This document shows positions 1 through 64,000 of a stretch of 64,000 nucleotides of DNA, piece after piece. A model generated the notes under the pieces. It was not told the DNA's origin, made no database searches, and saw only the letters and a program-made list of their open reading frames with translations. The first letter of the stretch is position 1; every line of letters begins with the position of its first letter. The position numbers and the translations under genes were made by a program. This DNA is from Paracyclopina nana (Eukaryota > Arthropoda > Copepoda > Cyclopoida > Cyclopettidae), in assembly GCA_019096065.1 (NCBI GenBank), contig JAGUCH010000003.1:5766001-5830000 (forward strand), read 5' to 3'.

Positions 1-1
1 A

Positions 2-693
2 CTATTTTTTAGCAAAACTGATTTTCATTGAAGCATTGGGCGTGATTTTGAAGCCTTGTAGGGCATCTCGTGCTGCAGCCGATTGCAACTCGTTCTCAAA
101 CTCAACAAATGCAATGTCATGGCGACCAGGAACGAGTCGAACTTCTTTGAACCCAGGGAATTGGTTGAAGAGCATCGAGAGCATCATTTCGTTGGTTTCT
201 TCGGGTAGATTTGTCAAGAACAAAATCTGGTTTGGAGGTGCATCGCCCGAAGTTCTTCCCTGGGCGGCAGCAGCTTCCTTTGCTGCTCTCTTCTTCGCCT
301 TTTTGGACTCAGTTGGAGCTTTCTTTGGTCTCTCGGTGAATGTTCCCTTCAGTTTTGCAATGACATCAGAGTCGGTTCGAGAGAATGCGATTCGCATGGG
401 TTTATCATAAAAGGGAAATCCTTGCATAGATTTGATGGCGGCAACTGCCGAAGGGACGTCTTTAAAGATGACAAACGCCTGTCCACGCATTTTCAGGGTC
501 TTCATAGCAACGATGTCGAGAATTTGCCCGAATTGAGAGAAAATGGCATACAACGATTTTTTCAAGTCTAAAATAATAAAATATGGATTACATTATTTAC
601 ATAATGCTAGGAATCTTCGAAATTAGTATTACCATCTTTTTTGACTTTCTCGTTGAGATTGTTGATATAAATGGTATGGTTCGGTCTCTCCAT
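2..693 (-). CDS. snf: snf / U1A-U2B'' snRNP protein, two RRMs
   Basis: Spliceosomal RNA-binding protein of the U1A/U2B''/SNF family, which binds stem-loops of U1 and U2 snRNA in the nucleus. Exon 1 is 693-633 (starts [20 protein letters not shown]) and exon 2 is 567-2, joined over a 65-bp GT-AG intron; the reading frame closes exactly and gives 208 aa. RRM1 is at about residues 7-85, with RNP2 IYINNL and RNP1 RGQAFVIF. A Lys/Ala-rich linker follows, then RRM2 at about 133-208 with ILFLTNL and DIAFVEF. The length matches the single insect snf (about 216 aa) better than the longer vertebrate U1A. The stop is three bases from the window edge, so the 3' UTR is outside. Confidence 0.95.
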
Positions 694-1274
694 TTCGAAA
701 AACGTTGGATATCGTAATGCTATACTTCAGTTGTTTGGCTTTAGTCAGTTGGTGTTTGAATTACGGAGCAAATACAAAGTCGATCAAGCTTTTTCTAGCC
801 TGAATAACAACTTCTAAGGAGAATTTTTCAAAATGATTATAATAAAAAGCTCTTAAAATAATATTGTTGAGTATTTGAACTTTGTTTTTTACTTCTTGTC
901 ATGATGATAAAAATAATAAAGAGTCGTTTCAATTTTTAGGGAGCTTTATTTTAATAGAAACAGTTTACAGTTACCGGGCGTTCCCACTTGCGCACTTATG
1001 CTCTTTGACTTAATAAAACGAACGTAAGATTAAAGTGTAAGGGCTGTGTCGACCAATCAAAACTTTCCTTGTCGGCAATTTCTTCCAATCACAGTACGAC
1101 AACAGTTTTCGATCCTTCAAGAACATGCGCTAACTGTAAAATTGGCTCGAAATAGTAAACTTCTCTTTTCAGTTGTGCGCCACGTGTACGAAAAGTGACG
1201 TGTAAAAAAGCAGAATAACATTCTCCATAGTTCTTTTCATCAGTCACCATTCGAATTATTCAGTGTTCATCAAA
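694..1274. promoter_or_regulatory. Intergenic region, promoter side of MANF
   Basis: No gene is seen here. The interval separates the divergent snf and MANF starts. About 70-95 bp before the MANF ATG lie CCACGTG (1180-1186) and TGACGTGT (1196-1203). The second differs from the XBP1/ATF6 UPRE consensus TGACGTG(G/A) only at the last base. CCAAT and ATTGG boxes occur further upstream. That these drive stress induction is inferred from known MANF biology. Confidence 0.5.
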
Positions 1275-1976
1275 ATGCAGCTTCTCGTGGCGACATTTTT
1301 ACTCGTTGTGAGCGCAAGCCCATTTTGTCTTGCCCTAAAAGAGGGCGATTGCGAGGGTAAGCAGCTTTAAAAACTTATAATTTAAAGATCTTGAAGCTTT
1401 AAAAGTATTTTCTCTCTTACTTTCCAGTGTGCATAAGCGTATTAAACAGATTCAGAGAGACTCTTGCCAAAGACGAAGCTTCCAATCCCAAACAAATAGA
1501 GGCAAAATTCAGGACGTTCTGTGCTGATCTCAAGCTCAAAGAAAACAGATTTGTAAGCTCTAGTTTCTCCCTTGGTTTTGTAAAACTTTATTATATGTCT
1601 TTTTCAGTGTTACTACCTAGGTGGAACGGAAGATGCTGCCACTGGAATCCTGGGTGAGATGTCCAAGCCCTTGTCATGGGGGATGCCCTCGGACAAAGTA
1701 TGCGAGAAGCTGAAGAAGAAAGACAAGCAAATTTGCGAGTTGCGTTATGGTAAGAGCAACTAGCTTTTCACAGCCATCAATTGTGGAGTTTACTCATTTA
1801 TTCTTGCAGAGAAGCAAATCGACTTGAAGAGCGTGGATTTGAAGAAGCTCAAGGTACGCGACCTGAAGAAGATACTCAACGATTGGAACGAGGAGTGTGA
1901 TGGATGCATAGAGAAAGGAGATTTCATCAAGAGAATTGAGCAGCTCAAGCCCAAATATGTACGAGAGGAGTTATAA
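1275..1976 (+). CDS. Manf: MANF/CDNF-family ER neurotrophic factor
   Basis: Small secreted or ER-resident protein that supports ER proteostasis. Exons are 1275-1356, 1428-1552, 1608-1749 and 1810-1976; together they give an open frame of 171 aa. A hydrophobic signal peptide covers residues 1 to about 23. The saposin-like N-domain begins with CEVC and contains the family strings ENRFCYYLGG and [17 protein letters not shown]. The C-terminal SAP-like domain carries [20 protein letters not shown] and a CXXC pair (CDGC). The protein ends in REEL, a KDEL-like retrieval signal comparable to RTDL/RSEL in known orthologues. Introns are 55-71 bp. AATAAA at 1992-1997 is the likely poly(A) signal. It is followed directly by the PDI gene on the same strand. 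Confidence 0.96.
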
Positions 1977-2111
1977 TCTGTGATGCGCGTCAATAAAACT
2001 TTAGTTGAAAGAATTTTCCACTTCTCCCGTCTATTCTTCGGTTCTTTCACGCGCGCGAGCGCATGCAGGTGAAAAATCGTAAAGCGCTTCAAGGTGCTTA
2101 GCTATAGCGGT

Positions 2112-2119
2112 TGACGTGG
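2112..2119 (+). promoter_or_regulatory. UPRE-like box TGACGTGG upstream of PDI
   Basis: A perfect match to the unfolded-protein-response element TGACGTGG, 82 bp before the PDI start codon. It lies in the roughly 220-bp gap between MANF and PDI. Binding by XBP1 or ATF6 is inferred from the consensus only. Confidence 0.55.
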
Positions 2120-2200
2120 ATCAGGTGAAGCTGGACTCATCACATTTCCTAAGCAGTTTTGGCAAATCTTAACAAGCTTTCAAGAAAAGAGGCAACGAGA

Positions 2201-4017
2201 ATGAAGCACATTTTCCTTTTCCTTGCAACCATCGCCGTCGGTCTTGCCGCTGTGAGTACCTTTATCTTACACATAATGTAGTAAAAATGAACTATCACTT
2301 TAAAAAGTTATGCCATAACTTTTTTATTTGGTACAATTAAAAGTGTCATGATACTACACCGTACATATATGTATGATATTGACAAAGTGTTAAAGAATTG
2401 GTGTGTACTAGCATAACTTGATTGTGATTGTAGGCTAAAAGTAAGGAGCAAAGTTTCAGTATTTCAAAATTAATTACAGGAAATTGAAAAAGATGAGGGC
2501 ATATATGTTCTTACCGAGAGAAACTATGATCAAGGAGTGAAAGAGCATCAATATCTGCTGGTCTATTTCTATGCTCCGTGGTGCGGACATTGTAAAGCTT
2601 TCGGACCAGGTAAGGCTAATTAATTAGAGAGACTGCATTTCCTGTCATCTCTGAATTTTATATGTTTATTAGAGCTTGTGAAGGCTGCTCAGCAGCTCAA
2701 GGAAAAGGATTCTCCCATAAAAGTGGCCAAGGTGAACGGCCCAGAAGAGGAAGCCTTGCTGCAGAAGATGAATGTAAAGGGCTACCCAACTCTGTTCTTT
2801 TACCGTGAAAACGAGCCACCAATTCCTTATGGGGGCGGAAGAATGGCTAACGAAATGGTGGAATGGGTAGAGAAGAAAATTGGGCCGCCTGCTCAGGTTC
2901 TTGCCACTGACGAGGAGATCAAGGAGTTCATCGAAAGCAGCGAAGTTTGCGTGATTGGTTTCTTCAAGGACCAAGATCCAGAGGCGTACAAAAAAGCTGT
3001 CAAAGACTATGAGGAGTACCCTTGCGCAATCACCAATAATCTCGAGGGAGTAAAGAAATGGCACGATGCTGCGGATGGACAAGTGGTTCTCTTCAAGACA
3101 TTTGATGACAGAAAGGCTGTGTATGAGGGTGACATCTCTAGAGAAGCTCTGATAGAGTTCATCCAGAGGTATGCAGTCCCTCTAGTTGTCGAGTTCAACC
3201 ATGAAAATGCCCAGAAGATATTTAAAGGACTCGTCAAGTCCCATTTGCTCATCTTCATGAGCTACAAGTCAGAGGAGTATGCTGCTGCTTTGGAAATTGC
3301 CACCAAGCTGGCGGAAATTCACAGGAACAAGCTCATGTTTGTGACAGTAGACACTGATGAAGATGACCACAGAAGGATCATCGAATTTTTGGGTCTCAAA
3401 GAGGAAAAGCTGCCCACAATGCGCATCATTCAAATGAATGACGACGTAGATAAATACAAGCCAATTGAGGGCCAGCATGATGCTCATGATGTGACAAACG
3501 AGGAGAACATGAAGAAGTTTGCTCAAGACTATCTGGACGGCAAGGTGCCTCAGCATTTCTTAACTGAGGAATTATCCGAGGATTGGGACAAGAAGCCTGT
3601 GAAAGTGCTCACTGGCACCAACTTCAACCAAGTAGCCTTGGATAAGAGCAAAAATGTATTGGTCGAGTTTTATGCTCCTTGGTGCGGGCATTGCAAACAG
3701 TTGGCCCCAGTGTGGGACAAGCTTGCAGAAACCTTGCAGAACGAGAAGAAGGACGAATTTGTGATTGCCAAAATCGATGCAACCCTCAACGAGTTACCCA
3801 ATGATCGTGTCAGGAGCTTCCCCACGATCAGGCTTTACAAGAAGGGCGACAACAAGCAGGTCGAATACAATGGAGAGAGTACGTATAATCTAAAAAAAAG
3901 TAAAGTTCCTTTTTACAACATGTATCATTTATGCTAGGAACACTCGAAGGCCTTAGGAAATTCCTGGATACAGATGGAGAGTATGGACGTGCTGCACCAG
4001 ACCATGATGAGCTTTAA
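2201..4017 (+). CDS. Pdi: Protein disulfide isomerase (PDIA1/P4HB type)
   Basis: ER thiol oxidoreductase that forms and rearranges disulfides. Exons are 2201-2251, 2480-2609, 2673-3878 and 3938-4017; they join in frame to 488 aa, the usual PDI length. Signal peptide at residues 1-17, an a domain with YAPWCGHCKAF at about residue 50, b and b' domains, an a' domain with YAPWCGHCKQLAP at about 390, an acidic tail and the ER retention signal HDEL. Both active sites are intact CGHC. The first intron is 228 bp, the others 59-63 bp. AATAAA at 4117-4122. The gene sits head-to-tail behind MANF, another ER-folding gene, and its promoter gap contains a UPRE-like box. Confidence 0.97.
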
Positions 4018-4433
4018 TTAGGCACAAGCACAAAATTATGCTACAAAAAGTTACCATAAGCTCCCTAAACTGTCAGTTCTGATTGGTTACGATAATGTAG
4101 GAAATTGTCATGCACAAATAAACGGAGCCTTATCAGTACTGCATGTACATATACAGGGTAGGTTTGATAAGGAAAAACAACTAAGGCTACAAGCTGCACA
4201 GAGCATACTTATCAAAAAGTGCAGTGCTTCAGAATAAAGAAGGTGAATTTAGCATTATAATGAAGGAAACTCTGCTTTGACAACAACAATACATGAGTCA
4301 CAATGGACATGCAGAAAATCTAAGCAAGTCCACAGGACGGGAAATAGAAAGCCCGATCGATATAAAAGTTAAGCGAACGTCCTGACAACAACCACAGTGA
4401 AGAAAAGGAAGAAAGCAGCCGATCGGAGGCAGC

Positions 4434-5619
4434 ATGAGAAAATTGAAGGAAGTCTTTTTGGAGAACAAGGATCTCTTTCCTACAAAATGGAGCCTATTCG
4501 TGTTCATAGCCTATATGAGCTTGTTCATCAGCCAGGGCTTGCTGGTGACAGCTTCGAGGCTTGGGGATGTCAGCTACCCATACAACACAACCACTGTAGT
4601 ACTGCTCACTGAAGTTGTCAAACTGATATTGAGTAGCAGCATCTACATTTCACGGTACACTAGCTTGAGCAGCATAGCAACTACTGAAGTACTAATTTCT
4701 TTCATTACACAGGAGCTCAATGAGATCTCTCCTGTCAGAATCTTGGAAGAATAGGACAGTACTATTGTACTACCTTGTCCCAGCGTTGTTGTACTGTCTC
4801 TACAACAATTTGGCTTTCACAAATTTGGCCATTTTTGACCCAACTACTTACTTCATGTTCATGCAGACTAGGCTGTTGATGACAGGCGTTATATACCAGT
4901 TTTTGTTCAGGCAAAAATTGAGTGGTAAGCAATGGGTCTCTTTGATTGTCTTGACACTTGGATGCATGGTACAAAAGCTTGATCCGAACATGCTTGGATC
5001 ATCGAGTCTTCAAAGCAGCCCCTTAGATCTATTTTCATTTGGAAATGGTGCATTCCTCATCATGGTTCAGGCATGGTTCAAACTCCCATTTAAAAAAATT
5101 TTTCTTGACATCGATTTGCTTCTCCAGGTTTGCTGCTCTGTGGTGGCTGGCGTGTACAACGAGTACATCATTAAGAACATTGCAGGCCATGATGTGGACA
5201 TCATGATTCAGAACGTGTTCATGTACCTTGACTCGATCGTGTGCAACCTTTTTTTCATGCTCTTCAAGGGAGAGTTGGTGTCGAGCTTTACTCAAGCATC
5301 TTTGGCAGATATGCTGCAGTTCTTTGTGGTTGCCATCGTGATCAACAACTGTCTGGTGGGCATTGTAACATCTCTTTTCCTCAAGAGTTTAAACTCCATT
5401 TTGAAAGCATTTGCTTCTGCATTAGAGCTGATTTTCACAGCCATTCTTAGCTTTCTGCTGCTCGGCATCCCTCTGCACTGGAACACAATGCTGGCAGTTG
5501 CCATAGTCTCCTATGCTGTGGTGATGTACGCGCAAAACCCCGTCAAACCCAACAATCCACAGGAATCTTTGCCTGTCACCACAGGCAACCACAAGATAGT
5601 GATAACCCCGAAAAAGTGA
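4434..5619 (+). CDS. Nucleotide-sugar transporter, SLC35A-like
   Basis: Golgi/ER multi-pass membrane carrier of the nucleotide-sugar transporter family, which exchanges a nucleotide sugar for the nucleoside monophosphate. Exon 1 is 4434-4654 and exon 2 is 4713-5619 (58-bp intron), giving 375 aa. About ten hydrophobic segments can be seen. Family strings include LLTEVVKLIL, LYCLYNNLAFTNLAIFDPTTYFMFMQTRLL, and KQWVSLIVLTLGCMVQKL. A C-terminal helix pair is followed by a short polar tail. The substrate cannot be told from sequence; UDP-galactose, UDP-GlcNAc and CMP-sialic acid carriers all share these strings. The stop is 20 bp from the stop of the convergent FKBP-TPR gene. Confidence 0.85.
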
Positions 5620-5639
5620 AAAATAAGATGTGTTATTAC

Positions 5640-6452
5640 CTAGATAAACATCTTTTTCAAGGCACTGCCTAGTTTGCGCTCATGCTCCTTGAGCAATTTT
5701 TTAGCCGAGTTCAAGTCAGCCATAATGTTGGGCATATTGTCATCCATCTCGATCACATGTTCAAAGTCTGCAATGGCTGCCTCGTAGTCTTTGACGCGAA
5801 TTAAGGCTCTTCCCCTTCTTGCAGTCAATTTGACAGCATTGGAGCAATTGGGGCAATGTTCAAGGATGTACGAGATCCCTGCTACAGCTTGATCATACAT
5901 GCCCATGTTGAATCTGACAAGTGTGAGGTTGGACACGCATTTCCACTTGAGGTCAGCGGCGGCCTTAGCTTGGCCTTCTTGACGACAGGCTAAGACAGAA
6001 GCAAGAGTAGCACCCTGGCGTAACATTTTAAAGGCTTCTTTGTTCTTGTTCTGCTTGAGAAGACTGACTCCAAAGTCGTAGAATTGTTGGGCAAGATCAA
6101 GCTTGTCCACACTGGTGGCCTCATCTCGGAGGGCCTCGAAATGTGAAGTAATCCATTTATCTCCCGCAGTTGCACTCACATCGAACCGCGACTTTTCGCC
6201 AGGATACATGGAAATAGCGGCCTTTTCCAGGCCAAAATCAAGGTCAGTGAGTCCTTGGCCAATGCGAACGATCATCCTTTCTTCATCGATATCAAAAGTT
6301 GAAGCTTGTTGCAAGGTGGCTAGATCATCAATTTGGATCAACCGAAGCGTGATATTTTGTCCGAATTGACCACAGTCTCCATTTAGGTGGTCGCCTTCAT
6401 TTAACACTATTTTGGATACGGACAAGTCATCAGACTGCCAATGCCTCTCCAT
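5640..6452 (-). CDS. FKBP-TPR co-chaperone, FKBPL/FKBP6-like
   Basis: Single-exon protein of 270 aa. Residues about 10-110 resemble a degenerate FKBP fold (GLTDLDFGLEKAAISMYPGEKSRF), and most residues of a working prolyl-isomerase site are not evident. Residues about 120-265 form three TPR repeats (AQQFYDFGVSLLKQNKNKEAFKML; ARRGRALIRVKDYEAAIADFEHVIEMD), the arrangement by which such immunophilins bind HSP90. A short basic tail ends the protein. FKBPL and FKBP6/Shutdown are the closest architectures; this protein is shorter than both human FKBPL and fly Shutdown. It is convergent with the SLC35A-like gene. Confidence 0.75.
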   Translation of the reverse strand: MERHWQSDDLSVSKIVLNEGDHLNGDCGQFGQNITLRLIQIDDLATLQQASTFDIDEERMIVRIGQGLTDLDFGLEKAAISMYPGEKSRFDVSATAGDKWITSHFEALRDEATSVDKLDLAQQFYDFGVSLLKQNKNKEAFKMLRQGATLASVLACRQEGQAKAAADLKWKCVSNLTLVRFNMGMYDQAVAGISYILEHCPNCSNAVKLTARRGRALIRVKDYEAAIADFEHVIEMDDNMPNIMADLNSAKKLLKEHERKLGSALKKMFI

Positions 6453-7467
6453 GATCTTTCAGTTTCCAGATTCCAAACAATAGCACAATTAACAATGTTT
6501 TTGCAAACAGCGTTATTAGAGTCTACAGGTACAAAAGTCCACAAGCACACGGCGCAAACAGCCAAAATACGCGAGTTTTTACCAGAGACTTACACTTCTA
6601 AAAACCTTTCATTAAAATCGGAATTTTAATTTTGATGTCAGCACTGAGCAAAAATTAAGCCTGATTTTTCAGTAGCTGTTGTTCATCAAAGTCAAGCTTT
6701 AATATATATTTCTTTTGAGATCAACCTTTTTGCGAGTCTTTTCCAGCTAAGATTGTTTCCTAAAGGAAAAATGTGCCTGTAAAAATTGGAAATTTTGCCC
6801 TTTATTTTGGTTAAAAGTGCCTTTTTAGATAGTTTGGGTCATTTTCAAAAACGACCACTTTTCCGACCACCGACCACCAATTAGTTTCCGACCACCGTTG
6901 ATAACTCTGCTTATATGGAACTGAAATCGAAATTCTCAGCGAGCAATTAGCATATTAATTAGTGATGAGAAAGAGCAGTGGGGCGTTGAATTGCATCTAC
7001 AATTCCTATCGCAACTGCTCTTGTTATGCCGTCAATTGTTACTAAATTCTTTGGAATTCGATTAGTTTCATGGAATATTAGGGGTATAGAATTACTTTAT
7101 GTCCCCCAAAACTGATTCCCGCGCCATAATATATATTAATAACCCCCAAAATGCTTAGAAAGAACTGTTACATAAAAGAGCTGAGTTGGAACGGTAAACT
7201 GAATTATAACACGAGGATATCGTATTACACACAGTATATAAAAGATTGTAACATTACTTGAAAAAATGTTCCATCAATAATTAGTAAAATGTGTCTACAA
7301 AAGTGGGTAGATTAATTTTCTCTAGAGACTTTATGCGAGCGGTAAAAGACTTTGAAATACAACCAGATGAATAAATATTTATTTTATAGCAACATGATTT
7401 CGAAAAATACATTTAAGATAAAAGAGATGTCAAGCTAGAATCTTTTCAAACGAGACTTGCATACTCA
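6453..7467. other. Intergenic, with one dispersed-repeat copy
   Basis: AT-rich and no coding region recognised. Positions 7172-7240 (ATAAAAGAGCTGAGT... TATATAAAA) closely match 57083-57152 in the same orientation, so this is a dispersed repeat of unknown type. An inverted pair around AGAGCAGT/AACTGCTCT lies near 6972-7025. Confidence 0.5.
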
Positions 7468-7471
7468 ACTT
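7468..7471. repeat. Target-site duplication ACTT, left copy
   Basis: ACTT abuts the left LTR end and recurs at 36811-36814 just outside the right LTR. This is the 4-bp target duplication of the outer retroelement. Confidence 0.8.
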
Positions 7472-7718
7472 TGTAGTAGGTCGAGATATACAACTCTGTG
7501 ACTTATCAAGCCACTACTCGGATCTAGGCTACGTCTAGCAGGGACGGGCCTGGAAGGCTAGCAGAGGTCAATCTTGGGCCGTAGACAACACGTGTCAATA
7601 CGGTGAATTTATTTCCTTTACTGATGATCACACTATACTACTCATTATACTACCGCGCGCCCGAGGCAAGCGCGCGCAGCGAGCGGTCGACCCGTAGGCC
7701 GACACGCTCCCTGCTACA
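7472..7718 (-). repeat. Outer element LTR (3' LTR)
   Basis: 247-bp LTR with 5-bp inverted ends TGTAG/CTACA. Read on the minus strand it starts TGTAGCAGGG, has a GC-rich start and then AATAAA as a poly(A) signal. It pairs with 36566-36810. Confidence 0.9.
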
Positions 7719-7736
7719 TCACCCCACGCTAGAAGG

Positions 7737-8276
7737 TTACTGTGTCCTCGCAGTGACGGATTGAGTCAGGTCTAGCAGGGAGCCTCGAGGGGGACCCTCC
7801 ATGGCGGGAGCGCTGGGCTGGGTCCCATTCGCGTCAACCACGCGCGCCTGGGGAAGTGTCTGCTGCAGGACCCCGTAGAGATCCGTGTATTGCTGGTGAA
7901 TCGTACGGATCTGGGCCTGGAGGTCCTGATATGCTTGGGTCTCCTTGTCGGGCCGCGTCCACCGGCGGAGAGCCTTGAGGGGCGATGTCGACTTGTCCGG
8001 GGCATCCAAAGGGTCTTTCTCTTCCGTTTCCGAACCATCTTGCACAGTGAAGTCGCTGAGCTCGGTGGCCGCTCGTTCTCGGTGGTCTCGCTTCCAGCGG
8101 GGTCGGAGCCGGAAATCCGGGTGGCCATCATCCTCATCGTCGTCGCCAGGGAACAAGGGTCCGTCGTTACCCAGGTTGGCTAACATGCGCCAGGGGAGTT
8201 CGACAGCCATGAAGGCAGTGTGCCACAGGCCATACATCAACCACCACCCAAGCCCTCGGCGGCGATACAGGATAAT
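7737..8276 (-). pseudogene. Outer element env, C-terminal part
   Basis: The 3' end of the outer env gene, cut off from the rest by the inner element inserted at its TAAT target. The frame on this side continues the frame on the other side (from 31845) if the insertion and one target copy are ignored, which supports a single former ORF. It encodes a juxtamembrane basic stretch, an aromatic/hydrophobic segment (LGWWLMYGLWHTAFMAV), an acidic patch (GDDDEDDGH) and a polar cytoplasmic-type tail of about 120 residues. The stop lies about 20 bp from the 3' LTR. The reading frame apparently running on to 8330 enters the inner LTR by chance. Confidence 0.75.
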
Positions 8277-9203
8277 TGGTGTGCGACGGTCACACCCTCT
8301 GAAGCCTAGGATGGTTAGCATCGGCTTCATGGTCGCGGTACCGTTCGCAGCCTCCGGGTGCTGGCCGGATGTCTACCCGCCTTGGACCCAAAGCCGCAGC
8401 CTCGGCGCTCCAACTCTGGCGAGATACATCACATGGCAAGCTTCAGTGCTGTAGACCAGTGATTGGGCCTCCTACCCACGTCCTCAACGGCCTCAACAGC
8501 CTCAGACTAGGGTGCATAACTGCCCAGGAAACCTCTATACAAGTTATGGTCGAACAAAGTCAAACAAGGTTGTCTTATTCACTCAGCTTTTAACACCACA
8601 CAAATTAATGGCAGCAAATACAGAGAAATAAGTACTGCAGTAAATATTCTTGTGGCCATCTTCTTCATGCCTCAGCACACTTTGGAGAACTTTGTTGGGA
8701 CAATAGCAGGGCAGAGCTCACTCAATGGGCCATGTGCACTTGGTCCATGTCTTGTTTCTCTGAAGTCCCCCATCGAACTCCCCGAGTCTTCTCCTTCTTC
8801 TCCACTCGATGCATTGCAGCAAGTTCCATCAGCTTCCATCTGCTTCTCTCCGTTATCATGCAGCTGCAGGTCCTCTCTATGTAGCAGCTAGCAACTCCTC
8901 CACACAATGGCTAGCAACTTCTCCACTTCAAGGTCAGGTGAATTGCCATAGGTAAGGCTCAACGCATAGGTAGTAGCAGCAGCAGCAGCAGCAATCAGAG
9001 AGTTGGAGGAGATGAAAAGGTGTTTTTTAAGAAGGGAGGTTTTGTGATTTTGAGGTGGTGATGTAGCGGTGAATGGGCAACCTTCCGGACTTCTGGCGGC
9101 TCCACGGGCTCCACGGTTTCCACAGGTTCCACTGGAGGGGTCCAATCAAGTCCTATTCTGGTCGTAACGTGCACCAGAGACATGATGTACTTATTGCCCA
9201 TCA
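8277..9203 (-). repeat. Inner element LTR (3' LTR)
   Basis: 927-bp LTR with near-inverted ends (TGGTG...CATCA on the plus strand). It contains a short GTAGTA(GCA)n microsatellite near 8967-8992. No difference was found by eye from 30914-31840. Short ORFs inside it occur identically in both copies and show no recognisable family; I take them as chance. Confidence 0.92.
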
Positions 9204-9218
9204 TTCCCCGGCCCTAAC
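9204..9218 (-). other. Polypurine tract of inner element
   Basis: Read on the minus strand, GTTAGGGCCGGGGAA directly precedes the 3' LTR (TGATGGGC). This is the expected position and purine-rich composition for a plus-strand priming tract. Confidence 0.65.
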
Positions 9219-9307
9219 TTTTTCAGCTTTTGAAATATTTTTTAAGCTCTAAAAATATAAAAAAGGTGTCATTGATCGCTTACATCACATTAAGGTTGAT
9301 ACAGTTA

Positions 9308-11194
9308 TTATACTAACGTCGCGCCTCCCAGGCCACTCATTCGCACAGTAAGGCGCTGATTTTGGTCAGCATCTTTCTTGCGATCTCCTCTATTGTAGCG
9401 AAGCCGTGAGCGGGACGTATTAGGTCTCACATAGCCTCCATCATCATAACATCGGCTGCATACTCGCCGCCTTTTCCAAATCAATATGCCCATACACGTG
9501 AATCCCAGTGCTGCAGACAATAGGCTCACTGTCAGGATTATTTCCCAATTATTGAATAAACCTCCAAGTTCATCTTCAGGGAATTTTGTAAAGAACTTCA
9601 CCATATCACTTTCCCAAGGAGAGTCCTCGTATCCAGTACTTTGAGTTCCAAGGGAAACCTTACAATTGCTAAGGATCTGGTAGGATCCTGGTTCCAATAC
9701 CATCGAGTTCTTGAAGTCATTTAAACAAGTCCTATTAATCATTGCACTTGAGACCAAATTTAAGAACCCTTTATAATTTGCACATCCCACATCAGTGAGC
9801 GTGTTAGTTTTAAGTGGCTCTAATTCACAGGCGTCAAATGGGTCACCCAGAGCTAGCCCTAAAAGTACTTTAGCACAGTGTTGGACTCCTTCTGTCAAGT
9901 CAAAGTCCTTGTTTTCACACACGGTTAAATTATGGTCATGAACGAAGCAATCACTATAGGTGGGTATTTCCCGAGACACAAACACTAGATCATTTCGGCG
10001 GGTCAAATACCTATCATGCAACAAGAATCCATTTTTGCTTCGTGACACAATATGATATGTGACCTCAGGGGTAGGGTCCATTTCTTTATACCCAACTATT
10101 CCCTGAGTGACAAAATCTCCGCTCTGCTCAGTGTTCGCCAAAGGTTCATAAACATTAGTAATGGTGGCCGCATTTCTGTCACTATTATGCGCCAGAGTTG
10201 GTATGCTGAACCGTGTGCCTGCCTGTCCAAAATTTCTGGCAAATTGCACAACTGTGTCAGCATATGACAATACTTGCTGCAGATCATTTGGTATTAATCC
10301 AGACTTCAAAAAGACCTTGCTAAAACCTTTCAGTAGTCGAAAGGCCAAAGAAACTTTCGGTGGAACTCTCAGTGGAGTGGTATTTGCTATCATGCCATCG
10401 GTGAATTTTGTCGATTTACCTGATTCTGCTAGGGCCATCACGGCGTTGTAGGCCTTTTCAAGGAAGCTTTTCCTCCCAGACAATTCAGATTTGACAAAGT
10501 CCTTATGGGTGATGACAAAGTCATTTTGGACACACATTGTTGCCTTCCCATCACTGTGTGGTGCATGGGCTTTAACTGAAGTCATGGTCTTCTGTCCTGG
10601 TCCCACAGTGAAATACCCCGTGATACACGGGTAACCTGCAATAATCTGATCGTCCGGTTTTTTCTCATACCCCACTTGGGGAAATGTGGTTTTTCCATCC
10701 AAGGACATAGGTACCTCATTGACAATCCGAAATTTCACACATAAAGTTACCTTAGGGGCAAGAGGGCTTTCCTTTGCAGTATAACGTAATAGTTCTAGAA
10801 AAACGTCCATGTCTTTATGAGTTTTAGGGGCAAATGGTACAAACCCTTGACGTTTGGAACAAGCTTTGTCGATGGTGTTAGGGGTACTCTCTTCGCCAAC
10901 TGCCAACATATTCCCAATATGGACCAAGTCCTCCTTGTCCTTAACTTCTTTTACCACGGTGTCAATATTATTCAGGATGCCAATTGTTGATTGCAAAAGG
11001 CCACTGTAATCCTTCGTATCTAACACCATAGCCTTTTTCACCATTCTAGGATGATGGACCACTCTAACTGGAACTAGGGCATGTCCAGAATGGCAAAGCG
11101 CCTCATCCAGTACAAACTGAGTATGTGGGTAGTTGGATAGGCCCCAAGTGCCAGGTCCCAGAAGGGTGAGTATGAAGACCAATTCAAACGACAT
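9308..11194 (-). CDS. Env-like type I membrane glycoprotein of inner element
   Basis: Intact 628-aa ORF, last before the 3' LTR, the usual place of an env gene. Signal peptide at residues 1-19 (MSFELVFILTLLGPGTWGLS), a long Cys-containing ectodomain with several N-glycosylation sequons, one transmembrane helix at about 548-572 (IILTVSLLSAALGFTCMGILIW), then a basic tail with a CSRC pair. I do not recognise the fusion-protein class and see no clear furin site. By position and topology it is an envelope-type protein; an origin from a viral glycoprotein is inference. It lies 237 bp downstream of the orphan 458-aa ORF. Confidence 0.7.
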   Translation of the reverse strand: MSFELVFILTLLGPGTWGLSNYPHTQFVLDEALCHSGHALVPVRVVHHPRMVKKAMVLDTKDYSGLLQSTIGILNNIDTVVKEVKDKEDLVHIGNMLAVGEESTPNTIDKACSKRQGFVPFAPKTHKDMDVFLELLRYTAKESPLAPKVTLCVKFRIVNEVPMSLDGKTTFPQVGYEKKPDDQIIAGYPCITGYFTVGPGQKTMTSVKAHAPHSDGKATMCVQNDFVITHKDFVKSELSGRKSFLEKAYNAVMALAESGKSTKFTDGMIANTTPLRVPPKVSLAFRLLKGFSKVFLKSGLIPNDLQQVLSYADTVVQFARNFGQAGTRFSIPTLAHNSDRNAATITNVYEPLANTEQSGDFVTQGIVGYKEMDPTPEVTYHIVSRSKNGFLLHDRYLTRRNDLVFVSREIPTYSDCFVHDHNLTVCENKDFDLTEGVQHCAKVLLGLALGDPFDACELEPLKTNTLTDVGCANYKGFLNLVSSAMINRTCLNDFKNSMVLEPGSYQILSNCKVSLGTQSTGYEDSPWESDMVKFFTKFPEDELGGLFNNWEIILTVSLLSAALGFTCMGILIWKRRRVCSRCYDDGGYVRPNTSRSRLRYNRGDRKKDADQNQRLTVRMSGLGGATLV

Positions 11195-11431
11195 CTTACC
11201 AGCACAAATTCTGATCAGAAACTATATAGGCCCCAAGACCGCTAACTTTCCTTATAAACCCAGACAAGTGTGGGCACGCCACCTTGCTATGTCTAGACAC
11301 TCTTTGCTTTTTGCCATTGGTTTTTATTATCATAGCATGTCGACATGTATGGTAAAAAATTAAGAGTATTGGCCCACAACCAAGTATTTTATCAATATGT
11401 ACAATTCGAGTTTAAAGGGTAATTTCATTTT
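11195..11431. other. Spacer between env-like ORF and 458-aa ORF
   Basis: No ORF recognised. It may hold the splice acceptor or promoter used to express the glycoprotein from the minus strand; no clear signal was identified. Confidence 0.3.
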
Positions 11432-12808
11432 TCAGAACTGCCCAACAAACCCATTAATCGCCTCAGTGAATACCTTGATGTCGCTGGGGGTCATTTCCTC
11501 CATTTTAGTCTGGAGGAGATAGTTCACACGTTCCTTATTCTTATCGACTTTGGAGCGCTTAGCGTGCAATATGTCTGGTCCATTCGCTCCTGCGCCAAAA
11601 GGGCGCCCGCGAGCTACATCGGCGTACAGTCTAGGTCCTCGCCTTGGTTTTTGTTGCCAGGACTTCTCCACAAATGCAGCTAACTTTTGGGGCCTGGCCC
11701 CGGCTGTGTACCTCACGCATTGCGGATACGTTCCAATGGCCCGATCAACAAACTGGGCTACCATGGTAGGCAGGAGTGCGGTCATGTCGATCTTCACGTC
11801 AAGTTTTCGTGGGGCTTGAGCCACACCATTGTTAAGGCAGGACGGCGGTCCCACATACAGTTGCAGGTAAGGTGACGTCAAATCATAAAACATCCGTGGA
11901 TCCCAAAATGATGAGTCCAATGTTGGCATGATCTGAATGCAGCCTCGCTTGGTATAATGTTTGGAGACTACTACAGGGAGTTGAGCTCCACCTTGGCCAC
12001 GAATCCCGTGAACATAGTACCCCACTGCAGTGGGGCTCTGAACTGCAGACCAACTTCTGACATTGGCCAACTTATGGACATTCTCGTCATATTCCATCTT
12101 GTCAGGCAAATTGTAGACTGGTAGGTTGTCTAGCATCGGAAATATAACAAGGAAATCGGGAATCTCCCCACCCTTACTCACTGGCTCGATAATCAATTCA
12201 ATACAATCGAAGTTTTTCACCTTCAATGGCCTACGGGCCTCGGTCCGTTCATAGGGTTCTCCATTTATCCGAATCGTCAGGTCGAAAGGCACCTCCTTTC
12301 CAACCGTCATGACCTCCTTCGTGGCTATCTTCAACAGGCTTGCATCATAATGCTGCTGTATATTAGCCCTAGTCCGGCTCACCTCCCTCGTATAGGCCTG
12401 TAGCCCTTCCATGTGGGGAGGCCTGATCAAATCCTCAAATGGCAATGGGTACCCCAAACTGGAGGATACCCTTTCCAATGGGACCTCGAGGGGTTCCTCT
12501 TGGTCCTGGTGTCTAGTCGTCTGATTCTGGGCTTGGTTCTCATTATTGACAGGGGGCATGTCGCGATCCATGACAGGCTCATCGTCCTTAAGCAGCTCCC
12601 TAACTTCTTGTTCGTTGAATTCTCCAGTCTTATCAGTCTCCATCATGGAGACCATTGCAGATTCTCCTTCAAGGGACTCAGTGATCAGGGACATCCTTAA
12701 GTTGTCAAGGCTGTTCAAGCTATCGCTCATTTCCAGACTGTTGCTATAAGAGCGTAAACTGCCCTTTTTATACGAATCCTTACAGGTATGCCCCACACTC
12801 TCGGGCAT
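11432..12808 (-). CDS. Orphan 458-aa ORF of inner element
   Basis: Intact ORF of unknown function just upstream of the env-like gene on the same strand. Residues 1-110 are acidic and Ser/Gln-rich and probably disordered (ESLEGES, NNENQAQNQTTRHQDQEE). Residues about 170-360 look like a beta-rich globular domain (FDCIELIIEPVSKGGEIP, YYVHGIRGQGGAQLP, YLQLYVGPP). The C-terminus is basic then helical (RSKVDKNKERVNYLLQTKMEEM). No signal peptide or membrane helix. A structural or nucleic-acid-binding role is conceivable, but no family was recognised. Confidence 0.6.
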   Translation of the reverse strand: MPESVGHTCKDSYKKGSLRSYSNSLEMSDSLNSLDNLRMSLITESLEGESAMVSMMETDKTGEFNEQEVRELLKDDEPVMDRDMPPVNNENQAQNQTTRHQDQEEPLEVPLERVSSSLGYPLPFEDLIRPPHMEGLQAYTREVSRTRANIQQHYDASLLKIATKEVMTVGKEVPFDLTIRINGEPYERTEARRPLKVKNFDCIELIIEPVSKGGEIPDFLVIFPMLDNLPVYNLPDKMEYDENVHKLANVRSWSAVQSPTAVGYYVHGIRGQGGAQLPVVVSKHYTKRGCIQIMPTLDSSFWDPRMFYDLTSPYLQLYVGPPSCLNNGVAQAPRKLDVKIDMTALLPTMVAQFVDRAIGTYPQCVRYTAGARPQKLAAFVEKSWQQKPRRGPRLYADVARGRPFGAGANGPDILHAKRSKVDKNKERVNYLLQTKMEEMTPSDIKVFTEAINGFVGQF

Positions 12809-13091
12809 TTAAATGCGTGGGTTGTCCCTTTTAAAAAACCCAAGGTCATTTTTTGTCTAGGTAAAAAAGAATAAGGTAACGGGACTTATGCCACTTCCTT
12901 ATGAGATGGGCGCGTGCGCGCACGCTCATCATCTTATTGCACGGACATTCAACTTCCTAGGTCGCATGACTTAGCGAGGGTGCAACAGGCAGTTGCAACT
13001 CTCAGCTTTCACCTGCAGCCAATCACTCTCCCATCGGACTTCGTCCCAGTCGGTCCATTTTGTAATACTCCAGACTCATATTTTCTTAATC
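12809..13091. promoter_or_regulatory. Divergent promoter candidate inside inner element
   Basis: A 283-bp gap between the minus-strand 458-aa ORF and the plus-strand spliced gene. It holds a 14-bp perfect palindrome of alternating purine-pyrimidine, GCGTGCGCGCACGC, at 12912-12925. A two-way promoter is inferred from gene layout only. Confidence 0.4.
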
Positions 13092-14111
13092 ATGGTATTG
13101 TTGGCCTGGGTCTCGTTAAATCCCGATGGCAGCTCAGCACAGGCTCCCACCGAGGCTACATCCAATTCACCCGCCGTGGATTCTGAAGTTATGCGCCCGA
13201 TGGGCCCGTCATCTGATCTCCCTGAGGGTGACATTCTTGATGTGGGAACAAGGCCTGGCAGTGAGCCAGACCCTGTTGACCCGTTTGAAGTGGAGGTTTT
13301 TAATCCCCACGATTTAATGCCGGTGGTACCAAACAACTATCGCCCCGTATCCCCCCAGAGGGACTGGGTCGATGAGATATTCAACTATCATCGGTATGGG
13401 ATCATGGGTTGGATCGGTCTTGGTGCCTCAATCGGCATGGCTTTGGTAAGTTTTACCACAGTTGCCCATATTAATGTAATTTTCATCTGTCAATAATTGT
13501 CTTCAGATCCTGCTCGGTATGTTGACTTATGGATGCGTGTGGGTATCTCGGTGGTGCCGTAGATACTGGACCATGTTCCGCGCGATTCGTGAAGAGGCCG
13601 CAAATAGAGAGGCCGTGGAAATGCAGCCAACCAAGCCCAGTACCGAGCCTACGGCAGTTTTTCACTGCTGCACCCCAGATCTCAGGGCTTTGTCGCCTGT
13701 TTCAATCATGCGGGAGCCGGACGTTCATTCGCTCCAAATGGCGATGGCTGCCATGGACCCCTACGGGACATTGCGCCGGAACCCCAGCGTCATGTCGGGC
13801 TTGGCTAATCTGTACGAGGTTCCCAATCCTAAAGGCTGGGTAAGATCCTATCAATTCATAAGCATCAAGTTATTTAATATTCTTTTCATGTACTTTTCCA
13901 GGTACCTGTCGCTGAAGGTTATGGGCGGCAGACCATGAAGAGGCGATCCCGTCGGGCTCGAGCCCGAGAGAATCGTCGCTTGAACTCGGCAGCGGAGTCC
14001 ATTCCGGACAAAGAAGAAATCAATGAAGCTGAACCTCTCTCAATTGAAGACGAGGACCAGGACTCAGCCGGGTCCAAGGCTTCTCAAGACGTTAATAGCG
14101 ATGCCAACTAA
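13092..14111 (+). CDS. Antisense spliced gene for a single-pass membrane protein (inner element)
   Basis: Plus-strand gene lying opposite to gag-pol-env of the element. Exons are 13092-13445, 13507-13839 and 13902-14111; introns are 61 and 62 bp with GTAAG donors and CAG acceptors, and all joins keep one frame (298 aa). The first intron falls inside a transmembrane helix that only forms after splicing (GWIGLGASIGMAL joined to ILLGMLTYGCVWV), strong evidence that splicing is real. N-terminal residues 1 to about 18 may be a signal peptide ending SAQA; the frame is open further upstream to 12993. The ectodomain is about 100 aa and acidic, and the tail is about 170 aa with a basic cluster (KRRSRRARARENRR) and an acidic end. 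No family recognised. A poly(A) signal follows at 14428. Confidence 0.65.
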
Positions 14112-14229
14112 GGATCGCCACGAACTTGCAAGACGAAGATCACTCTCTTTTCGCACGCATTTAAGCTTGTTTTCTGTAACTTTTGCACTTTGTTCTTCTT
14201 GTCGCGTGCAAATTCTCACTTTATAACTC

Positions 14230-14335
14230 GCACTTCCCGCAGTCTTCGCGGACTTTTCCACTTTTTCGAGATCTCGCAAACTTTCTGAGTCCTCACAGAC
14301 TTTTCGAGGCCTCGCAGACTTTTTAAAGCCGGCTT
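14230..14335 (+). repeat. Degenerate tandem repeat, about 20-22 bp unit
   Basis: Four to five imperfect copies of CTCGCAGACTTTTCGAGGC-like units (CCGCAGTCTTCGCGGACTTTT, TCGCAAACTTTCTGAG, TCACAGACTTTTCGAGG, TCGCAGACTTTTTAAAG). It lies in the probable 3' UTR of the antisense gene. Confidence 0.6.
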
Positions 14336-14427
14336 TTTGCACTTGCACTCGTCTTGTTTTTATTTTGATCTCAAAGCTTCCAATATACTCGAGTATATAC
14401 TATAGTACTTGTATTCTATATATATAT

Positions 14428-14433
14428 AATAAA
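14428..14433 (+). terminator. AATAAA poly(A) signal for antisense gene
   Basis: AATAAA about 317 bp downstream of the plus-strand stop at 14111, after a TA-rich run. Consistent with an independent plus-strand transcript ending here. Confidence 0.45.
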
Positions 14434-14608
14434 GAATTCGAATTCAAGTGGGGTAGCAGGTATTAGCGGAGCCGTTACCTTCATCTAACAGCGCTCCCAG
14501 ACTTTACGTAGAGGCGCGTAATAAAAAGAGGCTTTTTCACGTAAAATTTGGCCGATTTCAGACCGGATTTGCCTGGTAGCGCGCCTCGTTTACTAAAAAG
14601 TTCAAAAC

Positions 14609-15143
14609 ATGGCGGGCTTCCTTCACGGCTTGTTCGTAAGTTTTTATTTCGAATCGAATCCGTTGAATCCTTTCGTAAAACTGTATCTTTTCATTGGGAA
14701 TGTAGAATCCTTCTACCACAACGGTGGCGCCAGCCACCGAGGCTCCCGTAGGGGCGCCCCCCGCGGCCGAGTCTGCGGCGGGGTGGCCCCAGCCACCTGC
14801 GGCCCCGCCCGCAGCCCCCATGGGCCACGAGGAGTGCCCTCCCTGCCCCGTTCAGGGCTTCGTAAGTGCATTTATTCGTTATCTATTTGGTCAAAGCTCG
14901 ACTTTTTCTCGTATTACAGGCCGAAGAGATCCTCTAGGGCGTGGCCCTGAACGTGGCAGGGGCCGCGGCCTATTATTTGGTGGCCCTCCCTGCCCTCGCC
15001 TGGGTCCACCGGGCAAAACCCCGGGGCCTCTACCGGCTGGTCAGCCGGGTTTGGGCCGAGCCGGAGGACCTCCCCCGGGTGTCGGCCTGGGTCCTCCGCT
15101 GCATGGGCGTGGCGGAGGCGGACCCCCTCGAAGGAGTCGTCTA
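14609..15143 (+). pseudogene. Second antisense membrane-protein gene, frame broken by TAG
   Basis: Plus-strand model: exons 14609-14635, 14706-14861 and 14920-15143, with GTAAGT donors and TAG/CAG acceptors (introns 70 and 58 bp). The joined frame runs from MAGFLHGLF through an Ala/Pro-rich segment with CPPC, then meets TAG at 14935-14937. The same frame then stays open for about 68 codons and encodes a membrane helix (GAAAYYLVALPALAWV) and a basic tail. A further GTAAGT donor at 15144 and TTTTGCAG acceptor at 15205 suggest a fourth exon; AATAAA is at 15308-15313. The architecture (ectodomain, one helix, tail) resembles the neighbouring antisense gene. The region is markedly GC-rich. It may be a decayed copy or may need stop read-through. 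A minus-strand ORF overlaps at 14558-14821. Confidence 0.45.
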
Positions 15144-15405
15144 GTAAGTCTAACTTATTCACTTAAGCTATCACAGCTTCACTATATTCATCTTATCTTT
15201 TGCAGAAATCGTCTCGTTATCGGTAGGCCACCGCACCGGCCAGGGCTGGCCCCAACGTGGCCCAAGGCCAGCCCGCCCCCCCTCGCCAGGATGGCCTCCC
15301 TTACGGGAATAAAGTCCACGTTCATTGTACTTTTGTGTCTACTGTGTTTACCGCAACTCATTTCGCGTTTACCTCAGCAGGTAGCTCAGCCTTATTCAGT
15401 ATGAA

Positions 15406-18400
15406 GCTCAGCACCTTTCTAGTCGAGTTCAGCAGTTCATTATCATAGCCAAGCACATTTCGAGTCCAATTGTTTACATTACATGGCCAAAAGGACCATA
15501 GACCATATCTCAGGTGTCAAGAATTGCATTTTTAATTGCATAATTAATCATTAGCGAATCATTAGCGGCCCAAATCCACAGATTCGGGCCTGTAAATAAG
15601 CTAGCATTCCAGCTAGGTCTCGAGGCACATAGGCAATGCCCACAAATGGCCATTCATTGGACTAGGCATTCCAGCTCGGCCTTGACGGTCTTGACACTGC
15701 AAACGATGCTTCAATGTTCAAGAACAGCGTTTACTATAGCCCTGCATTCCAGCTCGGGCTTGGTGCATCACCATTATTTGAGTGTCTGCGATTACTACCG
15801 GCTGAGCGTTGGTGCTTATGGGCTACCAATGCTAATTTGCAGCATTTTTTCCTTTGACATCCCGGCTCAGCCTTGATGCAAGGGAAATTGTCCCGCATTC
15901 CAGCTAGGCCTTGAAGGTGGCTTGGGATTCGTATCATCCCTACAGGACTGGAAAACCGGCCGTATGTCATTGCACATAGCAAAAGCAAGCTCAAGCACTA
16001 GGCAATGGCACAATATTCTTTTCCATATCAGGCTAGAAAATGTGTATTTTTCATTTTCTCACATGTCAGTCTGCAATTTGTGCTGACCTAGCTTGTTTTG
16101 CTAGTGCTGTGTTTAGCGTAACTCAAATTCTCCACTAAAAAAGAGGGGAGTCATGTGGCTGCTGCAAGACAGCCATATTTCAGCACTTATTTTATTTAAC
16201 AATATGCCTAATCTTAGTGCACTTTGAACCTTTTCGTCTGTTGGTCCATCTGGCGATCATTAGCAGTATCATTATAACATTAGTCATTTTGATCGCTTGA
16301 CTTTTATGCAACGTTTTATTTTATTCATTGTATTCGCATAATAAACCCCGGAATTGAGTCACCTACTCGAGCCAATTGTGGTCATTTCGAGTTTAGGTAG
16401 GTTCAAAAACCTTCACAGGTGAATTGTGTAGGTGTACCGGCGGCGCAAATCTCCATTGTTCGTTTTAGCCTCTGGCAAAACGTTTTTGGTTCGTGGTTAG
16501 GCGCATGGTGGCGCCACCATTCTACATCTCCAAGCGACGCCACTCAAACTGGATTTTACTAGTGTGGGAGCGTCTCTGGATCTTTTTGTTCCATAACAAC
16601 TTTTTGCCCCCCTTGGAGTCGAGTATCTTGCTCAACAGGCGCTGGCTCAGCGTCTTTGCTCAATGCAACTCACATTTCAGTCTATCTTGCTCAAATGTTT
16701 TTTGTCTAGCCATTTTGAACAGACACATAGATTATTTTTATCTGTTATCACTAAATTGCATCGCTATTATAGCTCTGCATTCCAGCTCGGTCTTGATGCG
16801 TGCATCAAGTTCGGGTGCTCATAACCGAAATTGATTTAAAAGATTGAGGTTATCAGCACCAATCTTTTCAGCTAATTTCGGTTAGCACTAATAGTAATCC
16901 ATGATACAATTTTTGGGGCGCAGGCTGCATTTCCTGCGGCTACGTATATATACTCCCCCCTCCACAATTTTCTGCATTTTGTGGGAACTGCAGTGAGCAG
17001 TCACACAAAATTCAGGTAAGTATGTTTTCGAATCTTTAACTATAAAAGATTTAGCGGCTAGGCTAATTTTATTCAATTTTATTTGAACTATGTCGCCCGT
17101 GGGCACCATCCATGATATCAATAACCGAAATCGTGCCACCGTAAGAAGGGAAGGGCGGCACACACTGAAATTTATTTTTTATTTGGAATTAGTGAGTCCA
17201 AAAGGTATTTCCAATACAAGTTTAATTGTCACACATAGACTGTTGTGGCAAACGAACTTAAAATGGTATTTTATGGGGAAACACTTGTTCTCCTCCAAGA
17301 TACCCCAGTTGTATCCAAAGCTGATGAGTTCACCAGCATATAGGCTTTTTGGTGTCTTTAGTAGCCACAAGGGAGCGGCCCATTCCAATAGAGAAGTGGG
17401 TCCCCACATTTTGTTGAGGCAAGAAGACCATAGTTTGGGCTTTTTATTCGCCCAGGCACAAAAGCTGTATTTAGTATTTCAAGATCCCTTCTTAGGGAGA
17501 TGAATCCCATTTTTGTACAGTTTTTGATTTTCATGTTCCATCCTACTCAAAATCTGTCGGCGCCACGACCAGACCTGCTGTAATGTAACCAGGTCATGGT
17601 TGAGGCACTCTGACACCACAAGCACAGTAGTCGCCTCAACAGAGTTTTTATCTTATGGCAAGTACTACTGTGATATTGCTATCGTTTCCATGACTGAACA
17701 GTCTTAATTCATAATCATTCTTTTTTATCAATGCTAATTGTGATATCTGTAAAGGAGAATGATTACTATACAGTGGCTCATTCCTCATTTCGGAGGGTGG
17801 GCATTTTTTCTAAGTTCTTCTGGGATTTTTCAAGATCGTTCCAAGATTTTATATAATAATGTGTCCAACACAAGTCCCCTCACGTATTGTGAGGTTTATT
17901 GTGTCCCACTTGCACAGTGCCTAGTGTCAACTTTTGCTGTGCTAAAATACGAGTGTCCCAGTAACTATCAACTCGCGCGAGGCGTAGAGTGGATAGTGGT
18001 TCCGTTTGGACATAGCTCAGTGGAGCTTTAACCATAGTTTTCAAAACATTCCGTAGACAGATGGGGCATTTGCCCCTCTGGTATTACGCCCATCTGCAAC
18101 TTCCCTCTTGCATGGCGTGGTTATATTACTTTACTTTATATAACAGTCTTACTTTATCTAGGCCAATCGGCCCATTGATACCTCAGTAGGGCTAAGTGCA
18201 GTATTAGTGCGAAGCCCTAAGATTGAAGTAATACAATGTCTTTGTCCTCTACGGTGGGGTAATATATTGCGTAGAGTTTATATCCATGTTCCTTGCTTTC
18301 GTAAAAAGCATTTGTACCTTTATTCAAACGAAATACCTGCTATGTTCACAAAATGGAACGAGTAAGATTCGTATCCGTCTTTGCTATCATAAAAGGCATT

Positions 18401-19106
18401 TAACTTTATTAGATACAAAATATTGTAAGCCTAACCCCCTTCTGTAATAGTAAGGGGCAGGCATGCTTAAGTACTTAAGTACCGAGCAAAGCTCGATTTG
18501 TATCGGTATTTGTCAGGAAACAGGACAAATGTATTTGTCCCATCAATATAGTACAAGGTACCTATACAAACTTCGTTTTATTTTGTCAAAGCAAGCGAGG
18601 TTTGTATTGTTGTTGGATTGAACAAGCCCTCGAGGAAGGTCAAGTTCAATGCTTTAGTGGCATCTAACCTTTTCTTTTTTATACATATTCTTAGCATTGC
18701 TAACGAACTGCAAAAGGTGCATGTCTCGTTAGTTCATTGCTTTTGGTTTTCAAACCATTAGGAGTGAAACCGATACCTTTACACGACTTGTGATCATTTT
18801 GGACCAAGTTAGTGTAAAGGTTTTTGTTGCTGTCAATGCATTGTTCCGCATCCTATCATTACCTTTATGAATATTGTACATTACTGACGGGCATGCGCAA
18901 GTATATTGCCCGTTAGTATCCATTTCTATGATCTTTTTCGACAAGCGAAAATTACAAGTTCGCAGGTGTCATTTTACATTAAGATAATTTGGGTGCGCTT
19001 GATTGGTAAAACGGTGCGCCCATATTGGACTGACAAAGTAAAGATAGTGGTCCCATATAAAGTGGGCACTACATTTACCGTCAGAACATCTATACTTTAA
19101 GAGTGT
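15406..19106. other. Non-coding region of inner element with interspersed 20-bp motif
   Basis: About 3.7 kb without a convincing gene, between pol and the antisense block. A motif close to GCATTCCAGCTCGGCCTTGA recurs at about 15604, 15666, 15744, 15857 (divergent), 15895 and 16777, all in plus orientation. Two related segments around 18280-18340 and 18364-18420 (TATCC...TTGCT...AAAAGCATTT...CTTTATT) look like a diverged tandem pair. A purine run AAAAAAGAGGGGAG is at 16138-16151. Function unknown. Confidence 0.5.
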
Positions 19107-20303
19107 CTACTTAAACTTTCCAAAAGCTAGCTTGTATAGGTCATCATAGGTGAGACGCAGCCGCTTCATTTCATTTATGTTGCTATCATCTTGGTGATCC
19201 ATACCAGTCGCTTTGAGAAACTGAATATAATCAGGGACTGCAGCCATGTTTTTATTCAGTTTCCAAGTAGGAATTACCTCTTCTAGTAACTCTATCTCTT
19301 CATGGTCAGGCTTCGCTTTAGTGTTAGTAAATCTTACACGGGCAAAATCCTTGTCTTCCTGATCCAAAGGAGCTATCCGTGGAACATTAGGAAAGTATTT
19401 TTGCTCTCTACCAACTTTGCTTTTATCCTTTCCATACTTTCTTATGCCTGCCAACATTCGATAATCTACAGGTTCCTTTCTCTCCCGCAGTTGTCGTCTG
19501 GGAAGGATCCGTATTGGAGTGGGCTTACTAATCTCGGGATCAACTGCTGGTTGAGCAGCGGCCGAAGCTTCTGGTTCATTTGGTTCAACAACCAGTGTGG
19601 TTGCCGAGCCACTTGGCTGGTCAGAGGATGCCACAAGGTTCGTGCCTAGGGGCTGCTGAACAGCCGGTGGGGGACTTATATCCTGACCAGTCTTTACTTC
19701 CGGTTGAGACAATGCTTTTGGAGTAACCGGCTGTGTGACCGCAGGAGAGTCCGCAGGTAAGTCTTCGTTTTTATTATATTCTCAAAACCCAGCCATTGTC
19801 CGGTAGTTAACGTTTTTTCTTCTCCTTAGGTTATGAGGGAGAAAACGTAGTGGAGACAACTTTTCTGGTTCATACGGAGCTCGTACAGCGGCCTCAGGTG
19901 GATCCTGAGTACCAGGTTGTGGAACCACTGGGCTGACTTGCCTGACAGTGGGGTGTGCAACCTCAGGAGTAACCGGATGAGCAAGGTGCTCCATTTCAGG
20001 CGTAGCCGAGACACCGACAGGTGTACCTTCTGCCGAGGAGTGCTCAAGCACGTCAGTGTTTGGCACAATTTGTGGTACTCCCGCATTAGGTAACTCACTA
20101 GTACTTGGTTGCAAATTTGGTTTTCTTATTGGACTTTTCATTACAGTATACCGAACTTGAGGTTCCCCTCCTTCAGTTCCATAAATCTCCGGTTTCGGGG
20201 CACTGGGCCCTTCCATAGGATTATCGATTGGTGGAGAAGGGGGCCGTTTACGCGGGGATAATTCTAATTGGCGTCGTACAATACCAAATTGCACGTTGCA
20301 CAT
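19107..20303 (-). pseudogene. Fourth sense ORF of inner element, split by one TGA
   Basis: Two open stretches, 20303-19785 and 19781-19107, are in the same frame and separated only by TGA at 19784-19782. The combined product would be about 398 aa. It starts 56 bp inside the end of the RT-IN ORF. It is Pro/Glu-rich and carries a repeated motif: LSPLRFLPHNLRRRKNVNYRTMAGF just before the stop and PIRILPRRQLRERKEPVDYRMLAGI in the second half. A related LRR/R string (ARRNLRRTPL) ends the RT-IN ORF. A CGA-to-TGA change would explain the stop; read-through is the alternative. No family recognised. Confidence 0.5.
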
Positions 20304-23300
20304 TTTGTTTGATGCTTTTTGTCAGCGGTGTACGCCGCAGATTACGTCGTGCTGTATAATAAATTGTGGTAGTGTCATCACTATCACTACTTTCATTTTC
20401 ATCCTCTTGTGTATTTCCACCAAATGGTTCAGTAGGAATTGCTAATTGCATGCCTTCAAGGCCAGCTGATAATGATTCGAGGTCAATGTCAAATTTTGAA
20501 GGTACAATGAAGGAGGCTGCTTTTTCAACTACCTCCTCTATATTGTCATTGTCCTCATTAGGAGTTTCGGATATACTTTGGTCTGGAGTGTGGTACTTCT
20601 CCGGACTTTCAGGTATAGCCTGCTCTTGTTGATCACGATATTGGCCACGAAAGGCCCATTTTACAGGGCTGACTCCTGCAAGTGTCCCTTCACTTACGTT
20701 CGAGTGATCAGGAGTACTAATATGCTCAGGTTTAACACTTGGCAGATTTGGATATAATCGTTCTTGTTGGGCCATTTCAGCAAAAGTAGGAGGGCCACGT
20801 TGGCTTAAGGCCAGCATGTCCTCATAAAATGCTTCATTAGGTCCTGTATTTGCACTTAGTGCAATTGCTCGTTCAATAAAATCATCTGTATCAGTGTCTG
20901 ACAAAGATTCACTTGTTTCTTTGCGGACAAAATTATTATCAGCATTGTTAGCTAGGTAATTATCCTCTAACTTCTTACGATCATATTGTTCCCATTGCTT
21001 TTGTACGAGTTGCTTGTTTTCCTCCTGTATTCGTAAAATATCAGAGGGTTTAAACAAGCTCGCAGCCTTTTGCATGAGAATAGAGCCAGAGCGCTTATAG
21101 GTTTGGTGAATTGCACTCGGCTCAGTGTCCGTTGCTGATGACTGTGATATCAATGAACTTTGCGAGGCCACTATACTGGAGGCCTTAGTGCGATTCCGCA
21201 AACTATATTCATGACTTTCAGGGGCTGCCCCTTCAAGAAATTCAATAACCTCATTTCTGGCTTTCTTACGCAATATTTCTTCCAGAGTGTAAGGTCGTTT
21301 CAGGAGGTTGGACAATTTCTCCGGAAGGAATCTGTACAATTCGTGGAATCTATAAATTTTAACATGATCTAGGCTTACTTCGCGAGTGAGCCCGTCATAA
21401 AGGTATGGCTGTACCGTCACAGTCGAATGCTGTCCAATGTCAATAACTTCAAACAGATCGTCCATAAATTTGTACCGTTGTTTATTTATGGGGTGTTTTA
21501 TAACTAAAACTAATGATCCAATCTCTGGTTTAAAGGAAGGCCTTTCTGTAGCCTTCATTTTTTCTAAGTGGAACTGCTCTTCGAGATCATATTCACGCAT
21601 GCGTTGACGCCATTCAGCTTTGTGAATTTTGTCCTCGCTTTCACTAAGTATTTCAAATACATCCCGTCCTAAATGATAGGTCGGCATTTTATCAAAGAAT
21701 AATGAAAAAGGTGTGGGAGTAATCTTCACCCCTTTATCATCAGTATATGCCAAATAAGTGAGAGGGCGGTTATTTATTGCGTAAATAGAAGTCTTAAACA
21801 CATCACATAACTTCATATTGTATGAGTTAGAGTTTAGGACTAATGCACTCCTTATTATTCGTATAGCATTTTCAGCGTAAGCGTTCGAATGCTTGTATGG
21901 CGATAAAGTTCGATAATGACATAACTCCTTAATTTTATAACGGTCAACAAGGCGTTGGAGGGCCTTATTAGTCGTTAACTGGGCACCATTATCTGCAAGT
22001 AATGTTTTTGGCACCCCAAACAAGGAAATTACTTCTTCCATAGCATTCGCTACCTGCTTATATTTAGCATCCAATAGTGGCTTAGCAATTATCATCTTAG
22101 AATAAATATCGACAAATACTAACAGGTCTTTTGCGGAAGACCCTTTGACTAAAGTTTCATCGAACTTGGCCAAATCAATCATTACCAATTCCCATGGTTG
22201 AGTCGGGATGCGGAAACGCCCCTTCCCAACAAACCTAGTATTAGCTTGGCGGTATAAAGCACAATGCATGCACGCACCAATAATAATACGACTGATTCTG
22301 GCTGAGTAAGTTGAATACATAGATTGGGTAAAAAGAGTATTAGTCTTTTTACTTCCCAAATGGTTATGTAACAAATGAATACATGCCATTAGGTACACAC
22401 AGTTGGGCATACTCATATATACTTTCGTATTGGTCGCAACGCTAAAAGGTAACTTTACATTCTTGCGAATGACTAACAGGGCACCGTCAAGGACACGATA
22501 TTTTACCGCAACATCTAGTGGTACTTTCTCCGGAGGCGAAAGCATAATTAGATTTATTATTTTTTGTGTTTCTTCACAGTTTTGTTGCAACTTAATGAGT
22601 AGGCTGCGTGTAATTCCTGGTAAATGTGGCGATATTCGCCGTTTAACAGTGACTGTGTCTACTCTTAAATTATTTTCTATATGATTTACTGGTGAGTCAA
22701 AATCAGCTTCACCATGAAATGAGTGAGATAATTTTGAAAGTATCTCGTCCTCAAGAAATTCATCATCATCATGTTTTGCGCGAAGTAAGGTCGACGTGTC
22801 GTCGTGCACAAATGGTGGCTTCGTGCCGATCATGTCTACCCATTTGTCATTCAGGCAATGCAACCTTTTCTGGAGTAGAGTTTTACTCATAGTTCCAGAA
22901 TTCACAAGTGTATCATACACATGTGTAAGTAATTCCTGTGTCGTAAGCACCTTATCTTTGATCGCGTCGGGCAGAGGGTATTTATTTGAATAAATATCCT
23001 TCGTAATCTGTCCCGCAATAGAGTAGGGCGCATAAAATACAGTTTCACCTTCTGGTGTTTGATGGTATTTATTTAATAATACATCTACTACTTCTACCTC
23101 TGTGCGAGGTACAGCTCTCAGTTTCCATGCTACAGGCAAGGAATATATACGAGCTGCTAGTCTATGAGTAAATGCATCTTTACCAGTAAATGAGCTAGCA
23201 AGCACGCTAGCTATTGATAAACAATCCGTTACTATAACTAATCGCTCATAGGCGAACAGTATGCTTTTAAAATGATTTATCATAGTTAACACTCCTAATG

Positions 23301-24984
23301 CTTCACGTTGAAACGAGTGATATGAGAGGCAAACCGATAGAGGAAAGCGTGCGCTGTGTGCACCAACACACACAGCTTTCCCATCCTCATTCACCTCCAT
23401 TAATAATGCCGAGGTACTTATTACCCCAGAATCAACCACTAAATAACCTTCTTTAAAACGTGGCAATGCCAGCGACATACCTGTTTTAATCTCATCTATT
23501 ACTTTATAGAAACATTTTTCTTGGAAAGCAGTGAAGGTGAACTTCCCTGTTTTTCCTTGTGCTGTCTGTAATACATCAAGCAGTGGAGCTGTGTATGTAG
23601 CCATATTGGGGCAGTACTGGCTTAACCAGTTTGTCATTCCAATAAACTTTTGCAGCTGTTTCTTGGTTGTAGGAATAGGGAAATCATCAAATGCAGACCT
23701 GAATTTATCGGGCATTCGCATAGTCATAATCCCATTTTCATCAATAGATATTAGGTGCCCTAAGACTGTAGCTTCTTTAACACCTAATTGGGTCTTTTTA
23801 ATTTGTAATAGGGCATTTAAGTCCTTGAGGCTTTGAAACAACTTCCTCAGATCACCTAAATGTCGTATGTAATCATCCAACGTAGCAGGCCTAGGCTTGC
23901 CAGGGTTCTTACAGGCCACGACCAAATCGTCTACATATACACATGTAAAGGGCAATATCTCAGGGTTAAGGGCCTGTTGGAGGAGCTCTGCGAACATTCT
24001 CGGAGCAATGGCGATCCCTTGTAGGCATGACTTACTTTTCAAAAAGACTGATCTATATATACTGCGAGGGGACGTTACTGCAAAGCAGCACATATCGGCA
24101 CTATCAGAGTCCACAGGTAGGTTATCGTATCCGGATGTTACATCGAAAGATGACATCAAACATGAATTAGATAACATCCCTAGCAAGGTAGGGATAGGCG
24201 GCACTATGTGCTCCGAAGTCGTAAATATCAGATTTTTATTAAAAGATGTTAAGTCAACTAATAGCCGAGGCTTGCGTTGCTTCATAGGCAGCTTTTCATC
24301 ATTTGGCCTTGAAGTCAAGAAACAAGGGCATGCCGAGTACCTATTAAGTGACTTATCCACAATCTCAATTAATCCAGATGACAGCATTAAAGCTATTTTA
24401 CGGTCAACCTGGGTAGTTTCATACTCTGACATGTTGAATACTTTTGGCACCAAGGGCTTATCATCCTTTAGCTGGAACTTCATCGGTTCGACATTCCATA
24501 GCCTATAAGATCTAGGATCTTCAGAGAAGATAGTCTTATATTCCAATAAGAGGTCCCTAAAGTCCTCCCTAACTTCATCCGGAATGTGTTCCAAATCCAT
24601 GTTCAAGATTGTTTCCGGTTTTAATGGGAATGTGTACCCTGCCACTCCATTCAAAACACGGAGAGGGTCAAATTCACTTGGAAATTTCAAAAGGAGATTA
24701 TAAACCTCATCATATAGTTTTTGGTTATTTCTCTCATCCTTAGAAAGCTCCAGGCTAGCTGATACAAGATCTAGTTCAGACGGACTCTTCAGAACTGTTT
24801 GTCTGACACTGGTATCGACAATAGGACCTTCATATATAGTAGTGAAACTTTTAAGTGGCACTTTGATGCCCAAGTCCTTTGCCAAGCAAGGTTTGCATGA
24901 GCAACCCGGTGGTTCAAGTACAAATGGTATAAATTTACCAAATTTTGTCTTTATATCCTCTTTGGTAAGGTCATCAGGGTACAT
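20248..24984 (-). CDS. pol: Pol (RT-RNase H-integrase) of inner element
   Basis: Intact 1578-aa polyprotein. The RT lies at about residues 180-460 with the catalytic YVDDLVVA at about 349-356. RNase H follows at about 510-650 (VVDSG, REALGV, TDCLSI as the acidic residues). The integrase has an HHCC finger (HLLHNH ... CMHC) and a D,D,E core (MIDLAKFDE, LLADNGAQ, NAYAENAIR) at about 930-1040. A long, partly acidic C-terminal extension of about 450 aa follows. The domain order RT-RH-IN fits Ty3/Gypsy as well as BEL/Pao; the sequence is too divergent to choose by eye. It has no protease, which lies in the preceding ORF. Its ATG is 12 bp after the protease ORF stop. Confidence 0.9.
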   Translation of the reverse strand: MYPDDLTKEDIKTKFGKFIPFVLEPPGCSCKPCLAKDLGIKVPLKSFTTIYEGPIVDTSVRQTVLKSPSELDLVSASLELSKDERNNQKLYDEVYNLLLKFPSEFDPLRVLNGVAGYTFPLKPETILNMDLEHIPDEVREDFRDLLLEYKTIFSEDPRSYRLWNVEPMKFQLKDDKPLVPKVFNMSEYETTQVDRKIALMLSSGLIEIVDKSLNRYSACPCFLTSRPNDEKLPMKQRKPRLLVDLTSFNKNLIFTTSEHIVPPIPTLLGMLSNSCLMSSFDVTSGYDNLPVDSDSADMCCFAVTSPRSIYRSVFLKSKSCLQGIAIAPRMFAELLQQALNPEILPFTCVYVDDLVVACKNPGKPRPATLDDYIRHLGDLRKLFQSLKDLNALLQIKKTQLGVKEATVLGHLISIDENGIMTMRMPDKFRSAFDDFPIPTTKKQLQKFIGMTNWLSQYCPNMATYTAPLLDVLQTAQGKTGKFTFTAFQEKCFYKVIDEIKTGMSLALPRFKEGYLVVDSGVISTSALLMEVNEDGKAVCVGAHSARFPLSVCLSYHSFQREALGVLTMINHFKSILFAYERLVIVTDCLSIASVLASSFTGKDAFTHRLAARIYSLPVAWKLRAVPRTEVEVVDVLLNKYHQTPEGETVFYAPYSIAGQITKDIYSNKYPLPDAIKDKVLTTQELLTHVYDTLVNSGTMSKTLLQKRLHCLNDKWVDMIGTKPPFVHDDTSTLLRAKHDDDEFLEDEILSKLSHSFHGEADFDSPVNHIENNLRVDTVTVKRRISPHLPGITRSLLIKLQQNCEETQKIINLIMLSPPEKVPLDVAVKYRVLDGALLVIRKNVKLPFSVATNTKVYMSMPNCVYLMACIHLLHNHLGSKKTNTLFTQSMYSTYSARISRIIIGACMHCALYRQANTRFVGKGRFRIPTQPWELVMIDLAKFDETLVKGSSAKDLLVFVDIYSKMIIAKPLLDAKYKQVANAMEEVISLFGVPKTLLADNGAQLTTNKALQRLVDRYKIKELCHYRTLSPYKHSNAYAENAIRIIRSALVLNSNSYNMKLCDVFKTSIYAINNRPLTYLAYTDDKGVKITPTPFSLFFDKMPTYHLGRDVFEILSESEDKIHKAEWRQRMREYDLEEQFHLEKMKATERPSFKPEIGSLVLVIKHPINKQRYKFMDDLFEVIDIGQHSTVTVQPYLYDGLTREVSLDHVKIYRFHELYRFLPEKLSNLLKRPYTLEEILRKKARNEVIEFLEGAAPESHEYSLRNRTKASSIVASQSSLISQSSATDTEPSAIHQTYKRSGSILMQKAASLFKPSDILRIQEENKQLVQKQWEQYDRKKLEDNYLANNADNNFVRKETSESLSDTDTDDFIERAIALSANTGPNEAFYEDMLALSQRGPPTFAEMAQQERLYPNLPSVKPEHISTPDHSNVSEGTLAGVSPVKWAFRGQYRDQQEQAIPESPEKYHTPDQSISETPNEDNDNIEEVVEKAASFIVPSKFDIDLESLSAGLEGMQLAIPTEPFGGNTQEDENESSDSDDTTTIYYTARRNLRRTPLTKSIKQNVQRAIWYCTTPIRIIPA

Positions 24985-24996
24985 TTGTAACCCAGA

Positions 24997-27108
24997 TTAC
25001 ACTAGCAATGCAGCGGTGGTTGCCATACAAAGTGGGTCACCTACATGCACATCGCCATCCATAAGTGTTCTAATCCACACGTCGTCGGCCACATTTTGGT
25101 ACCGTAATTGACCAATTATTATGTACATAAGCGTGGTTAAGTAGCCAACATTCTCTGCATGTTCGCTAGGGACATGTAATATTAACTCAACATTGTTGGA
25201 CAACTTAAACATGATACCATGAGCTCCAAGGACATTTAGTTCAAAATACTTATCTAGTTCATTTCTTTGATAAGCAAGTGGGTAATTCTCATACTCATGT
25301 ATCATCATAGTTATTATGACCCTATCCATCCCAGTGAGGTAGGATTCAATAGGACACAATGCAATGGTCTTACATGGTGGGCAAATATACTTATATTTTA
25401 GCCATACTACTTTAAGTTTATCTACCATCATATTCATCTTTATTACAATGCGCTTTTGTTCGCCAGACAAAAGTTTATGTCCTGGAACAATAACAGCCCA
25501 CGGTAATTCATCCCATTTTTCTCGTTTCATAAACTTGCTAATTATTACGTCAGTTATTTCCTCGTAACCATCACTTTGGTTAGATGAGATAAACACGTAA
25601 TTTCCTTTTCTACTAATCATAGGCTTGTGACTTCCCCTTAGTGGCTCATAGGCATTGAAAACATGCATATCAGTAAAGGAAAGACCATTTATATCCGTAA
25701 ACTGCACAATTACGTGCGAATCCAAATAATTGCAGTAACATGACTCCATTTCATGCTCTAGGGCCTTTAAACTAATGTTAGCCACATGGGCTGCAACCGT
25801 ACTCTTAAATTTCTGTTTCTTGACAATCCTGGCTCGCCCAATCACTGCATGTGCATTTAAGTAGATGGGATCTTCAGTATTATTCCCAATATTTACTGGG
25901 AAAGTACCTTTACGAGTGACTGCAGTAAGTGCCCCCTCAGAGGTCACTCCGCGGTACTCGTTACTAGGCATAAAGTTTAAGTACTTATCCACCAATCCGG
26001 AATAAACATTTTTCTGGTGATGAGTACGCCCAAGTTCGTCATCTTCGTCAGAGTCAGAATCTATTTGAATGTCATTACTGATGACAGGTAAATCGTGAGG
26101 TAAACTAGCCATGGTGGTCACTTCTTCTCCAGGGAGCAGAGTGATCCCTTCATTTATTGCCACTGGGTAGAAAGCCTCTTTTGATAGTAAGAGTGGAATT
26201 TTCTTATGTTTAGATTTTCCAGGGAAATCCATAAAGTGCTTTCCATCTTTACTAGTCATCCGGACATTATTGTCCACTAATAACGAGTTTCCTATCATTA
26301 ATAGTGTATCGCAATCAGATACAAGGAAAACAGCCTGTCTGATTAAAACACGATTTCCAAATGCAACTTGAATAGAGACAGCTTCATTCCCTGGGAATTC
26401 TTCCCCATTAAAGTTCTTAATTACATAATTAGTTTCGACCCGAGGTAGAGTGTAACCAATTTTGTCTTCGATTAGTTTTACAAGAGTGCGTGATATTATC
26501 TGCACCATTGCTCCACTGTCAAATAAAGCATGCAAACGTATTTTTCCAGTTATCTCCACTGGTATAAAATACCTTTCACAAACATTATGTAGTTTTAATG
26601 AGTATATACTCAGCATGTCATCTTCAAGTTCCGGATTCGGTAAAGGTTCAAAATGTGTTACTGGCTCTGCTTCATTAGCATTTACTGAGGCCAGATGTGT
26701 AACGATACCATCATTACTACAAGTTTTTTGCTCATCATTCGTGCTACCTTTTACAAAGTAGTACCATAAAGCTATTATTGCTCCACTACAGATTACTGTA
26801 ATTGGCCAATAATTCCAACCAAATAAGCAATATTGACATATTGTTATTGCAAACAGTATTATGCTAATCTCAATCACAGTCATAGTATGCTGAGGGACAA
26901 ACCGACTTTTTCTACCCCTTATTGCAAGAACCAGAGCCTTTTCGTCCTCACTTCCACGAGTCATAATTTCAGCATTTTTTACAGATTGCTCCTTTAAATA
27001 ATCAAAGTAAGCTCGTCCTACTTCTTTGTTACATTCTCCCCTCATAAATGAAGGCAAGATGTAACTATCTTTATCATTCTTATTGGGAGTTTTTGTACTT
27101 GGTCCCAT
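24997..27108 (-). CDS. Membrane-anchored aspartic protease ORF of inner element
   Basis: Intact 703-aa ORF between gag and pol. Two hydrophobic helices near the N-terminus, at about residues 76-97 (VIEISIILFAITICQYCLFG) and 100-118 (WPITVICSGAIIALWYYF). A retroviral-type aspartic protease follows, with ALFDSGAMVQIIS at about 192-204. The remaining 400 residues are unassigned and contain an acidic stretch (SDSDEDDE) and a possible CPPC. A separate protease ORF with its own membrane anchor is not the normal Gag-Pro-Pol layout. Its ATG overlaps the gag stop as TAATG, suggesting coupled termination-reinitiation rather than frameshifting. It might be read as a former envelope or accessory ORF fused to protease, but no evidence decides this. 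Confidence 0.8.
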   Translation of the reverse strand: MGPSTKTPNKNDKDSYILPSFMRGECNKEVGRAYFDYLKEQSVKNAEIMTRGSEDEKALVLAIRGRKSRFVPQHTMTVIEISIILFAITICQYCLFGWNYWPITVICSGAIIALWYYFVKGSTNDEQKTCSNDGIVTHLASVNANEAEPVTHFEPLPNPELEDDMLSIYSLKLHNVCERYFIPVEITGKIRLHALFDSGAMVQIISRTLVKLIEDKIGYTLPRVETNYVIKNFNGEEFPGNEAVSIQVAFGNRVLIRQAVFLVSDCDTLLMIGNSLLVDNNVRMTSKDGKHFMDFPGKSKHKKIPLLLSKEAFYPVAINEGITLLPGEEVTTMASLPHDLPVISNDIQIDSDSDEDDELGRTHHQKNVYSGLVDKYLNFMPSNEYRGVTSEGALTAVTRKGTFPVNIGNNTEDPIYLNAHAVIGRARIVKKQKFKSTVAAHVANISLKALEHEMESCYCNYLDSHVIVQFTDINGLSFTDMHVFNAYEPLRGSHKPMISRKGNYVFISSNQSDGYEEITDVIISKFMKREKWDELPWAVIVPGHKLLSGEQKRIVIKMNMMVDKLKVVWLKYKYICPPCKTIALCPIESYLTGMDRVIITMMIHEYENYPLAYQRNELDKYFELNVLGAHGIMFKLSNNVELILHVPSEHAENVGYLTTLMYIIIGQLRYQNVADDVWIRTLMDGDVHVGDPLCMATTAALLV

Positions 27109-29672
27109 TATTGTTTACGAGCAGGTCGCGTCTTCCAACACTGTTCTCCCCTAAACTCAAGGTGCAATCCTTTACACAATGGGCACAATGTGCCATCGTT
27201 TCTAATCGAGGTCAAATTTGTGTTCGGGTAATTTGTACACTGTGTAGCGTAATGCAATTGGTTGCAGAATAAGCACCCACCAGTCTGAAGAGGGTTTCCT
27301 TCAGGCAACTTTGCTGTATCTATGTTAAAAGTTTTTCCCAACCTATTTATTTTCTCGGATGGTGATTCAGCTTTCATCATAGCTACTTCAACAGCTTGCC
27401 TACTCAATTCAAAATTTGCTCGGGCCAACTCACTTTGTAGCTCATTTATTATTTTAGCACTTCGTTGACTACGGCCAGAGGCTGCCGACATAGTGCTAGC
27501 ACTTTCTAACACCTCTTCTTCAGTAGCTTCAACCATAGCAATTCTAGGTTTGGCACGCATATTGGGTACCATTGGCAGCCTCTCCTCTTTATGGGCCCTA
27601 TCCAGGTCCCTTGGCACATAAGTACCTAGGTCACTACCAATTAGGTTCATCATGATATTGTAGGCGTGCAAACTCCTAGCAGGTATATTCGCTCTCAGCA
27701 GATAGTCGTTGTATTTGTTTACTAACGACTGGTAATTCTGAGGCCAATGACGTCCAAGGAGTGCAAAACCATCAGAGATGGCTTCAGAGACTGCATGAGC
27801 ATCTCCGCCATCTCCAATGGTTGTGCTATGTATCTTCATTCGTAGTCGAAGAATTGACTTAAGTGTGGCAGTGAAGCACTCAGTTGGCTTCCGGATCATC
27901 TCCTGAATGAGGAAGTATGGGTCCTCTTTACGCACAAACTGAGTGTAGTTAAAGGTATCTTGCCATAGCAGTTCCATACCATCTTTTCCTTCTCCAGCCA
28001 TCCCCTTAAAATACTCAATAGTATTCTGGGATGAAGCCTCATACATGGCTGTTAACAAGGCTGCATGAGACCAATGCTGTCTGCCAGCCTCGTTTGCCAT
28101 ATAGTCCAAAAAATTTATTATATTCTCAGCAGTTAATGAGGAACTATGTAGGTCAAACTTTTTAGTGTATTTGTGCCTAATCTCCTTCATTGACTGTGAG
28201 CTTGCATACTTAACATGACCATTAGTAGGTACAGCAATGTAACCTCTCATGGTGGTCGGATCATAAATGCTCCTAGAAGTGTCAGCTGACACTCCAGCGG
28301 CTACACTTATCTCAGGGGTCTTTAAGTAGCCTTCTGCCAATATTTGCTTTTGGAGAGAAGTAAACTCGTCCCTTGTGCTAAGTACACTAAAGAGCTTCTG
28401 CATCTCAATCATTTTCTTTCCTGAGGATAAGTTTGGGTCAACCATCTGAAGGATTACTCGTCTGGCTGATTCCACATCCTTAATCTCATCAGTGTTAATT
28501 AACTTAAGCCTCTCTGAAATTGGAGCAGACTCATCATAGATGACGTCAGTTTCCGGCACCATTCTTTCCTTCGTCGCAGCATCTACTATGCTTAAGGTTC
28601 TTTCTAAATTCTTACTGAAAATAGACTCTACTTTAGCCCCAACCATGTGCTTAGCCGTGATTTGTGCAGAGGCAATAATTTTATTTGCCGTGCTTGCATC
28701 ATGCATTTTCGTGTAGTAAGCTTTTACCGTGTTCAATTCCTGAATATTCAAATGGCCTCCTGACAACATCTTTTGTACCATTCTATGTACAACTTCCATT
28801 GGAGGAAGTGTGATTGAATTAGTCAAGTTATGCAAATCACGAGGATTCATTTTAGTCGAGGTCAGGACTGACTTATTTTGGCCATCCAGGTCAGCTCCTG
28901 TAGTGAACTCATGATGGTTAGTCCCAGGTGGGCTTGCTATCGAGGACATATCGGGGGCAGCATTACTCGTCTCATTATTAGGAAAATGTACACTCTGACC
29001 GGGGTTTTTCCGTGGTTTCAGGTCAAGCGGTTCCCTTAGGAAATAATCACTTTGTAGCCCGTAAAGCCTCGCTACAATAGCAAATCCATCTCCAAATGTC
29101 CGTATCTTTTGCCAATTCCTTGATATCAATGTTGCAACCATTTCAAGCGTTCCTGGCATTGAACTAGTCAGGAAGCTACCATCAACTTCTTGCGTCCGCT
29201 GTGTAGTTTTCTTTTCCTCAATACGAGTTAGGAACTCATCCAGGCCAAAGCAAATGCATAACAAGGCACATGTAGTGCTTGTTAATGAAATAGGGTCTAG
29301 CGCATCGATGTATTTAACCACATTTACAACTTGGCCTACTGGGTCCTTAAGGGGCATAGTCCCGATGATAGTCTTAATATGATCATCCAAAGGTCTAATT
29401 GGCTCCCTAGGGACAAGTACTATTTGAGTCCTATCCCATACAGCTGCTACTTGTGCTTGAGTTACTGTGACAAACTCTAGTGCTTCAGGGTAAGCAACGT
29501 GTGGTATAAACCTTTGCAACTCAGCTCTGCTATTCCCATTCGGAGTGCATTGGGATAAGTACCCTTGAAAAGTGTCCTCATTAATCCCAAGATGGTTTAA
29601 CAATCGGTCCTTGACTTTCGTAACTTCCTCAGCTAGAGTAGGTCCAGCGATCCTAGAATCCTGATTTGCCAT
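27108..29672 (-). CDS. gag: Gag of inner element
   Basis: Intact 854-aa ORF, first after the leader, ending in two zinc knuckles: CLFCNQLHYATQC (CX2CX3HX4C, a spacing common in BEL/Pao) and CPLCKGLHLEFRGEQC (CX2CX3HX7C). The central region is largely helical, as in capsid proteins, with a coiled-coil-like stretch before the knuckles (IINELQSELARANFELSRQ). It is about twice the usual length of a Gypsy Gag. No frameshift signal is needed, because the next ORF begins at the stop codon. Confidence 0.85.
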   Translation of the reverse strand: MANQDSRIAGPTLAEEVTKVKDRLLNHLGINEDTFQGYLSQCTPNGNSRAELQRFIPHVAYPEALEFVTVTQAQVAAVWDRTQIVLVPREPIRPLDDHIKTIIGTMPLKDPVGQVVNVVKYIDALDPISLTSTTCALLCICFGLDEFLTRIEEKKTTQRTQEVDGSFLTSSMPGTLEMVATLISRNWQKIRTFGDGFAIVARLYGLQSDYFLREPLDLKPRKNPGQSVHFPNNETSNAAPDMSSIASPPGTNHHEFTTGADLDGQNKSVLTSTKMNPRDLHNLTNSITLPPMEVVHRMVQKMLSGGHLNIQELNTVKAYYTKMHDASTANKIIASAQITAKHMVGAKVESIFSKNLERTLSIVDAATKERMVPETDVIYDESAPISERLKLINTDEIKDVESARRVILQMVDPNLSSGKKMIEMQKLFSVLSTRDEFTSLQKQILAEGYLKTPEISVAAGVSADTSRSIYDPTTMRGYIAVPTNGHVKYASSQSMKEIRHKYTKKFDLHSSSLTAENIINFLDYMANEAGRQHWSHAALLTAMYEASSQNTIEYFKGMAGEGKDGMELLWQDTFNYTQFVRKEDPYFLIQEMIRKPTECFTATLKSILRLRMKIHSTTIGDGGDAHAVSEAISDGFALLGRHWPQNYQSLVNKYNDYLLRANIPARSLHAYNIMMNLIGSDLGTYVPRDLDRAHKEERLPMVPNMRAKPRIAMVEATEEEVLESASTMSAASGRSQRSAKIINELQSELARANFELSRQAVEVAMMKAESPSEKINRLGKTFNIDTAKLPEGNPLQTGGCLFCNQLHYATQCTNYPNTNLTSIRNDGTLCPLCKGLHLEFRGEQCWKTRPARKQ

Positions 29673-30888
29673 TCTTATCTTGTAAAAAGCGTGACGGAGT
29701 CACACTGAGTATTTCTTATCTCTTAGAGGTGCAACGGAGTCACACACAATATTCTGGTCTTAGTACACTACTGTGTGTACTAAATTCGGCAGTACCGAAT
29801 TAAAAGCTATACGCTGTTCAAAGCACAGGGAAGCTTGTCCTAATTACTACGCCGCGTCAAGTGACACAGAGAAAAAAGGTTGCAATTGCTAAGCTCGTTT
29901 ATTTATTTTTTGTCGAGGCTATGAGCGGCCAAGACAAAACACACACTCACACACGCACAGGTACACTCACTTATTGTATTATAAAGAAAGGTTTAAGGTT
30001 TAGCACTACTGGTGCTACAGGTGGTAGGGTTTTTCTTCTAAGTCTCTGAAACAAAGGTGCATCAACTTTTTACGCAAAAAAGGTATGCCACTTCGCCAAC
30101 CAGTGTCGACTCAGTGAATGAAGAATAAGTTTGCCCACTCCTCCTCGAGTTGCGGGCCGGCCAACCTTCCCTGTGCCCTCGGCAACTTGTCCAAGGTTAG
30201 CCAGTTTTTTGGGCCCCAAACACGCATTTTCCTTTGTGGCTCCCACTCTGGCTCCACGCGTGGCCTATTTGGGGTTCATTGACTCACAGCGGAGTCATGG
30301 ATTACATCATCTTCTTCCATCTGTGTGGCCAAACCCACGGACGAGACCCACTAGTGTCGCAACACTCTTGCGCTCACTCGCCCCATTATGGATAGGCAAC
30401 AGAGGCTCAGGTCGCAACCTGCACCTTGGCTGGCTTTCCGGCTGCCATGGCACCCATACTCCAAGCTATGCCATGCGGAGCCTGCACGCATGCATTCACC
30501 TCCGGGAAAGACAGTGTCATTGTTACTTTGTGTAGGCCCATCATCATAACAATGGTCCATGGAAGACATCATCAACGGGCTGGTGGTACGTCACGGCCTG
30601 TACCTTCTTGCACTCCCCGCGCGCCAGTTCCAACCCGCCAACGGCATCAATGCGCAATTTGGGTCTAAGGGAATCTAAAGCCTACGCACCACATAGGCCC
30701 AAATGCCATCGGAGTGACCCCCATCGGCTCGTCAGCCTTCGGGATTTTGTACTGTAGTAGACACACCCTGATCGCAATCAGCGTGCGGCCCAACCTGCGC
30801 CGCAGAGCAGGAATCCTGATCCACACCAAGACATTTTCCGGGACTTCATTGTTTTTTGGTCATCAAACCTTTAGGAGAGAGAGTGGCC
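29673..30888 (-). other. Leader (5' untranslated region) of inner element
   Basis: About 1.2 kb between the primer site and the gag start. No long minus-strand ORF. CGGAGTCACAC occurs twice near 29695 and 29735. Likely to hold packaging and splice-donor signals; none identified with certainty. Confidence 0.5.
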
Positions 30889-30910
30889 TTCAATCCCTCC
30901 GGGGCCTCCA
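30889..30910 (-). other. Primer-binding site of inner element
   Basis: Three bases inside the 5' LTR, minus strand TGGAGGCCCCGGAGGGATTG. Its complement TTCAATCCCTCCGGGGCCTCCA looks like a tRNA 3' end: T-loop TTCAATC, stem and terminal CCA. The end GGGCCTCCA is close to tRNA-Gln (GGGACCTCCA). The tRNA identity is tentative. Confidence 0.7.
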
Positions 30911-30913
30911 AAA

Positions 30914-31840
30914 TGGTGTGCGACGGTCACACCCTCTGAAGCCTAGGATGGTTAGCATCGGCTTCATGGTCGCGGTACCGTTCGCAGCCTCCGGGTGCTG
31001 GCCGGATGTCTACCCGCCTTGGACCCAAAGCCGCAGCCTCGGCGCTCCAACTCTGGCGAGATACATCACATGGCAAGCTTCAGTGCTGTAGACCAGTGAT
31101 TGGGCCTCCTACCCACGTCCTCAACGGCCTCAACAGCCTCAGACTAGGGTGCATAACTGCCCAGGAAACCTCTATACAAGTTATGGTCGAACAAAGTCAA
31201 ACAAGGTTGTCTTATTCACTCAGCTTTTAACACCACACAAATTAATGGCAGCAAATACAGAGAAATAAGTACTGCAGTAAATATTCTTGTGGCCATCTTC
31301 TTCATGCCTCAGCACACTTTGGAGAACTTTGTTGGGACAATAGCAGGGCAGAGCTCACTCAATGGGCCATGTGCACTTGGTCCATGTCTTGTTTCTCTGA
31401 AGTCCCCCATCGAACTCCCCGAGTCTTCTCCTTCTTCTCCACTCGATGCATTGCAGCAAGTTCCATCAGCTTCCATCTGCTTCTCTCCGTTATCATGCAG
31501 CTGCAGGTCCTCTCTATGTAGCAGCTAGCAACTCCTCCACACAATGGCTAGCAACTTCTCCACTTCAAGGTCAGGTGAATTGCCATAGGTAAGGCTCAAC
31601 GCATAGGTAGTAGCAGCAGCAGCAGCAGCAATCAGAGAGTTGGAGGAGATGAAAAGGTGTTTTTTAAGAAGGGAGGTTTTGTGATTTTGAGGTGGTGATG
31701 TAGCGGTGAATGGGCAACCTTCCGGACTTCTGGCGGCTCCACGGGCTCCACGGTTTCCACAGGTTCCACTGGAGGGGTCCAATCAAGTCCTATTCTGGTC
31801 GTAACGTGCACCAGAGACATGATGTACTTATTGCCCATCA
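30914..31840 (-). repeat. Inner element LTR (5' LTR)
   Basis: Second copy of the 927-bp LTR, seen as identical to 8277-9203. The TAAT duplication follows at 31841-31844. The outer env frame runs into it by chance. Confidence 0.92.
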
Positions 31841-31844
31841 TAAT

Positions 31845-33320
31845 CATACGGATGATAGAGCCTAGGATGATCTTGATGAGGCCCAGGATCACCAAACCTC
31901 CGGTCATGTAGCTCCAGTATTTGCCCACCTGGTCGACCATCATGTCGATGTCGTCCTCGGACCAGAGGGTGGTGGCCCCCGATCCGCGTGCGAAGCCGTT
32001 CCTTAGAACGTTGGACGTCAGAGTGGTGACCACAGCCTCGCGCGCGTGGTACAGCTGCAGGTAGAGGGCGTGCTCGGCCTGCTGCTGGGCGGAGTAGATA
32101 CCGCCTCCTAGGCCCCGACCAATCTCGTAGGGGCGTCCATGTTGTCGATCGGAGGTGGGGTCCAATTGCGATGGCGGCGTGCAGGAGTGGATGCTAGGAG
32201 TAGCGCACATCCAGTGTCCCTGGATCCTCCACTTCACAGGCGTGATGGCGTCGCAGGGTATGATGCTGGGCCGGTCCACCAAGATGAAGGAGAGGGGATC
32301 CGCGAACCGGGAATGGTTCCCGACCAACACGGGGATCTCCTGCGTGCAGTTAGGGAAGGCACGCGTCATGGCCTGCATCGGGTAGCAGCTGGTGATGTAG
32401 GCTACAGCCCCAGCCCGGGTGACCAAATGGCCGGGCCCGTGGGAGTCGAGCGTGGCGTAGGAGGACCCACCGCTGGCCATGTCCTGCAGCTTGGTGTGCA
32501 GGATGCTCCGCTCATTCTTGCAGATGAGGTCCTGCAGGAATTTGAACCGGTCGTCGAGATGCAGGGCGTGCTCGGCGTGCAGGAAAGCCAGTTGGGTCTG
32601 CACGTGAGCGTGGTGGACCTCTTCCGTCAGGTGGGTTGACGCGGCAATGGGAGCTTCGCCTGGGCGGAGAAGGACGACTGCAAAGTCCCTCAGCTGAGTC
32701 CGGAAGACCCGCCGCTGGCAGGTCGACTGGACCCCCTTAAGGACGAATCCTGCGTACCTGGATTCCTCCTCGCGGGCAATCAGGTGGAGTTCTGGTGCGG
32801 GTATAGTGAAGCGGGCCCTTGATAGACCTCAGAGGTCTCTTCCATGCAGGTGGTGTCATGAGCTTCCCATACCATGGTGCCTTCGAGCGTGTCGTGGACG
32901 ATCTTGTCCCGGTAATTGGCCACGATGTGATTGTCGAACACCACTCGTCCAGAGCTGGTGTGTAGTTTTCCATAAACAGCGGTGACAAGGGCGTCGATCC
33001 GGGTCTGCTCGTAAGAGCGGTGATACATGACACCGTTGTGGCTGAATGACATGGTCCTGCATTGGTGGTCTCCGTCAAGGCCTCCTCGTGAGAAGTAAGC
33101 CAGGTTGGCGGGCACGTTGAGGGTCACATTCACCCGTTGGCCCTCGACGATCAGGTAGCCCCGTTCCACTGCCCTGCAGGCCTGGGGCGACACGGTATAG
33201 GGCTGGTGGTAAGCAATGATCTGAGTCCCGTAGCTGACGCTGTCGAATCCACATCTGGTCACTTCGCGGGTCAGGGTCACGTGGCAACGGTGGGCGGCGA
33301 CGGGTTTGCGCTCGTGCATA
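31845..33320 (-). pseudogene. Outer element env, main part, frameshifted
   Basis: Remnant of an envelope-type gene. Its start is lost: the 5' side joins directly to truncated RT at about 33316-33322. The first open stretch (to 32780) has an ectodomain with paired cysteines and ends in a stop; the continuing frame (from about 32790 leftwards) is offset, so one indel lies near 32.78-32.83 kb. The second stretch has a membrane-proximal ectodomain and a hydrophobic helix (MTGGLVILGLIKIILGSII) right beside the insertion site of the inner element. The remaining C-terminus is at 7737-8276. The glycoprotein class was not recognised. Confidence 0.65.
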
Positions 33321-34756
33321 GGTGGAGTTGTTGGCGGCGAAGGCCGTTTTGGGCACATCCTCAGCCCGCACGGGGACGTGGTGGAACGCCCCCGTGGTAT
33401 CCAAGGTGGAGAATACCTGCGAGTGGGCCAGCCGATTGAGGTTGTCCCGGATGTCGCCGATGGGATGCATGTCGACAATGGTCACCTTGTTGAGAACGCG
33501 ATAGTCAACGCACCACCTGGTCTTCCCGTTCTTCTTAGTGACCGGGACCAGGGGTGCGCACCAAGGTGACTGTATAGGGACAATGATGCCTTCCTTGAGC
33601 CACTTCTGGACTTGCTCTTCTAGTGACGTCTGCAGGTGCGGGTTGACAGGCCTCCGCCGGATGTTGATGGGCCGGGTACCCGGGACGACATCGATGCGGT
33701 GCTCGGCCAGGTCAGTCTGGCCCGAGGACCCATCGAGGCTGAAGGTGTCCTGGTATTGCAGTAGCAGTGCCAAGGTGCGGGCTTTCAGTTGAGGGGTGTT
33801 CAGAAGGGCATTGTCCTCTAGCCCGAACTCTTGAATGAAGGTTTGAGCCATTTCCGCTGTGTACGGGCTCTGGGCCTTAGTCTGGGCCCCCTCAAGCTTG
33901 GCCACGTAGCTGCCGGCTGCCAGTTTGGCCAAGGTTGGTACCCGTCTCAAACTCTCCACCTGTCCGTACCTGGTGTTGTGACGGATGATGAGGGGCTCAG
34001 CAGTGGTGTTGATGACCCCGACGAAGCAATTGCCTTTCTCGTCGGGCCGGATGAGGGCCCGCTGCCATGGGTGGAGCTCTGTGGCTTCCATAAAGTCCCC
34101 TGATCCCTCGATGATTCCATCTACGTGTGGCGATCGGTGCCAAGTAGGGATCTTCGCAGGGATGGCGCAACAGGACATTGGGGCTACTGTTGCTTCGCCC
34201 CGCACGTAAACTGCATGGACATCGATTGCGCGATTATCGTTTTTGTCTAGTGTCCCCCCTGCCAACTTTATCATTTGTCCTCGAATGCGCAAGGAGTTGG
34301 CACTATGAAGCTGATCTATATTATGAGCTTTCATGAAGGGCCCCGACAGGTTGATGTCCATGGTCAAATTGGCTATAACGGCGGGTTGGAATTTGAAAGT
34401 TTGCGGGTACGTACCAATGTGGAGCATAAGAGTTTTGGGTACTTCGCCCAATATCTCCAGCGATTGGTTTTGGACAGCCGTGTTGACGGTTTCCCCGGTC
34501 AAAGGCGAAAGTTGGGTTTTGGAGAACCCCAGCTTTGCAGCAAGTGTGGAGGAGATGACAGACCTCCACGTGTTCCCACTATCAATGAGGGCTCTTGCCT
34601 TTACGTTGTTAATTCGGATTGGAACTTCGGACACATAAGATTTGTTTATTTTGGAAATATGGGCGAGGAATGATTTGGCTTTGGCAGCCGTGAAGGTGTT
34701 TGGCGAGGTGATGGAGGGTTCAGTTGACGGCCGGTCCCTTAGGACTGGCTGGCTCC
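33318..34756 (-). pseudogene. pol: Outer element pol: protease and truncated RT
   Basis: Entered from gag by a -1 frameshift. Aspartic protease with ALIDSGNTW near its start, a linker, then Ty3/Gypsy RT: PINIRRRPVNPHLQ, EEGIIVP-type string (KEGIIVPIQSPWCAPLVPV), CVDYRVLNKVT and STLDTTGAFHHVPV. The sequence stops matching RT after KTAFAANN, before the YxDD box, and passes into env sequence. The RT core C-terminal half, RNase H and integrase are all missing: an internal deletion. The ORF continuing to 33075 is out-of-frame env. Confidence 0.85.
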
Positions 34757-35671
34757 GTTTTTTGGCGCCTCCCAGGTGTAGGCGTCCACAGAGGTGTTGG
34801 CCACGTGCGCGATGGCCGCGTTGCGGTATTTGTTATATTCTTGCGGCGAAACGGGCGGCGCTGTTGAGTACGACCCGTCACTGCCTCGGCCGCGGCCTCC
34901 ACGTCCTCGGCCCCGGAAGCCCCCTCGACCTCGTTGGGCGGGTTGACGGTTGTTGGTGCATTGCGCCTTGAGATGGCCGTAGCCACCACAGCCATAGCAT
35001 CTCATATTGGCTCGGTCGCCCAGGGCCGCGATGATCCTGGCCACGTCGGGTTGATCCTGAGGGGCGCCCTGGGTCATTTGCATGATGCCCGCTTGTCCCA
35101 GAGGGTTGGCTTTACCACCGGCCAACCCGACCAGACATTCCTTAGAGGACGCATTAGCGGCAGCCTCTGCCAGGGTGTTGTACTTGCTGGCAATCACCAG
35201 CCAACGTGTCTGGGGGTCCCGTAGATGGATGGTGAACTTCCTTATGATCTCGGGGTCCCGTTCGACTTGGGTGCATCGCGCCGCATCGTTTGCGAAAGCC
35301 CTCAGGTAGAGTGACTTGAGGCGGGCCGCCCATGTCATGACGGATTCGTGCAGGTCCTGGGCGGCGGTATCGTAAGCTACCCTGGCAGCCTCTTGGGCTG
35401 ACTCGTCCACGAAGGCCCGCTCGAGGTCGTCGAGATAGTGTCGGAACGTGTAGGTATCGTCGTCGGGTTTCTTGTCAATGGAGTTGATCATCTCCAGTGC
35501 AAGGCCTATGATGGATGACTTGATCAGGGTCTTCTTGACACGCTCAGGCTCCGCCGAGGTGTCAAATTGGCACTCTACGTGCATGCGCCACTGCTGGAAG
35601 GATCGGCTGTCCGTCTCACGGAGCAGTTGGAGTTGCTGGGGTCGACGCTGGATGGCAGCGTTCGCCCTCAT
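34739..35671 (-). CDS. gag: Outer element Gag with CCHC knuckle
   Basis: Intact 310-aa ORF. A helical capsid-like region (SFQQWRMHVECQF, TWAARLKSLYLRAF, LRDPQTRWLVIASKY) precedes one retroviral zinc knuckle CYGCGGYGHLKAQC (CX2CX4HX4C) at about residue 226 and an RGRGRGG-rich nucleic-acid-binding tail. It is the only main ORF of the outer element that remains whole. It overlaps pol at the frameshift site. No in-frame ATG was found upstream before a stop, so 35671 is chosen as start. Confidence 0.85.
   Translation of the reverse strand: MRANAAIQRRPQQLQLLRETDSRSFQQWRMHVECQFDTSAEPERVKKTLIKSSIIGLALEMINSIDKKPDDDTYTFRHYLDDLERAFVDESAQEAARVAYDTAAQDLHESVMTWAARLKSLYLRAFANDAARCTQVERDPEIIRKFTIHLRDPQTRWLVIASKYNTLAEAAANASSKECLVGLAGGKANPLGQAGIMQMTQGAPQDQPDVARIIAALGDRANMRCYGCGGYGHLKAQCTNNRQPAQRGRGGFRGRGRGGRGRGSDGSYSTAPPVSPQEYNKYRNAAIAHVANTSVDAYTWEAPKNGASQS
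34757..34763 (-). promoter_or_regulatory. -1 ribosomal frameshift heptamer A AAA AAC
   Basis: On the minus strand the gag codons CCA AAA AAC place A AAA AAC exactly in the X XXY YYZ register, six codons before the gag stop. The -1 frame is open from here into protease. A downstream structure was not computed. Confidence 0.7.
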
Positions 35672-36544
35672 TTGGCGGTTGACCTCTTGGGCTACCGCAG
35701 CAGCTATATCGTGGGCTGATGGCTGGGACTATATATGGGGGAGAAGAGTAAGCTACGGTTGCGACGAGAGTGTGACTAAGTTATAATTACCATGGTGGTT
35801 TAGTTTTGATTGCAAGTGTGTTGCTAGTACTGTTATCCGGGGGAAAGCTCGAAAGGAACTGATAGCTATTCCCCACCAGCGTGGCTTTATATATCCGCCA
35901 CCGCGCTCGCAGGATCTGCTGCAAAGGGGTGGCATGACATTGATTAATATTATTTGCTGACCACCAAAATGCCACGCCGGTGTCACATTTCTCGTCAATC
36001 TGTTTATTTGAACAATGATTGTCACATGGTGACCGCTTGTAACAGCTCGCAGCTGTTGACCAGATTGCCGGGTCATTTGGTCACCACGTGATCAGCTTAC
36101 TCTTTCTGCTCAACCCCTTTTATTTGCACATTTTTGTGGGGTGGCCGGCTCCAGCATTCACTGGAATCAAAATAGCTTGCTACTGGTGTTAGCAGTCCCG
36201 GCCATTCGACCATTGTCCCCCCACATCAATTGCTTTTTGATTGTTATTTAATCACCTGCAGCTGCAACCTTTGCAGAGTGATTTCTGTCCCCTTTTTAGT
36301 TGCTCTGGTCTGAGCTCTTATTACTTTCTTGCCATCAGCACCGTTTATAGTCAACTGCCTTTTTATGCTTTAGCATTACAATCTCTTTTTAATCTCCATA
36401 TTGTGGCTTGTACGTAGGTTCATATGTGGCAGTTGACTTTCGAGCATTGAGCAGCACATTATTTAATTTTCCCTTTTATTGTACTGTATACTTAGCACTT
36501 AGTTTCCGGCAGGATGTACTTAGTAGTGGTGTGATGAAATCACA
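35672..36544 (-). other. Leader of outer element
   Basis: About 0.9 kb between the primer site and the gag start. No gene is supported. Confidence 0.5.
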
Positions 36545-36563
36545 GGTCCAACGACCCGCGCCA
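36545..36563 (-). other. Primer-binding site of outer element
   Basis: Minus-strand TGGCGCGGGTCGTTGGACC starts two bases inside the 5' LTR, as expected for a tRNA primer site beginning TGG. The tRNA was not identified. Confidence 0.55.
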
Positions 36564-36565
36564 TC

Positions 36566-36810
36566 TGTAGTAGGTCGAGATATACAACTGTGACTTATCA
36601 AGCCACTACTCGGATCTAGGCTACGTCTAGCGGGGACGGGCCTGGAAGGCTAGCAGAGGTCAATCTTGGGCCGTAGACAACATGTGTCAATACGGTGAAT
36701 TTATTTCCTTTACTGATGATCACACTATACTACTCGTTATACTACCGCGCGCCCGAGGCGAGCGCGCGCAGCGAGCGGTCGACCCGTAGGCCGACACGCT
36801 CCCTGCTACA
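36566..36810 (-). repeat. Outer element LTR (5' LTR)
   Basis: 245-bp LTR, TGTAG/CTACA ends, about 98% identical to 7472-7718 (four substitutions and a 2-bp indel by eye). Followed by target copy ACTT at 36811-36814. Confidence 0.9.
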
Positions 36811-36814
36811 ACTT

Positions 36815-37437
36815 GGACTGCTAACTTTAAATAAAGCGCTTGCAACTCAATATCAGGACCAATATCGTAATAAGCGATCAATGCGTACCCAAGTTTTTCG
36901 CTAAAATTATTGTTAGGACAATTTGTTTGCGTAAGCAAGGTGTGTTTGCCCATTCTCTCGTAAATAATATTTACTACACGTGTCCCTCAATTATTATGGT
37001 ATCTCATGTCCAAATCTTCAAAGTGAAAGTACCTTTGTTCTAACACTAAGCAAGCGTTCGTACCCAGTGTAATTTATGCCTACGTAGATTTTAGGCCTCA
37101 TTGTAATCAAATCAAACATCAATGGCTCGCATTAACTTCAATTGGAAAAATGCAAATTTGCTTGAAAATATAGTATTCGGTCCTTTTATGAAGATGGGTA
37201 GCAAATATGATGGAAAACTGGTCTCTGAATCTTCACTTTACAGTTTTGTCGGCTTCCTACCTTTAGGCCAGTTAGAGGAGACGCAATGGGCTCGTCTACT
37301 ACGATATGACCTGACTATGTAAGTAATGAATTTCTCTTTTCTTTCAGAGTCACTGCCAGCGATTCCTATGCATGCACGCGCCTAGAAAATTCAGTTAGTG
37401 CCTGGCTTCCCAGAAAACCAGATTCTCTTTACTCAAA
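36815..37437. other. Intergenic, 5' flank of Thr-rich gene
   Basis: No gene supported. A 66-codon plus ORF at 37122-37322 ends beside a GTAAGT; it has no recognisable features and may be part of a 5' UTR or chance. Confidence 0.35.
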
Positions 37438-38555
37438 ATGCACATTGAAAGAAAAATTCTGTTGCTGCTCCTCGGACTCACGATCTCTGGTTCGCAATAA
37501 TGAATTTAGCCGCGATTCCTGCATAATTATTACCTTTATCCTTATATATAGGAGCAATTGCTAGACCTCAAGAATCGGACGAGATTTCTCAATCAAATGC
37601 GGACAGATCGACTCCGTTGGACAAAAATGTCAAAGATCAGTCAAAAATTGTCAATCACATCAAAGAACTCATCAACAATGTCGTGGCCGAGGGAGATCAG
37701 GATGTGAAAATAGGGGAGCTGCAGGGGCTGGAGGACTTTAATATGGTGATTCAACAGGAGGAAGAAGACACCACAATTATGCCACGTACAACTACTACCA
37801 CTACAACCACCACTACTACCACCACAACTACCACCACCACCACAACTACCACCACCACAACAACTACCACCACCACAACAACAACTACAACAACAACCAC
37901 TGAAGCCCCTCAAACTCAGGCTCCTGACTTCTTGTCAAGAATTGTTAACGGAATTTCAAACTTTTTAAGCGGTGGAAGTCCTCTCTTTGGATCCATTCCA
38001 ATTGGCAGGAAACGCAGAGAGTCTGATGACATAACTGAAAACCTCAGGGCTTTAAAGGAGAAGTTGATTCGATCAGGTCGCAACGAAGATGAGACCGAAA
38101 TGATCAACAAGGCTGTCAATGAAGCCATTGATGAAATCATGGCAAGACCCGACGCCGAAAACACAGTCATGGACTTGGACAAAATCAAGGAGGAGATTTT
38201 TTTAGAGCTGGCGACTCGCCTTGAAAACGAGCAAAGTCGCATTCAAAGCCAGGCGGCAGCTCAATCAGCAGCCGTGACAACCTCTACTTCAACCACAACG
38301 ACGACGACTGCTGCTCCAGATGATCAAAGTCCCATCAAAGAGGCCACTTTGCTCAACTTCATCACCGATCAAGGACCCGGTGCTTTGGGAGTAGGATTTG
38401 CCTCATTCACCTACGCAGCCATGGCTGCCTTGCCCTATTGGCTACCCGCATTAGCAGCCGGTAAAAAGCGAAGGCGAAGGAGCCCCGACGACGCACGTGT
38501 AAATTACAACGATGATCATATCGTAAAATTTTTGCAAACCGCAGGCAGATCGTAA
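37438..38555 (+). CDS. Secreted Thr-rich precursor-like protein with basic cleavage sites
   Basis: Two exons, 37438-37489 and 37552-38555 (62-bp intron, GT...TATAG), giving 351 aa. Signal peptide MHIERKILLLLLGLTISGAIA. The second exon encodes an acidic helical segment, then a run of more than 40 Thr from ACN codons (37788-37905), a central domain flanked by the dibasic site GRKRRES, a helical Glu/Lys-rich domain, a second short Thr/Ser run and a Gly/Ala-rich hydrophobic stretch (LGVGFASFTYAAMAALPYWLPALAA) followed by KKRRRRSPDD. Furin-type sites suggest a processed precursor. The Thr run may be an O-glycosylated linker. No family recognised; the final hydrophobic stretch could also be a membrane segment. 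Confidence 0.7.
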
Positions 38556-38723
38556 AAAGTTTTGAAATACAGTAAATTACACGAGAACGTAATTAGGATA
38601 GAGCTTCAGGGATGGTCGGTAAAGAAATTGGGAAACAACTTTCCAATTTTTTGGCGGTCCGCTTTCAATCTGGTTAGAACCAGCTTAACGTGGAAAAAGT
38701 TTGATCGATGATGGTGTATAGTT

Positions 38724-39032
38724 ATGGCTACTACTACTGCGACGGAAAAAGCAAAGAAATCAAAAGGAGGAGCGACTAGCGGTGGTGAAAAGAGTGAAAA
38801 GAGCTTGGGAGGGAAAAAGGCAAAGGCTGCCAAAGGTGCTGGTGATCGGTTCGACGATGCGTCAGGAGCAAAATCAAGGAATGTGAATATCCTTGATGAG
38901 GCAGCTATGGAGAACGCCTACAACATCTGTCATAACGTACAAGACCTGCTCTTCTTCAGAGGCTTCTTTTGGGAGGGCGACAGCAAAAAGGGCAAGGGCA
39001 AAGGCAGAAAGAAAAAAGGAAAATCAAAATAG
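38724..39032 (+). CDS. Smkr1: Small lysine-rich protein 1 (SMKR1) homologue
   Basis: 102-aa protein. The N-terminal half is Lys/Ser/Gly-rich and low in complexity. The conserved core NILDEAAMENAYNICHNVQDLLFFRGFFW, followed by a KGKGRKKKGKSK tail, matches the core and basic tail of vertebrate SMKR1 (DILSPAAMLN...HNV..LHLRGFHW). The function of SMKR1 is poorly known. Single exon, between the Thr-rich secreted gene and the KIF20 gene, whose stop lies 20 bp beyond. Confidence 0.8.
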   Translation: MATTTATEKAKKSKGGATSGGEKSEKSLGGKKAKAAKGAGDRFDDASGAKSRNVNILDEAAMENAYNICHNVQDLLFFRGFFWEGDSKKGKGKGRKKKGKSK

Positions 39033-39052
39033 GAATATATATGTATTGCCAG

Positions 39053-42000
39053 TTAATGTTTGCGTTTGGAGCGAAGCTGCCGCTTCACAATTGAATGAGG
39101 CGTGCTCAAGTGTTCGCCCTCGTCTTCTTCATCTTTCGGTGTGAATACCTAAAACAGAGCATAATTAATACACATTAATTTGCTTCCTAAAATTGTTTTT
39201 CATTATTTCCATGCATATCTGCTATGGGATCTACAGTAGAAATGAGTCACTTACATCTGGTCCAGGAGTGTGTGTGAATAACTTCCGCTTCCTCGTAGAC
39301 GGAGTGTGCGGCTTTGTAGCCACTTCCGCAACCGGTGTAAGCTTATTGCTGGTGTCATTGAGTGGCAGCGACATGCTTTCGGCTCCAGAGGTATTTTTTG
39401 AGCTGCACGACGCCTTTCGAGTATTTGGGCGGTTATTCCTTGACACCCTAGAGCCTCTCTTGGGCCGCTTGGACTGTTTGCTTTCATCTAGACTATTTGA
39501 GTCAAGGTCGTTGGTGGAGTTGCACTCGATACTATCTTCAAATGAGACTTGGGTCGGGACATTTTTCTTCTTCCTGCCGCGTCGCTTCTTGGAGCCAGAG
39601 CTTGCAGGAGTAGCATTGAGAGTACTGGCCGCATCGTCTTTGCTCGGGGACACGTTTTCGTCATCACTGTCTTCCACGGTTCTCCGCACGTTCATCACTT
39701 GCTTCACAGCTCCCGTAGGAACATGCTTCATCAATTCGGCATTTGTCTCCTTGAACTCGTCAATGATTTTGTCGTAGGATGCTTTCACCTTTGCTATTTC
39801 TGCAGCGTGTTTTGCTTTCAAGGACTCGATGAAAGGGGAGTCTTCTGTCGATTCGTTCTTTCTCTTGGGAGTCGTCACCTTGGATGCTAGAGTCTTGATT
39901 AGCTCAGATTTCTTACCGAGCTCTTCTCTCAGCATGCACAATTCTTGCTCTGTGGCGGTGTCCTTTTTCTTGGCTGGAGTGGAGTTGTGCATGACTTCCC
40001 GAAGCTTTGTACTTTCATGGCGCTCGATTGTCAACTCTTCAGTCTTCTTTTTCAGCATTTGCTCATAATGTGACATCAGCTTTTCTCGATCCTCCTTCAG
40101 CCGATTGACGTCGTAATTCAAGGCATCAACGTCTGACTGAAGCTTTTCAGCCTTGAAGCTCAACTCTTCCTTTTCGCGCGTTTTAATGTCCAATTCTTTT
40201 TTCAAGGCATCCACTGCGGACTCTCCGTGCTTGGAGGCGTCAACAGCCAACTTCAAGTTGGCCGCAGCAGAGATACTTTCTTTCAGACTATTTTCCACTT
40301 GAGCATTTTTGGCTGTTAACTGCTTCAGTTGCTTTCTGAGCATGTTCACCTCGGAATCAAGAGCGGTCACCTTCTCCTGGTTGTACTTCTCCCCCTAAAA
40401 ATTCATAATTTTGAATAAGAAATCAAGCCAGAGACGAAAACATCAAAACTACCTTAATGAGAGACTTTACTTCTTGCTCCAAATTCTTGATTTCCTTGTC
40501 TTTAGAAGCACTTTCAGACTCCTTATTTTCTACTACCTGGCGAAGTTTCTTATTTTCCATTTTCACTTGCTCTATTTCGTCATTAAGTGTTATCAGCTGT
40601 TGTTCACTGGCCATCTTCTTTGCCCATTTGACAGCTTCTTCTAATAAAAAAATAATAGCAACTAGGGATATGAGCAATGATACAATTAATAGCGAGAATT
40701 ATTTACCTTTTTGAACCACTTCTATTTGTGCCGTTGCACGCTCAACTTGCTCTTCTAGTTCAAACACTTGGAGCTCTTTCTCTTCAGCCCTAGATGATGC
40801 ATTCGTATATAATGCGTTCAGCTCTTCAACTTGGCCCTCCAATTCTTTAATGGTCTCATCTTTCCTTTCCAAATCGGCCTGAAGAAGATATTAATGTAAA
40901 ATTGCTCGCAAACGACTTGGTAAAAGCATAAGCCCAACAACAACAAAAAGTAAAATTAAAAAAATACTAGGGCTTACTTTCATGGAAGTCACAGTTGCCT
41001 CCAAATGCTTGATTTTTTTGTCTTGTGAGAGATAATCTTTGCCAGCCTCATCCAAGAGTGACTTTAACTCTGAAATCTGCTCTTTGCTGCTGGTAAGGTT
41101 ACTTTCGAGCTTTGCCTCAAGTTCCGCGATTTTGGGCTCGATGATCTGAGCTTTTAAAGCATCATTCGAGGTCTTCAGCTCAGCCTCCAGAGCGAGTGTT
41201 TTCCTTTGAAGGTCTGCAAGGGTAGCCTCGGAACAATTCAATTTATTCTTAACGCTTGCGGCTTGATCTTCAGCCTTTTTCTTCTCTTCAAGCACTGATG
41301 CATAGAGACTCTTGACAGCTTCCAATTCTTGCGAGATCTGCTGAATGTCCTTTTCTTTTTCCAACAGTTTCGATGCAACCATAGAATCGTCATGATTACT
41401 TTCATCATGATCAAGTCTTTGACGCTTCCTTGTCTGAACTAAGGCTTCCTCTAGTTTACTTATTCTCCAATCTGACAACTCTGAAGCCCGATCTTTTTCT
41501 TCTTGCAATCTCTGCTCCCAAGATGTCTCAATGTCAACCATCATTTTGTTGAATTCTTCGCACAATTCGCTGCGCACTTCGGTTTCCAGCTTCAAGTTCC
41601 TTTGCTTCTCTTCAATCAGCTGGACTTTAAGATTTTCAATCACTTTCATGAGACCATCATATTTAGAGTCAATAACGGTCTCATCATTCTCTTCGTCTTC
41701 TTCCATCACTGTCTCGTTATAAGCAAAATCATCAGGCTTTGGACACAAAGTGGAGCGAATTTGCGGATTCTCCCAAGCGATAGAGCCTCTGCTGCCAAAC
41801 AGACTTTTCTTGTTATTCTCCACTAAAATGGAAAACCTCGTTTTTCTCTTTGCAGGCTTTCGGTCATCTACTGGCTTTTTGAATTCTGGTTGCTTGGGCT
41901 CAGGCTGCAACTCAATGCTCACTTTGGAAGCGATCGCCGAAAACTTCAGAACTTGAAGGGATTCATCGAAAAGGTATGGAGACTGGCTCACATTGACAAT

Positions 42001-43476
42001 CATAGATGCCTTGCCCAAGCCAGTGAAACAAGGCTGCAAGAGCCGCGTGAGCTTTGATTCGCGATATGGCACATTTTGATGCTTCTTCGGATCCCTGATA
42101 CTTTGGTTATGACGCATAGCTTTGATGCACCGTCCAAGCACCAAAAGACTCGTGTTGATGTTGCAGGCTTCTTTTTGTCTATCTCCTGTGTTGAGCGTCT
42201 TCTTGATGCGTTCACTTCCAGCAAGGTCACAAAACGAGAGCATGCTGACACGAGCACAATGCGGCTGGTCCTTGTCAGCGACCCGAACTACTTTGACGGT
42301 GAAAATGCAATGACTGCGGCTAGAATTGTGGTTCAATCGAGTGGCTGCAAATTGCAAATTTTGGCGGCCGATCAGCAACAGTTGGTAAGCTTCGTCGGCA
42401 GAGAGCACAGACACTTCTTTCAGCCCCTTGATGTAGACAGAGCCACCCCGATCCTCCGCTAGTTTGAGGGGAATTCTGCGTGGCTTGTCGCCCTTGTTTT
42501 TTACCTCCGGCATCCTTTCAAGGAGGTCATAGATGTTCTCGTTGTAGATTTCAGCAAAGCTCACCCATACAGCATAGTGCAAGGATCTAGAGCCTACCTT
42601 CACAATAGTTTCATCTCGTACTCGACTAAGCAGGGAAGCAATGCTGCTTTGGCTATCTTCTTTGGAGCACTGCATCGTCTCCATGACTTGTTGCAACTCC
42701 TTGCCAAGGTCAAGAATGGCTCTCTTTTCGCCAGCCACCCTCTCTGCCTCTCTGGGTACGAGAGCAGCGACCCGGCTGAAGCCCAATGGCTTGATGTGAG
42801 CCTCCTCGCCGAGTAGCTTGCTGCCAACAGTGTTGAAAAGAACATCAAGAGCTCTCGGAAGGATTCCCGGTCGGGCTGAGTCACCTTGAATGGTGAACGT
42901 CTTTCCGGAGCATGTAGCACCGTACGTAAAAATGAGCTGATTTCGTCCTTCCAAGAAATCTTGAAGCCTCGGCAGCACCATCTCAGAAAACAGAACCGAC
43001 TGTTCAGTTTGCGGAGGAAAGATTTTGGTAAACGTGTATCGATGCGTGAGCTTGCCGTTGCCATTGACGGAGTTCTTGAATGCAGCAGAGTCGGGTGGAG
43101 CTGTGATGGCCACCTGATAGTCACTTTCGATGGAGACCACATCAGACTCTGGAATCGATTCACTCTCCTCACCGGACGTGCTATTTGTAATGCTGTAGTA
43201 TTGACTTTCTTCGTCCGTTTTCGGCTTCACCCTCAAGTAAACGCGAACAGACTCCTTGTTGGAGGGAGGTGGTAGCGCGACACTTTCTTCCATTTTCGAA
43301 AACTCACAGTTGAGGTTCTTCGGTGCGATCATGACTGCGCGAGGCTGAACAAAATGTGGATCAACGTCAGGGCCATCAATGAAAGACTTCATGGCCGCGT
43401 CGGAGGGCCTGAGCAACACTGACAACTCGTCATCAGGCACAATTCGGAAAGCCATTGCTTTACGAAAGCCCGCCAC
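39053..43476 (-). CDS. Kif20: Kinesin-6, KIF20-like
   Basis: Mitotic plus-end motor of the KIF20A/KIF20B (MKLP2) type, acting at the central spindle and in cytokinesis. Exons are 43476-40978, 40878-40707, 40640-40453, 40394-39255 and 39148-39053; all joins keep frame (1364 aa; a second Met at 43455 is also possible). Motor domain at residues about 75-520: P-loop GATCSGKT at about 182, switch I NHNSSRSHCIF, switch II DLAGSERIKKT. The motor carries a large insertion before switch I, as in kinesin-6. A coiled coil runs from about 610 to 1130, followed by a basic tail (SKKRRGRKKK) and several S/TP sites, then VFTPKDEEDEGE. Length lies between KIF20A and KIF20B. It is head-to-head with CIR1. Confidence 0.9.
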
Positions 43477-43734
43477 TCTTCAGAACGAACGGATTTTGAA
43501 ATGGATCAACAGAACAAGTTTAACCCCAACTCATTTGATAGTTTATTTATTCGGCAGGTTTTGCTCGCGCAGTAGCAAACGTTGTTCGTACTCGCCTTAC
43601 TTTAGCTAGACCGCTACTACAGCCCTTATTAGCCAATTTCGGCTGGTCGGCAGACGAGGCTGGAGGACAAAGATTGAGTTGCGTCATTACACCAAAACAT
43701 TCAACGTCAAAAAGCGAGAAGCTAGAAAATCAAA
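43477..43734. promoter_or_regulatory. Shared upstream region of KIF20 and CIR1
   Basis: The two start codons are 258 bp apart and point away from each other, so a bidirectional promoter is likely. No TATA box stands out. CCAATTTCGG is at about 43633. Confidence 0.45.
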
Positions 43735-44583
43735 ATGGGAAAGGGATTCAATAATTACATGTGCAAAAAGTTCTTCCACCCGGCCTCTCGGGATAACTTG
43801 AAGAGGGTGTGGATGGCTGAACAGCGCACTGAGGCGGAAAAAAAGAAGCAAGACGACCTCAGACAGCAATACGAACGTGAACAGGAGTTGTACAACAATA
43901 AAGCGCTCTTGTCCAAAGAATCAAAAGAAAAGCTTGAGCTAAACTTCATGTACGAGCCTCCTCCTGGCGCGCGTAAAGATGACAAAGAGAAGGAAGAAGG
44001 AGAGCCTGAGTACAAATTCGAGTGGCAAAGAACTTGGGGAACAGCTCCTCGTGAGTCTTGGGCTAAGGGCGATGATAGCATTAAAGATCAGCCCTTTGGT
44101 ATTCAGGTGCGCAACGTTCGTTGCGTCAAGTGCCACAAATACGGTCATATCAACACGGACAAAGAATGCCCAATGTATGGCAAGGCTCTAGACTCTGATG
44201 CACCTGTTGGCACGCTTGATCAGAAAAAACTCATCCAAGAAATGAAGGAAGATGGCATGAAAATGCGATTCACAGCTTGGGACTTACTTGAGGACCGCAG
44301 AGTGAAGCAGTACGAAATGCTTGAGCAGCCTAAACCCAAAGGAGATGATCCCATGGAAGCCCTGAAAACCATGTCGAAAGAGGAAAAACTGAAGCTATTG
44401 AAGAAGCTCGAAAAACTTGAAAAGAAAAAAGACAAGAAGAAGAAAAAGAAGAAGAAGCGGTCTCGTGATGACAGTGGTAGTAGTCATAGTGACGATGATC
44501 GAAGAGCCTCCAAGCATTCGTCTAGGAAGCACAGCCACAAGAAAGATAATAGGGATAAATCATCAAGGCGTCACAAAGATTAA
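43735..44583 (+). CDS. Cir1: CIR1, corepressor interacting with RBPJ
   Basis: 282-aa single-exon nuclear protein that in vertebrates links RBPJ/CSL to histone deacetylase complexes and is also found with spliceosomes. The N-terminal CIR domain is well conserved ([27 protein letters not shown]-type string, [19 protein letters not shown]). Then [28 protein letters not shown], a CCHC knuckle (CX2CX4HX5C). The C-terminus is a Lys-rich coiled segment and an SR/RS/His tail. The tail is shorter than in human CIR1 (450 aa). AATAAA near 44667. Confidence 0.93.
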
Positions 44584-45049
44584 AACCAGTTGTTTCATTC
44601 AGATCATTGCAATTGCATGAAATTCTAGGTTATTTGGCACTTTTTTGTGCCGAAGATTGAGGTGTTTAAATAAAGATTGAGCATAAAGGATTATCAAGAT
44701 TTCGATAATGATGCGCATGCATCAGCAGCAAAAAATGCAACCAGATCAGGACATCTTTAATTATGGGCTACTGCACCCAATCGCAAAAAATTGATATTGC
44801 AAGTAATTCAGTCAAGATTTCTGCTGATAAATATTTTTTTAATGGACAGTATGGAATTATCGGCCAAATTTCCGCTGCCTGTAATGATGCATGCATGCGC
44901 TCGCTATCGCGGAATTGCGCGCGTTGTAGACCATATACGTTAATATACTACTTCGAGCCGGTACGAGCGAGATTTTCTGCAAAGCAAGGGATTGCCTCTT
45001 TCCTGGATTCAATTCTGACTCATCTTACCGCTTCTCTGATCACAGCGAA
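44584..45049. other. Intergenic between CIR1 and gelsolin
   Basis: 3' UTR of CIR1 and upstream region of the gelsolin gene. A plus ORF at 44763-45197 overlaps the gelsolin first exon in another frame and has no support. Confidence 0.4.
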
Positions 45050-46978
45050 ATGTCCAACTTTAGCTCTGCTGGCCAAGAACCTGGCTTGGAAATCTGGAGG
45101 ATCGAGGACTTCGAGGCGGTCCCCTATGACACGGCCAACTATGGCAAGTTCCATACTGGAGATTCCTATGTCGTTCTCAAGGTATGCTAGTGAATGAACC
45201 CTTCACTTTTTTTCGTGTGTCATGATAAAGTATTTCTTCATGCAAAGACAACCTTGAAAGGAGGAAAATTGTGTTGGGATCTTCACTTTTGGCTGGGACA
45301 AGAGTCCTCTCAAGATGAGCAGGGTACAGCAGCTATAAAAGCTGTTGAGCTTGACACCCATCTTGGAGGATCTCCAGTCCAGCATAGGGAGGTGCAAGAA
45401 CACGAAAGCTCTCTCTTTGAGTCCCATTTCAAAAAGGGCATCAAGTATCTACCCGGTGGCGTCAAGTCTGGATTCACCCACGTTGATCCCGAGGCTGTTG
45501 AAAAGAGGCTTTTCATTGTCAAAGGGAAGAGGAATATCAAGGTCAAGCAAGTGGATCTATGCTTCTCAAGTCTGAACAAATCGGACTGCTTCATCCTTGA
45601 TTGCGGCAAGAACCATGATATCTTTGTCTACATGCCTGATGGAGCCTCTAGAATGGAACGGTTCAGAGCTAATCAAGCTGCTACTGAAATCAGGGATGAA
45701 GATCATGCCGGAAATGCCAATGTGGAAATCATTGATGCCTTCTCTGATGATGCTTCCAAGTTCTTTGAGGCTCTTGGTGGCGGGTGTAGCGAGGATGTTC
45801 CGGACAGCTCCAATGAGCCTGATCATGATGCTCCTGTTACCAATGTGGTTTTGCTGAGAGTATCTGACAACGGTGATGAAGATATTGAAGTGGAGGAAGT
45901 TAGTGGAAAACCTTTGTCTCAGGATTTGCTGAACCCTCAGGTAATAATCCAAGCATATTTTCTAAGCACAAATCAATATTGGCCCATCATTCAGGATTGC
46001 TTCATTTTAAACTCTGGTTCAGCCAACGGAATATTTGTATGGATTGGGAGTGGCTCCACAAGTGAAGAGCGTCTCAAGGCATTCAATCATGCGGAGGCTT
46101 ACTTGGCCAAATCTGGTCTGCCGAAATGGACTAAAGTCACGAGGATTGTGGAGCACGCAGAAACAGCCGCATTCAAGCAGTACTTCAGTATATGGAAGGA
46201 ACCTGAGGAGTCTGCAAGCTTTGGCCTTGGACGAGTATATCCTCGAGAGGCCATTGCTGAATGGGACGTGGCCAGCCTCCACGCTGAGAATCGAAGGCGT
46301 TTGTCCAAATCTGGAGGTGCTGCCATAGGATTTATGCCGGATGATAGCAAGGGTGCCAAAGAAATATACCGAATTGAAGATATGGAGCTAGCACATGTCC
46401 CTGATGAGAATGGCTTCTTTTTTGGTGGGGATTCATACGTGATCAAGTATACTTATGACTCTGGATGCATCATTTACTTTTGGCTGGGTGGCAACTCCAG
46501 CCAGGATGAAAAAGCTGCCGCTGCTCTTCAAGCCCTCAAAATGGACCAAGACCTTAGTGGACAAGCTGTTCAAGTGAGAGTTGTTCAGGGCCTAGAGCCA
46601 CGACATTTCATCAAAATGTTCAATGGAGAAATGGTTGTGTTCATGGGTGGAAAAGCCAGTGGCTTCAAGAATGTCCATGATCATGACACTTACGACACAG
46701 ATGGCACTCGACTCTTTCGAATTAGGTGCACTTCCCTTGATGATTTGAGGGCTGAGCAAGTTGCCGAGGTGGCTCCGTCCCTAATCTCCGAGGACGTATT
46801 TCTTCTTGAAACTCCATCCGTGACGTACTTGTGGATTGGCCAAGCCTCCGAGGCTGATGAGCTTGAAGCTGCTAAGCGCATGGCTGAGAAAATATCTCCA
46901 GGAAGGACTCTTCTCGAGGTCAAGGAAGGGTCGGAGCCCGAAGGGTTTTGGGATGGACTTGGAGGAAACAACTACTGA
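45050..46978 (+). CDS. Gelsolin-family actin-severing protein with five domains
   Basis: Exons are 45050-45181, 45248-45940 and 45995-46978 (66- and 54-bp introns), giving 602 aa. The second intron has no stop and is in frame, so an unspliced reading hides it; splicing restores the family string DCFILNSG. Gelsolin repeats: G1 ([12 protein letters not shown] ... [18 protein letters not shown]), G2 ([16 protein letters not shown]), G3 (VVLLRVSDN), G4 ([13 protein letters not shown] ... [17 protein letters not shown]) and G5 (RLFRIRCTS ... EGFWDGLGG). It stops where G6 would start. There is no villin headpiece and no signal peptide, so it is cytoplasmic. Calcium-regulated severing or capping is expected of the family; loss of G6 should alter calcium control. 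Confidence 0.9.
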
Positions 46979-47991
46979 AAGAGATGACAAGACAGTTCTT
47001 GACTATGAGAAGCTAGAGCTGCTCCAAGCAGAGAGGGATTGTATCAAGTGTTCAAGTTTGATAATGGCAATATTACCTTATTTCAACAAAATATCAAATG
47101 CTTATTTCTCATTCAACCTATGAATTGCATTAAATAAAACATTCTATGGTATATAGCAATATGAAAATGACTATTTTTTTCAAGCGACTGATTTTCAGCT
47201 TACAATGTTGTATAAACAAATTATAATCAACTTTATAATTTGACATTGAGCAAAACTAATGTTTTTCTGACAACTTACATTACCGAAATTTTTCAACTTA
47301 TAATTGAATTTATAAGATGCAATAAATAGTTATTTCAGAGAAATTTTAAAAATGATCTTCAACTTACATGACCAACTTATATGTCACATATCACTATATA
47401 AAAAACTTGGCATTAAGGCTTACCAAATCCAACTTACATCCAACTTAGATCCAACTGAAGGTAAGGCGAAACACTTAGTGGGGAAGCGTTTCATTCTTTG
47501 GACGCGAGTTTCTTAACCGAAAATTTCTTGATTGCAAGCGCGGCAGCAGAGCACTCATGCAAATGTAGTCGGAGAAAGTGGAATGCATGACAACTCACTT
47601 GAATAATATTTACTCGTCATTTTACTAACCTGGCCAAATTGCAGTTAAAATCATTAAGTATATGCTGAAGCACATCAATATATGTGCTACCATCCCTTGC
47701 TTAAGAAAAATATTTGACAACGCTATACAAACGCACAATTTGTGGTATTTAACGTTAAGAGAAAAGATGCAAATAAATAGCGTGATAATTTAAAGCCATT
47801 CTGAGGAAGTCAATGGTAGCATATATTTTTACGGCAATATGTTGCTAACTTGCGCGCCGCTACCTCCTGGATGAGTTTCTTTTAGTCTCTAGCAACTACT
47901 TGTGAAATCGAATTCATGATAATCGTCGGCCGGAAAATATGGCTCATTCATAAGAGCTAATTAGCTATCACAACCAATTGGGGCAACAACT
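46979..47991. other. Intergenic, AT-rich
   Basis: About 1 kb with no gene. CAACTTACAT-like words recur around 47270-47460. Nothing else seen. Confidence 0.4.
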
Positions 47992-49152
47992 ATGACGAAA
48001 AAAATGCTGCATTCAATGGTCACCATAATTGTGGCCTTGCTTTTCAACTCATCTCTAGCTCAGGATATTACTTGTACAAAACACGACTTGAGCATGGCTC
48101 TGGTCCACCTAAAAACTTGCTCAATTCAGGGTAAGTGTTGATAAAAAAGATACCCAAATCAGGGGATATACTCAAATTATTTTGAAATAGTTTGTTGCTC
48201 CAATCAAGTAGCCAGACTCAATCACAAATATTTTCTTCTATTTAGAGCCCCAAGTTATTCAAGAAAAATTGTTGAAAGGAAGTGATTTTTGTGATGAAGT
48301 GAATGAGCTATTGCTGCGATGCGTGAGCCCAGTCAAGGGCTGCTTTCAACCCATTTTCGTGACGGAAATCGCACATGCACTGATGCATGATGTCATTCCC
48401 CTAAATAAACCAAAGCTGTTCCAAAGGATCAACCCTGGAAACTGCTCACTTACTGCAAAGCAGTACGCTGCCAAGCCAGGTCAGCCGAAATTGCAGTCAA
48501 AAGTTTGCAAGTGAGTTGGAGGGAACAAAATGATTATTCATATAATTTTCATTCACCTTTTATTTCTCACAGCTTTGTGGAATCCTGGGAAAATCGCTTT
48601 CGGTACAGCCAATGCAAAGAACATGCAAACGAGCTCATGAAAGAGAAACTGGCACAATTTCGAGGGCAACGTGAAAAATTGATGCTAACCGTTTGCAAGA
48701 CTGTGGATCAGCTCTTAGGCTGCGGTCGCTTATTGCACCGTTGCCTCACTTCCTCAGAGGTAATATTAGACCTACTTCACTTTTTCTTCTAGAAGTAAAC
48801 GATATCCTTTTATCTAGATTGAACTCATAAACTCTTCGTTATTGGACAACCTAGAAGAGCTTTTGTCGAACTTAGAGGTACTGAAAACAGTTAAGTATTA
48901 ATTACTATTAGCTCACAATTGTTCCAGGCCAAAACTGGATTCCACCCCTCAACTTGCAAGGCTTTTGAAAAAGACCAGAGACTCAGACCAATACAAAGTG
49001 ACCCGTTGGAAGAGCAATCTGTGCGGCTAGCTTCCCCATCACTGAACGTGCTGGATTTCAGTAGTCGTGCCAGAAGCTTTGGGCTAAACTTGACGCATTC
49101 AACACCACTTACGTTAGCTTTGGTCAGCCTCTATGCCCTACTTGCCTCATAA
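47992..49152 (+). CDS. Secreted/GPI-type protein with conserved-looking cysteines, unknown
   Basis: Five exons, 47992-48130, 48246-48510, 48573-48759, 48818-48877 and 48928-49152; every join keeps the frame (291 aa). Signal peptide at residues 1 to about 23 (ending SSLAQ). The mature protein has two similar Cys-containing halves (TCTKHDLSMALVHLKTC ... FCDEVNELLLRCVSPVKGC; then KLMLTVCKTVDQLLGCGRLLHRC-like string). It ends in a Ser-rich stretch followed by a hydrophobic terminus without a basic tail (LTLALVSLYALLAS), the pattern of a GPI-anchor signal. Introns are 50-115 bp. No family recognised. It lies 65 bp from the end of the convergent transcobalamin-like gene. Confidence 0.75.
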
Positions 49153-49216
49153 AGATACGAAATACCAAGTTTGCAGATTAAAATTGTGAAACGCAGTAAA
49201 AGATGATATTTCGACA

Positions 49217-50742
49217 TTATTTGTAGATAAAAGAGTAGACATATCCCTCAGAAACAATTTCAGACTCGAGATCAATCATAGGAGCAGAAACGCCTCGGCC
49301 CTCCTTAAACATGAACCAGTTGTAATGAAGGTCACGCTGAGACCTCAACCCATTGATTTCTACCACGGCCTTGCCCAGCACAGTGGCCTCCACTTGGAAA
49401 ATGAAGGTTTTAGGGTGCTCGTTGGCATAAGCCCTCAGGATACTTAGCAGACTTTGGCCTCTTTTGGCAGGCATGCGATCCACAAACGTGTTCTGAGCGT
49501 AGATTTGGTCAGTGATTTCAATTGAAATTTCGAAGCTGTCATGAGTCCGGGACCAGCTGGATTCACAGTTGATCTTGCTAACATGATCGACACTTCGGGA
49601 TGTCAAGCCACCAATAGCAAGGCTGGTAAAGGTGATTGATGAGCCAAAGCTTCCGTCCTATGGTAATGTAAGATTTTCATGAAATTACTTAAAAATGTGT
49701 CAAATGAATTCAAGACGCACCGGCTTTTGGGCATTGATCAGCCATTTACGAGCTTCAGCAAATCTGAATGGCTGCAAGCTCTTCGGTATGCCCAGCCTCG
49801 ACAAATCAGCATGGATGGCCAAAGTTGTGGTATACACCATTCCAAAACCACCATCATCCCGCTGCTTCTTGTAGATGTACTTGAGATTTCTGACAGCAAT
49901 GTTGTAAAGGACCCGCTTAGTGTCACTCTTCGAGTCCAAATGAGCGTAATGTGTCTGCAAGCACCTAATAGCCATAGCATTCAACGATGCTCTTTCCACA
50001 CCAAGAGGGTAATCTGCAACCTGTCAAAGGAGTTATTATGTGAGAAACGTGGAAAGGAGGCTAGTTCACTTACATCTGCACCATCGACATCATAGGTGGG
50101 GATGGAAAGCAATTTAAAAACGTCGTAAGTGTAATTGTTGGCCAATTCCAAGTTCTTGTTGTTGCAAAGAACCAACATCATTAGGGGGAGTGTCAATGGG
50201 GGCTCATTGGTCCATTGGTCAAGCTGCTTGCGCTCCACAACTTCCTTTCGCACTCTCCGGTTGATTTCGGCAATCAGGTTGTATCCAAAGTAATTGGTCG
50301 GATCCATTTCGCACGTGAGCCGCAAAACGCTCACCAATTCAGCAATGGCATTGTCATTAAGGCCAGCGAGGCTTCCAGCCTTGCTGACGGCTATGAAGAA
50401 ATCCGCATGGACTCGCTCCATGTTTTGACGAATGATGCTGCTCTCGTTAGACTTGGCGTAGCTGAAGACCCCCGAAATGGCTGCCCTTTCCGCCGCGAGG
50501 CCCAATATGGCGATAGAGGCCTCTTTGCGAGGCCAAAATCCAGTTACTGGATCGCGTTCATTCCACAAATAATCTTCTGCTCGAAGTCGAGCTGAAATCC
50601 AATTTCATTACAAAAAAAATGCGACTACTATATGAGTGGTACAATTACCTCTGTCAGCCAGCTCCGTTTCATCGGGGGTCTCATCTGTCCCACCATGACA
50701 AGTTCTCAGACAAAGATAAAAAAGGAGAGCTATCTTCAACAT
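49217..50742 (-). CDS. Transcobalamin-like cobalamin-binding protein (CG3556 type)
   Basis: Secreted protein of the eukaryotic cobalamin-binding family with a C-terminal DUF4430-like region. Exons are 50742-50649, 50591-50074, 50020-49721 and 49657-49217, all in frame (450 aa). Signal peptide MLKIALLFYLCLRTCHG. The alpha/alpha toroid is recognisable by repeated helices and strings such as LNAMAIRCLQTHY and DGGFGMVYTTTLAIHADL, comparable to GHFGNVYSTPLALQ in human transcobalamin, and by DGSFGSSITFTSLAIGGL. The C-terminal domain (SLLSILRAYANEHP ... YVYSFIYK) fits the second lobe. Whether invertebrate members bind B12 is uncertain. Length agrees with the family (about 420-450 aa). Confidence 0.85.
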
Positions 50743-51157
50743 CCTCCTGGAGCATCAGTGACTACTCGACTAAAGAAAGTCTCTCTCAGCTGAGAGGTAT
50801 CAGTAGTCAATTGAGCTCAGCCAGAAAAACCAGAAAATGGCAAATTTCTGCTCTCTAAAAATAGCAAACGTTTACTATTCAACTTTTATTTGGAAACACA
50901 CATGATAATTTATGGGCTATACAAATGATCGGGCAAGACATTCATAAAAATGATCAGAGAACAGAAGACTGCATTCGAATGATTTGTAAATTCATGACTA
51001 CAAGCCAATCAAGGGCAGTTATAAGATTACCTTTCGCAGCACAAGCCGTCTTCTTTTGTGATGAATCAAAGCATGAATGGGTTCATTTTCATTTGCATCA
51101 CTTGAAACTCGTAGAACGAAAAAGGATTAAAGGGTGAAGCATGTTTGTAGGTATGAA
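50743..51157. other. Intergenic, promoter of transcobalamin-like gene and 3' UTR of SRRM1
   Basis: No gene supported. Plus ORFs here are chance readings. Confidence 0.4.
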
Positions 51158-52949
51158 TCAATCGTCACTAGAGTCGCTCTCTGACTTTCGGCCGCTCGAC
51201 TTCATCTTTTTCATCGACTCAAGAGCCTTTTGTCGGAGCTTCGTTTCGAGATCTTCATCGCTATCATCAGAACTTTCCTGAAAACATAAGACCATGTGGA
51301 AAATTTGCTTAAATTGCATTAGGTGTGAACCCAAATGATCTAGTAAGACAAATGGCAAAATGAAAAAACAACAACTTTTCAAATTACCTTTCGCTTTCGG
51401 GATTTTTTAGACTTCTTCGATTTCTTTGATTTCTTGGGCTTCTTCTCCTTCTTTCGCTTCTTCTTCTTCCGCTCATCATCGCTCGCTCCACTGGATTCAT
51501 CAGGCACAGTAGCTTTTTTAGTTGCCTTTATCCGCCTTTCCTCAAAGTCTGAAGACTCATCCTCACTTGAAGTAGGCTTGCGACTCTTTTTAGGTCTTTT
51601 GACTTCGTCATCGCTCGACTCAGCTCTGTCTTTCCTAGGCCTTTTGCTATCAGGACTCGAATCATCTCTACGAACGACCCTTCGCTCCTCCTTGCGATGT
51701 TTATCTGGCCTTGATCGGTCTGGGGAAGACTCCTCCGAATCACTACGATTTCTGCGAGATTTGGCCGACTTAACAGAATTTCGTCGTTCGTCGTCCGAGC
51801 TGGCCTTCTGTCGCCTTTTCCTGCTATCTTCGGCCTCGCGAAGTCGTCTTCGTTCTTCTTCAAATTCACGCTCGCGCAATTCACGTTCGCGTCGTTCTTG
51901 CTCTCGTTTTTGCCTTTCTCGTTCTCGGTCCTTTCTTTCTCGTTCCCTTCGATCTCGGTCGCGCTGTTCGCGTTCACGTCGCTCTCGATCCCGCCTTTCT
52001 CTGTTCTCCCGTTCTCTTTCCCTCTCCTTTGCGTGCCTGTCTCGAGAACTTGGCCTTTGCCTTCCTCGAGAATGCGACCTTGATCGAGACCTTTTCCCAC
52101 GCACTGGAGGAGGAGCAGCCTCATCGGACTCGGAGGAGTCCCGGTTTTTTCGATACTGACGTCTTTGCTTACTTGAACTCCTCGATCTTGACCTCTTGTC
52201 AGGCTTGTCAGTTACGGTAGTTTCAGCCTCTGGCTTGTCCACTGTGGAATCCGGCAGTATCTCCTCTTTGCGATCTCTGGAACGAGAACGCCTCTCTCGA
52301 CGATCTCTGCTCCTACGACGCTCCCTTGATCTGCTACGGTGGTTTCTCCGATGATTGTGATCACGAGAACGACTGCGAGATTTCCTACGTGGAGCAGGAG
52401 ATCTAGAACGGGAGCGAGATGATCGAATGTACAGGCCAGAATCGGCCAATTTTCGCAAGTTTGATCTAATGCGATCCTCGTCCGTGCCCTTGGTCTTCAT
52501 TTCTTCTTTCTTCTTGTCAATCAGTTCTTGAGGAATACCCGAGGCCGTTTTCTGAGCCGAATCCAACATGGTCCACATTTCACCCATGAAAATTCGCGCG
52601 TTCTTCCCGTTCAGGAAACCAGTCAAGTTGATTTGCATTTTTCTCGGGTCTGGATTCTTGTCTTCCAGCTGATTGAAGACAAACTCGACAATAACGTCGT
52701 CCTCCATGCCAAGGAGCTGGGAAATGCGCTCGCTGATCCATGGCTTGAGCACTTCCAATTTGACTTTTTTCATGTCGATTTTGCTCGACAAAGCCTCTTC
52801 GAACTTCATTTGTTTGAGCAGCTTCTTTTCTTTGTCTGAAAACCGATTATCTTGATCCGCACTTGTGCCCTGAAAATTGAGCCCAGTTAGGAGAAAATTC
52901 ACAGGTTATGCACTCAAATACTTACTCGAAAGAATCCAGCGTCGGTCAT
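51158..52949 (-). CDS. Srrm1: SRRM1-type splicing coactivator (PWI domain, SR repeats)
   Basis: Nuclear matrix splicing coactivator (SRm160). Exons are 52949-52926 (MTDAGFFR), 52869-51388 and 51277-51158; introns 56 and 110 bp; 541 aa. The PWI domain, residues about 30-130, is intact (LEVLKPWISERI, EDDVIVEFVFNQLE, MQINLTGFLNGKNARIFMGEMW) and very close to human SRRM1. The rest is RS-, RD/RE- and KS-rich. A long RERERERRDRERR charged stretch lies in the middle and the tail is acidic/Ser-rich (SESDSSDD). It is shorter than human SRRM1 (about 900 aa), mainly through fewer SR repeats. Confidence 0.93.
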
Positions 52950-53600
52950 TTCGGTTCGATATCGATGCCAGCGAAACGTTCAGCGAAGTGTTTGTTTACA
53001 GATCCAAGCTAGCCGGGAAGGTTATTCAGTTTAATAATGCTTTTAGCCGAAAATTGCTTTAAAATGCCAAAACTAGCATTATGGATCACGATCTATAAAA
53101 AAAACTCTGTGATGAGACTTGTCAGTTTTTTATAGCTCGCTAAACTGAGTAAACTCAGTTACAGAGTGAGTTTACTGAGTTATTCCAGCTAAGTCAGCCA
53201 ACATGAATCTATTTGAGTGTCTTGTCATAGGCCTTGAATTTGGACGGCGCAATCTCCAGCAATTGCAGAAATAGGCGTCGAAATTGATAGTATTGTCATA
53301 CGCCTTTTTATAGGTAAATTAAGCGATATGTCTCAGATAAAGATCAGGGGCTCCCCAAGGTACTCCCCAAAGTACCACTTCAAAAAGATCCTACACATCA
53401 CACGAAATTAATACAGGAATACAGTTGTGATTATAGAGATTTTTCGCAATTTATTTCAGTTTCGCATTGCTGTAGAAGTTGTAATGTGCAAAAGAAAGCT
53501 CACCAGTGCAGCCAAACACCAAAGTGATCTTAAAGCTATACATGATTATTTTTTGGTATTAAGAGAATCACAGAGCCCTTAAGGCGTATGAAAACAACCC
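52950..53600. other. Intergenic between SRRM1 and UNC119
   Basis: No gene. A small nested inverted repeat at 53143-53182 (ACTGAGTAAACTCAGT then GAGTTTACTGAGT) could form a hairpin. Confidence 0.4.
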
Positions 53601-54395
53601 TTATGAGGTGGAGCTAGAACTGCTTTTGCTGTTGTAGCTGTAATCCGCCTTATTGTGCATGATGAGTTTGCCATCGACAAAGTAGAACGAGTCGGACTTT
53701 GTTTCAAAGGGATTGGCCGTCATTTGCCTCACAGTTTCAGGGTCTAAAGTGGGAAAATCATAGATGTGCTCCACAGTGTTCTTGCTATTCGGAATGCAAA
53801 AGCCAAAGTCAAAATCAAACGATTTCAAAAGCTTGTTGCGAAAGTAGTGCCTTTCAATCATCCTGAACTCATTTACAGGCTGTGGTCCCACAGAAAAGTC
53901 CACGGAGGCTCCGACTTTGCGCAACCTGAAAGTGAAAAATACCAGCTTGTGCCACTCCCACAATTTTTGCTTAAGGCAAACAATTCACCTCAGAAATTCA
54001 GGCGTGAAGTGATACCGCACAAATCGGCCAGCATTAGGATCATTCGAGTCCTGGATAACATTCATGTCCATGTTGGGTGGCTTTGAAATCTCAAAGAGGA
54101 CAGTGTTGGTTTCCATGTCTCTGATCTTGAATCGAGTGAAGTCAATGCCATAGGTGTTGGCATCTTGAGAGCACAGGTAGGTATCAGTGATGTTGGTGAG
54201 TGCTAGAACATCCTCTGGCGTAACGACACCTTTGGCAATCAAGTCCTTTTCGCTGATGACGCCTGAGGTCTTCATTGGTGCATTGGCTGTTTTCAGGCTC
54301 ATTCTATACTTGCACAGTTGATTTAACACAGTTACCTTCGTTTCACAGTCATTGAAAAAGTGAATGTGAAGCTTTAATGACCCCGAGCTCAACAT
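53601..54395 (-). CDS. Unc119: UNC119 lipid-binding chaperone
   Basis: Carrier of myristoylated proteins that delivers them to cilia and membranes. Exons are 54395-53989 and 53925-53601 (63-bp intron), 243 aa, the usual length (human 240). The variable N-terminus is followed by the beta-sandwich domain: [20 protein letters not shown]-like string, [88 protein letters not shown] and ADYSYN near the end. A Ser-rich tail ends the protein. Confidence 0.96.
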
Positions 54396-56105
54396 CTACA
54401 CTTCCTATTTTCATTCTTATGGTGTTTTTATGGTGAATTAGCCAAGCACAACCTTCTAAATTAATTTTTTCTCTTCTTTTTGAGCGTAGAGGTCAAGCCC
54501 AAGCCATTCAAAATTCAATCAGAGGTGGAATACATTTTGGCTAATGCCCTAAAAGTATCCGGTCACAGTCCATAACTTAATGCAGGCGCGCTCCCAATCA
54601 ATGATAGCCACAACTCCAGGTATCCTAGATACGAAAACCAAGGCTTTCCATAGCAATGAGAAATGTTATGCTGCCACCTCCACTCAATAATAAGTATACA
54701 CACATGAAAATCAGATCTAATCTCTTAATGCTCAAGAGAGAATTATCATGCTCAGGGTAAAGCACAGCTGATGCGACTCTGATAATGAATATCTACACTG
54801 TACAAACATGTCTCAATTTTAGGCCAGGTATTGTGACCTTTTTAATGCATAGGCATTACGGAAAAGCCTTGAACATGTTAATTCAATTTTCGCGTAAAAA
54901 ATAAGGAATAGAAAAAGGCGTTTGTCGCGTAACGTAATGCATTGATATAAATATTAATTGATTTGGCCTGAATGCAAGTGAAAAATGCTCTTATTAACGC
55001 TAACAGGCAATTAACTCAATTTATTCACAGTCACTGCTAATTTTTGATAACAGGCACTTTTAGTAAGGGTAAGTTCTTAACTTAGAATAAAACGGTGACA
55101 AAGAAACACGGAAATACGTCCTGACGGAAAGTTTGTAAAAAGCATCATTTCTTCACACTTCACAACTATTATAAAAATCACACCTTGTTGTGGACAGTTC
55201 ATAATTTAACAAATAGTTCATCAAGGCTAGTTGACCCAAGTTTGCAAAAATAAATCCTACTTTGATGATTCTTGTTCAGCCATTTCCGAGTAATTCCAGT
55301 TATAAGCTTATTCCTACTTCGTCTGTCCGTGTTATTTAAATTCTAATTTCACGGAATCGCTTATAGGTGTGATTTTAATTGGATGGCGTTAAATGAGGTC
55401 ATTTCCGTATTTCCGTGTTTCTGTGCGTCCGTAGTATGAGAGGGGACCCCGAATAAAATCATGTTTCAGAAGAGAAGTACCTTTCTTCTTCCGTATAAAA
55501 ATCTAATTTTGTAGAAGGGAACATACAATGATATATCAAACTTGTGCCAAGGGACATGCAGTGTATCAAATGTTTTCAGTGTTCGCCAATTTTCACTTAT
55601 CTGATGCATTTTGATATACTGCACCCGCTCGAATTTGAAGGGCCTGTGCGCTATGAGGATTATTTGTGATCTTTGTGGAGATGGGTGGACCGATTTTTGT
55701 GAAATTTGGTAGATGGGTAGGCCTTTCAGTTTGAGTGGGGGTTTCTATTGCGCGTTTTTCAAAATTCCGCCAAATGACATACTTCCATTTTTCTCCGCTC
55801 CCAGTCAACCAAATAAGCTGAATTTTTGTGTGTGGCTCCCATTTTGATAGGGCTACAACTTTTATTAATTACTTTTGTCCAAATTCGGACACCCAATGGT
55901 ACTTGTTTATGAACGCTTTTAGTTTTTCTGCCATTACTTAGGTGTATGTGATCAAAATGCGCTCAATTTTCGGTTGCATCAATGAAGGGCAGTTATTAGT
56001 TAAATGTCAATCGGAACTGAGAAAAATGTGGAATTTGAGTGACTTTTAAGTGCTTTTTTATTTTGGATGAGAGAGTAAGACTTAGAAGGAAATGTGATAT
56101 AAAAG
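54396..56105. other. Gene-free region
   Basis: About 1.7 kb of AT-rich sequence with no convincing gene. It contains a pair of inverted 27-bp segments (described separately). Confidence 0.4.
55092..55432. repeat. Possible small inverted-repeat element
   Basis: 55092-55118 and 55406-55432 are inverted copies with about four mismatches in 27 bp, sharing a perfect GAAACACGGAAATACG core. The 341-bp unit resembles a MITE. No clear target duplication was found. Confidence 0.4.
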
Positions 56106-56109
56106 GGTC

Positions 56110-57078
56110 TCAAGACTTTTGCCCCTAGTCGTTTACCCCTGATATGTTTGCCCCAGGCCGTTTGCCCCTGTAGACGTTTGCCCCTAAGATCTTTGTCCTT
56201 AGAGACAGTCACCCCTAAGACTTTTGCCCTTTGGATTTTTGCCCCTAGACAAGTTTGCCCCAAGGATTTTTGCCCCTGAAGACACTTGCCCTTAGATGTT
56301 TGCCCCTGGATATATTTGCCCCTTGGATTTTGCCCCTTGGTTTTGCCCCTTGGTTTTTGCCCCTTGGATTTTTGCCCCTAGGGATTTTTGCCCCTTGATT
56401 TTTGCCCCTTGGATTTTTACCCCTAGGGATGTTGCCTCAGGCACTTTTGCCCCAAGTACCAGTAAAATTTTGCCCTGGGTTATTTTGCGCATGGGTAGGT
56501 TGCTACTGCACTGTTGACTCGAGTTGACAATTTGTCCAATTTGAAATTAACTTTCAAAAATTAAAAATTAATAAAACTATTACCTGTAAAAGCAGAAAAA
56601 TTTTTTGTTTTGGATAGGATCAGGTTAGGTTAGTTTAGGATTCCGGTTAAAGAAGGTTTTGTTATGTAAAATTATTATAAAATGCAAATCATCATAATAT
56701 AATGAAGTGAAAATATTGTGGGCAACCATCTTGGAGGCAAAAGTTCATGGGAAAAAGTTCAAGGTGCAAAAGTCCAAGGGGCAAAAGTCCTAGGGGCAAA
56801 AGTCTTAGGGGCAAAAGTCCTAGGGGCAAAAGTCCTAGGGGTAAAAGTCCTAGGGGCAAAAGTACAAGGGGCAAAAGTACAAGGAGAAAATATATCCAGG
56901 GGCAAACATCTAAGGGGCAAGCATCTTCAGGGGCAAAAATCCAAGGGGCAAACATGTCTAGGGGCAAATGTGTCTAAGGGAAAATGTCTTGGGGGCAAAA
57001 GTCTTTAGGGGCAAAAATCTTAGGGGCAAACATGCTAGGGGTAAATGGCTAGGGGCAAACGGCTAGGGGCAAAGTGCA
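56110..57078. repeat. Inverted pair of TTTGCCCCT minisatellite arrays
   Basis: 56110-56480 holds about 20 imperfect units of roughly 17 bp like TTTTGCCCCTAGGGA. 56717-57078 holds the reverse complement (AGGGGCAAAAGTCCT). The outer ends of the two arms match each other in variant order, so this is a large imperfect inverted repeat with about 240 bp between the arms. Translations of either arm give Gly/Lys/Ser or Leu/Pro repeat peptides, which I take as chance. Confidence 0.85.
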
Positions 57079-57082
57079 CGCA

Positions 57083-57152
57083 GCCTATAAAAGAGCTGAG
57101 TCGGATCGGTAAACTGAATTATAACACAAGGAATTTGTATTACGGTATATAA
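57083..57152 (+). repeat. Dispersed repeat copy, same as 7172-7240
   Basis: TATAAAAGAGCTGAGTCGG... GGTAAACTGAATTATAACAC... GTATATAAAA, about 85% like 7172-7240. It lies at the edge of the minisatellite pair. Confidence 0.6.
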
Positions 57153-57604
57153 AAAATTACGAGCAGTTTAGAGAGGCAAGGAGAATAGGTCGACCTAAAG
57201 GAGAACCATAAGAAATTGCACCTCTAGTCAGAGAACCAGGCATTTTTCATTGTGAGCTCACCTGGACAAGGCAGTTCTCAGCCCTTCATTTCATTGCTTC
57301 GACTAAAATCCGAAAGTAGGAATATGGCTTTTCTAGTTTCGCCCTTATCTTCTTTTGGGCAACCAGACATTTTTTCTGAAGTGTGCGTCACGCGGTCAAA
57401 TAACGGTGCGTTGAGCCGCGATTCGCAGTCAAGTAAATAAACGCTTCCCGCGCGATTAACAGTTTGCCGCGCCGCCATTCACCGTCAAGAAAACCAAACG
57501 ATTCGCTCGTCAATTCTACGTCAAGCAACATATGCGTTGTGACGATTACGATTAGTCTTCTTGATCAGGCGTTTAATCCGCCGCGATCAACGAGCTGTAC
57601 AAAT

Positions 57605-58062
57605 CAGAGACTTATATTTTAAGAGAAGTGCTGATGTAATGTAAACATTGCATGTAGTGGTCACGCACTAAATCGTTCTACTGTCTAGTGCTATTTATAG
57701 CGCAATTGGTTTAAAAAAATGCCAAAAAGACTTTAACCTTTGTTTTTAATATCTGGTAACTATGAATCGGCCGTGAATTTTTATTAAGCTTTTTACAAAC
57801 CTTGAAATTTTCAATAAGAACTTCAAAAATACTTGTAATAGAACCACTTCATTTTGATCTAATTAGAATTGAGAATTAAAGCACCATTTGGGCTCAGATG
57901 AATGCTCTTGGAGATATGACGAATCAAAAGTCTGCCCTAGCCCAGATGTAGCCAGCCAGCGCCGAGGGTTTATTATTATCTCTTATGGAGCGTGACCACT
58001 ACGTGCATAACGCACCCTATGACGTCATCACTAATGCACTTCTCTTAAAATATAAGTCTCTG
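57605..58062. mobile_element. hAT-type MITE
   Basis: Long inverted ends begin CAGAGACTTATATTTTAAGA and match for about 27 bp perfectly, then imperfectly to about 60-70 bp. The 8-bp duplication GTACAAAT flanks both sides (57597-57604 and 58063-58070). An 8-bp duplication with T at position 2 and A at position 7, together with CAGAG ends, fits the hAT superfamily. It is 458 bp with no transposase ORF, so non-autonomous. Confidence 0.85.
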
Positions 58063-58080
58063 GTACAAATAGTATATTGA

Positions 58081-58106
58081 GCAGAGACTTATATATAAGT
58101 CTCTGC
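58081..58106. repeat. Perfect 26-bp palindrome related to the MITE ends
   Basis: GCAGAGACTTATA followed by its exact reverse complement. The half-site CAGAGACTTATA is the same as the first 12 bp of the neighbouring MITE, so this may be two MITE ends left tail-to-tail. Confidence 0.7.
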
Positions 58107-58508
58107 AAGATGATCTATAATGTAAGGTGACCCCTTATCTCAGCTGTACTTCTACACTTCATCTGACTATGCTATGGAAGGGCTTCTGACGAAAAAAGTA
58201 GAGTTCTATGAATCGTGAGTTTCACAAAAAAGCTGTCAGATGATAGAAAACGCCATTTTTAAGCAATTCTTGTAGTAAAAATTCCTTGTCTGGTAAAGCT
58301 GATTAACAGGCTCCTCCCACTCGAGCACTAAAAAATTGGCGCTAAAATCTAAATTTGAATTTCCCGCTTTTTCATTGAAGTAAGCAGCATAAGCGCCACC
58401 GCACAAATGACGAAAGAACTAAAATAAGTTTAGTGAATTAGCTTGCATACTTCCGTCTAGAATAGTCATAGTGGATGGCCCTGAGTCTCTGGTATTGAGT
58501 AGAGTAGT

Positions 58509-58698
58509 GTTCTAGAAATTCCTCCGCGACTTCGTTTTACTACGTTACAGGGTAACATATAGAGGCAACAGCTGACCCCATTTGGAACAGTTCATGGGGA
58601 TTTTTACTAAGAAAAGTGTTCCAAATGAGTACAGCTGATTTTCTCTATGGGTTACCCTATAACGTAGTGCTACAAAGTCGCTGAGGAATTTCTAGAAC
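58509..58698. repeat. Long imperfect hairpin, arms about 80 bp
   Basis: 58509-58588 and 58618-58698 are inverted copies (both arms read GTTCTAGAAATTCCTC inwards), about 80% identical, with a 29-bp loop. A foldback MITE or a hairpin RNA source; no clear target duplication. Confidence 0.75.
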
Positions 58699-58864
58699 CC
58701 ATAGCTCAAAGCGAACAAAGTTTTTTTTGGTTACCTTTACTTTAAATAAGAAGGCTTTTTGCAATGATTAAACAAATGGCCCAAAAATGTTCACAATTAC
58801 TCTGCAAAGTGAAGTGTATTCTAGTTCCTTATTGAATTAGCTGACATATACTAGGCAGGTATGA

Positions 58865-61401
58865 TTACGAAACTTGCTTTGCTGCAAAAGACTTTGAAGG
58901 TGAGTAGACTTTAGTGATGCTTATGTCGCCTGTTGAGATGGTTTGCGTTTCAGCATCGACTTTGCTACTGCTAATAATGTTCTGGCTCGACGATGAACTT
59001 GACCCAAGAGCTTGGGCAGTGACATCAGTTAGAATTGCCTCCAGCTTTTCAATTCTTTCCACTCGGTCCAAAGTCCCGTCAGCCAGAATTTTATTCACCA
59101 TAGCCATGGAATCGGTCAAGGAGGTTGGCTGCGAGTTGAAGTCACTGTTGGTAGAAGTTTCAGATGTTGGAGAAAAAAGGCTGCCGGACGACAATGGCCT
59201 TTTGGCACTCCTGTAGTCACTCAGATCAGAACATATGGAATCCAGGCTGGGTAGTTCCTGATCGTTATTACCGTCCGACTCTTCATCTTCATCCGAATCA
59301 CGAGCCTTTCCTTCAAGTTTCTCAAGCTTTTTAGCCACCTTGTAGGACCCTTTCAGCCTCTCCTTATCCTCCTCAGTTAGCTCTACATGTCTGAGCAAGC
59401 GAATTTCTCGGTTGCTTAAGACTATATTTTTTCCTTGTGAAGTGGCTATTTTGAGCTTCAGCTCTGACACCTCAAAGTCAAGCTTTCGTTGCTTCTTTTT
59501 TGCTTTCACACCTTCCGAGTCGATATTTGCAAGCACCTGCTCTTCGCTGAGCTCCTCAAGAAGATTGGCGAATTCCGGTTTAATGGCACTGTAACAAAAG
59601 ATCAACCTCTAATTAGTGTGTCACCCACATTTGCTGCGAATTTAAATGGAATGGCCGGTTAAGCACTTGATATGCACTTTATTCGAACGTACCGTTTCAT
59701 TGCTAGGTAAACTTCTGGAACTAGGCACATCACATCCGAGGCAGCGTAGATGACCATTTCATTGGTGAGAGGCCGCCTCGCCCAAAACTTTGGGTCTTTT
59801 CTAAACACAGCCTTTAATGGCTCCTTGTTCGGACTCACAGAGGCTACGTACAGATCACACAGCGCATTCAGCGATTCATTTTTCACTTTGTGCACAGGTT
59901 TGCCGTTCTCCTGCATCTCAAGCACTGCGTGGGCAGCCTGAAATGCAAATAATTAGCCACGATGATAGGCGTAGCAAGGTTATGCAGGCACCTACCTGAG
60001 CATCAAAGACTCGAGAGAGTCTAACGCCACACTGCCCATGCAAGACTGCAGAGACGTTTCGACAGTCGTGAAGGACCTTGACAACATGCTCGCACTCAAG
60101 CACCTCTTGCAGTTTCCCTTCTATCCAAATCCTTGAATCTGACATTACGTCGAACAAATAGGCCTGGCCTGATATGGTGGCCATTTGCACAAGAGCTATC
60201 TCAGATTTAGATGCGTGCACACAATCCAGGGAAATCGGCTCGCCCCTACGGATAATCTCTGCCAAAATCTGCGAACTCTCCAAATGGCTCAGAACATGTC
60301 TAGTTCGTTGAAAAATTGCCATTCTCGTGGCTCCGTCGTCTATCGGCAGAGATGAGGAAGCCTTGTCGCGGTCCGAATTCTCCGCTAGAACTTTCAGCAT
60401 GACCGAATTGACTCTCTGTTTCAAGGTCTGTTGAGAGCTACCTTCTTGCACTCTTCGAGTAGGAGATGGCTGATTGTTATTTATGGCCTGTTGGGGAATA
60501 GGAATTAGGGACACAATGCCCGCACTAACGCGAAATAGATGGGAATGCATTTTCAGGAATGTGAGAAGGTCTTGTTGCCGCTTGATTGGAAGGCTTTTAC
60601 CAGGGCCAGGAATGGCCTCTAAACTAGGCATGACTTGGGTGAAAAGGTCAGAAACTGGCAGTTCGTCATCATTGGCTTCCATGTGCTCACGAATGGCAGA
60701 TAGCAATTGATTGGTAAGCTGTGGGTCAAGTTTGGGCGTGGCAGGAACTTCTTCGTTATTGGCGTCAGACACGCGTGAAGTGATGCAGCCAGCATACTTC
60801 TTCAAATAGATCACGTCGTCTTCCTCACGTACCACAAAAGTCTCGGAATGCTTGACGAGAAAGTCCCTAAACTCTCTGACGTGTTGACCCGAAACGTGCC
60901 TGACTTCCGGTGGGGCCTGGGACCGGTGACCTAACAGGGACTTGATTGGAACCTGCACGAACAAGAAACAGTGATACCTAGCCCAAAGAAACAAACTTAC
61001 TAGCTGAAAACTACCTCAGCTTGGCCATATTGCTCCAGCCTGGTGGCAAAGTATTGCACAGCTTCTTGCGCGTAGTTGCGAGAGTCATTTGACATGCACG
61101 AGGAGTGTGTCGTGATGCTCACCATGTCACCCTCGACAGTGAACAACGAGGGATACTGGTTGAGAAAGCGACGAAGCCCAGCCTGAGAGCCTCCGGCGAT
61201 TTGCCTCATCTCCTTGCTGAAACCCTTCGTGCCAAACTGACAACTCAGATCATGAAGGCTCCGTTGACTGCCGGCCTTGTCTGCAGCCATGAGCTTCTCC
61301 AAGAAGAACATGAGCGTGAGATTGCGGTTCGTCTCGTAGTCGTCGGATTCCATGACTGACAATCGCAGCTTGTTCGATACGCCTGCAGCAGGCAGTTTCA
61401 T
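58865..61401 (-). CDS. egl: Egalitarian-like 3'-5' exonuclease-domain mRNA transport adaptor
   Basis: Exons are 61401-61015, 60952-59996, 59937-59693 and 59588-58865; all joins keep frame (770 aa). In flies Egalitarian couples localised mRNAs to Bicaudal-D and dynein. The N-terminal half has repeated winged-helix-like modules (LHDLSCQFGTKGF; GQHVREFRDFLVKHSETFVV; QDLLTFLKMHSHLFRV). A DnaQ/RNase D-like exonuclease domain at about 330-530 follows (ISLDCVHASKSEIALVQMA, VKVLHDCRNVSAVLH, RVFDAQAAHAVLE, NEMVIYAASDVMCL). The first acidic residue of the catalytic set is changed (D.VHA), so activity is doubtful. The C-terminus has a charged region, a Ser-rich region and an LC8 dynein-light-chain motif (DAETQTIS). 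Shorter than fly Egl (about 1000 aa). Confidence 0.85.
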
Positions 61402-61758
61402 ACCTGAATATTGGTGCCCACTTCCGCGCTTTCGTGCATGACAGCTGACTTCAACTAGCGCACCTGGCTAAATAATTGGCTCGGCGCGCCCAGATAATCT
61501 GCTGTTACTGTACAAAAGTAAACAAACATTTTATGCAGCGCGCCACAATACTTAAGTCAGTTTTTAATCTTTCAATATTTGAGATTTTTCAATCAATGCG
61601 GCAATTTACACATATTTTTCAATACTGATGAAAATAGCATTTTTATTTTCTAAATTGAGGATAAATGCTTCCTAATTAATTGCCTTAAATTAGAAATGGG
61701 TACAAAGGTAGATGTGCGGAGTCTATATTCGATCCTTTCATATTGAATTGACTGAAAA
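61402..61758. promoter_or_regulatory. Divergent upstream region of egl and AP-4 epsilon
   Basis: 357-bp gap between two divergent start codons; the AP-4 side is AT-rich. No specific factor site recognised. Confidence 0.4.
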
Positions 61759-63978
61759 ATGTCAGAAATCCTTGGGAGAACATGGGCCTTTCTCACTTCA
61801 TCTGGTTCGGGCCCTAAATGGAGTGTGCCTTCAAACCAGTCCACCCCGACCGCTCATTTACCTCATGGACTAGCTCAGTTCATAAAAGCTGTCATGGGAG
61901 CCCCGACAGCCCACGACGAAGCTGAACTAGTCCAGAGCCACTTGTATGCTGTTAAAGCAAAGCTTAAAGAACCTGGCTTGAAGACTTCGGTGCTTGCTGA
62001 TTGCATTGTCAGATCCATGCTTTGCTCTCTTCTTGGCTACCCCGTGGAATTCGCTCATATTCATGCTCTCCAATTGGCTCAGAAAGGAAGTGTGACAGAA
62101 AAGAAGATTGGCTATATGGGGTGCGTTTTGTTCCTGCAAGAGCACGATGACCTCATTTTACTACTTATCAACACCATAGTCAAAGATTTGCAAAGCTCCA
62201 ACGTCGCAGAAACAAACATGGCACTAGTGGCAGCAGCATACTTGGTACCGAACGAAATGGCACCCATGATTGTGCCCATTTTGAAAGAGAGAACCACCCA
62301 CTCGAAGGATTTCGTCAGGAAAAAAGCTCTCATCTGCCTTGAGCAAGTGGCCTTGAAAAATGCAGATACAGCCCAACAGGCCTTTGAGTCGGCTATTCAG
62401 TGCTTGTCCGATAAAGATCCAGGGGTTGTGTCTACCTCTATTCAGGTGATAAGCACATTGTTGCATTCTTACCCTCTGATTGAAGCTGATGTCACGGACG
62501 GAGTTTGTGCTGTTCAACGGCAAATTTTAGATGGTAAGCTGCCTCAAGAGTTCTTCTTTCATGGCACACCTGCCCCATGGACACAGATGAATATTCTAAA
62601 GCTGCTAGCTCAAGTTGGTAATCAACCACCTCACCAGAATCGTGACACGATCATTGAGCTCGTAGTAAACACAATCGAGCAGCCCTTCTCTAATGACGAA
62701 TCAGTAGGGCAAGCAGTCATCTATGAATGTATCATGACATTAGCTGTGCTTTTGCCAAAAGGAACGCAAGAAGGCTCGAGAGTTGTTAAGAGAATCATGA
62801 GATATCTTGCGACGATGATTAACAGCGAGCATAGCAATAACAAGTATGTTGGATTGTCAGCCTTGCAGCTTCTACTGGCCAATCGCGAGCAGAGCATTCT
62901 TGCTCATCTCTCCCCAAAAGAGAGATCGGTGGTCTTCCAAAGCTTGGATGATCCAGACGAGTCGATTCAAAGAAAATCCTTCGCCCTGCTCAATTCCTTA
63001 GCTACAGGGGACAATGTTGGTGATATTTGCGAAAAGCTCATTTCTCGCATCAAATCCATCCAAGACGAGTTTTCGAGGACTGATCTTATCAATAGGACCA
63101 TTCAATTGGTACAACGATTCTCTGACACAAAGTTTGAGTGGAGAACTTTCGTGTTATTGAGGTTGCTCCAAAGCTCCTCAAATAGTGGTCAAAAAGAAGC
63201 TTTGCTTGCCGCTATTCAGATGGGTTTTGGTGAAAAGCCTTTTTCGCCTGAAGTGAACAGTGTTGGCTCAAAGCTAAAAGCACTCCTTGCCAAGCCTGCA
63301 AGAGAACTCAATGCGCCGTGGTCTCTTCGCAAGCTGTACTTGTGGACAATTGCAAATTTCGTTGAGAATGAACTTGAAAGTTGCCAAAATATCATTGAGA
63401 CTGCAATTAAATCACAGCTAGAGGAAAATGTTGTGAGCTACACACTACAGCTACTGTTTGCAAAGCTGTCTCAAAAGGCATTTAAAAGGGACAACTCGCT
63501 TGCAAAGATACTGCGAGAATTTGTCGAACAATGCAAAAAGCTACCATCAATCTCGGTGCAAGATTCAGCCCACGAGTTGGCTATTTTAATCGACATAATT
63601 GACCAAGTTGATGACATATGGGCTGAGGAAGAGTTGCCAAACTCAAATGATTTTACTTTATCTTACCTTGATCATGTGGTAGTGCAAGCCTTGCAATATG
63701 GCTCACCCGCTTATGCATACAGCAAAAAGCAATTGCCAACTGCTTGCCCAGCAGCTGCTAGCCCCAGTCTGAGATTTACCCCTTATAACATTTTAGAGGA
63801 ATCATATCAAGTCAGTGAGGGCAAGTCGAGTGGAAGTGCAAAAGGTTCCGCAGTGCCAGAAGTTTGGACTTTGCAAGGACGAAAGGATAAAAAGGTGGAT
63901 GTAGAGAATGCCAATGCAACTTCTAATGATGAGACATTTGACGAGTCTGAAATACAAGATGTTACCCAGTGGCGGTAG
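61759..63978 (+). CDS. AP4E1: AP-4 complex epsilon subunit, short form
   Basis: Large subunit of the AP-4 adaptor, which sorts cargo such as ATG9 at the trans-Golgi network. Single exon, 739 aa. The adaptin N-terminal trunk is well kept: AHDEAELVQSHLYAVKAKL, LGYPVEFAHIHALQLAQKGS, EKKIGYMGCVLFLQEHDDLI, NTIVKDLQSSNVAETNMAL, KLPQEFFFHGTPAPWTQMNILKLLAQVG and ILAHLSPKERS. The hinge begins at about residue 660 (LRFTPYNILEES). The stop follows about 70 residues later, so the C-terminal ear of the roughly 1130-aa human protein is absent here. A further exon beyond the window is possible but there is no donor at the stop. AP-4 is missing from Drosophila and C. elegans, so this helps to place the organism. 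Confidence 0.85.
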   Translation: MSEILGRTWAFLTSSGSGPKWSVPSNQSTPTAHLPHGLAQFIKAVMGAPTAHDEAELVQSHLYAVKAKLKEPGLKTSVLADCIVRSMLCSLLGYPVEFAHIHALQLAQKGSVTEKKIGYMGCVLFLQEHDDLILLLINTIVKDLQSSNVAETNMALVAAAYLVPNEMAPMIVPILKERTTHSKDFVRKKALICLEQVALKNADTAQQAFESAIQCLSDKDPGVVSTSIQVISTLLHSYPLIEADVTDGVCAVQRQILDGKLPQEFFFHGTPAPWTQMNILKLLAQVGNQPPHQNRDTIIELVVNTIEQPFSNDESVGQAVIYECIMTLAVLLPKGTQEGSRVVKRIMRYLATMINSEHSNNKYVGLSALQLLLANREQSILAHLSPKERSVVFQSLDDPDESIQRKSFALLNSLATGDNVGDICEKLISRIKSIQDEFSRTDLINRTIQLVQRFSDTKFEWRTFVLLRLLQSSSNSGQKEALLAAIQMGFGEKPFSPEVNSVGSKLKALLAKPARELNAPWSLRKLYLWTIANFVENELESCQNIIETAIKSQLEENVVSYTLQLLFAKLSQKAFKRDNSLAKILREFVEQCKKLPSISVQDSAHELAILIDIIDQVDDIWAEEELPNSNDFTLSYLDHVVVQALQYGSPAYAYSKKQLPTACPAAASPSLRFTPYNILEESYQVSEGKSSGSAKGSAVPEVWTLQGRKDKKVDVENANATSNDETFDESEIQDVTQWR

Positions 63979-64000
63979 CATTCATCACGAGTTTATTCTA

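What the first reader, a model, noticed from the sequence alone, without database searches (positions are those of the whole stretch)
8277..31840. Giant 23.6-kb LTR retroelement coding on both strands
Two 927-bp LTRs, a TAAT duplication, primer site and polypurine tract define one element on the minus strand. It holds gag, a separate protease ORF, RT-RH-IN, extra ORFs and an env-like gene, yet between pol and env it carries intron-containing genes on the opposite strand and 3.7 kb of non-coding DNA. Typical Gypsy, BEL or retroviral elements are 5-10 kb and code on one strand. Long ORFs and LTRs that look identical mean it moved recently as a unit, so the antisense genes travel with it. Element boundaries are read from sequence; the claim of novelty is inference.
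Basis: partly seen in the sequence, partly recalled or inferred. Interest (0 to 1): 0.92.

Follow-up and report, generated by a model that had tools for sequence, protein, structure and literature searches.

The report
Giant retroelement with conserved antisense genes
This is one copy of a recently active family of very large (about 23 kb) retrovirus-like mobile elements that carry, on the strand opposite to their replication genes, two small intron-containing membrane-protein-like genes kept by selection, so such elements can stably run a two-strand gene programme.

Summary
Confirmed. The window holds a 23,564-bp LTR element (8277-31840, minus strand) with identical 927-bp LTRs and a TAAT duplication. 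The same unit recurs in the 92-Mb host genome: 18 of 19 examined LTR pairs have perfect 4-bp duplications (17 different sites) and all 19 enclose the antisense block. That block encodes two spliced genes, A (298 aa) and B (129 aa), each with one membrane-helix-like stretch. In 30 copies read, all splice dinucleotides of A are kept; A is open in 24, B in 26; whole-gene dN/dS is 0.11-0.18 (A) and 0.00-0.26 (B). Three further families in this genome (RT 88, 69 and 51% identical) keep the order pol / antisense gene(s) / ORF458 / env, with intron 1 of A at the same phase inside the helix; B was not found in one of them. Two details are corrected: the 'separate protease ORF' and the 'extra ORFs' are pieces of one pro-pol frame, broken in this copy and open in others. 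Pfam and PDB show no relatives of env, ORF458, A or B. Transcription, host species and function could not be tested. Giant Ty3-like elements and antisense ORFs are each known; this combination is a new variant.

The parts
8277..9203 (-). 3' LTR of the element (927 bp)
   Evidence: identical to the 5' LTR, 0 of 927 differences
30914..31840 (-). 5' LTR (927 bp)
8273..8276 (.). target-site duplication TAAT, left copy
31841..31844 (.). target-site duplication TAAT, right copy
9204..9219 (-). purine-rich tract beside the 3' LTR
   Evidence: sequence
30891..30910 (-). primer-binding-site-like stretch beginning TGG, 3 bases inside the 5' LTR; tRNA not identified
   Evidence: sequence
27108..29672 (-). 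gag-like ORF, 854 aa; assigned by position, no Pfam or PDB match
24997..27108 (-). protease part of pro-pol (weak Ty3-type aspartyl protease matches); cut off from pol by an in-frame stop in this copy
20248..24984 (-). RT - RNase H - integrase part of pro-pol
19107..20303 (-). C-terminal extension of pol, frameshifted in this copy (ORFs 19782-20303 and 19107-19712)
11432..12808 (-). ORF458, unknown protein, relatives in families 2-4; dN/dS 0.04-0.08 in 7 comparisons
9308..11194 (-). env-like membrane protein, 628 aa: hydrophobic N-terminus, conserved cysteines, C-terminal membrane helix
12899..12905 (+). TATA-like box upstream of gene A (TTATAAG in 28 of 30 copies; TTATGAG in this one)
13092..13445 (+). 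antisense gene A, exon 1 (ectodomain and first half of the membrane helix)
13507..13839 (+). antisense gene A, exon 2 (second half of the helix, cytoplasmic tail)
13902..14111 (+). antisense gene A, exon 3 (arginine-rich then acidic tail, stop)
14428..14433 (+). AATAAA after gene A; an AATAAA lies in 14112-14608 in 30 of 30 copies
14609..14635 (+). antisense gene B, exon 1
14706..14861 (+). antisense gene B, exon 2
14938..15144 (+). antisense gene B, exon 3 (membrane helix) to the TAG; a splice donor starts at 15144, and splicing would still give a stop
15144..15205 (+). proposed 3'-UTR intron of gene B (pattern matched in 24 of 30 copies)
15308..15313 (+). AATAAA after gene B; an AATAAA or ATTAAA lies in 15145-15420 in 30 of 30 copies
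16945..17021 (+). conserved TATATATA box and downstream GTAAGT donor: possible third antisense transcript, product unknown

Best explanation
This is a provirus of an undescribed lineage of giant, env-bearing LTR retroelements with Ty3/retrovirus-type pol, active until very recently. The sense (minus) strand makes the genomic RNA from the 5' LTR and encodes gag, one long pro-pol, ORF458 and env; the last two probably need spliced RNAs. Between pol and ORF458 lies an antisense module of two genes with introns, A and B, with their own promoter and polyadenylation signals, encoding small single-pass membrane proteins. Shown: mobility as one unit, open spliced frames, purifying selection, presence in several families. 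Inferred: because the module is antisense it can only be read from integrated DNA; its introns survive reverse transcription because they are not introns on the genomic strand. A and B then act as accessory membrane proteins of the provirus-carrying cell (trafficking, signalling, budding or superinfection control), the animal counterpart in layout, not in sequence, of retroviral and plant-element antisense genes.
For: 18 of 19 LTR pairs with perfect 4-bp duplications, 14 of 19 with no substitution between LTRs; 19 of 19 enclose gene A. Both introns of A keep GT/AG in 30 of 30 copies; A open in 24 of 30, B in 26 of 30. dN/dS 0.11-0.18 for A in 8 comparisons (L012 dropped, frameshift) and 0.00-0.26 for B in 8 (L013 dropped). 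Of six frames in 4 comparisons per gene, the predicted one alone combines no stop codons with dN/dS below 1. B exon 3 found at 79 places: 56 at 82-100%, 15 at 60-74%, 1 at 76%, 7 at 44-45%. Intron 1 of A is phase 0 inside the helix and 60-67 nt long in four families; A of families 1 and 2 match by BLASTP, 1e-9. RT families at 88, 69 and 51% with LTR-like repeats 18.9-28.3 kb apart in family 3 and about 22 kb apart in family 4. TATA-like box in 28 of 30 and polyadenylation signals in 30 of 30.
Against: No RNA or protein data. A of families 3 and 4 rests on position, membrane helix and intron; tblastn did not link them to family 1 (best 0.071). B was not found in family 3 (L089 and the first 2,000 bases of L085). 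ORF458 of family 3 rests on position and 21% aligned identity. Some copies are broken: A 6 of 30, B 4 of 30, ORF458 10 of 30. Polyadenylation hexamers occur often by chance. Function of A and B is inference; that gag and env are gag and env rests on position and layout. Target duplications were checked in family 1 only.
Confidence: 0.75

Rival explanations
1. The antisense transcripts, not the proteins, do the work: they pair with genomic RNA or provoke small-RNA silencing and so control copy number.
For: Antisense RNA regulation of LTR elements is discussed for plants and flies (passages of PMC7264820); a third TATA-plus-donor element at 16945-17021 has no ORF attached.
Against: A and B protein sequences are constrained far more than their synonymous sites (dN/dS 0.00-0.26 whole gene) and lengths change by multiples of three in the open copies. 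RNA control may exist as well.
Confidence: 0.1
2. A and B are host genes captured in reverse orientation, passengers without a role for the element.
For: They have introns and polyadenylation signals, as a captured genomic fragment would.
Against: No copy was found clearly outside element context: 55 of 56 gene A places lie beside an env match or inside an LTR pair. The module is in at least three families down to 51% RT identity and is under selection in the element. An ancient capture that then became useful is not excluded.
Confidence: 0.06
3. A chance composite: an ordinary 10-kb retroelement with a secondary insertion of another mobile element or virus fragment between pol and env.
For: The module runs in the opposite direction and differs in base composition (GC 50% at 12-16 kb, 40-42% in 16-30 kb).
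Against: The same order recurs in 19 of 19 LTR pairs and in other families with intron positions kept; the only repeat of 60 bp or more found inside the element was the LTR pair.
Confidence: 0.02
4. The predicted membrane proteins are an artefact of GC-rich sequence, in particular for B.
For: B lies in GC-rich DNA where several frames are open: plus frame 2 showed 0 or 1 stop in the same four comparisons, and B's exon 3 acceptor is a second AG 18 nt after a first one.
Against: Plus frame 2 has dN/dS of 2.1-3.1 where the proposed frame has 0.13-0.26; family 2 keeps B at 72% and family 4 at 44%.
Confidence: 0.05

Closest known systems
Plant Retand, Grande and RIRE2 Ty3-type elements with antisense ORFs between pol and the 3' LTR (abstract and passages of PMC11963269, passages of PMC7264820)
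   Same: Long region between pol and the 3' LTR with conserved antisense coding genes; for Grande an own antisense promoter is reported (PMC7264820).
   Different: Retand's region is 2.9-6.6 kb and its antisense ORFs mostly encode the TRP28 domain; its sense ORFs there encode no membrane protein. In the passages seen, no introns were mentioned (the word 'intron' occurs 0 times in both texts). Here there is an env-like gene and two spliced antisense genes with membrane helices, and an animal-like host.
Burro giant Ty3-like elements of planarians (passages of PMC6431247)
   Same: Internal region over 20 kb, Ty3-type pol, env-related part, recent copies in an animal.
   Different: Burro's size is a 4,873-aa polyprotein with captured domains and env in frame between gag and pol; 'antisense' occurs 0 times in that review's text.
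Retroviral antisense genes: HBZ of HTLV-1 and ASP of HIV-1 (named in PMC11963269 passages and in the listing; details recalled)
   Same: A spliced (HBZ) or membrane-type (ASP) protein made from the antisense strand of a provirus.
   Different: Those overlap sense genes and start in or near the 3' LTR; here the genes have their own segment, several introns and an internal promoter. No sequence relation was seen.
Errantivirus-type and bdelloid env-bearing LTR elements (passages of PMC5408684; errantiviruses recalled)
   Same: gag, pol, env-like third ORF, Ty3-type pol, 4-bp duplications (recalled for gypsy).
   Different: Far smaller; bdelloid extra ORFs in the passages seen are sense, apart from one mention of reverse orientation concerning small RNAs; env here matches no Pfam family.

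Membership tests
LTR retrotransposon / endogenous retrovirus | paired LTRs with TG...CA ends and a fixed-length target duplication at several sites | tested here: met
   18 of 19 pairs, 4 bp
LTR retrotransposon / endogenous retrovirus | gag-pro-RT-RH-IN with primer site and purine tract | tested here: met
   RT passes Pfam; RH, IN and protease are weak; order RT-RH-IN; gag by position only
Ty3 / Metaviridae | RT-RNase H-integrase order and RT nearest to Ty3 | tested here: inconclusive
   Order met and Ty3 Gag-Pol is the best PDB match, 7.5e-23; but in a tree with 26 of the 29 proteins found, the lineage sits on a stem of 2.57 changes per site, longer than that of the MLV clade (1.97), with no close partner. 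No Ty3, Burro or errantivirus row was available.
Errantivirus / Retroviridae with env | env recognisable as a known fusion-protein class | tested here: not met
   No Pfam match for env of families 1, 3, 4, none of E 0.001 or better in the protein search, only two designed helical proteins at E above 5 in PDB. Works like env by layout; not shown to be one.
Retand-type elements | antisense ORF with TRP28 domain between pol and 3' LTR | tested here: not met
   A and B have no Pfam match; the antisense location is met
Burro | giant polyprotein with host-like domains and env within it | tested here: not met
   env is a separate ORF downstream; no Burro-type domain (MATH, BIR, ankyrin) reported by Pfam in any ORF scanned
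Antisense-expressing provirus (HBZ-like) | antisense transcript and protein shown | not testable with these tools
   No RNA or protein data; only open frames, selection and signals

The most novel reading that the evidence does not exclude
A previously undescribed deep lineage of giant ambisense retroelements in an animal: env-bearing, 19-23 kb and more, whose proviruses have for the time separating families with 51% RT identity kept a two-gene, intron-bearing antisense accessory programme of membrane proteins, with an intron at a fixed place inside a membrane helix. It would be the first LTR retroelement lineage in which spliced antisense genes are a defining, lineage-wide feature rather than a single case.
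Probability: 0.6. Interest if true: 0.85.

Novelty: new variant of a known kind. Interest (0 to 1): 0.76.

Why it matters
Retroelements replicate through one RNA strand, so genes on the other strand can be used only by the integrated copy. A lineage that has kept such genes, introns included, offers a natural test of what a provirus needs from its host cell apart from making new copies. The introns also mark the genomic strand: they persist only because the replicated RNA is the opposite one. It extends the size and coding range of LTR elements in animals. About 56 copies and four families in one genome make selection, recombination between families and expression directly measurable.

Tried and rejected
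Assembly error or chance composite: rejected, the unit recurs with different duplications. Protease as a separate gene and 'extra ORFs' as accessory genes: rejected. Host gene as source of A and B: nothing outside element context except one unexplained place, C8:6617257-6618034. ORF458 as a known capsid or movement protein: my first thought from reading it; no Pfam or PDB support, so dropped. Viral contigs: no relatives of pol, env or ORF458. Host species: not identified; window genes have eukaryotic domains such as kinesin, gelsolin, PWI, Cir_N, Adaptin_N, and 'animal' is my inference. Two earlier polyadenylation counts were faulty because an anchor sequence was absent in most copies; one search replaces them. 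Alignments mixed strands and are replaced. In one search an opposite-strand frame also shows dN/dS of 0.22-0.35, as expected from shared wobble positions, but with 5-13 stop codons. Three antibody chains at E 0.11-0.78 for A in PDB are taken as chance.

Rows dropped: tree, 3 of 29 proteins (P0024, P0026, P0029; short plant matches) and no family-2 row; one search used 63 of 150 printed gene A rows (173 matches in all) so as to cover each place, and 71 of 72 env rows; 4 of 40 LTR matches were left unpaired and unchecked; two of the 19 pairs were completed by fetching the expected place.
Full report
The two 927-bp LTRs of the element at 8277-31840 are identical, end in TG...CA and are flanked by TAAT. 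A primer-site-like stretch and a purine tract lie where expected on the minus strand. Pfam finds reverse transcriptase (6e-13) and, below the curated cut-offs, RNase H, integrase and protease, in the order RT-RH-IN. The best solved relative is the Ty3 Gag-Pol protein, 7.5e-23.

It is a mobile unit. In the host assembly (92 Mb, 10 contigs) the LTR gives 40 full-length matches, a lower bound because 40 of 126 candidates were scored. From these I paired 17 elements and completed two more by fetching the expected place. Of the 19, 18 have a perfect 4-bp duplication; the C10 pair repeats the flanks of the C6 pair, so there are 17 different sites; the exception (C4:882910-906118) is one of two copies in tandem. 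14 of 19 have no substitution between LTRs. Of the 17 pairs with printed ends, 13 span 23.1-23.6 kb and four 29.0-35.8 kb. All 19 enclose a gene A match.

The antisense genes are real genes of the element. I read a 5.7-kb block from 30 copies (40 of 73 candidates scored, 30 fetched). Gene A has three exons (13092-13445, 13507-13839, 13902-14111) and encodes 298 aa with one hydrophobic stretch; all four splice dinucleotides are present in 30 of 30 copies. Gene B (14609-14635, 14706-14861, 14938-15144) encodes 129 aa with one hydrophobic stretch. A is open in 24 of 30 copies, B in 26 and the sense ORF458 in 20. Against the window copy, whole-gene dN/dS is 0.11-0.18 for A (8 comparisons, L012 dropped), 0.00-0.26 for B (8, L013 dropped) and 0.04-0.08 for ORF458 (7, L012 and L014 dropped). 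Single exons reach 0.46 where changes are few (A exon 1, L011: 6 and 4). As a control, all six frames were scored in four comparisons per gene: only the proposed frame combines no stop codons with a ratio under 1. One opposite-strand frame also scores low (0.22-0.35) but contains 5-13 stops; for B, plus frame 2 has 0 or 1 stop but a ratio of 2.1-3.1. A TATA-like box upstream of A is intact in 28 of 30 copies, not in the window's own (TTATGAG), and polyadenylation hexamers follow both genes in 30 of 30; such hexamers are common by chance.

The layout is older than this family. tblastn with the RT finds, beside 38 full-length matches at 97-100%, further groups at 88%, 68-69% and 51% (90 of 376 candidates scored). 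I read the stretch around the antisense module from one copy of each (L084, L085 with L089, L086). Family 2 has B at 72% and ORF458 at 45%, and a gene A of the same three-exon plan that matches family 1 by BLASTP (1e-9); its env is only 44% identical although its RT is 88%, which points to exchange of modules. Family 4 has B at 44%, ORF458 at 24%, env at 29% and an A-like gene. Family 3 has env at 27%, an ORF458-like ORF at 21% in alignment, and an A-like gene; no B was found between its pol and A. In all four, intron 1 of A is phase 0, 60-67 nt long and splits the membrane helix. For families 3 and 4 the link of A rests on that and on position, not on similarity. The module recurs in 8 family-2 places at 96% or more and 7 family-4 places at 90% or more. 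Repeats flanking families 3 and 4 lie 18.9-28.3 kb and about 22 kb apart; their duplications were not checked.

Gene A is tied to the element: of 56 places, 54 have an env match in the expected orientation within 8 kb, one lies inside a 30.7-kb LTR pair, and one (C8:6617257-6618034) is unexplained. Thirteen env matches had no A match nearby; most are family 2, whose A is too different for that search.

Pro and pol lie in one frame; 13 of 38 family-1 RT matches lie in an open frame of 2,646-2,669 aa. So the separate protease ORF and the ORFs at 19107-20303 are breaks in this copy; open copies exist. The long stretch without ORFs contains at least one conserved TATA-plus-donor element.

What it is related to. 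In a tree of 29 rows, the lineage forms one clade (100/100) on a stem of 2.57 changes per site, longer than that of the retroviral clade (1.97). No reference row of Ty3, errantivirus or Burro was available, so the rank of the lineage is open. Env, ORF458, A and B have no Pfam match and no convincing PDB match; env and ORF458 had none of E 0.001 or better among 5.8 billion proteins, a search limited to relatives sharing short exact words.

Mechanism. Shown: transposition as a unit, open spliced frames, selection. Inferred: A and B are expressed from integrated copies by their own promoter; being antisense they are absent from genomic RNA as messages, and their introns cannot be removed from the genomic RNA, which explains why they survive replication. 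Their likely place is a membrane; the tail of A carries tyrosine motifs (such as YGTL and YEVP in family 1, and YDV in families 2 and 4) and, in families 1 and 2, an arginine-rich stretch. I read these motifs by eye.

Literature. Ten text searches showed giant Ty3-like elements (Burro, Ogre; PMC6431247, passages) and plant elements with antisense ORFs (PMC11963269, abstract and passages; PMC7264820, passages), and no paper in the listings describing spliced antisense membrane-protein genes in an animal LTR element. The library is partial. I therefore rate this a new variant of a known kind.

Noticed in passing
7472-8272 and 31845-36810: The giant element sits inside an older, ordinary Ty3-like element on the same strand: LTR-like repeat 7472-7718 / 36566-36810 (97.6%), PNMA-like gag 34739-35671, protease-RT 33075-34634, and an env-like ORF at 31632-32603 that matches Monjiviricetes_fusion, 1.3e-33.
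   Followed up: partly
16945-17021: TATATATA box followed by a GTAAGT donor on the plus strand, conserved in the window, L082 and L083; possible third antisense transcript without a recognised ORF.
   Followed up: partly
14920-14938: Before exon 3 of gene B there are two AGs 18 nt apart with an in-frame TAG between; the TAG is present in 30 of 30 copies, the first AG in 29. Family 2 keeps the spacing; in family 4 it is 12 nt. Alternative acceptor or stop readthrough.
   Followed up: partly
14938-15144 and 13092-13839: Copies are mosaics: the window's gene B is nearly identical to that of L014 although gene A exons 1-2 are only about 66-80% identical, which points to recombination between subfamilies.
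   Followed up: no
C10:14800-38214 and C6:6897989-6921291 of the host assembly: The same flanks and duplication occur on C6 and on the small contig C10, probably a duplicate of one locus in the assembly.
   Followed up: no
15600-16800: A motif like GCATTCCAGCT(C/A)GG.CTTG recurs about six times in the stretch without ORFs (by eye).
   Followed up: no
56109-57073: Cluster of inverted and direct repeats of 70-80% identity outside the element.
   Followed up: no
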